Positions 1-64,000 of a stretch of 64,000 nucleotides of DNA are shown here, one piece after another. Where the stretch lies: NCBI GenBank assembly GCA_035610835.1, contig CM069444.1, positions 3,602,875 to 3,666,874 on the forward strand. The letters run 5' to 3'. This stretch comes from Ophiura sarsii. Its lineage: Eukaryota > Echinodermata > Ophiuroidea > Amphilepidida > Ophiuridae. The position numbers were made by a program, and so were the translations under genes. Position 1 is the stretch's first letter. Every line of letters starts with the position of its first letter. The notes under the pieces are model-generated. The model had not been told where the DNA came from and ran no database searches. It saw only the letters and a program-made list of their open reading frames with translations.

Positions 1-515
1 TTTCAATTTTTTTCTGACCAAACAGGCTAGATAGGCATTTAGATGAATCTTTTAGGCATAATTTGATACCAGATTTGCCCCCTAACAACAAAGATAAACC
101 ATGATTAGCACCATTTGAAGGAAAATATCCCATTTTCAAAAGTCGCATTTCGAATACACAGCACGAGAAGAAAAGACCAATATTGGGGTATCTCTGTGTG
201 TTTGTATAGCCAGGATTGACGGCTATCGATCGCACAGCGCATCAGTTTAAATTTGAATTAGCCCGCGCATTGAGGGATATGCGCGGTGATCAGTACGGGA
301 TAAATACGGCATATGTGTGTGTTAACAATTGGCCCTTTCTTCTCGTGCTGTGTAATGGAAATGCGACTTTTGAAAATGGGATATTTTCCTTTAAATGGTG
401 CTAATCATGGTTTATCTTTGTTGTTAGGGGGCAAATTTGGTATCAAATTATGCCTAGAAGATTCGTCTAAATGCCTATTTAGTCTGTTTGGTCAAAGACA
501 AATTAAAAGTTAATC
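1..515. mobile_element. Foldback (long inverted repeat) element at left window edge
   Basis: Bases about 1-186 and about 330-515 are inverted copies of each other with only scattered mismatches; for example 'ccccctaacaacaaagataa' at 79-98 has its reverse complement in the right arm. The middle of about 140 bp is unrelated to the arms and contains no convincing coding sequence. The left end may lie outside the window. This is the shape of a non-autonomous foldback or MITE-type DNA transposon. The short reading frames inside the arms are not supported as genes. Confidence 0.7.
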
Positions 516-560
516 AAAATGACATAAACAAAGTGGTATACTTTCTTTTGTTGAACCCTT

Positions 561-1310
561 TATATACCGGTCGACAAAGGAGGCGCTAGTATAAGTATTA
601 AAATACTTAAAAACCGAGGATGGATCCCTTGGACAACCCCGCTTTGGTCACTGTACAGTTGAGAACACCATTTCATTTGTTTGGTTAATAAAATGACCTT
701 CTATGTAGGACAATACTATATATGACTTTTTGATATTCATGACCTACCTTCATTCGAGAAAAAAATGACGGCATCTTACGGCCGTATTTAAGCGAAACAA
801 TAGGTAAGGTTGGTCGGTCGAACGTTAAACTATTTTTCTAAATGTTCTTGATTTTTATAAACAAAAATTGTGAAACTTTTGAACAGTTTTCTGAAATTTG
901 GAGACATTTCAAAATAAATCAATCTCAAATTCGAATAAAATGGGTCTGCCGTGCCCGTGGGTACCATTTACATAGGCCTGTTATCGAAGACAGTTCAATG
1001 ACTCGAGCAGAATAAAACAAACAAATTCATCCTTACTGAATATTTGGCAAATTACCAGATTGTGGTATATAAATCACCACGCGCGATCGCGTTATTCTGC
1101 GTTCTACATCTTACTGCAAATCTATTTGCAAAGTGCATTATACATGTACGCGCGCTCAAAAGCAGTGCATCACACTAAAAAAAGTAAACAACTTGCCGGA
1201 TTAGTTATACTATAAATTGGTAAAAGATTTCTGATTTCGATTTGTATCAATAAAGTTAAGAAAATGCATTAAATTAACATTAAAAGTCATTTGGAACGAA
1301 ATAAAAACCC
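561..1310. repeat. Detached copy of the array's 750-bp segment
   Basis: This segment matches 2663-3413 almost base for base; I saw only one substitution and one A-run difference. It shares copy-1-specific variants, such as 'cagattgtgg' where copies 2 and 3 have 'cagatcgtgg'. It is flanked by tatata on the left and atatata on the right, which could be a target duplication. It contains a TATA-like 'ggtatataaatcacc' near 1064 and an AATAAA near 1247, so an LTR-like or other mobile origin is possible. No protein-coding signal was seen. Confidence 0.6.
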
Positions 1311-1492
1311 ATATATAGGATCACTAGGACAATTGAGTAATGGTGACTCGCTAGCATCTAGTGTGGTCCGCCCAAACAGCATGAAAAACCGATAAACTGT
1401 GGATAATGCACATTATCAGAGTAAAATTATGTGGATATGCAATAAGGGGTTGATATGTTGATCATAATGCATGCATCATCAAAATTCTATTC
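1311..1492. other. Unique left flank of the array, nothing recognised
   Basis: This stretch has no match to the sequence at the equivalent place in the other copies (left of 15701, 35376 and 61795). Similarity begins abruptly at about 1493. No reading frame, RNA gene or repeat was recognised in it. Confidence 0.5.
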
Positions 1493-1513
1493 TAAAATTC
1501 CAAAAAAATCTTC

Positions 1514-1780
1514 CTTAACCCTAACCCTACCCCCCACTTTTTTCAGAATTTTTTCTTCAATGTGGAAAATCGACCCAAATATCCCCCCGATATTTGATCC
1601 AGGGACCTCTCGCACCAAAGGCGAATAATTCCCCACTACGGCTGTCAAAGTTAGTTTGCGCAGTGTATTGCGCAAACTGTATGGGCTGGGTCCATTTTTT
1701 CATCCAAAAACTTCCACGTCGGGTGGTACCAACGTGCCCAGTCGTGGTATATTGTGGTATATGGTAGGGTTAGGGTTAAG
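1514..1780. repeat. Inverted pair of telomere-like motifs (copy 1)
   Basis: The motif 'ttaaccctaaccctacc' at 1515-1531 is repeated in inverse orientation as 'ggtagggttagggttaag' at 1763-1780. A perfect 10-bp hairpin, 'agtttgcgca' / 'tgcgcaaact', lies between them at 1653-1678. The same arrangement is found near 15722-15989, 35398-35669 and 61815-62080, and is absent from the deleted start of copy 4. Two TTAGGG units are too few to call a true interstitial telomere; this may be the inverted end of an old foldback element. Confidence 0.6.
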
Positions 1781-1959
1781 TCCCCCCTTAAAGCCACAAA
1801 TGTATGAATATTGCTCAATATCATGTATACCCCTTAACATTTAGTGTCTATCCCAATGTTTCAGGGGGCAAGGAACTCATTAAGATACTCAGATGTACTG
1901 TAAATTTAAGATGACGCCAAAATGGCCAATATATTGGTCAATGTATTTACCACCTGCTA

Positions 1960-2030
1960 GAGCCTAATTGCGACGGACGGGCCGGGCGACGGGGAGGAGG
2001 GGAGGTGACGGGTTTTTGGGGTTACATGGG
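1960..2030. other. GC-rich patch (gacgggccgggcgacggggagg)
   Basis: A GC-rich island of about 70 bp in otherwise AT-rich DNA, present in copies 1, 2, 3 and 5 (near 16170, 35860 and 63170) and lost in copy 4. No gene or known site is recognised. The following 2031-2660 contains short repeats and no coding signal that I can support. Confidence 0.3.
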
Positions 2031-2662
2031 ATATCCCTAAGAAAACATCTTTGTGAATCTATTTGTTTTAAACGATACTCGCACCACCCGCAGGGAACTA
2101 AAATCAAGACATCGTAATTATAAATCAGAACTATTAATATCATTTACGTCTTCAAATTATTGCAACATAAATTGATTTAGAAGCTCGCAAAAATGGCGAA
2201 AAATTACGTCCTTCCATTGAGTGTAACTCATACACTCTACAATTAAAATTGTTGATAGTACACCTGTATTTAATAAGTATAGCATAATAGTATCATATAA
2301 TACACTTTAGTGTATTTTTATGAGGTGTTGCAATATAAGCAGAATACCACCATTGGATTGTGTATCATTTTGTACAAAGTGTGAGTGTGAAATACCGATT
2401 CTAAATTCATTTCTGCTAGCAAATAAAGGGTTTTATCAATCTATCTTTATTTTTGTTCCGCGTATTTTAATTGAAAACAAACCACACATTTGAAAAGGGA
2501 GAAATTTGCAGTTAGACGCTTCAGTGGTTTATTCATTTAAATGGTTGGTGGCCAAAGGGATGGGAGAGGATCCTCGGGATCGACCCTAATTATTTAATCA
2601 ACACCTTGGTCCCTCGGCAGATTTTAATTTTGTTTTGGGTATTCAAGAGTGTGACTAATACA

Positions 2663-3413
2663 TATATACCGGTCGACAAAGGAGGCGCTAGTATAAGTAT
2701 TAAAATACTTAAAAACCGAGGATGGATCCCTTGGACAACCCCGCTTTGGTCACTGTACAGTTGAGAACACCATTTCATTTGTTTGGTTAGTAAAATGACC
2801 TTCTATGTAGGACAATACTATATATGACTTTTTGATATTCATGACCTACCTTCATTCGAGAAAAAAATGACGGCATCTTACGGCCGTATTTAAGCGAAAC
2901 AATAGGTAAGGTTGGTCGGTCGAACGTTAAACTATTTTTCTAAATGTTCTTGATTTTTATAAACAAAAATTGTGAAACTTTTGAACAGTTTTCTGAAATT
3001 TGGAGACATTTCAAAATAAATCAATCTCAAATTCGAATAAAATGGGTCTGCCGTGCCCGTGGGTACCATTTACATAGGCCTGTTATCGAAGACAGTTCAA
3101 TGACTCGAGCAGAATAAAACAAACAAATTCATCCTTACTGAATATTTGGCAAATTACCAGATTGTGGTATATAAATCACCACGCGCGATCGCGTTATTCT
3201 GCGTTCTACATCTTACTGCAAATCTATTTGCAAAGTGCATTATACATGTACGCGCGCTCAAAAGCAGTGCATCACACTAAAAAAAGTAAACAACTTGCCG
3301 GATTAGTTATACTATAAATTGGTAAAAGATTTCTGATTTCGATTTGTATCAATAAAGTTAAGAAAATGCATTAAATTAACATTAAAAGTCATTTGGAACG
3401 AAATAAAAAACCC
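2663..3413. repeat. 750-bp segment within copy 1
   Basis: This segment matches the detached copy at 561-1310. Counterparts lie at 16871-17614, 36551-37300 and 63861 onward; copy 4 keeps only about the last 165 bp (49342-49513). A TATA-like 'tatataaatcaccacgcgcg' (near 3168) and AATAAA-type signals (near 3106 and 3348) are on the plus strand, opposite to the exons. Its function is unknown; a solo-LTR-like origin is possible but no clear terminal TG...CA ends were found. Confidence 0.5.
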
Positions 3414-3748
3414 GACATGCATAAGAAAGGGAATACATGATGTACATTAAGTATGTTTGCTTGGCTATCGGGTGGTTTGGAGGGACAGGTCCACAATGGA
3501 CCTGGTGATCCATTATAACACCATTCATGTACCAAAAAGACTACACGGCTGAACAATAACAGGAAAGTTAACCTGTGACTGAACCTTAACCGCCAAAGCG
3601 TGTTCTGGGGAATTCAACTATCAGGGGAGAATACTTTTTCGTCAGCGCATGATAGCCAACGTGATCGCGGCATGAGATAGTAGTGTGGTGTTTTGAGGTG
3701 CAGAGGAAAGTTTGGGGTTAATAACCTGTAAATCACCGTAATACTTAC

Positions 3749-3890
3749 GACATCCATGAATCTGTACACGGAGACTGATTGATGTTACGAAATCCATTGG
3801 GTAGATGCGTAGTGCCGTTGCGTCCAATATGGGTTGGGGCAAAAGAACTTCGAACGGTGCGTCCGCCTTTTCAGGTTTGACAATGAAAAT
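3749..3890 (-). CDS. Copy 1: discoidin domain 2, C-terminal exon (142 bp)
   Basis: This exon codes for the second half of an F5/8 type C (discoidin) domain. On the minus strand the acceptor 'tccgtag' precedes IFIVKPEKADAPFEVLLPQP, followed by ATALRIYPMDF and the closing SLRVQIHGC. The pattern 'RIYP ... LR.Q..GC' is the standard domain end, and the final Cys is expected to pair with the Cys at the domain start. The donor is 'tgtc|gtaagt', leaving one base (phase 1). That base joins the Thr-rich exon of the next downstream copy as CCA (Pro). In copy 1 no such downstream exon is seen inside the window. Reading through the donor would give a 36-residue tail and a stop at 3642. Confidence 0.85.
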
Positions 3891-4080
3891 CTACGGAATC
3901 ATAAAATGGTAACCCAAGTTATACTTCGTTGTATTCAAAACGTAGCTTAAGGCCTATAAATCTAACGACAAATACGTTACATATATAACATCTGTCGGTC
4001 AAATTCCTTTTACAGACCCGGTACACTGTAACGCAAATGGTAACTATTATTCATGTTCAAAGAGAGTTAAATGCGCTAAC

Positions 4081-4385
4081 CTGTCGTTCTTTGCTGCCGA
4101 TATCTGTTTTTAATACAGTTAGCCATTCATCACTGACGCCTTCTTGTGAATAAGTAATGTAGAATTGGGAAACATACGAATCAGCAAAACCTTGTGTGAG
4201 GACAGTGTTGATATCATACGGCGAATTGAAATTAAATTGAAGATATTCCTCGCCGGTTTCATCGGTTTTTGGTGTCCACGGGATACCATCGAGACGTCCC
4301 ATTACTTCTTCGCTATCGACTGTTTCGCTTTGTGAGGAATACACTATTTGGTCGTCCTCAACATCTATGGTCTCCAAGCAGACGG
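4081..4385 (-). CDS. Copy 1: discoidin domain 2, N-terminal exon (305 bp)
   Basis: This exon codes for about 101 residues that open the second F5/8 type C domain. The acceptor is 'attctacag' and the donor 'cgacag|gttagc'. The sequence begins VCLETIDVEDDQIVYSSQSE, the conserved first Cys plus the strand that normally holds 'I.D..I.ASS'. It continues with RLDGIPWTPK and YLQFNFNSPYDINTVLTQG, which match the family's 'AR L...W.P....YLQVDL...I..V.TQG', and then QFYITYSQEG. It starts in phase 1, completed by the G of the previous exon, and ends in phase 0. Discoidin domains bind phospholipid or glycan ligands; the ligand here is unknown. Confidence 0.9.
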
Positions 4386-4759
4386 CTGTAGAATATGGTT
4401 AACAATAATATTTAAGATTATATAACATTCGAACTTGAAGTTTTGAAATGTTCGGGCAGTAATATTTAGCATTTCACTATTAATATTTGGATACGGCATC
4501 GCAAAAAAAAAAATCTCGTGACACATTTAGCATGTTTAGTGTCAAATGAATTTACCTTTTTAAAAATCCCAGTAAACTCAGATTTCACTCCTGGGTAAAA
4601 TACGTAGCAATGTACACATGTACATTGAATATTCATATATAGTGATTTAATCTTTGGCAGTATGGGCTTATTCACTATGAAGGGGAATTTTTCCCACTCT
4701 TTATTAATGTTAAGTCCTTTTTCTCGTGTAAAACCTTCATCTACAGCGTTTTAACTTAC
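4386..4759 (-). other. Intron between discoidin domains (copy 1, 374 bp)
   Basis: No coding sequence or recognisable element in this intron, which contains an A-run at 4503-4512. In copy 2 the counterpart (18588-18793) is shorter by about 160 bp; copies 3 and 4 (38274-38636, 50500-50841) retain most of it. Confidence 0.6.
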
Positions 4760-4901
4760 CGCATCCTGATAATTCAACCCGGAATTCAATTGGTCCGTTC
4801 GATGACAATGGGCGAAGACGAATTCTTTGGACATTTTCCAGAGGAGGATTTAGCTCTGTTTCTTGGAGGGTGTCGCTGTCTTTGCCATTGAGCTTAAATT
4901 T
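4760..4901 (-). CDS. Copy 1: discoidin domain 1, C-terminal exon (142 bp)
   Basis: Second half of the first F5/8 type C domain, exactly the same length as its counterpart in domain 2, which suggests the two domains arose by duplication. The acceptor 'actttatag' is followed by KFKLNGKDSDTLQETELNPP, then ENVQRIRLRPLSSNGPIEF and the closing RVELSGC. The donor is 'ggatgcg|gtaagt' (phase 1). The exon joins directly to the first residues of domain 2 (SGC-A-VC), so the two domains are adjacent with almost no linker. All four copies are identical here. Confidence 0.9.
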
Positions 4902-6389
4902 CTATAAAGTGAGAGATATCGTTATACAAGGTCGATAATATAAGGAACTAAAGATTGGGTATAAATATACTTCCAGTAACTGTCAAAACATAATTATAAC
5001 AATCATGTTTTCGTTCGGTTATCCCCAAGGTCTCTAAGATATGTTTGGATCCCCGTTTTATAGGAACATTATCTCATACATCTAATCAGATGTGTCCTAC
5101 GTCGTAAGGCAGACTGTAAAAATTATTAAAGAAAATGAAATTATTGATTTCTTCGTAAGACCTACTTCTGGGGTCCAGGCAAACTGTCAGTGGATTACAC
5201 TAAAGACAGTTTAATGTTCTTTGCTATAGGGCGTACGAAATCAATAAGTTTCAATCAGATATCTATAACAGCGTGTCCCAAAAAAACTGGGTTCAAAAGT
5301 TTGCGAGCTTATAATGAAATAAGTAGGAAACATGGATAGTTTATATTTACGAATATCAAACAAAATATACCTGACCTTAATTGGGTAAACTCGGAAACCA
5401 ATCCAATGTAAACTTTTTTGAAATACAAAGATTTGAATAGAGCGTGGTCAGAACCCATTTGTCCCGATTTAAGGAAAAAACCATCCGTGCGTTGCATGAA
5501 ACTGTGCGCTACACATATGTCCAGTATTCCCGGCATGGGGTTATTATTCTCCGAAAGAACTTAACAATAACTCGGACGGACTATAACAAAGAACACTTTG
5601 TTTTAATATTTATGTAAATAATGAACTTGTATTATTGCAATATGATCAAGATAATTTTGTTTACTGCCCAAGTCTTTGTAAAGAATGAATGCAAAGGCGA
5701 AACGTTGATTAAGTCACAACAATGCGCAATTGCAACACATCGGGGTGTTCATTGAAAAGTGGGACAAATGGGTTTTGACCACGCTCTATTAACATCTTTG
5801 TATTTCAAACAGTTTATATTGGATTAATCACAGATATCCCTAATTATGAACTATCCATGTTTCCTACCTTCTTAGTTATAAGCTCGCAAACTTTAGAACC
5901 CAGTTTTTTGGGACACGCTGTATACCTTGCATATATTCCGAAACAATTATATTATCCTTTCAAACAAAATTACCAAATGACAGCTCTTGCATTTGGCATA
6001 ATCTGTACCCAAAGAAGATTCCTTGCACAGACCAGCATGCTTAGGACCACTAACACTGCCGACAAGGCTTTCCCCCAAATAAACGGTGTCAAACATGTGT
6101 TAAAGTAATTAGCAGCTGCCATGAAAGTAGTCTGACTTACAACTGTGAAAGAAGTCGAATCCCAATCAAATAAAATTTACATGTGTTATTCAACAAACAA
6201 AAAATAGGGTCTTTAAGAGAACCAAGAGAGGACTGAAGTCACAGCAACTTCCTACTTGCAGCAGGTTCTTGAATACCATTGTTTATAAGCGTTTCATTGC
6301 AATGTTATGTCAAAGTATGCTGGTGATGCTCAAGTATTCTTCATTTTAGTGTACCTAAGCTCTTCCAAAAATGAAGTGTTTATACATAC
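4902..6389 (-). other. Intron splitting discoidin domain 1 (copy 1)
   Basis: An intron of 1488 bp that splits domain 1 in phase 0. It contains the mariner-type foldback element at 5268-5921. The remainder (4902-5267 and 5922-6389) is AT-rich with no supported gene. Confidence 0.7.
5268..5921. mobile_element. Mariner-type foldback element (copy 1)
   Basis: The ends are 'acagcgtgtcccaaaaaa' and its reverse complement 'ttttttgggacacgctgt', and inverted similarity continues inward with interruptions for roughly 250 bp on each side. The 'cagcgtgtccc' terminus resembles Tc1/mariner ends. No transposase frame remains. It sits at the same place in every copy (19298-19945, 39141-39792, 51346-51995), so it was present before the array was amplified. 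Confidence 0.75.
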
Positions 6390-6673
6390 CCGAGGTTTAT
6401 TGGAATCCTTCTTCGTAATGTACTGCCATTCAGGCTCTTCGCTATCGGTCAAATATTGAACGCTGAATTGAGTAACAGTGCCTTGGGTTGTTATAACGGT
6501 GATTTGACGTGGAAAGATGAGTCCAATTTCGATGTACTCTTTCTCACCGGTTGGTTTCCATGGATCTCCGTTTACTCGGCCCGTTCCGGCTTTCGTATTA
6601 CTTGTACTATAGGATATCATGCTATCCGGAATTTTTCCATCTGCAATACCCATCTGTTCTCGGCATATTTGAA
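6390..6673 (-). CDS. Copy 1: discoidin domain 1, N-terminal exon (284 bp)
   Basis: First half of the first F5/8 type C domain. After the acceptor 'ttatacacag' the exon reads VQICREQMGIADGKIPDSMI, which fits the family start 'C...LGM..G.I.D..I'. It then has GRVNGDPWKP and YIEIGLIFPRQITVITTQG, followed by QFSVQYLTDS and EWQYI. The donor is 'cctcgg|gtatg' (phase 0). The two leading bases TT complete a Val codon with the G left by the 48-bp Thr-rich exon. The protein is identical in all four copies, although silent differences exist. Confidence 0.92.
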
Positions 6674-7654
6674 CTGTGTATAAGCAATATGAAAATGATG
6701 TATTATAAATGAGGAGAGTTCAAAATCACTTGCATTAACTACTCTGTCATATAGGCAAACTTTACATTTAACTGTACTATCCTATTCGACAGTTCAAATT
6801 GATGACACAAGTCGATCATATTTACTTTGTAAACGTCGAAGCGCCGGGCTCAGCGCATTCGATTGATAAACGTAATATCGCAAGTGACGGTGTCACATTT
6901 TGGACAGCCCCTCACACCGATTGTCAGCTATTATAGTAGCACGTGGAGTAACTTTTAACGTGACTTGTAGACTGAACTAAGAAAAATCAAAAATACATGG
7001 ATTGTTGACTATTGATACACGAACAACTAGTCATTTCATGAGACCGAGATCTGTGTAGTGTACGAAATGGTTTGGCTTAAAAACATCCTCATGGCCACTT
7101 TTTATTTTGTTCGTGCACATGGAACGTAGGACAAGTGTATCACATTTCTTCAGTGTATTTCTAACACCTCGTGTGACGCTAAACCATGAAGTTATACGAA
7201 AGGAGTTACTTCTTGCCAGCATCAATGGAACGATGATGATCGCAGTGGTACTACACAAAAGAGGCTAAACCATTGATATAATGTGTATTGAACTGACAAT
7301 CACGGAGAGTTACCGCGAAAAAATCGATCTAGATTGACCAAGCAGAATTCCCACTCTTGATGGTCCGACGCTAGCGTGTTTCCCTCATTCATTGTACTAA
7401 AAATACCTATTTAGCTCAAAGCACTACTCATTTTAATAAATAACTACATGTTTTTGATATTGCAAATGTGTAAAAACCAAGCAAAAAACAATACATATGA
7501 TAACGAAACTATTGACAGGCAGTTGAATCATATTATAAGACGTGGATCAAAACGAAATAAAAAATAAGTTGATATTCAATATGTTGAACAGTTTATATTT
7601 CAACAGAAAAATGAGGCAAATCCGGGCACACTTAAAAAGTATATACAGAATACT

Positions 7655-8850
7655 TTGTTTTTGGCACCGGAGTGTGTATTTATGGGAGAAAAAGCAATGT
7701 TTGTAACCGGACTTGCTGCATCATTGATGACTGTTATTCTCAACTTCCACATTCGTCACTTAGGGCGGATTCGCCGCTTCCTTAGCCAGGAAGCGTGCCA
7801 TCATGCCGCCAGAGCGCTTGTTTTGTCTCGCATTGATTATGCCAATTCCCTTTTGTACGGAGCTCGTGAAGCTGATCTAAAACATTTGCAACGTATCCAA
7901 AATAAAGCTGCCAGACTAGTCTTTGCATGTGGACGAGACAGGTGCTCTGTCAAACTGTTGCGTTCCTTGCACTGGCTCCCACTCAAAGAAAGAATACATT
8001 TCGAAATCATGTTGCAGGTATATAAGTGCATATCTGGTACTGCTCCGGCTTATCTACAGAATCTAGTCACGTTGTACAATTATCCTGATACTACTAGAAG
8101 TAGGCACAGACTTCGTTCTTCATCTGACATAACGAAGCTTAATCCCGTTCGTTCCCACAAAAGAGCTGGTGATTGTTGTCTCACTGTTTTCGGACTTCAG
8201 CTCAGGACTGAATTTTTTATTGCGGGTTCAATCCATAGCCTACAAAAGCTCCCCGATCTTGAACTGAAAGTGGGTGATCATGTCATCAGGCCTTCACCTA
8301 ATGTGCGCAACCTGAACATCAGAAGAATTCAGCGCTATCTTGACAAGGACACTAAACACCATGTTGTCCGTGCTTTGATTTTATCTCGCTTGGACTATGT
8401 AATAGTCTACTATAGATGGCCTCAAATCTCAAGATCTCCGCCGCCTTTAATCCATCCAAAACAAAGCAGCCAAACTCATTTTTTCTGTTCCTAGACTAAC
8501 TAATCCTGTACCATTAATGAACAAACTTCATTGGCTCCAAATTCAAAACCGGATAAAATTCAACTCTGCCTGCTCATCTATAAGTGCCTCACTAAATCTG
8601 CCCCACCTATCTCATCAATAAAATTAGTTTAAAACCTGCTCTCTCCAGCGGTCCTCTCACCAGATCAGCCCAGGTCAGAACCCTCTTTGTTATCCCTGCT
8701 TGCAAGACATCCATTGGTGACAAAGCTTTTGCAGTTGCTGGACCTTCCATCTGGAACCGCCTGCTACAGAGTGTCCGTGAAGCCACATCTGTCAACCAGT
8801 TAGAAGTTGCTTACGACTCACTTATTTTGAAATATGTCTCTGTGTCTCTC
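7655..8850 (+). pseudogene. Decayed CR1/L2-like LINE reverse transcriptase C-terminal relic (copy 1)
   Basis: The plus-strand frame contains FLSQEACHHAARALVLSRID, YANSLLYGA, LKHLQRIQNKAARLVFACGR and LHWLPLKERIHFEIML. These match the region downstream of the catalytic motifs in CR1/L2-like LINE reverse transcriptases; the LINE at 23325 has HHVVRALVISRLDYGNLLLF and LQNNAARLI. A second, partly repeated fragment starts near 8270 (IRRIQRYLDKDTKHHVVRAL) and decays through frameshifts to a C-terminal piece near 8690-8800 (DKAFAVAGPSIWNRL). No catalytic YADD is present. It is a dead fragment in all copies. Confidence 0.8.
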
Positions 8851-8853
8851 ATT

Positions 8854-8880
8854 AATATATATATATATATATATATATAT
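8854..8880. repeat. AT dinucleotide microsatellite (copy 1)
   Basis: An (AT)n tract at the end of the LINE relic. Its length differs between copies (counterparts near 22875-22898, 42710-42731 and 54926-54939), as expected for replication slippage. Confidence 0.8.
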
Positions 8881-9062
8881 TGTGCGTTTAGATCTTTCAT
8901 TGAATAAGCGTATGTATCATTGATGAGCCAAGGAAAAAAAATCATAACATTTGTTTCCACATTTAAAACATGTATCGATTTTGACCAATCTTGTTGCATC
9001 TTGTGCGCAATGATGACTCATGACAAGTGGTCACTTGGGTTTAAAATGTCAATTTTCACTCC

Positions 9063-9310
9063 TATGAATTCAGTTGATAGCTAGTTGATATTTAGCTGAT
9101 ATGAACTCAGTTTAGCTGGTATGAATTCAATTTAGCCGGTATGAATTCAGTTTATCTGGTATAAATTCAGTTTAGCTGGTATCAGTTGAGCTGGTACGAT
9201 TTCAGTTTAGCTGGTATGAATTCAGTTTAGATGGTATGAATTCAGTTTAGATGGTATGAATTCAGTTTAGATGGTATAAATACAGTTTAGATGGTATGAT
9301 GGTATGAATA
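9063..9310. repeat. 20-bp minisatellite, about 12 units (copy 1)
   Basis: Tandem units of about 20 bp with consensus 'tatgaattcagtttagctgg', the outer units being more diverged. Counterparts lie at 23083-23324 (cut by a LINE), 42908-43155 and 55131-55370. There are no spacers, so it is not a CRISPR array. Confidence 0.85.
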
Positions 9311-9435
9311 GAGGTTAGCTGGTTGTTTATCATTATCAATATTTTCGAATTGACATAAACACTTCAGGCTCGAATTTATCTATGATATATACTCCCTATG
9401 CTAATGCACAGTGTAACAGGCTAAACATTGCTTAC

Positions 9436-9483
9436 CTGTGGTGGTAGTTATAACTGTGGTTGATACAATTGAGGTAGTTGTAC
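9436..9483 (-). CDS. Copy 1: Thr-rich linker exon 4 (48 bp)
   Basis: A 48-bp exon with acceptor 'ccaatgtag' and donor 'ccacag|gtaag', phase 1 at both ends. It codes for TTTSIVSTTVITTTT, a Thr/Ser/Val stretch likely to be O-glycosylated. Spliced to the 284-bp exon it gives TTTT-VQICREQM, leading straight into discoidin domain 1. Short size alone would make it doubtful; the matching phases, clean splice sites and shared composition with the other linker exons support it. It is identical in all four copies (24880-24927, 43281-43328, 55494-55541). Confidence 0.75.
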
Positions 9484-9870
9484 CTACATTGGAAAAAATA
9501 GGAAGAACAATTCAACATTATATTATTGTATATCGCATTATAGGTGGCCTTCCACTTCGGTAGTTTATAATTAAACCAGAAGTCTTAGATATTTTCTCTC
9601 TTCGGATTATTAAAGGGATATTTAAAATGCCATTCAAATAAATTCCCAACACAAGTCAATCCGATAAAGGATTACACAAATACAGAAGCCTAAAGACAAA
9701 TAAAACCAAAAAACTAACACAACCACCTTTTCGGGGTACCGAGGTTTAAAAAAACCCACGTGATCAAAACAAGTATCCTTAGTAACACAATATTTTGGCC
9801 AAATTACTGAGCGGATGAAATAACTTTGATAAAAGTTACTTTGATATCTAGATCCATTAATAAGTATTAC

Positions 9871-9891
9871 CTGGTGTAGTACTTTGTTCCA
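9871..9891 (-). other. Possible 21-bp micro-exon, or relic of the 171-bp exon
   Basis: The sequence around 9847-9890 repeats the 3' end and donor of the 171-bp Thr-rich exon ('taagtattacctggtgtagt'). If the 'cccaaag' to its right acted as an acceptor, a 21-bp exon in phase 1 would add EQSTTP in frame. The acceptor is weak. Counterparts: 25315-25335, 43716-43736, 55929-55949. It may simply be a decayed duplicate. Confidence 0.3.
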
Positions 9892-10684
9892 CTTTGGGTC
9901 AGATATTGTTTGACCGTTAAAGGGTCAAGACCTGGAGTCGTTATGCAGACTTATTTGAAAGCGTTTATACATTAAACAACTAGAGAACAATTTAATATAT
10001 GGTATGTTGATAGAATGTGTGTATTCACTACCATTGATGTGTAATATATATTTATGTACAGAGAATGTAATTGATATTTACATGGACCATTCGTGAGTAA
10101 GTAAAATCTTATTCTAGGGTGTGTCAACATATTCAGGTATTGTTTATTCCTTATTGCATAAAAATATCGCACTGAGTTTTCATTATGTATGATGCCAATT
10201 GAGGTTATGATACTATTTGAACATGTTGGTCAAGTGGGCTATATATGGAATTAGTATACAGGCAGTGACAAAAAAAGTAATAGAGTTTTGAAGAAAAAAA
10301 AATTAAAATATCTCCCGTTAAATTTCTGTTTTGATGTTATGCGACGTGGATTTTGTAAGCTTTCGAATAAGCTTTGATTCATCACAATCGATGGTTGATA
10401 AGCAGATATATGATCAATTGTCTAAAGTTGTCATGAAATCTTTGGTTTAATCAATGGTAAAACCACTTGGATGATTATGAAAAGAAATCGAACCAGGAAC
10501 GTAGCAGTAGAGCGCTCTTGTGAGACAACAATGGTTCATTTCAAGTGGTTGAAAGTATTACAAAGAAGGTAAGGTCTTTACAAAGATCTGTAATGTGGGG
10601 TAGAATTAAAACCATCCCTTACTAAGAGCATGGCTGCCTAAAATTGGCTTTCATTATCCAGGCATTATCCATCAAAGACATTAT

Positions 10685-10722
10685 AATATCATACTCTATA
10701 ACTAGTAGTAGAGTATGATATT
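10685..10722. repeat. Perfect 14-bp hairpin
   Basis: 'aatatcatactcta' at 10685-10698 and its exact reverse complement at 10709-10722 are separated by a 10-base loop. It is conserved in the other copies (near 26120, 44531 and 56741). Confidence 0.7.
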
Positions 10723-10976
10723 AAACTACTACTAGTACACCACTGTGTTATTGCATCATGAACATGCATTGATCGATGGATACTGGATTGGGGTAGTCAG
10801 AGATTGGGGTAAACAGAGGATCTTGTTTAGATCTAAAAGGAAGAAACAGATCAAATGCTTTTGCTAACCAATGTGCTACACGACATCATCAAAATTGCAC
10901 CAAAGAACCAGGCAATGCGTCAGACAGCTTAAAACAGTCAGCAGTCAATATCGTCGCGTTTGGCGTTCCTCGTCTT

Positions 10977-12608
10977 TATCAATAACCCCAACTAATTTTG
11001 CTTAACGAACTGCATGACTAAAAACTTAGACTATTTTCTTTCTTTGGACTATTAAAGGGAATTCATTACTTCATGAATAATCGTGATAGCTGCGTACAGC
11101 GTAATGCGTTCAAATACAATTAATCGTTTTATGAGAACGCTTACGCGAAATGCAGGTAACTAATAATTGCCCGAAAGTACTGCGCCAAAGTGTTCGATTG
11201 TTTTGCTTATTGACCGACCAATCAAATTAAAGCCTCATGCTTCTAAACTGGATATTCAATGAGTTATGATGAAATACGATTAAAGCTTATTTATGATTGG
11301 TTTAATGATAAAAATGTTAATGAGGGGATGACCCGACTTGGACTGTTTCAATAATTAAGAAGGGGTGGCGGCCCATAAATGGCCCGGTTAGCGCTTGGTA
11401 TTTTAACAAAGTTCACGTTTTTTCCTTCTAGATATTTTTTCCTTTAGTGATATACAGTACACTGCAATTACAAGAGCTGGGTGTATATTTTGACACAGAG
11501 TTACAAATTCCATAAATTTGATGGAGCAGAAACATGTAATTCAAGCTGGTTCGGCATTTTTATTAATTTTGGGGTGTAAATTACACAGACGAAATATTTT
11601 ACATAGAGAGATCCCTTTGGTATTTGCCACCGGGATAATATATGTGTGTAGAGTCTTATTATAGAACCAAACCGGCATAAGACTAAGGTTATAATAAAGC
11701 TGTATTACAGCAATCATTTCCACCCATATATTAACTACTTGTAGCTATTTGCTCCTCATCCTCTTCCTCAATCACCCCAACAAATTTTGCTTAACGACCT
11801 GCATGATTAAACCTTATTTTATTTTCTCTCTTCGGATAATTAAAGGGAATTCTTTACTTCATGAATAGTTGCGATGGCTACGTACCTAGTGCGTTCCAAT
11901 AATATTAATCGTTGTATGAGAACGCGCACGCGAAATGCAGGTTATTAATAATTGCCCGAAAGTACTGCGCCAAAGTATTCGATTGTTTTGCTTATTGACC
12001 GACCAATCAAATTAAAGCCTCACGCCCCTTATCTGAATATTCAATGAGTTATGAGGAAACACGATAAAGCTTATTAAATGAAAAAATACTTATGCATATA
12101 CTAACTACCATCTGAAACAGTTTACCAACATTCGCCGTTGATCATATAAAATTTCATGATTATCTTAGTTTCGATATGATCATATCGAAACTCAGGTGCT
12201 GAATTCGGAAGTTATGCATCGTTTAACTCGCGGACTTTCGCGGCAAATCTCAATCCGGAAGTGCCGTTATTTGCTTATTTGGCATGAAGGCGATGTCGGA
12301 ATTGTATGACATTTTGGATTTGGGTTATGTTGATGATTATCTTTACGTTACTTGCTCATTTAGTATATCAATACATCTCTCAATGCCCCTTTAACATTAT
12401 GACAATAGACGGTAAAATAGTATGGCCAGCAAGAAAAGAACCTTACCACAATACATGAATTGATAGTAAAATAAATAACCTAAATAAGAGAACAACTAGA
12501 AAAAAAATAAAAAATAAAATAAAGCTTATTTCTGATTGGTTGAATGATAAAAATGTTAAATAGGGGATAAACCCGACTTGGACTGTTTCAATAATTAAGA
12601 AGGGGTGG
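10977..12608. repeat. Diverged direct duplication inside the intron
   Basis: Segment 10977-11372 (from 'caataaccccaact' to 'aagaaggggtggcgg') is repeated with clear divergence at 11765-12080, and its final part recurs at 12523-12608 ('cccgacttggactgtttcaa'). All copies share it, so it predates the amplification. No coding content was seen. Confidence 0.65.
12168..12191. repeat. 24-bp perfect palindrome
   Basis: 'gtttcgatatga' is followed immediately by its reverse complement 'tcatatcgaaac'. It is kept in copies 2 (27605-27628) and 4 (58191-58214) but collapsed to 'gttcgaaac' in copy 3 (near 46005). Confidence 0.8.
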
Positions 12609-12707
12609 ACAAGATAATAAACTGTAAACGAATTAATTATTAACGTCATTATATCGGTACAAATCAACGATTTGGATAAATATGCATCTTTATCAGTAAT
12701 GAATGAA

Positions 12708-12852
12708 AATAATGATTGCTTAACAGCTGTTTTCGTGAATTTTATTTTATATCCTCGGTTGTTATTACGGTCGTTGGGAATTCCTCAGATCATAACAACA
12801 ACCTCTGATTTAAAAACTAATTAACGAAAACAGCTGCTACGCAGTCATTATT
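12708..12852. mobile_element. Small foldback element, about 145 bp
   Basis: Imperfect inverted ends of about 29 bp: the left arm starts 'aataatgattgcttaacagc' and the right arm is the reverse complement of 'aataatgactgcgtagcagc', both continuing into 'tgttttcgt'. Found at 46575-46719 and 58776-58920; in copy 2 its left arm is split by the TTAA-flanked element. A MITE-like relic. Confidence 0.6.
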
Positions 12853-12876
12853 CTCTAATCCATTAATAAGTATTAC

Positions 12877-13047
12877 CTGGTGTAGTACTTTGTTTCACTG
12901 TTGAACTTTCCAAAAGTGTACCTGGTGTAGTACTTTGACTTTGTTCTACGGTTGAACTTTCCAATGGTGTACCTGGTGTAGTACTTTGACTTTGTTCTAC
13001 GGTTGAACTTTCCAATGCTGTGGCTGTGGCAATAGCAGCAGTAAGTG
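12877..13047 (-). CDS. Copy 1: Thr/Ser-rich linker exon 3 with internal repeats (171 bp)
   Basis: An exon with acceptor 'tatttttctag' and donor 'ccag|gtaatact', phase 1 at both ends. It begins LTAAIATATA and then carries three tandem repeats of about 17, 17 and 13 residues: LESSTVEQSQSTTPGTP, LESSTVEQSQSTTPGTL and LESSTVKQSTTPG. The Ser/Thr/Pro/Gly repeats without Cys are typical of mucin-like, O-glycosylated spacers. An open frame continues upstream across the acceptor to an ATG at 13102 (MFVVYVRIIVIF...), which is somewhat signal-peptide-like. The strong polypyrimidine acceptor makes an internal exon more likely. All four copies encode the same peptide. Confidence 0.8.
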
Positions 13048-14439
13048 CTAGAAAAATATGGTCCACAAATATGACTATTATTCTAACATAAACAACAAAC
13101 ATAATATGAACATTTGTATAGCGCTCTTACACATATCGCAGCGCTTAACAAAATAAAAGCATTACACAATAAAAAAAGGTATTAAACACTTAGTACTTGC
13201 ACTATGACGATGGAATAATTAAGTTGAGTTTTAAAACAAAATTGGGTCAGTTATGAGGAATACCTAGTGTGACGCGGTAAACTGTAAAAATCCGAGTGTT
13301 AGAGGCAGAACGTGAAAATGTTTCAAATATCAGAATTTCGCCAGGGTTTGAGCTTATAAGAGAGGGAAATGATGTTTGTAACATACATTATAAGATTCAA
13401 GACTATTAGTCGGGGATATACGGGGGTTACCGTGCATCCCCCAGGACTCCCCCAAACCAACTTTTTTGACTTCATGTCATGTTCCTAAAATAGATGCCAG
13501 ATATCAATAAGAATGATTTTGTTATGCTAAGGGATTATTCAAGATGGTGTCCAAGATGGCCGCCAAAACTGGTCCAAATTCATAAAATGACATATATCAA
13601 TCAAAATGTATGGTGAAAGTATAGTCTTGATACTGGAATGTATGTATTAGACCACTAGTAACTCATATCCAGTATCAGTACAATTGTTTTTTTAACATTT
13701 ACCTAAATCCAAAATAAGAGTGTATATTGCATCACATTCACCAACTAGTACATGTATGTTCTAAACTGGTAAGCTATTGCTTTTATATATAAGACCCATC
13801 TCTGTGACAACTTTGATTATGTATCACTTTCCAAAATGATGTTAAATGACCTAAAACAATTGTTTTGTATTGCAAATGACCATACTATGTAATACAAATA
13901 CCCCAAATATAATAAGACAACATTTGCTATAGTTCTATGGTAAAGCCTAGGGGCTGTATATCTAGTTTTAGTATTTTAAAATATCCAAGATGGCTGCAAA
14001 AGGTTAAAATTACTGAAAAGCAGTATTAGTTTATTGTTAGTATTACATTAGATATAACCACATTATTATATCTATAGCTTTTAATCCACCCAGTAAACGT
14101 ATTTCGACGTGACAAGGTATGGTTGAATGGTTAGTTGTCTAAAATAGAATGGCTGCAATCACATATTGTAACAAACAAACCATATTGGAAATAATGTCAT
14201 TTTTATTCACGTTTAATAGATATTGAGAATAACTCAAGTTTGGTACAAGGCATCAATTATTCCGAAAAAAGCTAATATTGATATTTTGACTCAATATTAT
14301 TAAGGATTGGTGTAATTATTGATTTCTACTTTCATGTCAGAGCAGGTTGTATATAGTTGTTTTTACGCGTCATTAAAACACGGGGATACACACAAATCTA
14401 CATATAAATAGTATACCTTTCTTTACTCTTCATACTCAC
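13048..14439 (-). other. Intron within linker, nothing recognised (copy 1)
   Basis: AT-rich intron of 1392 bp. It contains words shared with the array junction ('aagatggccgcca' near 13553 and 15184), but no supported gene or element. The adjoining intron 14542-14868 (327 bp) is also empty as far as I can tell. Confidence 0.6.
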
Positions 14440-14541
14440 CCGGCGTCGTTGGAATCTCTATATCGATTGTAGTTGTTTCTACGGTTGTTCTACCATTAGT
14501 AACACGCGTTGTTGACGTGGTTGTTGTTGGGGAATCGGATG
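14440..14541 (-). CDS. Copy 1: Thr-rich linker exon 2 (102 bp)
   Basis: An exon with acceptor 'tatgtacag' and donor 'cgccgg|gtgag', phase 1 at both ends, coding for 33 full codons: SDSPTTTTSTTRVTNGRTTV followed by ETTTIDIEIPTTP. About half of the residues are Thr or Ser. Copy 3 has one silent change (AGA to CGA). Confidence 0.8.
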
Positions 14542-14868
14542 CTGTACATACACAAACGATATGAACTTCATGTTATTCATTATTCATAAAAGATTTGTGT
14601 ACGATTGGAATAGAGAAAATATTTGATATCGATCTTTAAGCTCCATGAAAATCTCTGTTGATCTGATCGCTTTTAACATGGAACTGTTTAGTGTATTTTG
14701 TTTTTGAAAACGATGAACTATTGGATTATGGTGGCTGGCATAAACGCCTACAACTTGTTACAGTTGACCGAATATTTGTTAATACGTGTAGGTGGTTTAA
14801 CTTGTATCGCGCACATGGACGCTATTAAACATTTGCAAACATTATATCTACACCATTTCTTAACTTAC

Positions 14869-14958
14869 TCTGTACAGCCACTTTGGTAGTTGTGGATTCC
14901 GTAGTCGTAACACTGGTTGTCGGAGTGGGCGAAAGTGTCGTTACGATGGCGTTAGGTG
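14869..14958 (-). CDS. Copy 1: Thr-rich linker exon 1 (90 bp)
   Basis: First exon of the cassette in transcription order. The acceptor is 'caacaattag' and the donor 'gtacaga|gtaagtt', phase 1 at both ends. It codes for PNAIVTTLSPTPTTSVTTTE followed by STTTKVAVQ. Its first two bases CA complete a Pro codon with the C left by the last discoidin exon of the copy to its right (17951-18092), giving HGC-PPNAIVTT. This is the join that links one array copy to the next in a single reading frame. Confidence 0.75.
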
Positions 14959-17950
14959 CTAATTGTTGAGCTAGATACAAATTATTTAATTAACATTATT
15001 ATCTAAATGTCATTAATAATTATAGATAGCCAGACACAAATCAAATAATTGTTGGTGCTGGTGTAGTTCGGGACTTTTGGGCGGATCGAAATATGGTTTG
15101 ACCCTCAACTACATGCAACAACAGGTTGTTCAACTGTTTTAGGTTTTGCGTGGTATCAGGAATACCTGAAATTGGTTATTTTCAAGATGGCCGCCAATAC
15201 CCTTATATGACCATAACTCAAGTATTATTCACCATGGAGATATCGGTTTTGAGTCTAACTCAATTAGACTAGTGAAGATATCATTGAACATTCACGTGTA
15301 CTATAAATCGAAGATGACGTCCTTAAGGGGGACTCAAGGAAGTGTTTGATTTGATATTTTGTGAGTGCTGTAATTATTGACTATTAATCAAATACATATA
15401 AAAACAAATATTTTTGGAAAGGAAATAGAATTGGTGTCAATTTTGACCAAAATGTTGAATTTTTGAGAAAATCATAAAATTCACTTTTTGGACCCAATTT
15501 TGTTGGACAAAGTCAACAAAAAAAAGTCGAATGAAAAATGCCCAAATCGCTAGATGATGATGTAAAGAAACTTACTTTTTGAAATTTTGACCAATAAGTG
15601 CCAAAAAAGTGGAAAGAAATGAAGACTTTTTTGTTGGCACTTTTTTAGTGAAAATACTTTTGTAAACATTTGAGTCATAGTTCAATAATTACAGCACTCA
15701 TAAAATTCCAAAAAAATCTTCCTTAACCCTAACCCTACCCCCCCACTTTTTTCAGAATTTTTTCTTCAATGTGGAAAATCGACCCAAATATCCCCCCGAT
15801 ATTTGATCCAGGGACCTCTCGCACCAGAGGCGAATAATTCCCCACTACGGCTGTCAAAGTTAGTTTGCGCAGTGTATTGCGCAAACTGTATGGGCTGGGT
15901 CCATTTTTTCATCCAAAAACTTCCACGTCGGGTGGTACCAACGTGCCCAGTCGTGGTATATTGTGGTATATGGTAGGGTTAGGGTTAAGTCCCCCCTTAA
16001 AGCCACAAATGTATGAATATTGCTCAATATCATGTATACCCCTTAACATTTAGTGTCTATCCCAATGTTTCAGGGCGCAAGGAACTCATTAAGATACTCA
16101 GGTGTACTGTAAATTTAAGATGACACCAAAATGGCCAATATATTGGTCAATGTATTTACCACCTCCTAGAGCCTAATTGCGACGGACGGGCCGGGCGACG
16201 GGGAGGAGGGGAGGTGGCGGGTTTTTGGGGTTACATGGGATATCCCTAAGAAAACATCTTTGTGAATCTATTTGTTTTAAACGATACTCGCACCACCCGC
16301 AGGGAACTAAAATCAAGACATCGTAATTATAAATCAGAACTATTAATATCATTTACGTCTTCAAATTATTGCAACATAAATTGATTTAGAAGCTAGCAAA
16401 AATGGCGAAAAATTACGTCCTTCCATTGAGTGTAACTCATACACTCTACAATTAAAATTGTTGATAGTACACCTGTATTTAATAAGTATAGCATAATAGT
16501 ATCATATAATACACTTTAGTGTATTTTTATGAGGTGTTGCAATATAAGCAGAATACCACCATTGGATTGTGTATCATTTTGTACAAAGTGCGAGTGTGAA
16601 ATACCGATTCTAAATTCATTTCTGCTAGCAAATAAAGGGTTTTATCAATCTATCTTTATTTTATTCCGCGTATTTTAATTGAAAACAAACCACACATTTG
16701 AAAAGGGAGAAATTTGCAGTTAGACGCTTCAGTGGTTTATTCATTTAAATGGTTGGTGGCCAAAGGGATGGGAGAGGATCCTCGGGATCGACCCTAATTA
16801 TTTAATCAACACCTTGGTCCCTCGGCAGATTTTAATTTTGTGTTGGGTATTCAAGAGTGTGACTAATACATATTTACCGGTCGACAAAGGAGGCGCTAGT
16901 ATAAGTATTAAAATACTTAAAAACCGAGGATGGATCCCTTGGACAACCCCGCTTTGGTCACTGTACAGTTGAGAACACCATTTCATTTGTTTGGTTAATA
17001 AAATGACCTTCTATGTAGGACAATACTATGACTTTTTGATATTCATGACCTACCTTCATTCGAGATAAAAATGACGGCATCTTACGGCCGTATTTAAGCG
17101 AAACGATAGGTAAGGTTGGTCGGTCGAACGTTAAACTATTTTTCTAAATGTTCTTGATTTTTATAAACAAAAATTGTGAAACTTTTGAACAGTTTTCTGA
17201 AATTTGGAGACATTTCAAAATAAATCAATCTCAAATTCGAATAAAATGGGTCTGCCGTGCCCGTGGGTACCATTTACATAGGCCTGTTATCGAAGACAGT
17301 TCAATGACTCGAGCAGAATAAAACAAACAAATTCATCCTTACTGTATATTTGGCAAATTACCAGATCGTGGTATATAAATCACCACGCGCGATCGCGTTA
17401 TTCTGCGTTCTACATCTTACTGCAAATCTATTTGCAAAGTGCATTATACATGTACGCGCGCTCAAAAGCAGTGCATCACACTAAAAAAAGTAACAACTTG
17501 CCGGATTAGTTATACTATAAATTGGTAAAGATTTCTGATTTCGATTTGTATCAATAAAGTTAAGAAAATGCATTAAATTAACATTAAAAGTCATTTGGAA
17601 TGAAATAAAAACCCCGACATGCACAAGAAAGGGAATACATGATGTACATTAAGTATGTTTGCTTGGCTATCGGGTGATTTGGAGGGACAGGTCCACAATG
17701 GACCTAGTGATCCATTATAACACCATTCATGCACCAAAAAGACTACACGGCTGAACAATAACAGGAAAGTTAACCTGTGACTGAACCTTAACCGCCAAAG
17801 CGTGTTCTGGGGAATTCAACTATCAGGGGAGAATACTTTTTCGTCAGCGCATGATAGCCAACGTAATCGCGGCATGAGATAGTAGTGTGGTGTTTTGAGG
17901 TGCAGAGGAAAGTTTGGGGTTAATAACCTGTAAATCACCGTAATACTTAC
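14959..17950 (-). other. Linking intron between cassettes of copies 2 and 1
   Basis: If the array is one gene, this 2992-bp stretch is the intron joining discoidin 2 of copy 2 to the linker of copy 1. It holds the unit junction (15701), telomere-like pair (about 15722-15989), GC-rich patch (near 16170) and 750-bp segment (16871-17614). The equivalent stretches are 34598-37636 and 48822-49861, the latter shortened by deletion to about 1040 bp. Confidence 0.6.
16871..17614. repeat. 750-bp segment, copy 2
   Basis: Counterpart of 2663-3413. It carries variants shared with copy 3 but not copy 1, such as 'ctgtatatttgg' and 'ggaatgaaat'. Confidence 0.55.
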
Positions 17951-18092
17951 GACATCCATGAATCTGTACACGGAGACTGATTGATGTTACGAAATCCATT
18001 GGGTAGATGCGTAGTGCCGTTGCGTCCAATATGGGTTGGGGCAAAAGAACTTCGAACGGTGCGTCCGCCTTTTCAGGTTTGACAATGAAAAT
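17951..18092 (-). CDS. Copy 2: discoidin domain 2, C-terminal exon
   Basis: Identical in protein to 3749-3890, ending SLRVQIHGC and leaving phase 1. It joins in frame to 14869-14958. Confidence 0.88.
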
Positions 18093-18282
18093 CTACGGAA
18101 TCATAAAATGGTAACCCAAGTTATACTTCGTTGTATTCAAAACGTAGCTTAAGGCCTATAAATCTAACGACAAATACGTTACATATATAACATCTGTCGG
18201 TCAAATTCCTTTTACAGACCCGGTACACTGTAACGCAAATGGTAACTATTATTCATGTTCAAAGAGAGTTAAATGCGCTAAC

Positions 18283-18587
18283 CTGTCGTTCTTTGCTGCC
18301 GATATCTGTTTTTAATACAGTTAGCCATTCATCACTGACGCCTTCTTGTGAATAAGTAATGTAGAATTGGGAAACATACGAATCAGCGAAACCTTGTGTG
18401 AGGACAGTGTTGATATCATACGGCGAATTGAAATTAAATTGAAGATATTCCTCGCCGGTTTCATCGGTTTTTGGTGTCCACGGGATACCATCGAGACGTC
18501 CCATTACTTCTTCGCTATCGACTGTTTCGCTTTGTGAGGAATACACTATTTGGTCGTCCTCAACATCTATGGTCTCCAAGCAGACGG
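18283..18587 (-). CDS. Copy 2: discoidin domain 2, N-terminal exon
   Basis: Same protein as 4081-4385, with one silent difference (Phe codon in TQGF). Splice sites are unchanged. The preceding intron is shortened in this copy. Confidence 0.9.
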
Positions 18588-18793
18588 CTGTAGAATATGG
18601 TTAACAATAATATTTAAGATTATATAACATTCGAACTTGAAGTTTTGAATTGTTCGGGCAGTAATATTTAGCATTTCACTATTAATATTTGGATACGGCA
18701 TCGCTAAAAAAAATCTCGTGACACATTTAGTGTCAAATTAATGTTAAGTCCTTTTTCTCGTGTAAAACCTTTATGTACAGTGTTTTAACTTAC

Positions 18794-18935
18794 CGCATCC
18801 TGATAATTCAACCCGGAATTCAATTGGTCCGTTCGATGACAATGGGCGAAGACGAATTCTTTGGACATTTTCCAGAGGAGGATTTAGCTCTGTTTCTTGG
18901 AGGGTGTCGCTGTCTTTGCCATTGAGCTTAAATTT
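18794..18935 (-). CDS. Copy 2: discoidin domain 1, C-terminal exon
   Basis: Identical to 4760-4901, ending RVELSGC; phase 0 in, phase 1 out. Confidence 0.9.
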
Positions 18936-19297
18936 CTATAAAGTGAGAGATATCGTTATACAAGGTCGATAATATAAGGAACTAAAGATTGGGTATAAAT
19001 ATACTTCCAGTAACTGTCAAAACATATAACAATCATGTTTTCGTTCGGTTATCCCCAAGGTATCTAAGATATGTTTGGATCCCCGTTTTATTGGAACATT
19101 ATCTCATACATCTAATCAGATGTGTCCTACGTCGTAAGGCAGACTGTAAAAATTATTAAAGAAAATGAAATTATTGATTTCTTCGTAAGACCTACTTCTG
19201 GGGTCCAGGCAAACTGTCAGTGGATCACACTAAAGACAGTGTAATGTTCTTTGCTATAGGGCGTACGAAATCAATAAGTTTCAATCAGATATCTATA

Positions 19298-19945
19298 ACA
19301 GCGTGTCCCAAAAAACTGGGTTCAAAAGTTTGCGAGCTTATAATGAAATAAGTGGGAAACATGGATAGTTTACATTTACGAATATCAAACAAAATATACC
19401 TGACCTTAATTGGGTAAACTCGGAGACCAATCCAATGTAAACTTTTTGAAATACAAAGATTTGAATAGAGCGTGGTCAGAACCCATTTGTCCCGATTTAA
19501 GGAAAAAACCATCCGTGCGTTGCATGAAACTGTGCGCTACACATATGTCCAGTATTCCCGGCATGGGGTTATTATTCTCCGAAAGAACTTAACAATAACT
19601 CGGACGGACTATAACAAAGAACACTTTGTTTTAATATTTATATAAATAATGAACTTGTATTATTGCAATATGATCAAGATAATTTTGTTTACTGCCCAAG
19701 TCTTTGTAAAGAATGAATGCAAAGGCGAAACGTTGATTAAGTCACAACAATGCGCAATTGCAACACATCGGGGTGTTCATTGAAAAGTGGGACAAATGGG
19801 TTTTGACCACGCTCTATTAATTAACATCTTTGTATTTCAAACAGTTTATATTGGATTAATCACAGATATCCCTAATTATCCATGTTTCTACCTTCTTAGT
19901 TATAAGCTCGCAAACTTTTGAACCCAGTTTTTTGGGACACGCTGT
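19298..19945. mobile_element. Mariner-type foldback element (copy 2)
   Basis: Same element and position as 5268-5921, with small indels. Confidence 0.75.
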
Positions 19946-20413
19946 ATACCTTGCATATATTCCGAAACAATTATATTATCCTTTCAAACAAAATTACCAA
20001 ATGACAGCTCTTGCATTTTGCATAATCTGTACCCAAAGAAGATTCCTTGCACAGACCAGCATGCTTAGGACCACTAACACTGCCGACAAGGCTTTCCCCC
20101 AAATAAACGGTGTCAAACATGTGTTAAAGTAATTAGCAGCTGCCATGAAAGTAGTCTGACTTACAACTGTGAAAGAAGTCGAATCCCAATCAAATAAAAT
20201 TTACATGTGTTATTCAACAAACAAAAAATAGGGTCTTTAAGAGAACCAAGAGAGGACTGAAGTCACAGCAACTTCCTACTTGCAGCAGGTTCTTGAATAC
20301 CATTGTTTATAAGCGTTTCATTGCAATGTTATGTCAAAGTATGCTGGTGATGCTCAAGTATTCTTCATTTTAGTGTACCTAAGCTCTTCCAAAAATGAAG
20401 TGTTTATACATAC

Positions 20414-20697
20414 CCGAGGTTTATTGGAATCCTTCTTCGTAATGTACTGCCATTCAGGCTCTTCGCTATCGGTCAAATATTGAACGCTGAATTGAGTAAC
20501 AGTGCCTTGGGTTGTTATAACGGTGATTTGACGTGGAAAGATGAGTCCAATTTCGATGTACTCTTTTTCACCGGTTGGTTTCCATGGATCTCCGTTTACT
20601 CGGCCCGTTCCGGCTTTCGTATTACTTGTACTATAGGATATCATGCTATCCGGAATTTTTCCATCTGCAATGCCCATCTGTTCTCGGCATATTTGAA
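20414..20697 (-). CDS. Copy 2: discoidin domain 1, N-terminal exon
   Basis: Same protein as 6390-6673. It differs silently in the GEKE region (GAA in place of GAG) and in the MGIA region (GGC in place of GGT). Confidence 0.92.
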
Positions 20698-21674
20698 CTG
20701 TGTATAAGCAATATGAAAATGATGTATTATAAATGAGGAGAGTTCAAAATCACTTGCATTAACTACTCTGTCATATAGGCAAACTTTACATTTAACTGTA
20801 CTATCCTATTCGACAGTTCAAATTGATGACACAAGTCGATCATATTTACTTTGTAAACGTCGAAGCGCCGGGCTCAGCGCATTCGATTGATAAACGTAAT
20901 ATCGCAAGTGACGGTGTCATATTTTGGACAGCCCCTCACACCGATTGTCAGCTATTATAGTAGCACGTGGAGTAACTTTTAACGTGACTTGTAGACTGAA
21001 CTAAGAAAATCAAAAATACATGGATTGTTGACTATTGATACACGAACAACTAGTCATTTCAGACCGAGATCTGTGTAGTGTACGAAATGGTTTGGCTTAA
21101 AAACATCCTCATGGCCACTTTTTATTTTGTTCGTGCACATGGAACGTAGGACAAGAGTATCACATTTCTTCAGTGTATTTCTAACACCTCGTGTGACGCT
21201 AAACCATGAAGTTATACGAAAGGAGTTACTTCTTGCCAGCATCAATGGAACGATGATGATCGCAGTGGTACTACACAAAAGAGGCTAAACCATTGATATA
21301 ATGTGTATTGAACTGACAATCACGGAGAGTTACCGCGAAAATATCGATCTAGATTGACCAAGCAGAATTCCCACTCTTGATGGTCCGACGCTAGCGTGTT
21401 TCCCTCATTCCTTGTACTAAAAATACCTATTTAGCTCAAAGCACTACTAATTTTAATAAATAACTACATGTTTTTGATATTGCAAATGTGTAAAAACCAA
21501 GCAAAAAACAATACATATGATAACGAAACTATTGACAGGCAGTTGAATCATATTATAAGACGTGGATCAAAACGAAATAAAAAATAAGTTGATATTCAAT
21601 ATGTTGAACAGTTTATATTTCAACAGAAAAATGAGGCAAATCCGGGCACACTTAAAAAGTATATACAGAATACT

Positions 21675-22871
21675 TTGTTTTTGGCACCGGAGTGTGTATT
21701 TATGGGAGAAAAAGCAATGTTTGTAACCGGACTTGCTGCATCATTGATGACTGTTATTCTCAACTTCCACATTCGTAACTTAGGGGCGGATTCGCCGCTT
21801 CCTTAGCCAGGAAGCGTGCCATCATGCCGCCAGAGCGCTTGTTTTGTCTCGCATTGATTATGCCAATTCCCTTTTGTACGGAGCTCGTGAAGCTGATCTA
21901 AAACATTTGCAACGTATCCAAAATAAAGCTGCCAGACTAGTCTTTGCATGTGGACGAGACAGGTGCTGTCAAACTGTTGCGTTCCTTACACTGGCTCCCA
22001 CTCAAAGAAAGAATATATTTCGAAATCATGTTGCAGGTATATAAGTGCATATCTGGTACTGCTCCGGCTTATCTACAGAATCTAGTCACGTTGTACAATT
22101 ATCCTGATACTACTAGAAGTAGGCACAGACTTCGTTCTTCATCTGACATAACGAATCTCATGATCCCGTTCGTTCCCACAAAAGAGCTGGTGATAGTTGT
22201 CTCACTGTTTTCGGACCTCAGCTCAGGACTGAATTTTTTATTGCGGGTTCAATCCATAGCCTACAAAAGCTCCCCGATCTTGAACTGAAAGTGGGTGATC
22301 ATGTCATCAGGCCTTCACCTAATGTGCGCAACCTGAACATCAGAAGAATTCAGCGCTATCTTGACAAGGACACTAAACACCATGTTGTCCGTGCTTTGAT
22401 TTTATCTCGCTTGGACTATGTAATAGTCTACTATAGATGGCCTCAAATCTCAAGATCTCCGCCGCCTTCAATCCATCCAAAACAAAGCAGCCAAACTCAT
22501 TTTCTCTGTTCCTAGACTAACTAATCCTGTACCATTAATGAACAAACTTCATTGGCTCCAAATTCAAAACCGGATAAAATTCAACTCTGCCTGCTCATCT
22601 ATAAGTGCCTCAATAAATCTGCCCCACCTATCTCATCAATAAAATTAGTTTAAAACCTGCTCTCTCCAGCGGTCCTCTCACCAGATCAGCCCAGGTCAGA
22701 ACCCTCTTTGTTATCCCTGCTTGCAAGACATCCATTGGTGACAAAGCTTTTGCAGTTGCTGGACCTTCCATCTGGAACCGCCTGCCACAGAGTGTCCGTG
22801 AAGCCACATCTGTCAACCAGTTAGAAGTTGCTTACGACTCACTTATTTTGAAATATGTCTCTGTGTCTCTC
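21675..22871 (+). pseudogene. Decayed LINE reverse transcriptase relic (copy 2)
   Basis: Same relic as 7655-8850. An extra G near 21786 and other indels break the frame into pieces (21844-22044, 21944-22288, 22291-22515), confirming that it is not under coding constraint. Confidence 0.8.
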
Positions 22872-23082
22872 ATTAATATATATATATATATATATATTTT
22901 GTGCGTTTAGATCTTTCATTGAATAAGCGTATGTATCATTGATGAGCCAAGAAAAAAAAATCATAACATTTGTTTCCACATTTAAAACATGTATCGATTT
23001 TGACCAATCTTGTTGCATCTTGTGCGCAATGATGACTCATGACAAGTGGTCACTTGGGTTTAAAATGTCAATTTTCACTCCT

Positions 23083-23324
23083 ATGAATTCAGTTGATATC
23101 TAGTTGATATTTAGCTGATATGAACTCAGTTTAGCTGGTATGAATTCAATTTAGCCGGTATGAATTCAGTTTATCTGGTATAAATTCAGTTTAGCTGGTA
23201 TCAGTTGAGCTGGTACGATTTCAGTTTAGCTGGTATGAATTCAGTTTAGATGGTATGAATTCAGTTTAGATGGTATGAATTCAGTTTAGATGGTATAAAT
23301 ACAGTTTAGATGGTATGATGGTAT
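23083..23324. repeat. 20-bp minisatellite (copy 2), interrupted
   Basis: Same repeat as 9063-9310. A LINE is inserted at its right end; the remaining few bases resume after 24744. Confidence 0.85.
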
Positions 23325-24686
23325 CGTCCTGTTTCTAATATCAAATTTGTTGCCAAACTTATCGAAAAAGCTGTTGCCACACAACTGAAACAGCACATGT
23401 CTCGGCACGATCTTGAGGAGCTATACCAGTCTGCTTATAAGACACATAACAGTACAGAAACGGCGCTTTTAAAAGTTAAAGACGATGTACTCATGGCGAT
23501 GGACAAGTCGCATATAGTTTTTCTTGTTTTATTGGATCTGTCTGCAGCCTTTGACACTATCGACCATACTGTTTTACTTAGGAGAATGAACACAGAGCTA
23601 GGTGTATCAGGTACTGCCCTACAATGGTTTAAGTCATACCTCTCTGGTAGACAGAGCCGCGTGTCCATTGGCAACAGCTACTCAGATCCTGTGGATCTCA
23701 CATATGGTCTACCGCAAGGATCCATTCTTGGTCCTTTAAAGTTTTTAATCTATACGCTCCCTCTCGGAAACATCATTCGCCGCCATGGCTTAGACTTTCA
23801 CCTTTATGCAGACGACACGCAGTTATACTGTTCCTTTAACCCCAAAATACCTGGTGCTATGCAACACGCAATCGAGAGGCTACAACTGTGTATTTGTGAA
23901 ATCCAAAATTGGATGACCATTAACATGTTGAAATTAAATGAGAGCAAAACAGAGTTTATTGTGTTTGGATCACCCCATTTTCTCCAGAGCTTGCCACCTG
24001 TGTCCCTGGCAATTGGTGATGCACATATTGAAGCAACGCTGTCTGTTCGGAACCTGGGTGTAAAATTTGATGCAAATATGACCATGACCAAACAAATATC
24101 TAGCCTCTGTCAATCTACACATTACCAGTTAAGAAACATCCGTAGAATAAAGCGATACCTCGATAAAGACACTCTTCATCATGTCGTTAGAGCTTTAGTT
24201 ATCTCTCGTCTTGACTATGGTAATCTTCTTCTCTTTGGTGCTACGGAACATGAATTGAACAGAGTTCAAAGATTGCAGAACAATGCCGCTCGGTTGATAT
24301 GTTCCATATCCATGCGTGACCATATTACTCCCACGCTTAAAGAACTCCACTGGCTGCCCATACGGGAAAGGATTCAATTCAAACTCTGTCTTTTTGTCTT
24401 CAAAAGCATGAACAATACTGCACCTGGATATTTATGCAATTTACTGTCACCATATGTTCCTCGAAGAGCTCTTCGTTCTGCAAATGACATTACTCGCCTA
24501 AATGTTCCTAGGACAAATAAGGTCTTGGGTCAGAAATCTTTCAGTGTAGCTGGTCCACGGGCATGGAACAATCTCCCTCGTACCATAAGAGAAACTGACA
24601 ATATCTCTCATTTTCGTTGTAGTCTAAGACTCACCTTTTTCCATGCTAAATGTATTTTGTGTACTGATGTGTTACATGCGCTATGA
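23325..24686 (+). CDS. LINE ORF2 fragment: reverse transcriptase, 453 codons (5'-truncated)
   Basis: Non-LTR retrotransposon reverse transcriptase, the enzyme that copies LINE RNA into DNA at the target site. In order, the frame shows RPVSNIKFVAKLIEKAV near the start and QSAYKTHNSTETALL. Motif A is LLDLSAAFDTIDH with the catalytic Asp, motif B is GLPQGSILGPL, and the catalytic motif C is YADDTQ. After the fingers and palm come SRLDYGNLLLFGA, LQNNAARLI, LHWLPIRERIQFKL and the C-terminal SFSVAGPRAWNNLP. The frame stops at 24684-24686. The open frame may begin at the junction, but no native start is present: the endonuclease and the first part of the RT are missing, so it cannot be an autonomous element. 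The frame is otherwise undamaged, suggesting a young insertion. Confidence 0.9.
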   Translation, partial: RPVSNIKFVAKLIEKAVATQLKQHMSRHDLEELYQSAYKTHNSTETALLKVKDDVLMAMDKSHIVFLVLLDLSAAFDTIDHTVLLRRMNTELGVSGTALQWFKSYLSGRQSRVSIGNSYSDPVDLTYGLPQGSILGPLKFLIYTLPLGNIIRRHGLDFHLYADDTQLYCSFNPKIPGAMQHAIERLQLCICEIQNWMTINMLKLNESKTEFIVFGSPHFLQSLPPVSLAIGDAHIEATLSVRNLGVKFDANMTMTKQISSLCQSTHYQLRNIRRIKRYLDKDTLHHVVRALVISRLDYGNLLLFGATEHELNRVQRLQNNAARLICSISMRDHITPTLKELHWLPIRERIQFKLCLFVFKSMNNTAPGYLCNLLSPYVPRRALRSANDITRLNVPRTNKVLGQKSFSVAGPRAWNNLPRTIRETDNISHFRCSLRLTFFHAKCILCTDVLHAL

Positions 24687-24718
24687 TCTAGATGGAATAG
24701 CGCTATATAAATATTAAT

Positions 24719-24744
24719 TGTTATGTTATGTTATGTTATGTTAT
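24719..24744. repeat. (TTATG)n tail of the LINE
   Basis: About five units of a 5-bp repeat at the 3' end of the LINE insertion. Terminal microsatellite tails replace poly(A) in many CR1/L2 elements. Confidence 0.8.
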
Positions 24745-24879
24745 GGTATGAATAGAGGTTATCTGGTTGTTTATCATTATCAATATTTTCGAATTGACAT
24801 AAACACTTCAGACTCGAATTTATCTATGATATATACTCCCTATGCTAATGCACAGTGTAACAGGCTAAACATTGCTTAC

Positions 24880-24927
24880 CTGTGGTGGTAGTTATAACTG
24901 TGGTTGATACAATTGAGGTAGTTGTAC
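24880..24927 (-). CDS. Copy 2: Thr-rich linker exon 4
   Basis: Identical to 9436-9483, coding for TTTSIVSTTVITTTT. It lies about 135 bp beyond the LINE, which is therefore inside the intron and leaves the exon intact. Confidence 0.75.
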
Positions 24928-27900
24928 CTACATTGGAAAAAATAGGAAGAACAATTCAACATTATATTATTGTATATCGCATTATAGGTGGCCTTCCACT
25001 TCGGTAGTTTATAATTAAACCAGAAGTCTTAGATATTTTCTCTCTTCGGATTATTAAAGGGATATTTAAAATGCCATTCAAATAAATTCCAAACACAAGT
25101 CAATCCGATAAAGGATTACACAAATACAGAAGCCTAAAGACAAATAAAACCAAAAAACTAACACAACCACCTTTTCGGGGTACCGAGGTTTAAAAAAACC
25201 CACGTGATCAAAACAAGTATCCTTAGTAACACAATATTTTGGCCAAATTACTGAGCTGATGAAATAACTTTGATAAAAGTTACTTTGATATCTAGATCCA
25301 TTAATAAGTATTACCTGGTGTAGTACTTTGTTCCACTTTGGGTCAGATATTGTTTGACCGTTAAAGGGTCAAGACCTGGAGTCGTTATGCAGACTTATTT
25401 GAAAGCGTTAATACATTAAACAACTAGAGAACAATTTAATATATGGTATGTTGATAGAATGTGTGTATTCACTACCATTGATGTGTAATATATATTTATG
25501 TACAGAGAATGTAATTGATATTTACATGGACCATTCGTGAGTAAGTAAAATCTTATTCTAGGGTGTGTCAACATATTCAGGTATTGTTTATTCCTTATTG
25601 CATAAAAATATCGCACTGAGTTTTCATTGTGTATGATGACAATTGAGGTTATGATACTATTTAAACATGTTGGTCAAGTGGGCTATATATGGAATTAATA
25701 TACAGGCAGTGACAAAAAAAAGTAATACAGTTTTGAAAAAAAAATAATTAAAATATCTCCCGTTGAATTTCTGTTTTGATGTTATGCGACGTGGATTTTG
25801 TAGCTTTCGAATAAGCTTTGATTCATCACAATCGATGGTTGATAAGCAGATATATGATCAATTGTCTAAAGTTGTCATGAAATCTTTGGTTTAATCAATG
25901 GTAAAACCACTTGGATGATTATGAAAAGAAATCGAACCAGGAACGTAGCAGTAGAGCGCTCTTGTGAGACAACAATGGTTCATTTCAAGTGGTTGAAAGT
26001 ATTACAAAGAAGGTAAGGTCTTTACAAAGATCTGTAATGTGGGGTAGAATTAAAACCATCCCTTACTAAGAGCATGGCTGCCTAAAATTGGCTTTCATTA
26101 TCCATCAAAGACATTATAATATCATACTCTATAACTAGTAGTAGAGTATGATATTAAACTACTACTAGTACACCACTATGTTATTGCATAATGAACATGC
26201 ATTGATCGATGGATACTGGATTGGGGTAGTCAGAGATTGGGGTAAACAGAGGATCTTGTTTAGATCTAAAAGGAAGAAACAGATCAAATGCTTTTGCTAA
26301 CCAATGTGCTACACGACATCATCAAAATTGCACCAAAGAACCAGGCAATGCGTCAGACAGCTTAAAACAGTCAGCAGTCAATCTCGTCGCGTTTGGCGTT
26401 CCTCGTCTTTATCAATAACCCCAACTAATTTTGCTTAACGAACTGCATGACTAAAAACTTAGACTATTTTCTTTCTTTGGACTATTAAAGGGAATTCATT
26501 ACTTCATGAATAATCGTGATAGCTGCGTACAGCGTACTTAATGCGTTCAAATAAAATTAATCGTTTTATGAGAACGCTTACGCGAAATGCAGGTAACTAA
26601 TAATTGCCCGAAAGTACTGCGCCAAAGTGTTCGATTGTTTTGCTTATTGACCGACCAATCAAATTAAAGCCTCATGCCTCTAAACTGGATATTCAATGAG
26701 TTATGATGAAATACGATTAAAGCTTATTTATGATTGGTTTAATGATAAAAATGTTAATGAGGGGATGACCTGACTTGGACTGTTTCAATAATTAAGAAGG
26801 GGTGGCGGCCCATAAATGGCCCGGTTAGCGCTTGGTATTTTAACAAAGTTCACGTTTTTTCCTTCTAGATATTTTTTCCTTCAGTGATATACAGTACACT
26901 GCAATTACAAGAGCTGGGTGTATATTTTGACACAGAGTTACAAATTCCATAAATTTGATGGAGCAGAAACATGTAATTCAAGCTGGTTCGGAATTTTTAT
27001 TAATTTTGGGGTGTAAATTACACAGACGAAATATTTTACATAGAGAGATCCCTTTGGTATTTGCCACCGGGATAATATATGGGTGTAGAGTCTTATTATA
27101 GAACCAAACCGGCATAAGACTAAGGTTATAATAAAGCTGTATTACAGCAATCATTTCCACCCATATATTAACTACTTGTAGCTATTTGCTCCTCCTCCTC
27201 TTCCTCAATCACCCCAACAAATTTTGCTTAACGACCTGCATGATTAAACCTTATTCTATTTTCTCTCTTCGGATAATTAAAGGGAATTCTTTACTTCATG
27301 AATAGTTGCGATGGCTACGTACCTAGTGCGTTCCAATCAAATTAATCGTTGTATGAGAACGCGCACGCGAAATGCAGGTTATTAATAATTGCCCGAAAGT
27401 ACTGCGCCAAAGTATTCGATTGTTTTGCTTATTGACCGACCAATCAAATTAAAGCCTCACGCCCCTTATCTGAATATTCAATGAGTTATGAGGAAACACG
27501 ATAAAGCTTATTAAATGAAAAAATACTTAGGCATATACTAACTACCATCTGAAACAGTTTACCAACATTCGCCGTTTATCATATAAAATTTCATGATTAT
27601 CTTAGTTTCGATATGATCATATCGAAACTCAGGTGCTGAATTCGGAAGTTATGCATCGTTTAACTCGCGGACTTTCGCGGCAAATCTCAATCCGGAAGTG
27701 CCGTTATTTGCTTATTTGGCATGAAGGCGATGTCGGAATTGTATGACATTTTGGATTTGGGTTATGTTGATGATTATCTTTACGTTACTTGCTCATTTAG
27801 TATATCAATACATCTCTCAATGCCCCTTTAACATTATGACAATAGATGGTAAAATAGTATGGCCAGCAAGAAAAGAACCTTACCACAATGCATTTATGCT

Positions 27901-28204
27901 TTTAAATATTTCAAAGAAATATTTTCCTCTATAACATGAATTGATAGTAAAATAAATAACCTAAATAAGAGAACAACTAGAAAAAAAATAAAAAATAAAA
28001 TAAAGCTTATTTCTGATTGGTTGAATGATAAAAATGTTAATGAGGGGATAAACCCGACTTGGACTGTTTCAATAATTAAGAAGGGGTGGACAAGATAATA
28101 AACTGTAAACGAATTAATTATTAACGTCATTATATCGGTACAAATCAACGATTTGGATAAATATGCATCTTTATCAGTAATGAATGAAAATAATGATTGC
28201 TTAA

Positions 28205-31200
28205 GGGGGCTGTGCACCTTCAGGTACAGCCTCCGTAAAACTGCCGTAGCTTCGTCATTATTCATTTAATCCATATAAAAGTATATATTTTCTTGAAGTA
28301 AAGGGTTCAATAAATCTAACCATGAACATGATTTTTTTTCGAAAATTGAGCTTTTTGGTAAAAATGATAAAAAACACGTATTTTAGGTTTTGTCAAGATA
28401 ACTAAAAATATATTTTGTCGAAAGTGATCGTTCTAGATGTATTGTAATCTTAACAAAATTATCTAGGAATCGGTTTTTTTGTTTGTTAATTTTGGACATA
28501 CTTTCTGATTTATTGACCAAATAAGGCATAAAAGTCAACATTCTGAATTAAAAAAACCGTCCATTTCCACAAAAAGACCCCTCAAATTTGAACTAGGCAA
28601 ATAATAATTAAACAAAAAAAACGATTCCTAGCGATGATCATGCTCTTTCCATTAAGCCTACTTACGTTTCATCAGATGCAGTATTTATCGACTTATTGTT
28701 TCCATAAAATTGCACATTTTACTCAAAAATGAACATAAAGAAATCAACCGATGAAGGTGAAAATGTGACAATACCGCCGTTTGATCATGGTTTACGGGAA
28801 AATACACCAATTTCAAATCCTGTTCTTTATATATTATGAGAAGCATATGAATCCCCAACTTCGTGCAAAGTTTGATTACAAACCGTTATTTTCTTGGTAT
28901 CAAAATAACCTCAAACGTAGTTAAAAACCCACCTTTGTCATGATGCCCAGTGTGAAAAAGAAGCCATACCTTTTCATGCGCATTCGAAGTGCGCCTACAA
29001 TTTCCGGGAAGCGTAACGCATGAAAACGCGTGCGTTAATTGCTAACGAGCGCGAACGCGCGTGGAATGTTTTGAGTTGGCAAATTCAAATGGTGACGCGT
29101 GCGCGTTAAACCGGTTGACAAAGATTACACGCTCGTGTATTAATTTCTGTGCGCAAAATTTGCGGCTAATCATCAGAGTTTATCATTATAGGCCCAGTGC
29201 AGTTTGCAAGTCTTCATCAATGTGATCATTTTCAAATGCACCGTGACGCAGTTAGTGAGTTCTGGGTGTAAAAATCAGCCCTTCCTGATATCCTGTAGAT
29301 TTAGTATAAACTTAGTAAAGGTGAGAAAATTGGAAAAATAAGAGAGAAAGCGAGAAATGGTGATGAAGATTTAATTATGACGTCGTTTGGTCGCCGCTGT
29401 CTGATAAATTTGTTCTTCTTCTTCTACTCAGGGACGGAATCAGGTAAGCTTCTGATCAAAGTCACGTCACGAATTCCGATTTGATCAAAGTAAAAAGCCA
29501 AAAATTGCACTGAACTTGACCCTCGATATGCCAGCGCAACTGAAAAAAGGGAATTAGGTTTAAGTATAACACTTATTACTCAATGTTTAATGAAGCAGGA
29601 TAATAATGTTAACGGTTTGTAAAATGACTATGAACATATGAACACTTGAACAGGTATTAAACAGTAGAGTGTCCCCCGGCCCCTTTTATTTTCTGTAAAT
29701 ACACTGGCTTGAAGGGGGCGAGGGCCCCACTTTGAGTCAGTGGTTTAAAAAAAAATTAATACAGTGCAGGACTTATTATAGTGGGTTGGAGGGATCGAGG
29801 GCCCCCCACCCCAATTTTGGCGGTGGGTTTTTGAGGACGACACGTCTCGAGCACCGCCCCTCCCCGTTTTCAAATTTCGGACTCATCGGCGGCAATTCAG
29901 CCTGGTACAGGGTGTATCAGAAAGAACTGTACCGTGTTTCTAAAATACATAAAAAATACAAAATGATTATTGTTTTAAATTTAAACACCTGTAGTATAAA
30001 GGTGAACATGTTTCCTATATTATATGATAATTTCATTGAGATATCGCTTTTTGTTCTCGTGTGGCAAGACATAATCGAAAATCGATGAAAAACGTGTTTT
30101 CAATTTCAATCAATTCTCTCTTACCACTACCCAACATGTCAAACAATGTAGCCCACACCACATAAGCAATATTCAAAACTACCGCCAAAGAAAGGAAAGT
30201 AAAACCACTCAAGCAGAACATATTCTGGTTTATTTGCGGATTACAAATAAAAATGTATCTCCAAATTTCACCCACAAAAGTATGCAAATAATAAATAGTT
30301 ATACAAGTGATGTGAAAAGTTGAGATATGGCGACTAAAAATAAACCATGTCCTATGGACGGATGGATATCTCAGGTAGGGTTAGTAATTTCACAGATTTT
30401 TAAAATTGATAATTTCGACCAAAATTGAAATCTACCCTCTTTACCAGAAAGTCTGTATTTTCCATCAGAAATGTCCGATTTTCAAAATTTAAAATTCGTA
30501 TGAAAGCTGGGCGTTTGCGCGAGATATATGTGAACACGGTTTGAACAATATCGATCGAATTCATACCGTAATAAATCATATTTCCTCGGTACAGTTCTTT
30601 CTGATACACCCTGTAGTGTATAAGGTAAAGTCCACCGGGAAAATACCATTTGCCTTAAGCATTTCGGTTGGATCTCTTTAAAATGAGTTTTCCATCTACT
30701 GAAGATAACAATAATAACGGTCAAAACACTGCCATTATTATTAACAATTATAATAGTACTAAAGTAGTATTAGGCCTATTATTTATTAGCTATCCCTATA
30801 AATTGCCTTGTCACCTACGTAGATTGAAGCATACTTTTTTCATTGGGAGAAAGGCAAAAAAGTACAAGGATATCAAAGGTGCAACTTTGCACTATTTAAT
30901 TAAGTAGGCCTATTGTTTACATCTCATAACATCGTTACCATATTTTTTTTTTTGGGGGGGGGGGGGGGCGGACGGACAGCAGTATAGACCATCCTCCCAC
31001 CATAACCCACCCTTTCCCATTTGCTTTCAGTCTAGAACATTTAGACGTTTTATTGATTCAAATATATGAATGATGAGCCATTTTAGCGATCGAAATGGGA
31101 AGACCTTTGTTCAGCATGTTCAGACAGAATTTCAATCGGTATGTTCCCGAATTTATATTTATATATATTATTCAATTTAACCATGAAATATTAGGAAGAT

Positions 31201-32361
31201 GCATAGAAGAAACATGACTTGATTGACCTGGTAATATCTTGGAACTTATTTTGTTTGATATTATCATGATTATGGCATGGTACCAAACCGTATAGGCCTA
31301 ACACCCAAACGCAAACTGAAATAAATTAAGCTTTATAAAAGCTTTATAATGGATATTATATTAAAATACAGGAGAGGATTTCCAGCCCTACCCTTCCCTA
31401 TAGGCCTATATACCCCACCCCCTTGTTTTGGATTGCCGCGTGTGCATATAACTATACAAAGTTAGACTATAATATAAACCATGATAACATCGGCCTGCCC
31501 GACTATGCTTCTCCGATCATACACTCGCCCATGATAATTATTATGTAGGCCTATGTCAAATGACACTTATAATTGATATTATGTTTGATATAAAATGACA
31601 AATTAGTACATCGAGATGAACTAATTGAGAACATAGCTAACAAAACAACGATAATAAGTAATAGGGATACCATAATTAGTGATGACAATAATTAAATAAA
31701 CACTACAGGTCTTGGATGGACGGGCGGGTGGGACAGACATGGACAATATATAGAAAGGAAACAAAAAGACAACATAACACCTTCGGATAAAACTCCAGTG
31801 TGAGTTTTTTTGATACTTCTTGATGTTTCAGATCATGGATTAAAAATCTTTCTCTGTCCTTTATTTTTATATTTTTTCCTACTCTCTTTCCAATCTCCTT
31901 GACACTAACTCTTCCCCAAAGCCTTGTTTTATTTATTACTTGCTTCAGCCACACGGCAAAAATGATGGTTTGATTAGTCGAGCCCCCGATGCGTAAACAA
32001 CGCGTGTGACCAAGCCCTCAAAACGCGCAAAAAAAATAGCGGTTAACGCAGCACGCATTGGCGGCATTCTAAACAACAGCGTCGCGTATATAAGCGAACT
32101 GGCGCGTGCTAATTTGCGTGAAAAACAAAACTTTCACGGGATACACGGCGCATGGGAATTTCGCTGATCCCCTGCGGGCAGACTTTTCCATTCCACTTTG
32201 AAGATGATCAGAATAAGGGATTTAAATCCTTCTAAATAGGCTTTTGGGATTTCGAAATTGAAAATTTCTTTTCATGTACTGATAGATAACACTATGAAGT
32301 TTTGAAAAATGAAGAAAAGTGAAATTAGTGAAAAATACAAAATTGAGAGTGCACAGCCCCC
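28205..32361. mobile_element. TTAA-flanked DNA transposon, 4157 bp, copy 2 only
   Basis: The ends are a perfect 13-bp inverted repeat, 'gggggctgtgcac' and 'gtgcacagccccc', flanked on both sides by TTAA. A single TTAA stands at this place in the other copies. TTAA duplication is the signature of piggyBac-type insertion, though the terminal bases are not the classic piggyBac ones. No transposase frame is evident, so it appears non-autonomous. It contains a nested element at 29908-30613, a G-run at 30954-30968 and several 'taggcct' words. Stretches 28205-29907 and 30614-32361 hold no gene that I can support. Confidence 0.85.
29908..30613. mobile_element. Nested TA-flanked inverted-repeat element, 706 bp
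   Basis: Perfect terminal inverted repeats of about 27 bp, beginning 'cagggtgtatcagaaagaac', flanked by TA on each side. This fits a Tc1/mariner-type MITE. It lies wholly inside the TTAA-flanked element. The short reading frames in it (for example 30033-30287 on the minus strand) do not resemble a transposase. Confidence 0.8.
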
Positions 32362-32515
32362 TTAACAGCTGTTTTCGTGAATTTTATTTTATATCCTCGG
32401 TTGTTATTACGGTCGTTGGGAATTCCTCAGATCATAACAACCTCTGATTTAAAAACTAATTAACGAAAACAGCTGCTACGCAGTCATTATTCTCTAATCC
32501 ATTAATAAGTATTAC

Positions 32516-32686
32516 CTGGTGTAGTACTTTGTTTCACTGTTGAACTTTCCAAAAGTGTACCTGGTGTAGTACTTTGACTTTGTTCTACGGTTGAACTTTC
32601 CAATGGTGTACCTGGTGTAGTACTTTGACTTTGTTCTACGGTTGAACTTTCCAATGCTGTGGCTGTGGCAATAGCAGCAGTAAGTG
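32516..32686 (-). CDS. Copy 2: Thr/Ser-rich linker exon 3
   Basis: Same peptide as 12877-13047. Its donor lies about 150 bp from the end of the TTAA-flanked element, which therefore sits in the intron and leaves the exon intact. Confidence 0.8.
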
Positions 32687-34078
32687 CTAGAAAAATATGG
32701 TCCACAAATATGACTATTATTCTAACATAAACAACAAACATAATATGAACATTTGTATAGCGCTCTTACACATATCGCAGCGCTTAACAAAATAAAAGCA
32801 TTACACAATAAAAAAAGTATTAAACACTACTTGCACTATGACGATGGAATAATTAAGTTGAGTTTTAATACAAAATTGGGTCAGTGATGAGGAATACCTA
32901 GTGTGACGCGGTAAACTGTAAAAATCCGAGTGTTAGAGGCAGAACGTGAAAATGTTTCAAATATCAGAATTTCGCCAGGGTTTGAGCTTATAAGAGAGGG
33001 AAATGATGTTTGTAACATACATTATAAGATTCAAGACTATTAGTCGAGGATATACGGGGGTTACCGTGCATCCCCCAGGACTCCCCCAAACCAACTTTTT
33101 TGACTTCATGTCATGTTCCTAAAATAGATTCCAGATATCAATAAGAATGATTTTGTTATGCTAAGGGATTATTCAAGATGGTGTCTAAGATAGCCGCCAA
33201 AACTGGTCCAAATTCATAAAGTGACATATATCAATCAAAATGTATGGTGAAAGTATAGTCTTGATAATGGAATGTATGTATTAGACCACTAGTAACTCAT
33301 ATCCAGTATCAGTACAATTGTTTTTTTAACATTTACCTAAATCCAAAATAAGAGTGTATATTGCATCACATTCACCAACTAGTACATGTATGTTCTAAAC
33401 TGGTAAGCTATTGCTTTTATATATAAGACCCATCTCTGTGATAACTTTGATTATGTATCACTTTCCAAAATGATGTTAAATGACCTAAAACAATTGTTTT
33501 GTATTGCAAATGACCATACTATGTAATACAAATACCCCAAATTTAATAAGACAACATTTGCTATAGTTCTATGGTAAAGCCTAGGGGCTGTATATCTAGT
33601 TTTAGTATTTTAAAATATCCAAGATGGCTGCAAAAGGTTAAAATTACTGAAAAGCAGTATTAGTTTATTGTTAGTATTATATTAGATATGACCCACATTA
33701 TTATATCTATAACTTTTAATCCACCCAGTAAACGTATTTCGACGTGACAAGGTATGGTTGAATGGTTAGTTGTCTAAAATAGAATGGCTGCAATCACATA
33801 TTGTAACAAACAAACCATATTGGAGATAATGTCATTTTTATTCACGTTTAATAGATATTGAGAATAACTCAAGTTTGGTACAAGGCATCAATTATTCCGA
33901 AAAAAGCTAATATTGATATTTTGACTCAATATTATTAAGGATTGGTGTAACTATTGATTTCTACTTTCATGTCAGAGCAGGTTGTATATAGTTGTTTTTA
34001 CGCGTCATTAAAACACGGGGATACACACAAATCTACATATAAATATATAGTATACTTTTCTTTACTCTTCATACTCAC

Positions 34079-34180
34079 CCGGCGTCGTTGGAATCTCTAT
34101 ATCGATTGTAGTTGTTTCTACGGTTGTTCTACCATTAGTAACACGCGTTGTTGACGTGGTTGTTGTTGGGGAATCGGATG
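34079..34180 (-). CDS. Copy 2: Thr-rich linker exon 2
   Basis: Identical peptide to 14440-14541, with the same splice sites and phases. Confidence 0.8.
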
Positions 34181-34507
34181 CTGTACATACACAAACGATA
34201 TGAACTTCATGTTATTCATTATTCATAAAAGATTTGTGTACGATTCGAATAGAGAAAATATTTGATATCGATCTTTAATCTCCATGAAAATCTCCGTTGA
34301 TCTGATCGCTTTTAACATGGAACTGTTTAGTGTATTTTGTTTTTGAAAACGATGAACTATTGGATTATGGTGGTTGGCATAAACGCCTACAACTTGTTAC
34401 AGTTGACCGAATATTTGTTAATACGTGTAGGTGGTTTAACTTGTATCGCGCACATGGACGCTATTAAACATTTGCAAACATTATATCTACACCATTTCTT
34501 AACTTAC

Positions 34508-34597
34508 TCTGTACAGCCACTTTGGTAGTTGTGGATTCCGTAGTCGTAACACTGGTTGTCGGAGTGGGCGAAAGTGTCGTTACGATGGCGTTAGGTG
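34508..34597 (-). CDS. Copy 2: Thr-rich linker exon 1
   Basis: Identical peptide to 14869-14958. It accepts the phase-1 splice from 37637-37778 of copy 3. Confidence 0.75.
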
Positions 34598-35397
34598 CTA
34601 ATTGTTGAGCTAGATACAAATTATTTAATTAACATTATTATCTAAATGTCATTAATAATTATAGATAGCCCGACACAAATCAAATATTTGTTGGTGCTGG
34701 TGTAGTTCGGGACTTTTGGGCGGATCGAAATATGGTTTGACCCTCAACTACATGCAACAACAGGTTGTTTAACTGTTTTAGGTTTTGCGTGGTATCAGGA
34801 CTACCTGAAATTGGTTATTTTCAAGATGGCCGCCAATACCCTGATATGACCATAACTCAAGTATTATTCACCATGGAGATATCGGTTTTGAGTCTAACTC
34901 AATTAGACTAGTGAAGATATCATTGAACATTCATGTGTACTATAAATCGAAGATGACGTCCTTAAGGGGGACTCAAGGAAGTTTTTGATTTGATATTTTG
35001 TGAGTGCTGTAATTATTGAATTATTAATCAAATACATATAAAAACAAATATTTTTGGAAAGGAAATAGAATTGGTGTCAATTTTGACCAAAAATGTTGAA
35101 TTTTTGAGAAAATCATAAAATTCACTTTTTAGACCCAATTTTGTTGGACAAAGTCAACAAAAAAAAGTCGAATGAAAAATGCTCAAATCGCTAGATGATG
35201 ATGTAAAGAAACTTATTTAGGGAAGGTTTTATTTTAACCTAATCTGATATTTTTTGAAATTTTGACCAATAAGTGCCAAAAAAGTGGAAACAAATGAAGA
35301 CTTTTTTGTTGGCACTTTTTTAGTGAAAATACTTTTGTATACATTTGAGTCATAGTTCAATAATTACAGCACTCATAAAATTCCAATAAAATCTTCC

Positions 35398-35669
35398 TTA
35401 ACCCTAACCCTACCCCCCCCCCCACTTTTTTCAGAATTTTTCCTTCAATGTGGAAAATCGACCCAAATATCCCCCCCGATATTTGATCCAGGGACCTCTC
35501 GCACCAGAGGCGAATAATTCCCCACTACGGCTGTCAAAGTTAGTTTGCGCAGTGTATTGCGCAAACTGTATGGGCTGGGTCCATTTTTACATCCAAAAAA
35601 TTCCACGTCGGGTGGTACCAACGTGCCCAGTCGTGGTATATTGTGGTATATGGTAGGGTTAGGGTTAAG
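35398..35669. repeat. Inverted telomere-like pair (start of copy 3)
   Basis: Same arrangement as 1514-1780, with a longer C-run (ccccccccccc) after the left motif. Confidence 0.55.
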
Positions 35670-36550
35670 TCCCCCCTTAAAGCCACAAATGTATGAATAT
35701 TGCTCAATATCATGTATACCCCTTAACATTTAGTGTCTATCCCAATGTTTCAGGGGGCAAGGAACTCATTAAGATACTCAGATGTACTGTAAATTTAAGA
35801 TGACGCCAAAATGGCCAATATATTGGTCAATGTATTTACCACCTGCTAGAGCCTAATTGCGACGGACGGGCCGGGCGACGGGGAGGAGGGGAGGTGGCGG
35901 GTTTTTGGGGTTACATGGGATATCCCTAAGAAAACATCTTTGTGAATCTATTTGTTTTAAACGATACTCGCACCACCCGCAGGGAACTAAAATCAAGACA
36001 TCGTAATTATAAATCAGAACTATTAATATCATTTACGTCTTCAAATTATTGCAACATAAATTGATTTAGAAGCTCGCAAAAATGGCGAAAAATTACGTCC
36101 TTCCATTGAGTGTAACTCATACACTCTACAATTAAAATTGTTGATAGTACACCTGTATTTAATAAGTATAGCATAATAGTATCATATAATACACTTTAGT
36201 GTATTTTTATGAGGTGTTGCAATATGAGCAGAATACCACCATTGCATTGTGTATCATTTTGTACAAAGTGTGAGTGTGAAATACCGATTCTAAATTCATT
36301 TCTGCTAGCAAATAAAGGGTTTTATCAATCTATCTTTATTTTATTCCGCGTATTTTAATTGAAAACAAACCACACATTTGAAAAGGGAGAAATTTGCAGT
36401 TAGACGCTTCAGTGGTTTATTCATTTAAATGGTTGGTGGCCAAAGGGATGGGAGAGGATCCTCGGGATCGACCCTAATTATTTAATCAACACCTTTGTCC
36501 CTCGGCAGATTTTAATTTTGTTTTGGGTATTCAAGAGTGTGACTAATACA

Positions 36551-37300
36551 TATATACCGGTCGACAAAGGAGGCGCTAGTATAAGTATTAAAATACTTAA
36601 AAACCGAGGATGGATCCCTTGGACAACCCCGCTTTGGTCACTGTACAGTTGAGAACACCATTTCATTTGTTTGGTTAATAAAATGACCTTCTATGTAGGA
36701 CAATACTATATATGACTTTTTGATATTCATGACCTACCTTCATTCGAGAAAAAAATGACGGCATCTTACGGCCGTATTTAAGCGAAACGATAGGTAAGGT
36801 TGGTCGGTCGAACGTTAAACTATTTTTCTAAATGTTCTTGATTTTTATAAACAAAAATTGTGAAACTTTTGAACAGTTTTCTGAAATTTGGAGACATTTC
36901 AAAATAAATCAATCTCAAATTCGAATAAAATGGGTCTGCCGTGCCCGTGGGTACCATTTACATAGGCCTGTTATCGAAGACAGTTCAATGACTCGAGCAG
37001 AATAAAACAAACAAATTCATCCTTACTGTATATTTGGCAAATTACCAGATCGTGGTATATAAATCACCACGCGCGATCGCGTTATTCTGCGTTCTACATC
37101 TTACTGCAAATCTATTTGCAAAGTGCATTATACATGTACGCGCGCTCAAAAGCAGTGCATCACACTAAAAAAAGTAAACAACTTGCCGGATTAGTTATAC
37201 TATAAATTGGTAAAAGATTTCTGATTTCGATTTGTATCAATAAAGTTAAGAAAATGCATTAAATTAACATTAAAAGTCATTTGGAATGAAATAAAACCCC
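36551..37300. repeat. 750-bp segment, copy 3
   Basis: Counterpart of 2663-3413, with variants shared with copy 2. Confidence 0.55.
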
Positions 37301-37636
37301 CGACATGCACAAGAAAGGGAATACATGATGTACATTAAGTATGTTTGCTTGGCTATCGGGTGATTTGGAGGGACAGGTCCACAATGGACCTGGTGATCCA
37401 TTATAACACCATTCATGTACCAAAAAGACTACACGGCTGAACAATAACAGGAAAGTTAACCTGTGACTGAACCTTAACCGCCAAAGCGTGTTCTGGGGAA
37501 TTCAACTATCAGGGGAGAATACTTTTTCGTCAGCGCATGATAGCCAACGTGATCGCGGCATGAGATAGTAGTGTGGTGTTTTGAGGTGCAGAGGAAAGTT
37601 TGGGGTTAATAACCTGTAAATCACCGTAATACTTAC

Positions 37637-37778
37637 GACATCCATGAATCTGTACACGGAGACTGATTGATGTTACGAAATCCATTGGGTAGATGCGTAG
37701 TGCCGTTGCGTCCAATATGGGTTGGGGCAAAAGAACTTCGAACGGTGCGTCCGCCTTTTCAGGTTTGACATTGAAAAT
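37637..37778 (-). CDS. Copy 3: discoidin domain 2, C-terminal exon (variant)
   Basis: As 3749-3890 but with one replacement near the start: IFNV in place of IFIV (ATT to AAT). Splice sites and phase are intact. Confidence 0.88.
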
Positions 37779-37968
37779 CTACGGAATCATAAAATGGTAA
37801 CCCAAGTTATACTTCGTTGTATTCAAAACGTAGCTTAAGGCCTATAAATATAACGACAAATACGTTACATATATAACATCTGTCGGTCAAATTCCTTTTA
37901 CAGACCCGGTACACTGTAACGCAAATGGTAACTATTATTCATGTTCAAAGAGAGTTAAATGCGCTAAC

Positions 37969-38273
37969 CTGTCGTTCTTTGCTGCCGATATCTGTTTTTA
38001 ATACAGTTAGCCATTCATCACTGACGCCTTCTTGTGAATAAGTAATGTAGAATTGGGAAACATACGAATCAGCGAAACCTTGTGTGAGGACAGTGTTGAT
38101 ATCATACGGCGAATTGAAATTAAATTGAAGATATTCCTCGTCGGTTTCATCGGTTTTTGGTGTCCACGGGATACCATCGAGACGTCCCATTACTTCTTCG
38201 CTATCGATTGTTTCGCTTCGTGAGGAATACACTATTTGGTCGTCCTCAACATCTATGGTCTCCAAGCAGACGG
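37969..38273 (-). CDS. Copy 3: discoidin domain 2, N-terminal exon (variant)
   Basis: As 4081-4385 but with three replacements: SSQSE to SSRSE, ETVDS to ETIDS, and DETGEE to DETDEE. With the change in the following exon, nearly all amino-acid variation seen among the four cassettes is in this copy's domain 2. Confidence 0.9.
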
Positions 38274-38636
38274 CTGTAGAATATGGTTAACAATAATATT
38301 TAAGATTATATAACATTCGAACTTGAAGTTTTGAAATGTTCGGGCAGTAATATTTAGCATTTCACTATTAATATTTGGATACGGCATCGCTAAAAAAAAT
38401 CTCGTGACACATTTAGTGTCAAATGAATTTACCTTTTTAAAAATCCCAGTAAACTCAGATTTCACTCCTGGGTAAAATACGTAGCAATGTACACATGTAC
38501 ATTGAATATTCATATATAGTGATTTAATCTTTGGCAGTATGGGCTTATTCACTATGAAGGGGAATTTTTCCCACTCTTTATTAATGTTAAGTCCTTTTTC
38601 TCGTGTAAAACCTTTATGTACAGCGTTTTAACTTAC

Positions 38637-38778
38637 CGCATCCTGATAATTCAACCCGGAATTCAATTGGTCCGTTCGATGACAATGGGCGAAGACGAAT
38701 TCTTTGGACATTTTCCAGAGGAGGATTTAGCTCTGTTTCTTGGAGGGTGTCGCTGTCTTTGCCATTGAGCTTAAATTT
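38637..38778 (-). CDS. Copy 3: discoidin domain 1, C-terminal exon
   Basis: Identical to 4760-4901. Confidence 0.9.
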
Positions 38779-39140
38779 CTATAAAGTGAGAGATATCGTT
38801 ATACAAGGTCGATAATATAAGGAACTAAAGATTGGGTATAAATATACTTCCAGTAACTGTCAAAACATATAACAATCATGTTTTCGTTCGGTTATCCCCA
38901 AGGTCTCTAAGATATGTTTGGATCCCCGTTTTATAGGAACATTATCTCATACATCTAATCAGATGTGTTCTACGTCGTAAGGCAGACTGTAAAAATTATT
39001 AAAGAAAATGAAATTATTGATTTCTTCGTAAGACCTACTTCTGGGGTCCAGGCAAACTGTCAGTGGATCACACTAAAGACAGTTTAATGTTCTTTGCTAT
39101 AGGGCGTACGAAATCAATAAGTTTCAATCAGATATCTATA

Positions 39141-39792
39141 ACAGCGTGTCCCAAAAAACTGGGTTCAAAAGTTTGCGAGCTTATAATGAAATAAGTAGGA
39201 AACATGGATAGTTTATATTTACGAATATCAAACAAAATAAACCTGACCTTAATTGGGTAAACTCGGAGACCAATCCAATGTAAACTTTTTGAAAGACAAA
39301 GATTTGAATAGAGCGTGGTCAGAACCCATTTGTCCCGATTTAAGGAAAAAACCATCCGTGCGTTGCATGAAACTGTGCGCTACACATATGTCCAGTATTC
39401 CCGGCATGGGGTTATTATTCTCCGAAAGAACTTAACAATAACTCGGACGGACTATAACAAAGAACACTTTGTTTTAATATTTATGTAAATAATGAACTTG
39501 TATTATTGCAATATGATCAAGATAATTTTGTTTACTGCCCAAGTCTTTGTAAAGAATGAATGCAAAGGCGAAACGTTGATTAAGTCACAACAATGCGCAA
39601 TTGCAACACATCGGGGTGTTCATTGAAAAGTGGGACAAATGGGTTTTGACCACGCTCTATTAACATCTTTGTATTTCAAACAGTTTATATTGGATTAATC
39701 ACAGATATCCCTAATTATGAACTATCCATGTTTCCTACCTTCTTAGTTATAAGCTCGCAAACTTTTGAACCCAGTTTTTTGGGACACGCTGT
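39141..39792. mobile_element. Mariner-type foldback element (copy 3)
   Basis: Same element and position as 5268-5921. Confidence 0.75.
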
Positions 39793-40260
39793 ATACCTTG
39801 CATATATTCCGAAACAATTATATTATCCTTTCAAACAAAATTACCAAATGACAGCTCTTGCATTTGGCATAATCTGTACCCAAAGAAGATTCCTTGCACA
39901 GACCAGCATGCTTAGGACCACTAACACTGCCGACAAGGCTTTCCCCCAAATAAATGGTGTCAAATATGTGTTAAAGTAATTAGCAGCTGCCATGAAAGTA
40001 GTCTGACTTACAACTGTGAAAGAAGTCGAATCCCAATCAAATAAAATTTACATGTGTTATTCAACAAACCAAAAATAGGGTCTTTAAGAGAACCAAGAGA
40101 GGACTGAAGTCACAGCAACTTCCTACTTGCAGCAGGTTCTTGAATACCATTGTTTATAAGCGTTTCATTGCAATGTTATGTCAAAGTATGCTGGTGATGC
40201 TCAAGTATTCTTCATTTTAGTGTACCTAAGCTCTTCCAAAAATGAAGTGTTTATACATAC

Positions 40261-40544
40261 CCGAGGTTTATTGGAATCCTTCTTCGTAATGTACTGCCAT
40301 TCAGGCTCTTCGCTATCGGTCAAATATTGAACGCTGAATTGAGTAACAGTGCCTTGTGTTGTTATAACGGTGATTTGACGTGGAAAGATGAGTCCAATTT
40401 CGATGTACTCTTTCTCACCGGTTGGTTTCCATGGATCTCCGTTTACTCGGCCCGTTCCGGCTTTCGTATTACTTGTACTATAGGATATCATGCTATCCGG
40501 AATTTTTCCATCTGCAATGCCCATCTGTTCTCGGCATATTTGAA
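40261..40544 (-). CDS. Copy 3: discoidin domain 1, N-terminal exon
   Basis: Same protein as 6390-6673; shares a silent ACC to ACA change with copy 4 in ITVITTQG. Confidence 0.92.
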
Positions 40545-41524
40545 CTGTGTATAAGCAATATGAAAATGATGTATTATAAATGAGGAGAGTTCAAAATCAC
40601 TTGCATTAACTACTCTGTCATATAGGCAAACTTTACATTTAACTGTACTATCCTATTCGACAGTTCAAATTGATGACACAAGTCGATCATATTTACTTTG
40701 TAAACGTCGAAGCGCCGGGCTCAGCGCATTCGATTGATAAACGTAATATCGCAAGTGACGGTGTCACATTTTGGACAGCCCCTCACACCGATTGTCAGCT
40801 ATTATAGTAGCACGTGGAGTAACTTTTAACGTGACTTGTAGACTGAACTAAGAAAATCAAAAATACATGGATTGTTGACTATTGATACACGAACAACTAG
40901 TCATTTCATGAGACCGAGATCTGTGTAGTGTACGAAATGGTTGGCTTAAAAACATCCTCTTGGCCACTTTTTATTTTGTTCGTGCACATGGAACGTAGGA
41001 CAAGAGTATCACATTTCTTCAGTGTATTTCTAACAACTCGTGTGACGCTAAACCATAAAGTTATACGAAAGGAGTTACTTCTTGCCAGCATCAATGGAAC
41101 GATGATGATCGCAGTGGTACTACACAAAAGAGGCTAAACCATTGATATAATGTGTATTGAACTGACAATCACGGAGAGTTACCGCGAAAAAATCGATCTA
41201 GATTGACCAAGCAGAATTCCCACACTTGATGGTCCGACGCTAGCGTGTTTCCCTCATTCCTTGTACTAAAAATACCTATTTAGCTCAAAGCACTACTAAT
41301 TTTAATAAATAACTACATGTTTTTGATATTGCAAATGTGTAAAAACCAAGCAAAAAACAATACATATGATAACGAAACTATTGACAGGCAGTTGAATCAT
41401 ATTATAAGACGTGGATCAAAACGAAATAAAAAATAAGTTGATATTCAATATGTTGAACAGTTTATATTTCAACAGAAAAATGAGGCAAATCCGGGCACAC
41501 TTAAAAAGTATTATACAGAATACT

Positions 41525-42708
41525 TTGTTTTTGGCACCGGAGTGTGTATTTATGGGAGAAAAAGCAATGTTTGTAACCGGACTTGCTGCATCATTGATGA
41601 CTGTTATTCTCAACTTCCACATTCGTAACTTAGGGCGGATTCGCTGCTTCCTTAACCAGGAAGCTTGCCATCATGCCGCCAGAGCGCTTGTTTTGTCTCG
41701 CATTGATTATGCCAATTCCCTTTTGTACGGAGCTCGTGAAGCTGATCTAAAACATTTGCAACGTATCCAAAATAAAGCTGCCGGACTAGTCTTTGCATGT
41801 GGACGAGACAGGTGCTCTGTCAAACTGTTGCGTTCCTTACACTGGCTCCCACTCAAAGAAAGAATACATTTCGAAATCATGTTGCATATCTGGTACTGCT
41901 CCGGCTTATCTACAGAATCTAGTCACGTTGTACAATTATCCTGATACTACTAGAAGTAGGCACAGACTTCGTTCTTCATCGGACATAACGAAGCTCAATC
42001 CCGTTCGTTCCCACAAAAGAGCTGGTGATTGTTGTCTCACTGTTTTCGGACCTCAGCTCAGGACTGAATTTTTTATTGCGGGTTCAATCCATAGCCTACA
42101 AAAGCTCCCCGATCTTGAACTGAAAGTGGGTGATCATGTCATCAGGCCTTCACCTAATGTGCGCAACCTGAACATCAGAAGAATTCAGCGCTATCTTGAC
42201 AAGGACACTAAACACCATGTTGTCCGTGCTTTGATTTTATCTCGCTTGGACTATGTAATAGTCTACTATAGATGGCCTCAAATCTCAAGATCTCCGCCGC
42301 CTTCAATCCATCCAAAACAAAGCAGCCAAACTCATTTTCTCTGTTCCTAGACTAACTAATCCTGTACCATTAATGAACAAACTTCATTGGCTCCAAATTC
42401 AAAACCGGATAAAATTCAACTCTGCCTGCTCATCTATAAGTGCCTCAATAAATCTGCCCCACCTATCTCATCAATAAAATTAGTTTAAAACCTGCTCTCT
42501 CCAGCGGTCCTCTCACCAGATCAGCCCAGGTCAGAACCCTCTTTGTTATCCCTGCTTGCAAGACATCCATTGGTGACAAAGCTTTTGCAGTTGCTGGACC
42601 TTCCATCTGGAACCGCCTGCCACAGAGTGTCCGTGAAGCCACATCTGTCAACCAGTTAGAAGTTGCTGACGTCTCACTTATTTTGAAATATGTCTCTGTG
42701 TCTCTCAT
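41525..42708 (+). pseudogene. Decayed LINE reverse transcriptase relic (copy 3)
   Basis: Same relic as 7655-8850. A 14-bp deletion near 41886 removes part of the QVYKCISG region and shifts the frame, again showing lack of constraint. Confidence 0.8.
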
Positions 42709-42907
42709 TAATATATATATATATATATATTTTGTGCGTTATTGAATAAGCGTATGTATCATTGATGAGCCAAGAAAAAAAAATCATAACATTTGTTTCC
42801 ACATTTAAAACATGTATCGATTTTGACTAATCTTGTTGCATCTTGTGCGCAATGATGACTCATGATGACAAGTGGTCACTTGGGTTTAAAATGTCAATTT
42901 TCACTCC

Positions 42908-43155
42908 TATGAATTCAGTTGATATCTAGTTGATATTTAGCTGATATGAACTCAGTTTAGCTGGTATGAATTCAATTTAGCCGGTATGAATTCAGTTTAT
43001 CTGGTATAAATTCAGTTTAGCTGGTATCAGTTGAGCTGGTACGATTTCAGTTTAGCTGGTATGAATTCAGTTTAGATGGTATGAATTCAGTTTAGATGGT
43101 ATGAATTCAGTTTAGATGGTATAAATACAGTTTAGATGGTATGATGGTATGAATA
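42908..43155. repeat. 20-bp minisatellite (copy 3)
   Basis: Same repeat as 9063-9310 with similar unit number. Confidence 0.85.
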
Positions 43156-43280
43156 GAGGTTAGCTGGTTGTTTATCATTATCAATATTTTCGAATTGACA
43201 TAAACACTTCAGGCTCGTATTTATCTATGATATATACTCCCTATGCTAATGCACAGTGTAACAGGCTAAACATTGCTTAC

Positions 43281-43328
43281 CTGTGGTGGTAGTTATAACT
43301 GTGGTTGATACAATTGAGGTAGTTGTAC
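43281..43328 (-). CDS. Copy 3: Thr-rich linker exon 4
   Basis: Identical to 9436-9483. Confidence 0.75.
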
Positions 43329-46300
43329 CTACATTGGAAAAAATAGGAAGAACAATTCAACATTATATTATTGTATATCGCATTATAGGTGGCCTTCCAC
43401 TTCGGTAGTTTATAATTAAACCAGAAGTCTTAGATATTTTCTCTCTTCGGATTATTAAAGGGATATTTAAAATGCCATTCAAATAAATTCCAAACACAAG
43501 TCAATCCGATAAAGGATTACACAAATACAGAAGCCTAAAGACAAATAAAACCAAAAAACTAACACAACCACCTTTTCGGGGTACCGAGGTTTAAAAAAAC
43601 CCACGTGATCAAAACAAGTATCCTTAGTAACACAATATTTTGGCCAAATTACTGAGCGGATGAAATAACTTTGATAAAAGTTACTTTGATATCTAGATCC
43701 ATTAATAAGTATTACCTGGTGTAGTACTTTGTTCCACTTTGGGTCAGATATTGTTTGACCGTTAAAGGGTCAAGACCTGGAGTCGTTATGCAGACTTATT
43801 TGAAAGCGTTTATACATTAAACAACTAGAGAACAATTTAATATATGGTATGTTGATAGAATGTGTGTATTCACTACCATTGATGTGTAATATATATTTAT
43901 GTACAGAGAATGTAATTGATATTTACATGGACCATTCGTGAGTAAGTAAAATCTTATTCTAGGGTGTGTCAACATATTCAGGTATTGTTTATTCCTTATT
44001 GCATAAAAATATCGCACTGAGTTTTCATTGTGTATGATGACAATTGAGGTTATGATACTATTTAAACATGTTGGTCAAGTGGGCTATATATGGAATTAGT
44101 ATACAGGCAGTGACAAAAAAAGTAATACAGTTTTGAAGAAAAAAAAATTAAAATATCTCCCGTTGAATTTCTGTTTTGATGTTATGCGACGTGGATTTTG
44201 TAAGCTTTCGAATAAGCTTTGATTCATCACAATCGATGGTTGATAAGCAGATATATGATCAATTGTCTAAAGTTGTCATGAAATCTTTGGTTTAATCAAT
44301 GGTAAAACCACTTGGATGATTATGAAAAGAAATCGAACCAGGAACGTAGCAGTAGAGCGCTCTTGTGAGACAACAATGGTTCATTTCAAGTGGTTGAAAG
44401 TTTTACAAAGAAGGTAAGGTCTTTACAAAGATCTGTAATGTGGGGTAGAATTAAAACCATCCCTTACTAAGAGCATGGCTGCCTAAAATTGGCTTTCATT
44501 ATCCATGCATTATCCATCAAAGACATTATAATATCATACTCTATAACTAGTAGTAGAGTATGATATTAAACTACTACTACTAGTACACCACTGTGTTATT
44601 GCATCATGAACATGCATTGATCGATGGATACTGGATTGGGGTAGTCAGAGATTGGGGTAAACAGAGGATCTTGTTTAGATCTAAAAGGAAGAAACAGATC
44701 AAATGCTTTTGCTAACCAATGTGCTACACGACATCATCAAAATTGCACCAAAGAACCAGGCAATGCGTCAAACAGCTTAAAACAGTCAGCAGTCAATCTC
44801 GTCGCGTTTGGCGTTCCTCGTCTTTATCAATAACCCCAACGAATTTTGCTTAACAAACTTAGACTATTTTCTTTCTTTGGACTATTAAAGGGAATTCATT
44901 ACTTCATGAATAATCGTGATAGCTGCGTACAGCGTACTTAATGCGTTCAAATAAAATTAATCGTTTTATGAGAACGCTTACGCGAAATGCAGGTAACTAA
45001 TAATTGCCCGAAAGTACTGCGCCAAAGTGTTCGATTGTTTTGCTTATTGACCGACCAATCAAATTAAAGCCTCATGCCTCTAAAGTGGATATTCAATGAG
45101 TTATGATGAAATACGATTAAAGCTTATTTATGATTGGTTTAATGATAAAAATGTTAATGAGGGGATGACCCGACTTGGACTGTTTCAATAATTAAGAAGG
45201 GGTGGCGGCCCATATATGGCCCGGTTAGCGCTTGGTATTTTAACAAAGTTCACGTTTTTTCCTTCTAGATATTTTTTCCTTCAGTGATATACAGTACACT
45301 GCAATTACAAGAGCTGGGTGTATATTTTGACACAGAGTTACAAATTCCATAAATTTGATGGAGCAGAAACATGTAATTCAAGCTGGTTCGGCATTTTTAT
45401 TAATTTTGGGGTGTAAATTACACAGACGAAATATTTTACATAGAGAGATCCCTTTGGTATTTGCTACCGGGATAATATATGGGTGTAGAGTCTTATTATA
45501 GAACCAAACCGGCATAAGACTAAGGTTATAATAAAGCTGTATTACAGCAATCATTTCCACCCATATATTAACTACTTGTAACTATTTGCTCCTCCTCCTC
45601 TTCCTCAATCACCCCAACAAATTTTGCTTAACGACCTGCATGATTAAACCTTATTCTATTTTCTCTCTTCGGATAATTAAAGGGAATTCTTTACTTCATG
45701 AATAGTTGCGATGGCTACGTACCTAGTGCGTTCCAATAATATTAATCGTTGTATGAGAACGCGCACGCGAAATGCAGGTTATTAATAATTGCCCGAAAGT
45801 ACTGCGCCAAAGTATTCGACTGTTTTGCTTATTGACCGACCAATCAAATTAAAGCCTCACGCCCCTTATCTGAATATTCAATGAGTTATGAGGAAACACG
45901 ATAAAGCTTATTAAATGAAAAAATACTTAGGCATATACTAACTACCATCTGAAACAGTTTACCAACATTCGCCGTTTATCATATAATATTTCATGATTAT
46001 CTTAGTTCGAAACTCAGGTGCTGAATTCGGAAGTTATGCATCGTTTAACTCGCGGACTTTCGCGGCAAATCTCAATCCGGAAGTGCCGTTATTTGCTTAT
46101 TTGGCATGAAGGCGATGTCGGAATTGTATGACATTTTGGATTTGGGTTATGTTGATGATTATCTTTACGTTACTTGCTCATTTAGTATATTAATACATCT
46201 ATCAATGCCCCTTTAACATTATGACAATAGACGGTAAAATAGTATGGCCAGCAAGAAAAGAACCTTACCACAATGACTTTATGCTTTTAAATATTTCAAA

Positions 46301-46743
46301 GAAATATTTTCCTCTATAACATGAATTGATAGTAAAATAAATAACCTAAATAAGAGAACAACTAGAAAAAAAATAGAAAAATAAAATAAAGCTTATTTCT
46401 GATTGGTTGAATGATAAAAATGTTAATGAGGGGATAAACCCGACTTGGACTGTTTCAATAATTAAGAAGGGGTGGACAAGATAATAAACTGTAAACGAAT
46501 TAATTATTAACGTCATTATATCGGTACAAATCAACGATTTGGATAAATATGCATCTTTATCAGTAATGAATGAAAATAATGATTGCTTAACAGCTGTTTT
46601 CGTGAATTTTATTTTATATCCTCGGTTGTTATTACGGTCGTTGGGAATTCCTCAGATCATAACAACAACCTCTGATTTAAAAACTAATTAACGAAAACAG
46701 CTGCTACGCAGTCATTATTCTCTAATCCATTAATAAGTATTAC

Positions 46744-46914
46744 CTGGTGTAGTACTTTGTTTCACTGTTGAACTTTCCAAAAGTGTACCTGGTGTAGTAC
46801 TTTGACTTTGTTCTACGGTTGAACTTTCCAATGGTGTACCTGGTGTAGTACTTTGACTTTGTTCTACGGTTGAACTTTCCAATGCTGTGGCTGTGGCAAT
46901 AGCAGCAGTAAGTG
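46744..46914 (-). CDS. Copy 3: Thr/Ser-rich linker exon 3
   Basis: Same peptide, splice sites and internal repeats as 12877-13047. Confidence 0.8.
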
Positions 46915-48302
46915 CTAGAAAAATATGGTCCACAAATATGACTATTATTCTAACATAAACAACAAACATAATATGAACATTTGTATAGCGCTCTTACACA
47001 TATCGCAGCGCTTAACAAAATAAAAGCATTACACAATAAAAAAAAGTATTAAACACTACTTGCACTATGACGATGGAATAATTAAGTTGAGTTTTAAATC
47101 AAAATTGGGTCAGTGATGAGGAATACCTAGCGTGACGCGGTAAACTTTAAAAATCCGAGTGTTAGAGGCAGAACGTGAAAATGTTTCAAATATCAGAATT
47201 TCGCCAGGGTTTGAGCTTATAAGAGAGGGAAATGATGTTTGTAACATACATTATAAGATTCAAGATTATTAGTCGGGGATATACGGGGGTTACCGTGCAT
47301 CCCCCAGGACTCCCCCAAACCAACTTTTTTGACTTCATGTCATGTTCCTAAAATAGATTCCAGATATCAATAAGAATGATTTTGTTATGCTAAGGGATTA
47401 TTCAAGATGGTGTCCAAGATGGCCGCCAAAACTGGTCCAAATTCATAAAATGACATATATCAATCAAAATGTATGGTGAAAGTATAGTCTTGATAATGGA
47501 ATGTATGTATTAGACCACAAGTAACTAATATCCAGTATCAGTACAATTGTTTTTTTAACATTTACCTAAATCCAAAATAAGAGTTTATATTGCATCACAT
47601 TCACCAACTAGTACATGTATGTTCTAAACTGGTAAGCTATTGCTTTTAGATATAAGACCCATCTCTGTGACAACTTTGATTATGTATCACTTTCCAAAAT
47701 GATGTTAAATGACCTAAAACAATTGTTTTGTATTGCAAATGACCATACTATGTAATACAAATACCCCAAATATAATAAGACAACATTTGCTATAGTTCTA
47801 TGGTAAAGCCTAGGGGCTGTATATCTAGTTTTAGTATTTTAAAATATCCAAGATGGCTGCAAAAGGTTAAAATTACTGAAAAGCAGTATTAGTTTATTGT
47901 TAGTATTACATTAGATATGACCACATTATTATATCTATAGCTTTTAATCCACCCAGTAAACGTATTTCGACGTGACAAGGTATGGTTGAATGGTTAGTTG
48001 TCTAAAATAGAATGGCTGCAATCACATATTGTAACAAACAAACCATATTGGAGATAATGTCATTTTTATTCACGTTTAATAGATATTGAGAATAACTCAA
48101 GTTTGGTACAAGGCATCAATTATTCCGAAAAAAGCTAATATTGATATTTTGACTCAATATTATTAAGGATTGGTGTAACTATTGATTTCTACTTTCATGT
48201 CAGAGCAGGTTGTATATAGTTGTTTTTACGCGTCATTAAAACACGGGGATACACACAAATCTACATATAAATAGTATACTTTTCTTTACTCTTCATACTC
48301 AC

Positions 48303-48404
48303 CCGGCGTCGTTGGAATCTCTATATCGATTGTAGTTGTTTCTACGGTTGTTCGACCATTAGTAACACGCGTTGTTGACGTGGTTGTTGTTGGGGAATCG
48401 GATG
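48303..48404 (-). CDS. Copy 3: Thr-rich linker exon 2
   Basis: Same peptide as 14440-14541, with one silent Arg codon change. Confidence 0.8.
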
Positions 48405-48731
48405 CTGTACATACACAAACGATATGAACTTCATGTTATTCATTATTCATAAAAGATTTGTGTACAATTCGAATAGAGAAAATATTTGATATCGATCTTT
48501 AAGCTCCATGAAAATCTCTGTTGATCTGATCGCTTTTAACATGGAACTGTTTAGTGTATTTTGTTTTTGAAAACGATGAACTATTGGATTATGGTGGCTG
48601 GCATAAACGCCTACAACTTGTTACAGTTGACCGAATATTTGTTAATACGTGTAGGTGGTTTAACTTGTATCGCGCACATGGACGCTATTAAACATTTGTA
48701 AAAATTATATATACTCCATTCTTTAACTTAC

Positions 48732-48821
48732 TCTTTACAGCCACTTTGGTAGTTGTGGATTCCGTAGTCGTAACACTGGTTGTCGGAGTGGGCGAAAGTG
48801 TCGTTACGATGGCGTTAGGTG
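48732..48821 (-). CDS. Copy 3: Thr-rich linker exon 1 (variant)
   Basis: As 14869-14958 but the last full codon is AAG in place of CAG (Gln to Lys), next to the donor 'a|gtaagtt'. It accepts the phase-1 splice from 49862-50003 of copy 4 across a much shortened intron. Confidence 0.75.
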
Positions 48822-48853
48822 CTAATTGTTGTGCTAGATACAAATTATTTAAT

Positions 48854-49311
48854 ATGAAGTTAAACTTTCGATCTCAACACAAGAAATATTTACCTGGAAT
48901 TTTCAGGTGTTACTACACCTTTCATCAGCAGACTAATGACTCGACTTGACCTTTTGGAGGTGTGACGTCAGAATCGGGTCATAGACTCTTGGTAATTTGT
49001 ACCTGCACCCGTCTTTGTTGAGTGATGGTTGGTTGGCTCTGATGTAAATAGCCTCCTTGACACCTCTCTCGAACCAACGAGGATCCCTATCCAAGATCTT
49101 GACTTTGTCTAAGTCAACCTCGGACGAGGTGGAACTAGGACGCCTGTGCTCTAGCGTCACACCTCCAAAAGGTCAAGTCGAGTCATTAGTCTGCTGATGA
49201 AAGGTGTAGTAACACCTGAAAAATCCAGGTAAATATTTCTTGTGTTGAGATCGAAAGTTTAACTTCATATTATTTATCACCAACACAGATGAACTTTCAT
49301 TCTAACAAATG
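48854..49311. mobile_element. Foldback insertion with Penelope-like coding remnant
   Basis: A 458-bp insertion flanked by 'atttaat' at 48847-48853 and 49312-49318, a likely 7-bp target duplication. Arms of 117 bp (48851-48967 and 49155-49271) are almost perfect inverted repeats. Between them lies a minus-strand coding remnant. It occurs only at this copy junction, so it followed the amplification. Penelope-like elements often leave inverted or partly duplicated copies; that origin is inferred from the remnant's sequence. Confidence 0.75.
48933..49160 (-). pseudogene. GIY-YIG / Penelope-like element C-terminal remnant
   Basis: The 75-codon minus-strand frame contains VDLDKVKILDRDPRWFERGV, KEAIYIRANQPSLNKDGCRY and KLPRVYDPIL. 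The pattern 'ILDR...W..R..KEAI.I....P.LN...G...L...Y...L' is one I associate with the C-terminal part of GIY-YIG endonuclease regions in Penelope-like retroelements. The catalytic GIY and YIG motifs themselves are not present, and both ends of the frame run into the inverted arms. It is a fragment, not a working gene. Confidence 0.55.
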
Positions 49312-49861
49312 ATTTAATTAACATTAATTAACATTATTTGACAAAGTGCATCTTACGCGCGCTCAAAAGCAATGCATCACACTAAAAAAAGTAAACAACT
49401 TGCCGGATTAGTTATACTATAAATGGGTAAAAGATTTCTGATTTCGATTTGTATCAATAAAGTTAAGAAAATGCATTAAATTAACATTAAAAGTCATTTG
49501 GAATGAAATAAAAAACCCGACATGCACAAGAAAGATTATACATCATGTACATTGAGTATGGTTGCCTGGCTATCGGGTGATTCAGAGGGACTGGTCCACA
49601 ATGGACCTGGTGATCCATTATAACACCATTCATGTACCAAAAAGACTAATCGTTTACACGGCTGAACAACAACAGGAAAGTTAACCTGTGACTGAAGCTT
49701 AACCTCCAAAGCGTGTTCTGGGGAATTCAACTATCAGGGGAGAATACTTTTTCGTCAGCGCATGATAGCCAACGTGATCGCGGCATGAGATAGTAGTGTG
49801 GTGTTTTGAGTTGCAGAGGAAAGGTTGGGGTTAATAACCTGTAAATCACCGTAATACTTAC

Positions 49862-50003
49862 GACATCCATGAATCTGTACACGGAGACTGATTGATGTTA
49901 CGAAATCCATTGGGTAGATGCGTAGTGCCGTTGCGTCCAATATGGGTTGGGGCAAAAGAACTTCGAACGGTGCGTCCGCCTTTTCAGGTTTGACAATGAA
50001 AAT
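49862..50003 (-). CDS. Copy 4: discoidin domain 2, C-terminal exon
   Basis: Same protein as 3749-3890. It lies only about 1.04 kb from the next cassette's first exon (48821), owing to the junction deletion. Confidence 0.88.
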
Positions 50004-50194
50004 CTACGGAATCATAAAATGGTAACCCAAGTTATACTTCGTTGTATTCAAAAACGTAGCTTAAGGCCTATAAATCTAACGACAAATACGTTACATATAT
50101 AACATCTGTCGGTCAAATTCCTTTTACAGACCCGGTACACTGTAACGCAAATGGTAACTATTATTCATGTTCAAAGAGAGTTAAATGCGCTAAC

Positions 50195-50499
50195 CTGTCG
50201 TTCTTTGCTGCCGATATCTGTTTTTAATACAGTTAGCCATTCATCACTGACGCCTTCTTGTGAATAAGTAATGTAGAATTGGGAAACATACGAATCAGCG
50301 AAACCTTGTGTGAGGACAGTGTTGATATCATACGGCGAATTGAAATTAAATTGAAGATATTCCTCGCCGGTTTCATCGGTTTTTGGTGTCCACGGGATAC
50401 CATCGAGACGTCCCATTACTTCTTCGCTATCGACTGTTTCGCTTTGTGAGGAATACACTATTTGGTCGTCCTCAACATCTATGGTCTCCAAGCAGACGG
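50195..50499 (-). CDS. Copy 4: discoidin domain 2, N-terminal exon
   Basis: Same protein as 4081-4385 and 18283-18587. Confidence 0.9.
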
Positions 50500-50841
50500 C
50501 TGTAGAATATGGTTAACAATAATATTTAAGATTATATAACATTCGAACTTGAAGTTTTGAAATGTTCGGGCAGTAATATTTAGCATTTCACTATTAGTAT
50601 TTGGATACGGCATCGCTAAAAAAAAATCTCGTGACACATTTAGTGTCAAATGAATTTACCTTTTTAAAAATCCCAGTAAACTCAGATTTCACTCCTGGGT
50701 AAAATACGTAGCAATGTACACATGTACATTGAATATTCATATATAGTGATTTAATCTTTGGCAGTATGGGCTTATTCACTATGAAGGGGAATTTTTCCCT
50801 TTTTCTCGTGTAAAACCTTTATGTACAGCGTTTTAACTTAC

Positions 50842-50983
50842 CGCATCCTGATAATTCAACCCGGAATTCAATTGGTCCGTTCGATGACAATGGGCGAAGA
50901 CGAATTCTTTGGACATTTTCCAGAGGAGGATTTAGCTCTGTTTCTTGGAGGGTGTCGCTGTCTTTGCCATTGAGCTTAAATTT
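50842..50983 (-). CDS. Copy 4: discoidin domain 1, C-terminal exon
   Basis: Identical to 4760-4901. Confidence 0.9.
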
Positions 50984-51345
50984 CTATAAAGTGAGAGATA
51001 TCGTTATACAAGGTCGATAATATAAGGAACTAAAGATTGGGTATAAATATACTTCCAGTAGCTGTCAAAACATATAACAATCATGTTTTCGTTCGGTTAT
51101 CCCCAAGGTCTCTAAGATATGTTTGGATCCCCGTTTTATAGGAACATTATCTCATACATCTAATCAGATGTGTCCTACGTCGTAAGGCAGACTGTAAAAA
51201 TTATTAAAGAAAATGAAATTATTGATTTCTTCGTAAGACCTACTTCTGGGGTCCAGGCAAACTGTCAGTGGATCACACTAAAGACAGTTTAATGTTCTTT
51301 GCTATAGGGCGTACGAAATCAATAAGTTTCAATCAGATATCTATA

Positions 51346-51995
51346 ACAGCGTGTCCCAAAAAACTGGGTTCAAAAGTTTGCGAGCTTATAATGAAATAAG
51401 TAGGAAACATGGATAGTTTATATTTACGAATATCAAACAAAATATACCTGACCTTAATTGGGTAAACTCGGAGACCAATCCAATGTAAACTTTTTGAAAT
51501 ACAAAGATTTGAATAGAGCGTGGTCAGAACCCATTTGTCCCGATTTAAGGAAATAACCATCCGTGCGTTGCATGAAACTGTGCGCTACACATAATTATGT
51601 CCAGTATTCTCGGCATGGGGTTATTATTCTCCGAAAGAACTTAACAATAACTCGGACGGACTATAACAAAGAACACTTTGTTTTAATATTTATGTAAATA
51701 ATGAACTTGTATTATTGCAATATGATCAAGATAATTTTGTTTACTGCCCAAGTCTTTGTAAAGAATGAATGCAAAGGCGAAACGAAGTCACAACAATGCG
51801 CAATTGCAACACATCGGGGTGTTCATTGAAAAGTGGGACAAATGTGTTTTGACCACGCTCTATTAACATCTTTGTATTTCAAACAGTTTATATTGGATTA
51901 ATCACAGATATCCCTAATTATGAACTATCCATGTTTCCTACCTTCTTAGTTATAAGCTCGCAAACTTTTGAACCCAGTTTTTTGGGACACGCTGT
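51346..51995. mobile_element. Mariner-type foldback element (copy 4)
   Basis: Same element and position as 5268-5921, with small indels such as the loss of 'ttgatt' near 51784. Confidence 0.75.
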
Positions 51996-52463
51996 ATACC
52001 TTGCATATATTCCGAAACAATTATATTATCCTTTCAAACAAAATTACCAAATGGCAGCACTTGCATTTTGCATAATCTGTACCCAAAGAAGATTCCTTGC
52101 ACAGACCAGCATGCTTAGGACCACTAACACTGCCGACAAGGCTTTCCCCAAAATAAACGGTGTCAAACATGTATTAAAGTAATTAGCAGCTGCCATGAAA
52201 GTAGTCTGACTTACAACTGTGAAAGAAGTCGAATCCCAATCAAATAAAATTTACATGTGTTATTCAACAAACAAAAAATAGGGTCTTTAAGAGAACCAAG
52301 AGAGGACTGAAGTCACAGCAACTTCCTACTTGCAGCAGGTTCTTGAATACCATTGTTTATAAGCGTTTCATTGCAATGTTATGTCAAAGTATGTTGGTGA
52401 TGCTCAAGTATTCTTCATTTTAGTGTACCTAAGCTCTTCCAAAAATGAAGTGTTTATACATAC

Positions 52464-52747
52464 CCGAGGTTTATTGGAATCCTTCTTCGTAATGTACTGC
52501 CATTCAGGCTCTTCGCTATCGGTCAAATATTGAACGCTGAATTGAGTAACAGTGCCTTGTGTTGTTATAACGGTGATTTGACGTGGAAAGATGAGTCCAA
52601 TTTCGATGTACTCTTTCTCACCGGTTGGTTTCCATGGATCTCCGTTTACTCGGCCCGTTCCGGCTTTCGTATTACTTGTACTATAGGATATCATGCTATC
52701 CGGAATTTTTCCATCTGCAATGCCCATCTGTTCTCGGCATATTTGAA
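52464..52747 (-). CDS. Copy 4: discoidin domain 1, N-terminal exon
   Basis: Same protein as 6390-6673; shares the silent ACA change with copy 3. Confidence 0.92.
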
Positions 52748-53726
52748 CTGTGTATAAGCAATATGAAAATGATGTATTATAAACGAGGAGAGTTCAAAAT
52801 CACTTGCATTAACTACTCTGTCATATAGGCAAACTTTACATTTAACTGTACTATCCTATTCGACAGTTCAAATTGATGACACAAGTCGATCATATTTACT
52901 TTGTAAACGTCGAAGCGCCGGGCTCAGCGCATTCGATTGATAAACGTAATATCGCAAGTGACGGTGTCACATTTTGGACAGCCCCTCATACCGATTGTCA
53001 GCTATTATAGTAGCACGTGGAGTAACTTTTAACGTGACTTGTAGACTGAACTAAGAAAATCAAAAATACATGGATTGTTGACTATTGATACACGAACAAC
53101 TAGTCATTTCATGAGACCGAGATCTGTGTAGTGTACGAAATGGTTTGGCTTAAAACATCCTCATGGCCACTTTTTATTTTGTTCGTGCACATGGAACGTA
53201 GGACAAGAGTATCACATTTCTTCAGTGTATTTCTAACACCTCGTGTGACGCTAAACCATGAAGTTATACGAAAGGAGTTACTTCTTGCCAGCATCAATGG
53301 AACGATGATGATCGCAGTGGTACTACACAAAAGAGGCTAAACCATTGATATAATGTGTATTGAACTGACAATCACGGAGAGTTACCGCGAAAATATCGAT
53401 CTAGATTGACCAAGCAGAATTCCCACTCTTGATGGTCCGACGCTAGCGTGTTTCCCTCATTCCTTGTACTAAAAATACCTATTTAGCTGAAAGCACTACT
53501 AATTTTAATAAATAACTACATGTTTTTGATATTGCAAATGTGTAAAAACCAAGCAAAAAACAATACATATGATAACGAAACTATTGACAGGCAGTTGAAT
53601 CATATTATAAGACGTGGATCAAAACGAAATAAAAAATAAGTTGATATTCAATATGTTGAACAGTTTATATTTCAACAGAAAAATGAGGCAAATCCGGGCA
53701 CACTTAAAAAGTATATACAGAATACT

Positions 53727-54923
53727 TTGTTTTTGGCACCGGAGTGTGTATTTATGGGAGAAAAAGCAATGTTTGTAACCGGACTTGCTGCATCATTGAT
53801 GACTGTTATTCTCAACTTCCACATTCGTAACTTAGGGCGGATTCGCCGCTTCCTTAGCCAGGAAGCGTGCCATCATGCCGCCAGAGCGCTTGTTTTGTCT
53901 CGCATTGATTATGCCAATTCCCTTTTGTACGGAGCTCGTGAAGCTGATCTAAAACATTTGCAACGTATCCAAAATAATGCTGCCAGACTAGTCTTTGCAT
54001 GTGGACGAGACAGGTGCTCTGTCAAACTGTTGCGTTCCTTGCACTGGCTCCCACTCAAAGAAAGAATACATTTCGAAATCATGTTGCAGGTATATAAGTG
54101 CATATCTGGTACTGCTCCGGCTTATCTACAGAATCTAGTCACGTTGTACAATTATCCTGATACTACTAGAAGTAGGCACAGACTTCGTTCTTCATCTGAC
54201 ATAACGAAGCTCAATCCCGTTCGTTCCCACAAAAGAGCTGGTGATTGTTGTCTCACTGTTTTCGGACCTCAGCTCAGGACTGAATTTTTTATTGCGGGTT
54301 CAATCCATAGCCTACAAAAGCTCCCCGATCTTGAACTGAAAGTGGGTGATCATGTCATCAGGCCTTCACCTAATGTGCGCAACCTGAACATCAGAAGAAT
54401 TCAGCGCTATCTTGACAAGGACACTAAACACCATGTTGTCCGTGCTTTGATTTGATCTCGCTTGGACTATGTAATAGTCTACTATAGATGGCCTCAAATA
54501 TCAAGATCTCCGCCGCCTTTAATCCATCCAAAACAAAGCAGCCAAACTCATTTTCTCTGTTCCTAGACTAACTAATCCTGTACCATTAATGAACAAACTT
54601 CATTGGCTCCAAATTCAAAACCGAATAAAATTCAACTCTGCCTGCTCATCTATAAGTGCCTCAATAAATCTGCCCCACCTATCTCATCAATAAAATTAGT
54701 TTAAAACCTGCTCTCTCCGGCGGTCCTCTCACCAGATCAGCCCAGGTCAGAACCCTCTTTGTTATCCCTGCTTGCAAGACATCCATTGGTGACAAAGCTT
54801 TTGCAGTTGCTGGACCTTCCATCTGGAACCGCCTGCTACAGAGTGTCCGTGAAGCCACATCTGTCAACCAGTTAGAAGTTGCTTACGACTCACTTATTTT
54901 GAAATATGTCTCTGTGTCTCTCA
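53727..54923 (+). pseudogene. Decayed LINE reverse transcriptase relic (copy 4)
   Basis: Same relic as 7655-8850. A stop codon replaces a Leu codon near 54453 (ALI then TGA), truncating the longest frame. Confidence 0.8.
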
Positions 54924-55130
54924 TTAATATATATATATTGTGCGTTTAGATCTTTCATTGAATAAGCGTATGTATCATTGATGAGCCAAGAAAAAAAAAT
55001 CATAACATTTGTTTCCACATTTAAAACATGTATCGATTTTGACCAATCTTGTTGCATCTTGTGCGCAATGATGACTCATTACAAGTGGTCACTTGGGTTT
55101 AAAATGTCAATTTTCACTCCTATGAATTCA

Positions 55131-55370
55131 GTTGATATCTAGTTGATATTTAGCTGATATGAACTCAGTTTAGCTGGTATGAATTCAATTTAGCCGGTAT
55201 GAATTCAGTTTATCTGGTATAAATTCAGTTTAGCTGGTATCAGTTGAGCTGGTACGATTTCAGTTTAGCTGGTATGAATTCAGTTTAGATGGTATGAATT
55301 CAGTTTAGATGGTATGAATTCAGTTTAGATGGTATAAATACAGTTTAGATGGTATGATGGTATGAATAGA
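55131..55370. repeat. 20-bp minisatellite (copy 4)
   Basis: Same repeat as 9063-9310. Confidence 0.85.
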
Positions 55371-55493
55371 GGTTAGCTGGTTGTTTATCATTATCAATAT
55401 TTTCGAATTGACATAAACACTTCAGGCTCGAATTTATCTATGATATATACTCCCTATGCTAATGCACAGTGTAACAGGCTAAACATTGCTTAC

Positions 55494-55541
55494 CTGTGGT
55501 GGTAGTTATAACTGTGGTTGATACAATTGAGGTAGTTGTAC
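55494..55541 (-). CDS. Copy 4: Thr-rich linker exon 4
   Basis: Identical to 9436-9483. Confidence 0.75.
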
Positions 55542-58500
55542 CTACATTGGAAAAAATAGGAAGAACAATTCAACATTATATTATTGTATATCGCATTATA
55601 GGTGGCCTTCCACTTCGGTAGTTTATAATTAAACCAGAAGTCTTAGATATTTTCTCTCTTCGGATTATAAAAGGGATATTTAAAATGCCATTCAAATAAA
55701 TTCCAAACACAAGTCAATCCGATAAAGGATTACACAAATACAGAAGCCTAAAGACAAATAAAACCAAAAAACTAACACAACCACCTTTTCGGGGTACCGA
55801 GGTTGAAAAAAACCCACGTGATCAAAACAAGTATCCTTAGTAACACAATATTTTGGCCAAATTACTGAGCGGATGAAATAACTTTGATAAAAGTTACTTT
55901 GATATCTAGATCCATTAATAAGTATTACCTGGTGTAGTACTTTGTTCCACTTTGGGTCGAATATTGTTTGACCGTTAAAGGGTCAAGACCTGGAGTCGTT
56001 ATGCAGACTTATTTGAAAGCGTTTATACATTAAACAACTAGAGAACAATTTAATATATGGTATGTTGATAGAATGTGTGTATTCACTACCATTGATGTGT
56101 AATATATATTTATGTACAGAGAATGTAATTGATATTTACATGGACCATTCGTGAGTAAGTAAAATCTTATTCTAGGGTGTTTCAACATATTCAGGTATTG
56201 TTTATTCCTTATTGCATAAAAATATCGCACTGAGTTTTCATTGTGTATGATGACAATTGAGGTTATGATACTATTTAAACATGTTGGTCAAGTGGGCTAT
56301 ATATGGAATTAGTATACAGGCAGTGACAAAAAAAGTAATACAGTTTTGAAAAAAAATATTTAAAATATCTCCCGTTGAATTTCTGTTTTGATGTTATGCG
56401 ACGTGGATTTTGTAAGCTTTCGAATAAGCTTTGATTCATCACAATCGATGGTTGATAAGCAGATATATGATCAATTGTCTAAAGTTGTCATGAAATCTTT
56501 GGTTTAATCAATGGTAAAACCACTTGGATGATTATGAAAAGAAATCGAACCAGGAACGTAGCAGTAGAGCGCTCTTGTGAGACAACAATGGTTCATTTCA
56601 AGTGGTTGAAAGTATTACAAAGAAGGTAAGGTCTTTACAAAGATCTGTATGTGGGGTAGAATTAAAACCATCCCTTACTAAGACCATGGCTGCCTAAAAT
56701 TGGCTTTCATTATCCATGCATTATCCATCAAAGACATTATAATATCATACTCTATAACTAGTAGTAGAGTATGATATTAAACTACTACTGGTACACCACT
56801 GTGTTATTGCATCATGAACATGTATTGATCGATGGATACTGGATTGGGGTAGTCAGAGATTGGGGTAAACAGAGGATCTTGTTTAGATCTAAAAGGAAGA
56901 AACAGATCAAATGCTTTTGCTAACCAATGTGCTACACGACATCATCAAAATTGCACCAGACAGCTTAAAACAGTCAGCAGTCAATCTCGTCGCGTTTGGC
57001 GTTCCTCGTCTTTATCAATAACCCCAACTAATTTTGCTTAACGAACTGCATGACTAAAAACTTAGACTATTTTCTTTCTTTGGACTATTAAAGGGAATTC
57101 ATTACTTCATGAATAATCGTGATAGCTGCGTACAGCGTACTTAATGCGTTCAAATAAAATTAATCGTTTTATGAGAACGCTTACGCGAAATGCAGGTAAC
57201 TAATAATTGCCCGAAAGTACTGCGCCAAAGTGTTCGATTGTTTTGCTTATTGACCGACCAATCAAATTAAAGCCTCATGCCTCTAAACTGGATATTCAAT
57301 GAGTTATGATGAAATACGATTAAAGCTTATTTATGATTGGTTTAATGATAAAATGTTAATGAGGGGATGACCCGACTTGGACTGTTTCAATAATTAAGAA
57401 GGGGTGGCGGCCCATAAATGGCCCGGTTAGCGCTTGGTATTTTAACAAAGTTCACGTTTTTTCCTTCAGTGATATACAGTACACTGCAATTACAAGAGCT
57501 GGGTGTATATTTTGACACAGAGTTACAAATTCCATAAATTTGATGGAGCAGAAACATGTAATTCAAGCTGGTTCGGCATTTTTTATTAATTTTGGGGTGT
57601 AAATTACACAGACGAAATATTTTACATAGAGAGATCCCTTTGGTATTTGCCACCGGGATAATATATGGGTGTAGAGTCTTATTATAGAACCAAACCGGCA
57701 TAAGACTAAGGTTATAATAAAGCTGTATTACAGCAATCATTTCTACCCATATATTAACTACTTGTAGCTATTTGCTCCTCATCCTCTTCCTCAATCACCC
57801 CAACAAACTTTGCTTAACGACCTGCATGATTAAACCTTATTCTATTTTCTCTCTTCGGATAATTAAAGGGAATTCTTTACTTCATGAATAGTTGCGATGG
57901 CTACGTACCTAGTGCGTTCCAATAAAATTAATCGTTGTATGAGAACGCGCACGCGAAATGCAAGTTATTAATAATTGCCCGAAAGTACTGCGCCAAAGTA
58001 TTCGATTGTTTTGCTTATTGACCGACCAATCAAATTAAAGCCTCACGCCCCTTATCTGAATATTCAATGTGTTATGAGGAAACACGATAAAGCTTATTAA
58101 ATGAAAAAATACTTAGGCATATACTAACTACCATCTGAAACAGTTTACCAACATTCGGTGTTTATCATATAAAATTTCATGATTATCTTAGTTTCGATAT
58201 GATCATATCGAAACTCAGGTGCTGAATTCGGAAGTTATGCATCGTTTAACTCGCGGACTTTCGCGGCAAATCTCAATCCGGAAGTGCCGTTATTTGCTTA
58301 TTTGGCATGAAGGCGATGTCGGAATTGTATGACATTTTGGATTTGGGTTATGTTGATGATTATCTTTACGTTACTTGCTCATTTAGTATATCAATACATC
58401 TCTCAATGCCCCTTTAACATTATGACAATAGACGGTAAAATAGTATGGCCAGCAAGAAAATAACCTTACCACAATGCATTTATGCTTTTAAATATTTCAA

Positions 58501-58944
58501 AGAAATATTTTCCTCTATAACATGAATTGATAGTAAAATAAATAACCTAAATAAGAGAACAACTAGAAGAAAAAAAATAGAAGAAAAAAAAGCTTATTTC
58601 TGATTGGTTGAATGATAAAAATGTTAATGAGGGGATAAACCCGACTTGGACTGTTTCAATAATTAAGAAGGGGTGGACAAGATAATAAACTGTAAACGAA
58701 TTAATTATTAACGTCATTATATCGGTACAAATCAACGATTTGGATAAATATGCATCTTTATCAGTAATGAATGAAAATAATGATTGCTTAACAGCTGTTT
58801 TCGTGAATTTTATTTTATATCCTCGGTTGTTATTACGGTCGTTTGGAATTCCTCAGATCATAACAACAACCTCTGATTTAAAAACTAATTAACGAAAACA
58901 GCTGCTACGCAGTCATTATTCTCTAATCCATTAATAAGTATTAC

Positions 58945-59115
58945 CTGGTGTAGTACTTTGTTTCACTGTTGAACTTTCCAAAAGTGTACCTGGTGTAGTA
59001 CTTTGACTTTGTTCTACGGTTGAACTTTCCAATGGTGTACCTGGTGTAGTACTTTGACTTTGTTCTACGGTTGAACTTTCCAATGCTGTGGCTGTGGCAA
59101 TAGCAGCAGTAAGTG
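58945..59115 (-). CDS. Copy 4: Thr/Ser-rich linker exon 3
   Basis: Same peptide and splice sites as 12877-13047. Confidence 0.8.
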
Positions 59116-60497
59116 CTAGAAAAATATGGTCCACAAATATGACTATTATTCTAACATAAACAACAAACATAATATGAACATTTGTATAGCGCTCTTACAC
59201 ATATCGCAGCGCTTAACAAAATAAAAGCATTACACAATAAAAAAGTATTAAACACTACTTGCACTATGACGATGGAATAATTAAGTTGAGTTTTAAAACA
59301 AAATTGGGTCAGTGATGAGGAATACCGTGTGACGCGGTAAACTGTAAAAATCCGAGTGTTAGAGGCAGAACGTGAAAATGTTTCAAATATCAGAATTTCG
59401 CCAGGGTTTGAGCTTATAAGAGAGGGAAATGATGTTTGTAACATACATTATAAGATTCAAGACTATTAGTCGGGGATATACGGGGGTTACCGTGCATCCC
59501 CCAGGACTCCCCCAAACCAACTTTTTTGACTTCATGTCATGTTCCTAAAATAGATTCCAGATATCAATAAGAATGATTTTGTTATGCTAAGGGATTATTC
59601 AAGATGGTGTCCAAGATGGCCGCCAAAACTGGTCCAAATTCATAAAGTGACATATATCAATCAAAATGTATGGTGAAAGTATAGTCTTGATAATGGAATG
59701 TATGTATTAGACCACTAGTAACTCATATCCAGTACAATTGTTTTTTTAACATTTACCTAAATCCAAAATAAGAGTGTATATTGCATCACATTCACCAACT
59801 AGTACATGTATGTTCTAAACTGGTAAGCTATTGCTTTTATATATAAGACCCATCTCTGTGATAACTTTGATTATGTATCACTTTCCAAAATGATGTTAAA
59901 TGACCTAAAACAATTGTTTTGTATTGCAAATGACCATACTATGTAATACAAATACCCCAAATATAATAAGACAACATTTGCTATAGTTCTATGGTAAAGC
60001 CTAGGGGCTGTATATCTAGTTTTAGTATTTTAAAATATCCAAGATGGCTGCAAAAGGTTAAAATTACTGAAAAGCAGTATTAGTTTATTGTTAGTATTAC
60101 ATTAGATATGACCACATTATTATATCTATAGCTTTTAATCCACCCAGTAAACGTATTTCGACGTGACAAGGTATGGTTGAATGGTTAGTTGTCTAAAATA
60201 GAATGGCTGCAATCACATATTGTAACAAACAAACCATATTGGAGATAATGTCATTTTTATTCACGTTTAATAGATATTGAGAATAACTCAAGTTTGGTAC
60301 AAGGCATCAATTATTCCGAAAAAAGCTAATATTGATATTTTGACTCAATATTATTAAGGATTGGTGTAACTATTGATTTCTACTTTCATGTCAGAGCAGG
60401 TTGTATATAGTTGTTTGTACGCGTCATTAAAACACGGGGATACACACAAATCTACATATAAATATATAATATACTTTTCTTTACTCTTCATACTCAC

Positions 60498-60599
60498 CCG
60501 GCGTCGTTGGAATCTCTATATCGATTGTAGTTGTTTCTACGGTTGTTCTACCATTAGTAACACGCGTTGTTGACGTGGTTGTTGTTGGGGAATCGGATG
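60498..60599 (-). CDS. Copy 4: Thr-rich linker exon 2
   Basis: Same peptide as 14440-14541. Confidence 0.8.
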
Positions 60600-60926
60600 C
60601 TGTACATACACAAACGATATGAACTTCATGTTATTCATTATTCATAAAAGATTTGTGTACGATTCGAATAGAGAAAATATTTGATATCGATCTTTAAGCT
60701 CCATGAAAATCTCTGTTGATCTGATCGCTTTTAACATGGAACTGTTTAGTGTATTTTGTTTTTGAAAACGATGAACTATTGGATTATGGTGGCTGGCATA
60801 AACGCCTACAACTTGTTACAGTTGACCGAATATTTGTTAATACGTGTAGGTAGTTTAACTTGTATCGCGCACATGGACGCTATTAAACATTTGCAAACAT
60901 TATATCTACACCATTTCTTAACTTAC

Positions 60927-61016
60927 TCTGTACAGCCACTTTGGTAGTTGTGGATTCCGTAGTCGTAACACTGGTTGTCGGAGTGGGCGAAAGTGTCGTT
61001 ACGATGGCGTTAGGTG
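60927..61016 (-). CDS. Copy 4: Thr-rich linker exon 1
   Basis: Same peptide as 14869-14958. It would accept the splice from discoidin domain 2 of copy 5, which lies beyond the window. Confidence 0.75.
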
Positions 61017-62217
61017 CTAATTGTTGAGCTAGATACAAATTATTTAATTAACATTATTATCTAAATGTCATTAATAATTATAGATAGCCCGACACAAATC
61101 AAATATTTGTTGGTGCTGGTGTAGTTCGGGACTTTTGGGCGGATCGAAATATGGTTTGACCCTCAACTACATGCAACAACAGGTTGTTCAACTGTTTTAG
61201 GTTTTGCGTGGTATCAGGAATACCTGAAATTGGTTATTTTCAAGATGGCCGCCAATACCCTGATATGACCATAACTCAAGTATTATTCACCATGGAGATA
61301 TCGGTTTTGAGTCTAACTCAATTAGACTAGTGAAGATATCATTGAACATTCATGTGTACTATAAATCGAAGATGACGTCCTTAAGGGGGACTCAAGGAAG
61401 TTTTTGATTTGATATTTTGTGAGTGCTGTAATTATTGAACTATTAATCAAATACATATAAAAACAAATATTTTTGGAAAGGAAATAGAATTGGTGTCAAT
61501 TTGGACCAAAAATGTTGAATTTTTGAGAAAATCATAAAATTCACTTTTTAGACCCAATTTTGTTGGACAAAGTCAACAAAAAAAAGTCGAATGAAAAATG
61601 CCCAAATCGCTAGATGATGATGTAAAGAAACTTACTTAGGGAAGGTTTTATTTTAACCTAATCTGATATTTTTTGAAATTTTGACCAATAAGTGCCAAAA
61701 AAGTGGAAACAAATGAAGACTTTTTTGTTGGCACTTTTTTAGTGAAAATACTTTTGTATACATTTGAGTCATAGTTCAATAATTACAGCACTCATAAAAT
61801 TCCAAAAAAATCTTCCTTAACCCTAACCCTACCCCCACTTTTTTCAGAATTTTTTCTTCAATGTGGAAAATCGACCCAAATATCCCCCCGATATTTGATC
61901 CAGGGACCTCTCGCACCAGAGGCGAATAATTCCCCACTACGGCTGTCAAAGTTAGTTTGCGCAGTGTATTGCGCAAACTGTATGGGCTGGGTCAATTTTT
62001 TCATCCAAAAACTTCCACGTCGGGTGGTACCAACGTGCCCAGTCGTGGTATATTGTGGTATATGGTAGGGTTAGGGTTAAGTCCCCCCTTAAAGCCACAA
62101 ATGTATGAATATTGCTCAATATCATGTATACCCCTTAACATTTAGTGTCTATCCCAATGTTTCAGGGGGCAAGGAACTCATTAAGATACTCAGATGTACT
62201 GTAAATTTAAGATGACG

Positions 62218-62406
62218 CTTTGTCTGAGTTTCTTCAACTCTCTTATCGATTCCGAGCATTTCGACAGTTGGGTGCCACCCAGGAGAGGCACCATACATGG
62301 TAGAGAGTTACGAAACTCAGACAAACTTGCCCTGCCAAAATGTAGGACTGTTCGCTTCCAGAACAGTCCATTGCTGTACATGACCAAATTGTTTAATGAC
62401 CAATGA
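62218..62406 (+). pseudogene. C-terminal end of a LINE reverse transcriptase ORF
   Basis: About 62 codons, open from the insertion junction to a TGA. The RGTIHGRELRNSDKLALPKC and RTVRFQNSPLLYMTKLFND segments match the general layout of LINE ORF2 C-termini (H-x-RN...L.LP..RT....S....), where RT frames end shortly before the 3' UTR. It is from a different family than the LINE at 23325, judging by sequence and tail. The fragment has no catalytic residues. Confidence 0.6.
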
Positions 62407-62470
62407 AATTCCACTTTCAAATCTCATGTGACTAATTAAATGCATATTATGTGTCTTATTGTGCAAGGGT

Positions 62471-62493
62471 GGGGGGGGGGGGGGGGGGGGGGG
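62471..62493. repeat. Poly-G run
   Basis: About 23 consecutive G in the 3' region of the inserted LINE, with GT-rich sequence around it. Runs like this are prone to sequencing length errors. Confidence 0.8.
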
Positions 62494-63860
62494 TTGCGGT
62501 GTGTGTCTTTGAGTAAAAGTTGGTGTAAATGTATTGCATTTTTGTGAGGGTTGTGTTTTGTTAAGTGAGTTTTGAAGTTGGGGAGGGCGGTGGGGGTGTT
62601 TGCGGTGTGTGTTTATGAGTTAAAAGAGGGTGTAAATGTAATGATTATTTGTGAGGGTTGTGTTTCGTTAAGTGAGTTTTGAAGTATGCATGACTGTTTG
62701 ATGTGTGCGGGCTCGGGGTTTTCAATTTTTGATGTTTTAAATTCTATGTGCAATATTTTATAATCTAATGGTCTTTTATATATATTATAACTATAATGTA
62801 TTTTTATTGTATGTATTATTGCTATATCAATGTTAATCATGAATAAATGAATGAGCCGAGTCTTCATGAATGAATGAATGAGCCGAGTCTGAATGGTAGA
62901 GGGTGTTGGATGTGTGTGTGTGTGGATGTTTTTGAGTGTTGGTTGTTTTTAGTGGTATTCGGTGAGTGTGAAGATTGGGTTCATGTAATTAATTTTAGTA
63001 GATTATATTGTTTCCTTTAATCATTGTATTTTTATATGTAAAATTGTTGTAATTCAGCTACTTTGTATTTGCTGCAAGAACAGTTTTTAATAAACCTTTT
63101 ATGAATGAATGAATGAAAAAATGGCCAATATATTGGTCAATGTATTTACCACCTGCTAGAGCCTAATTGCGACGGACGGGCCGGGCGACGGGGAGGAGGG
63201 GAGGTGGCGGGTTTTTGGGGTTACATGGGATATCCCTAAGAAAACATCTTTTTGAATCTATTTGTTTTAAACGATACTCGCACCACCCGCAGGGAACTAA
63301 AATCAAGACATCGTAATTATAAATCAGAACTATTAATATCATTTACGTCTTCAAATTATTGCAACATAAATTGATTTAGAAGCTCGCAAAAATGGCGAAA
63401 AATTACGTCCTTCCATTGAGTGTAACTCATACACTCTACAATTAAAATTGTTGATAGTACACCTGTATTTAATAAGTATAGCATAATAGTTTCATATAAT
63501 ACACTTTAGTGTATTTTTATGAGGTGTTGCAATATGAGCAGAATACCACCATTGGATTGTGTATCATTTTGTACAAAGTGTGAGTTTGAAATACCGATTC
63601 TAAATTCATTTCTGCTAGCAAATAAAGGGTTTTATCAATCTATCTTTATTGTATTCCGCGTATTTTAATTGAAAACAAACCACACATTTGAAAAGGGAGA
63701 AATTTGCAGTTAGACGCTTCAGTGGTTTATTCATTTAAATGGTTGGTGGCCAAAGGGATGGGAGAGGATCCTCGGGATCGACCCTAATTATTTAATCAAC
63801 ACCTTTGTCCCTCGGCAGATTTTAATTTTGTTTTGGGTATTCAAGAGTGTGACTAATACA

Positions 63861-64000
63861 TATATACCGGTCGACAAAGGAGGCGCTAGTATAAGTATTA
63901 AAATACTTAAAAACCGAGGATGGATCCCTTGGACAACCCCGCTTTGGTCACTGTACAGTTGAGAACACCATTTCATTTGTTTGGTTAATAAAATGACCTT
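63861..64000. repeat. 750-bp segment, start of copy 5
   Basis: First 140 bp of the segment, matching 2663 onward; cut by the window end. Confidence 0.55.

Follow-up and report, generated by a model that had tools for sequence, protein, structure and literature searches.

A tandem discoidin and threonine-rich cassette, probably the multiplied middle of a very large mucus- or glue-protein-like gene, in Ophiura sarsii

Hemocytin/hemolectin and SCO-spondin are characterised by VWD, C8, TIL and LDLa domains, and hemocytin contains discoidin domains as well. As far as its accessible description goes, a limpet protein matched to SCO-spondin and hemolectin/hemocytin (P-vulgata_3) comprises two C8, three VWD, two TIL and five LDLa domains (PMC7333891). 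In the gel-forming mucins MUC5AC, MUC5B and MUC2, and in VWF, VWD-C8-TIL assemblies are found on the 5' side. According to the available part of the source, Thr-rich (PTS) segments alternate in MUC5AC and MUC5B with near-identical folded CysD domains, and the human mucin domain occupies one exon (PMC9712336).

Among echinoderms, two kinds of protein are pertinent in the accessible portions of the literature: (i) Sfp1 of the sea star and Sfp1-like of the sea urchin, very large secreted proteins with VWD, C8, TIL, discoidin and EGF-type domains, Sfp1 having 3853 residues and four discoidin domains (PMC9382459, PMC7037938); and (ii) sea urchin Nectin, a secreted protein of six repeated discoidin domains (PMC7037938). 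A literature search returned nothing linking hemocytin, discoidin and echinoderms, and the main text of the genome paper of the brittle star Amphiura filiformis mentions neither discoidin nor mucin.

Here, a repeated block of exons in Ophiura sarsii is described from a window of 64,000 nucleotides (the whole stretch of DNA analysed) and its surroundings. The block probably represents a recent multiplication of the middle part of a very large gene resembling those of mucus or glue proteins.

The eight-exon cassette in the window

The initial annotation reported four tandem copies of eight minus-strand exons. This is confirmed: 32 of 32 exons have GT-AG sites, and exon lengths (102, 102, 171, 48, 284, 142, 305 and 142 nt for exons 1 to 8) are identical among copies. 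The exons, in window coordinates, are the following:

60927..61028, minus: unit D exon 1, Thr-rich, phase 1-1 (alternative acceptor of the initial annotation at 61016)
60498..60599, minus: unit D exon 2, Thr-rich, phase 1-1
58945..59115, minus: unit D exon 3, Thr/Ser-rich, internal 51-bp (17-residue) repeats, phase 1-1
55494..55541, minus: unit D exon 4, Thr-rich, phase 1-1
52464..52747, minus: unit D exon 5, discoidin 1 first exon, phase 1-0 (Pfam)
50842..50983, minus: unit D exon 6, discoidin 1 second exon, phase 0-1 (Pfam)
50195..50499, minus: unit D exon 7, discoidin 2 first exon, phase 1-0 (Pfam)
49862..50003, minus: unit D exon 8, discoidin 2 second exon, phase 0-1 (Pfam)
48834..49861, minus: shortest inter-copy intron of the window (D exon 8 to C exon 1), 1028 bp
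48732..48833, minus: unit C exon 1, Thr-rich
48303..48404, minus: unit C exon 2, Thr-rich
46744..46914, minus: unit C exon 3, Thr/Ser-rich
43281..43328, minus: unit C exon 4, Thr-rich
40261..40544, minus: unit C exon 5, discoidin 1 first exon
38637..38778, minus: unit C exon 6, discoidin 1 second exon
37969..38273, minus: unit C exon 7, discoidin 2 first exon
37637..37778, minus: unit C exon 8, discoidin 2 second exon
34508..34609, minus: unit B exon 1, Thr-rich
34079..34180, minus: unit B exon 2, Thr-rich
32516..32686, minus: unit B exon 3, Thr/Ser-rich
24880..24927, minus: unit B exon 4, Thr-rich
20414..20697, minus: unit B exon 5, discoidin 1 first exon
18794..18935, minus: unit B exon 6, discoidin 1 second exon
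18283..18587, minus: unit B exon 7, discoidin 2 first exon
17951..18092, minus: unit B exon 8, discoidin 2 second exon
14869..14970, minus: unit A exon 1, Thr-rich (initially annotated as 14869-14958)
14440..14541, minus: unit A exon 2, Thr-rich
12877..13047, minus: unit A exon 3, Thr/Ser-rich
9436..9483, minus: unit A exon 4, Thr-rich
6390..6673, minus: unit A exon 5, discoidin 1 first exon (Pfam)
4760..4901, minus: unit A exon 6, discoidin 1 second exon (Pfam)
4081..4385, minus: unit A exon 7, discoidin 2 first exon (Pfam)
3749..3890, minus: unit A exon 8, discoidin 2 second exon (Pfam)

The cassette length is constant across copies, as had been claimed, but it amounts to 1296 bp (432 codons) instead of 1284 bp, because exon 1 had been started at an internal AG, 12 nt downstream of the acceptor used here. 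The latter is in frame as well and is preceded by a more pyrimidine-rich tract, as judged by eye. The four window copies do begin and end in phase 1, and the C left over from exon 8 (...HGC+C) forms, as predicted, a Pro codon with the next exon 1 in 4 of 4 cases (CCT in A, B and D; CCA in C). Owing to this symmetric 1-1 phase, copies can be gained or lost with the frame unbroken.

When the four window cassettes are joined (4 x 432), there are 0 stops in 1728 codons, and the exon 8 donor and exon 1 acceptor are intact in 4 of 4 copies. The protein encoded by units A, B and D is identical, and that of unit C differs by 5 amino acids (against 2-5 silent changes). Exons 1 to 4 of every window unit constitute a Pro/Thr/Ser-rich region (judged by eye). 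The domain search suggested for the module by the initial annotation found PF00754 (F5/8 type C, discoidin) in two stretches, with E 3.7e-16 and 59.9 bits versus a cut-off of 28.2.

One transcript encoding [Thr linker-discoidin-discoidin]n had been proposed. The single frame through the four window copies and the conserved exon 8/exon 1 splice sites support a single transcript in silico, whose product, however, probably does not consist simply of this formula. Alternatively, the units could be separate tandem genes or fragments, each with an overlooked first and last exon. Such an arrangement would fit the observations that unspliced exon 8 reads 18-35 codons further before a stop, and that AATAAA or ATTAAA is found in 8 of the 8 inter-copy intervals examined. 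Nevertheless, it is very unlikely in view of (i) the preserved donor and acceptor sites and the one frame in the window copies; (ii) the shortest intervals, two of 800 bp and one of 1028 bp, into which a promoter and the last and first exons of adjacent genes would hardly fit; and (iii) the mucin-like order of the same-strand flanking domains. By eye, the 48834..49861 interval is partly retroelement-remnant-like.

Extent and divergence of the first array

Array 1 comprises nine copies, four of them inside the window, and runs gap-free from window +101.6 kb to -31.1 kb. Every cassette exon is present nine times, on one strand and in one order, with some exon 3 copies being fragmentary. When the genome was searched with the discoidin pair and 134 of 160 candidates were scored, each of the 39 matches fell on C4. 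The array region accounts for 36 of them, a weaker neighbour at 3699 kb for 1, and a paralogue lying upstream for the remaining 2. A stand-alone four-copy gene was rejected in view of the nine copies and the same-strand flanking domain exons.

The array was initially thought to grow by unequal crossing over of a roughly 14-kb intragenic unit. Long shared intronic repeats fit intragenic duplication, but a constant 14-kb unit is ruled out by the exon 8-to-exon 8 spacing in the window (14.2, 19.7 and 12.2 kb), which is uneven because insertions differ between copies.

Six of the nine units were compared (all but F, Y and G), and variable columns make up 83/19440 (0.43%) of exons versus 1515/152409 (0.99%) of the other aligned positions (15 pairs). 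On three non-overlapping pairs, this difference has a Fisher P = 3e-5, P values being approximate here and for dN/dS since both tests use related copies. For the diverged unit G versus unit A, dN is 0.087 and dS 0.186 (NG86), which, like the exon conservation, speaks for a single giant gene; by YN00, the values are 0.097 and 0.141, with a ratio near 0.7, which, like the changes in unit C, speaks against it.

Copy number rests on the assembly and might have been inflated or scrambled in a heterozygous nanopore genome. In the accessible part of the Amphiura filiformis genome paper, 3.22% heterozygosity, a Flye nanopore assembly and haplotype removal are reported. Units of a second array (array 2a) are near-identical, differing by 0-0.65% over 3 kb (18 units), as inflation would predict. 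Array-1 units, instead, diverge by 0.91-1.12% outside exons in a star-like manner with no two-haplotype split (15 pairs) and bear different insertions, and there is no N gap in array 1 or in the read part of array 2 (read to about -140 kb). Inflation is, hence, unlikely; for array 1, a two-haplotype artefact is ruled out by the star-like pairwise divergence.

Flanking domains, second array and paralogue

In 5' to 3' order on the same strand, VWD-C8-TIL exons and then Cys-rich and VWC-like exons precede the nine discoidin-pair cassettes. On the 3' side there are discoidin, Cys-rich, TIL, VWC-like and LDLa exons, a Thr-rich frame, a discoidin exon and array 2. Located features include (window coordinates):

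132.7, 126.5 and 116.8/116.2 kb, minus: VWD (Pfam)
131.1 and 113.8 kb, minus: C8 (Pfam)
129.8, 124.2, 121.7 and 113.1 kb, minus: TIL, upstream side (Pfam)
-71.9 to -73.4 kb, minus: Thr-rich open frame, 507 residues

Pfam cut-offs were passed by 15 of 28 flanking segments (27 distinct) picked by eye: VWD in 4 (three domains), C8 in 2, TIL in 5, LDLa in 1 and F5/8 type C in 3. No match over the cut-off was obtained for the other 13, which include several Cys-rich exons and a putative LDLa exon on the 5' side. CysD was not matched in 29 flanking and array-2 segments (28 distinct) nor in the array-1 cassette. The best match of the VWD3 exon is MUC5AC (E 1.4e-28), followed by MUC5B, MUC2 and VWF. 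A homologue search in a large protein collection gave 487 candidates, 0 of them at E <= 0.001. On the opposite (plus) strand, only reverse transcriptase and simple repeats could be recognised in the first 70 residues of the frames of >=130 aa, several of which could not be assigned; this was counted in favour of a single gene.

Array 2 contains 55 copies of another phase 1-1 Thr-rich cassette in two blocks (40 + 15), and a TIL exon, of phase 1-0 as elsewhere, sits between arrays 2a and 2b. The array-2 domain weakly resembles discoidin and has no Pfam match; its exons are no more conserved than the rest (20/1133 versus 43/1924 variable columns, P = 0.43). Both points speak against the single-gene reading. 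The initial annotation knew of no described protein with the architecture of the cassettes. This view gives way once the flanks are considered: the same-strand VWD-C8-TIL, VWC-like, LDLa and extra discoidin exons, together with the larger second array, place the locus near gel-forming mucin, SCO-spondin, hemocytin and Sfp1-type proteins.

A giant discoidin/mucin gene could also be confined to array 1, the VWD gene and the array-2 gene being distinct neighbours. In line with this, neither gene end was found in the stretch read: no first exon with a signal-like start exceeded the set thresholds at window 134.4-160 kb, and no terminal exon was seen in the stretch, which stops short of the 3' end. 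Furthermore, the lone N gap in the 324 kb read (GC 36.5%) lies outside array 1, at 124.6 kb, among the 5' VWD/TIL exons, and flanking exon phases match incompletely. With best-scoring splice sites, 10 of 17 neighbouring downstream pairs are in phase (P = 0.027 against 1/3), a count made by hand on 18 downstream exon cores, leaving out the 5' exons, with general consensus frequencies for splice sites and with the X second exon and the following Cys-rich exon scored at duplicate copies near -18.5 and -21.2 kb. In the 7 out-of-phase pairs, exons may have escaped detection.

Two facts speak against distinct neighbours and make them quite unlikely: (i) the upstream paralogue (C4:3861-3899 kb, 0.12-0.18 Mb upstream) holds VWD, discoidin and TIL matches on one strand within one stretch of ~37 kb, with one match to each discoidin first exon and the same domain order, unamplified; and (ii) VWD, C8, TIL and discoidin are combined in Sfp1-type proteins, in the accessible parts of their descriptions (PMC9382459, PMC7037938).

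Proposed product and its relation to known systems

Judging from sequence, the array is likely to be the amplified central region of one giant secreted-protein gene of the gel-forming mucin/VWF/SCO-spondin/hemocytin/Sfp1 kind. The VWD assemblies, array 1, the downstream exons and array 2 would be part of one transcript. N-terminal VWD assemblies would multimerise the protein via disulphides, Thr-rich segments would be O-glycosylated and stretch the chain, and the repeated discoidin pairs would offer many weak glycan or lipid binding sites. Such a protein would form a mucus or adhesive fibre that is long, multivalent and able to be cross-linked. Its cassettes would multiply when long intronic repeats cross over unequally or undergo gene conversion.

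More tentatively, a transcription unit of >400 kb might specify one secreted polypeptide of at least ~25,000 residues, containing two arrays of Thr-rich linker plus domain pair, each amplified on its own and locked in phase (array 1 ~3,900 and array 2 ~20,800 residues, assuming a full cassette in each counted unit). Such a size would be in the range of titin, and repeat number could then vary freely among individuals.

A different function for the same gene, that of a clotting or immune lectin like insect hemocytin, is possible but rather doubtful. It would agree with the PDB entries closest to the discoidin pair (neuropilins, lactadherin, the coagulation factors V and VIII and a factor V-like venom protein) and with the expanded FA58C/discoidin families of Ophiura sarsii vadicola, linked by the authors to coagulation after amputation in the available part of that work (PMC11959729). 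On the other hand, the echinoderm proteins with such a domain mix are, in the accessible sources, tube-foot adhesives (PMC9382459, PMC7037938). SCO-spondin-like echinoderm proteins are also mentioned in the part of the literature available, which tempers the tube-foot argument.

If the model of one giant mucus or adhesive gene holds, the locus would yield a polymer constructed along the lines of the human gel-forming mucins, a multi-exon discoidin pair standing where they have CysD, and cassettes would have been amplified at least twice within one gene. The length of one structural protein could differ greatly between individuals here, and the neighbouring paralogue without amplification provides a natural before-and-after comparison.

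Compared with the gel-forming mucins, the 5' VWD-C8-TIL assemblies and the alternation of Thr-rich segments with near-identical folded domains are shared, but the folded partner is a discoidin pair and each repeat occupies eight exons across 12-20 kb. The C-terminal cystine knot of such mucins was not encountered in the stretch read, which ends before the 3' end of the gene. With hemocytin/hemolectin and SCO-spondin, the locus has VWD, C8, TIL and LDLa domains in common; it differs in the massive amplification of a discoidin/Thr cassette and in the lack of a match to TSP1, the thrombospondin type 1 repeat of SCO-spondin, among the 28 segments (27 distinct) scanned by Pfam. The discoidin repetition recalls Nectin, for which the accessible part of the source does not mention VWD/C8/TIL or Thr-rich linkers. 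VWD, C8, TIL and discoidin, which Sfp1-like proteins combine, all lie on one strand here and would be joined in a shared transcript, but, in contrast to Sfp1, array 1 alone has nine discoidin pairs, and Thr-rich linkers and a second array are present.

The array 1 cassette and its copies

The cassettes at this locus are modular and phase-symmetric and have been multiplied introns included, with exon conservation in array 1. Aligning the window to itself reveals long tandem blocks of 96-99.7% identity. The four copies of eight minus-strand exons described in the initial annotation were recovered in full: all 32 exons were located, GT-AG is present at every site, and exon lengths are equal across the four units (D, C, B and A, from 5' to 3'). 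Each cassette comprises (i) four Thr-rich exons (E1-E4); and (ii) four exons encoding a discoidin pair (E5-E8). It had been described as 1284 bp long, in phase 1 on entry and exit; both phases stand, but the length is here 1296 bp, the earlier figure deriving from an AG acceptor 12 bases further into exon 1 (either choice keeps the frame). The frame is indeed unbroken across copies, as had been claimed, since the D-C-B-A cassettes joined 5' to 3' give 1728 codons with 0 stops. Units A, B and D encode an identical protein, from which unit C differs by five residues. The expected discoidin content is also borne out: two stretches match Pfam F5/8 type C, and the nearest relatives of known structure, judged by sequence, include proteins with discoidin domains in tandem pairs: a factor V-like venom protein, neuropilins, and coagulation factors V and VIII.

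Once 200 kb of flanking sequence is included, and in the one assembly from which the copy numbers of both arrays come, each of E1-E8 is present in nine copies between +101.6 kb and -31.1 kb (window coordinates, negative values lying beyond the window start), although some of the E3 copies are fragments. The units follow one another 5' to 3' as G, F, E, D, C, B, A, Z and Y, then a final Thr exon set. Unit G, the 5'-most, is diverged: its E5-E8 share 87-92% identity with those of unit A, and the exon search of the window and its 200 kb of neighbours revealed no adjacent E1-E3. The sequence read holds a single N gap, at 124.6 kb. In the genome search (assembly of 1.57 Gb; the window is C4:3602875-3666874), the discoidin-pair query had 39 matches, on contig C4 only, with 134 of 160 candidates scored: (i) 36 in the array region; (ii) one in a weaker neighbouring exon (3699 kb); and (iii) two in an upstream paralogue.

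Variable columns make up 0.43% of exon versus 0.99% of other aligned columns (15 pairwise comparisons, six of the nine units; Fisher P = 3e-5 for three non-overlapping pairs). Between units G and A, dN and dS are 0.087 and 0.186 by NG86, and 0.097 and 0.141 by YN00. Exon conservation and dN/dS provide moderate evidence that the array 1 copies are maintained as coding sequence, and the five amino-acid changes in unit C count against it. Growth of the array probably proceeded by exchange between long homologous introns, because divergence among units is low (~1% outside exons) and star-like.

Other features lie between the exons. Every window unit has, 3-7 kb 3' of exon 3, a short second copy of that exon's end with a GTAATA donor (9871-9896, and at 25.3, 43.7 and 55.9 kb); it could be an additional mini-exon or a relic. 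An intron of unit B (23319-24686, plus strand) holds a 455-aa open frame for a reverse transcriptase (PF00078, E 1.6e-25, first 217 residues), and introns of other units hold shorter, related-looking open frames. The short D-C inter-copy intron contains a sequence with inverted ends (48854-49330), whose peptide, judged by eye, resembles the end of a Penelope-like element. Two copies of a 9.8-kb block, offset by 15.4 kb and sharing 98.6% identity, lie at -9.0 to -18.7 kb and at -24.4 to -34.1 kb; the block contains an extra diverged discoidin domain (X), 3' of the Thr exons.

Flanking exons and the extent of the gene

The Pfam scan covered 28 segments (27 distinct, two being array 2 domains; the two halves of one VWD were counted apart), 15 of which matched over cut-off. 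The flanking exons are as follows (same strand as array 1, minus; over cut-off unless indicated):

132.7, 126.5 and 116.8/116.2 kb, 5' of array 1: VWD
131.1 and 113.8 kb, 5' of array 1: C8
129.8, 124.2, 121.7 and 113.1 kb, 5' of array 1: TIL
96.5 kb, within the 5' edge of array 1: additional discoidin
-33.3 and -73.5 kb, 3' of array 1: discoidin
-57.9 kb, 3' of array 1: TIL
-64 kb, 3' of array 1: LDLa
+103.4 and -58.6 kb: VWC-like (below cut-off)

The other 13 of the 28 segments had no Pfam match over cut-off; one of these is the Cys-rich exon at 109.7 kb, whose assignment as LDLa was dropped for that reason. The VWD3 exon at ~+116 kb is closest in sequence to MUC5AC, MUC5B, MUC2 and VWF. A Thr-rich open frame of 507 residues lies at -71.9 to -73.4 kb. 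Among plus-strand frames of at least 130 aa, reverse-transcriptase fragments and simple repeats were recognised, and several others were not (first 70 residues inspected).

The upstream paralogue (C4:3861-3899 kb) has matches to (i) VWD, at 3898.6 kb (47% identity); (ii) discoidin, at 3889.3 kb (44%) and 3885.9 kb (48%), one per discoidin first exon; and (iii) TIL, at 3861.3 kb (57%). From VWD to TIL it spans ~37 kb, versus 174 kb for the corresponding exons at the array locus. This layout counts in favour of a single gene, together with the one strand, the one order, the in-frame window junctions and the short inter-copy intervals (800 bp at the shortest). Against it count the incomplete phase match downstream, where 10 of 17 neighbouring exon pairs are in phase (top-scoring splice sites), and the lack of a start or end exon, none having been identified in the sequence read, which stops short of the gene's 3' end. 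The seven out-of-phase pairs are possibly explained by undetected exons.

More VWD/TIL exons occur on both strands at C4:3.86-4.30 Mb (4.02, 4.09 and 4.29 Mb), which suggests that large, related VWD genes are clustered next to the array locus.

A second, different Thr-rich array

Array 2 starts at -82.96 kb, 3' of array 1, with a five-exon cassette (a-e) of 1134 bp, phase 1-1 like that of array 1: a Thr-rich exon, then a two-exon domain with a Thr-rich end, then a two-exon domain. Among 18 units read, the 16 that fit the strict exon pattern are all open; in the other two, one exon pattern is missed by a single base. Exons b + c have 55 copies genome-wide (59 of 59 candidates scored), 40 at C4:3397-3520 kb (block 2a) and 15 at C4:3311-3357 kb (block 2b, ~88% identical to the query), and none outside these two blocks. 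The matches carry one stop per row, which in the units read lies just beyond the exon edge. In 24 spot reads, array 2 was matched by 7/7 at -150 to -205 kb and 5/5 inside 2b, and by 0/4 at -210 to -240 kb and 0/8 at -300 to -500 kb. Between the blocks lies one further exon:

C4:3381252-3381419: TIL, phase 1-0 as in the downstream TIL exons (by eye)

The array 2 domain is unrecognised by Pfam; compared by profile, it resembles the discoidin exons weakly, yet scores better than 8/8 shuffles. Exons in array 2 are no more conserved than introns. Within 2a, at -113 to -139 kb, unit length steps from ~3057 to ~3152-3194 bp past the ninth interval, and therefore growth probably took place in more than one round.

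Putative product and known systems

Judging from the families, VWD-C8-TIL assemblies would mediate protein polymerisation, Thr-rich linkers would be O-glycosylated, and repeated discoidin pairs would confer high-avidity glycan or lipid binding. The product is likely a mucus or adhesive fibre, with a hemocytin-like function in clotting or immunity as a possible alternative. In the brittle star Ophiura sarsii vadicola, FA58C/discoidin gene families are reported to be significantly expanded, an expansion that the authors link to coagulation (PMC11959729). The reported expansion fits the many discoidin clusters in this genome.

Dense clusters of discoidin exons also occur at C16:17.98-18.20 Mb, C16:12.40-12.43 Mb, C18:1.99-2.01 Mb and C6:17.82-17.90 Mb; several of those outside C4 are regularly spaced (a lower bound, with 150 of 1703 candidates scored). 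These clusters suggest that discoidin amplification is widespread in this animal.

No published description of the array locus was found in the open-access literature searched, as far as its accessible text goes. The closest systems are: (i) Asterias rubens Sfp1, with 3853 residues and four discoidin domains, together with Sfp1-like proteins of sea urchins, all sharing the domain set of the array locus (PMC9382459, PMC7037938); (ii) limpet P-vulgata_3, with the same set in part (PMC7333891); and (iii) human MUC5AC and MUC5B, in which near-identical CysD domains alternate with PTS segments (PMC9712336), whereas here discoidin pairs occupy the CysD position.
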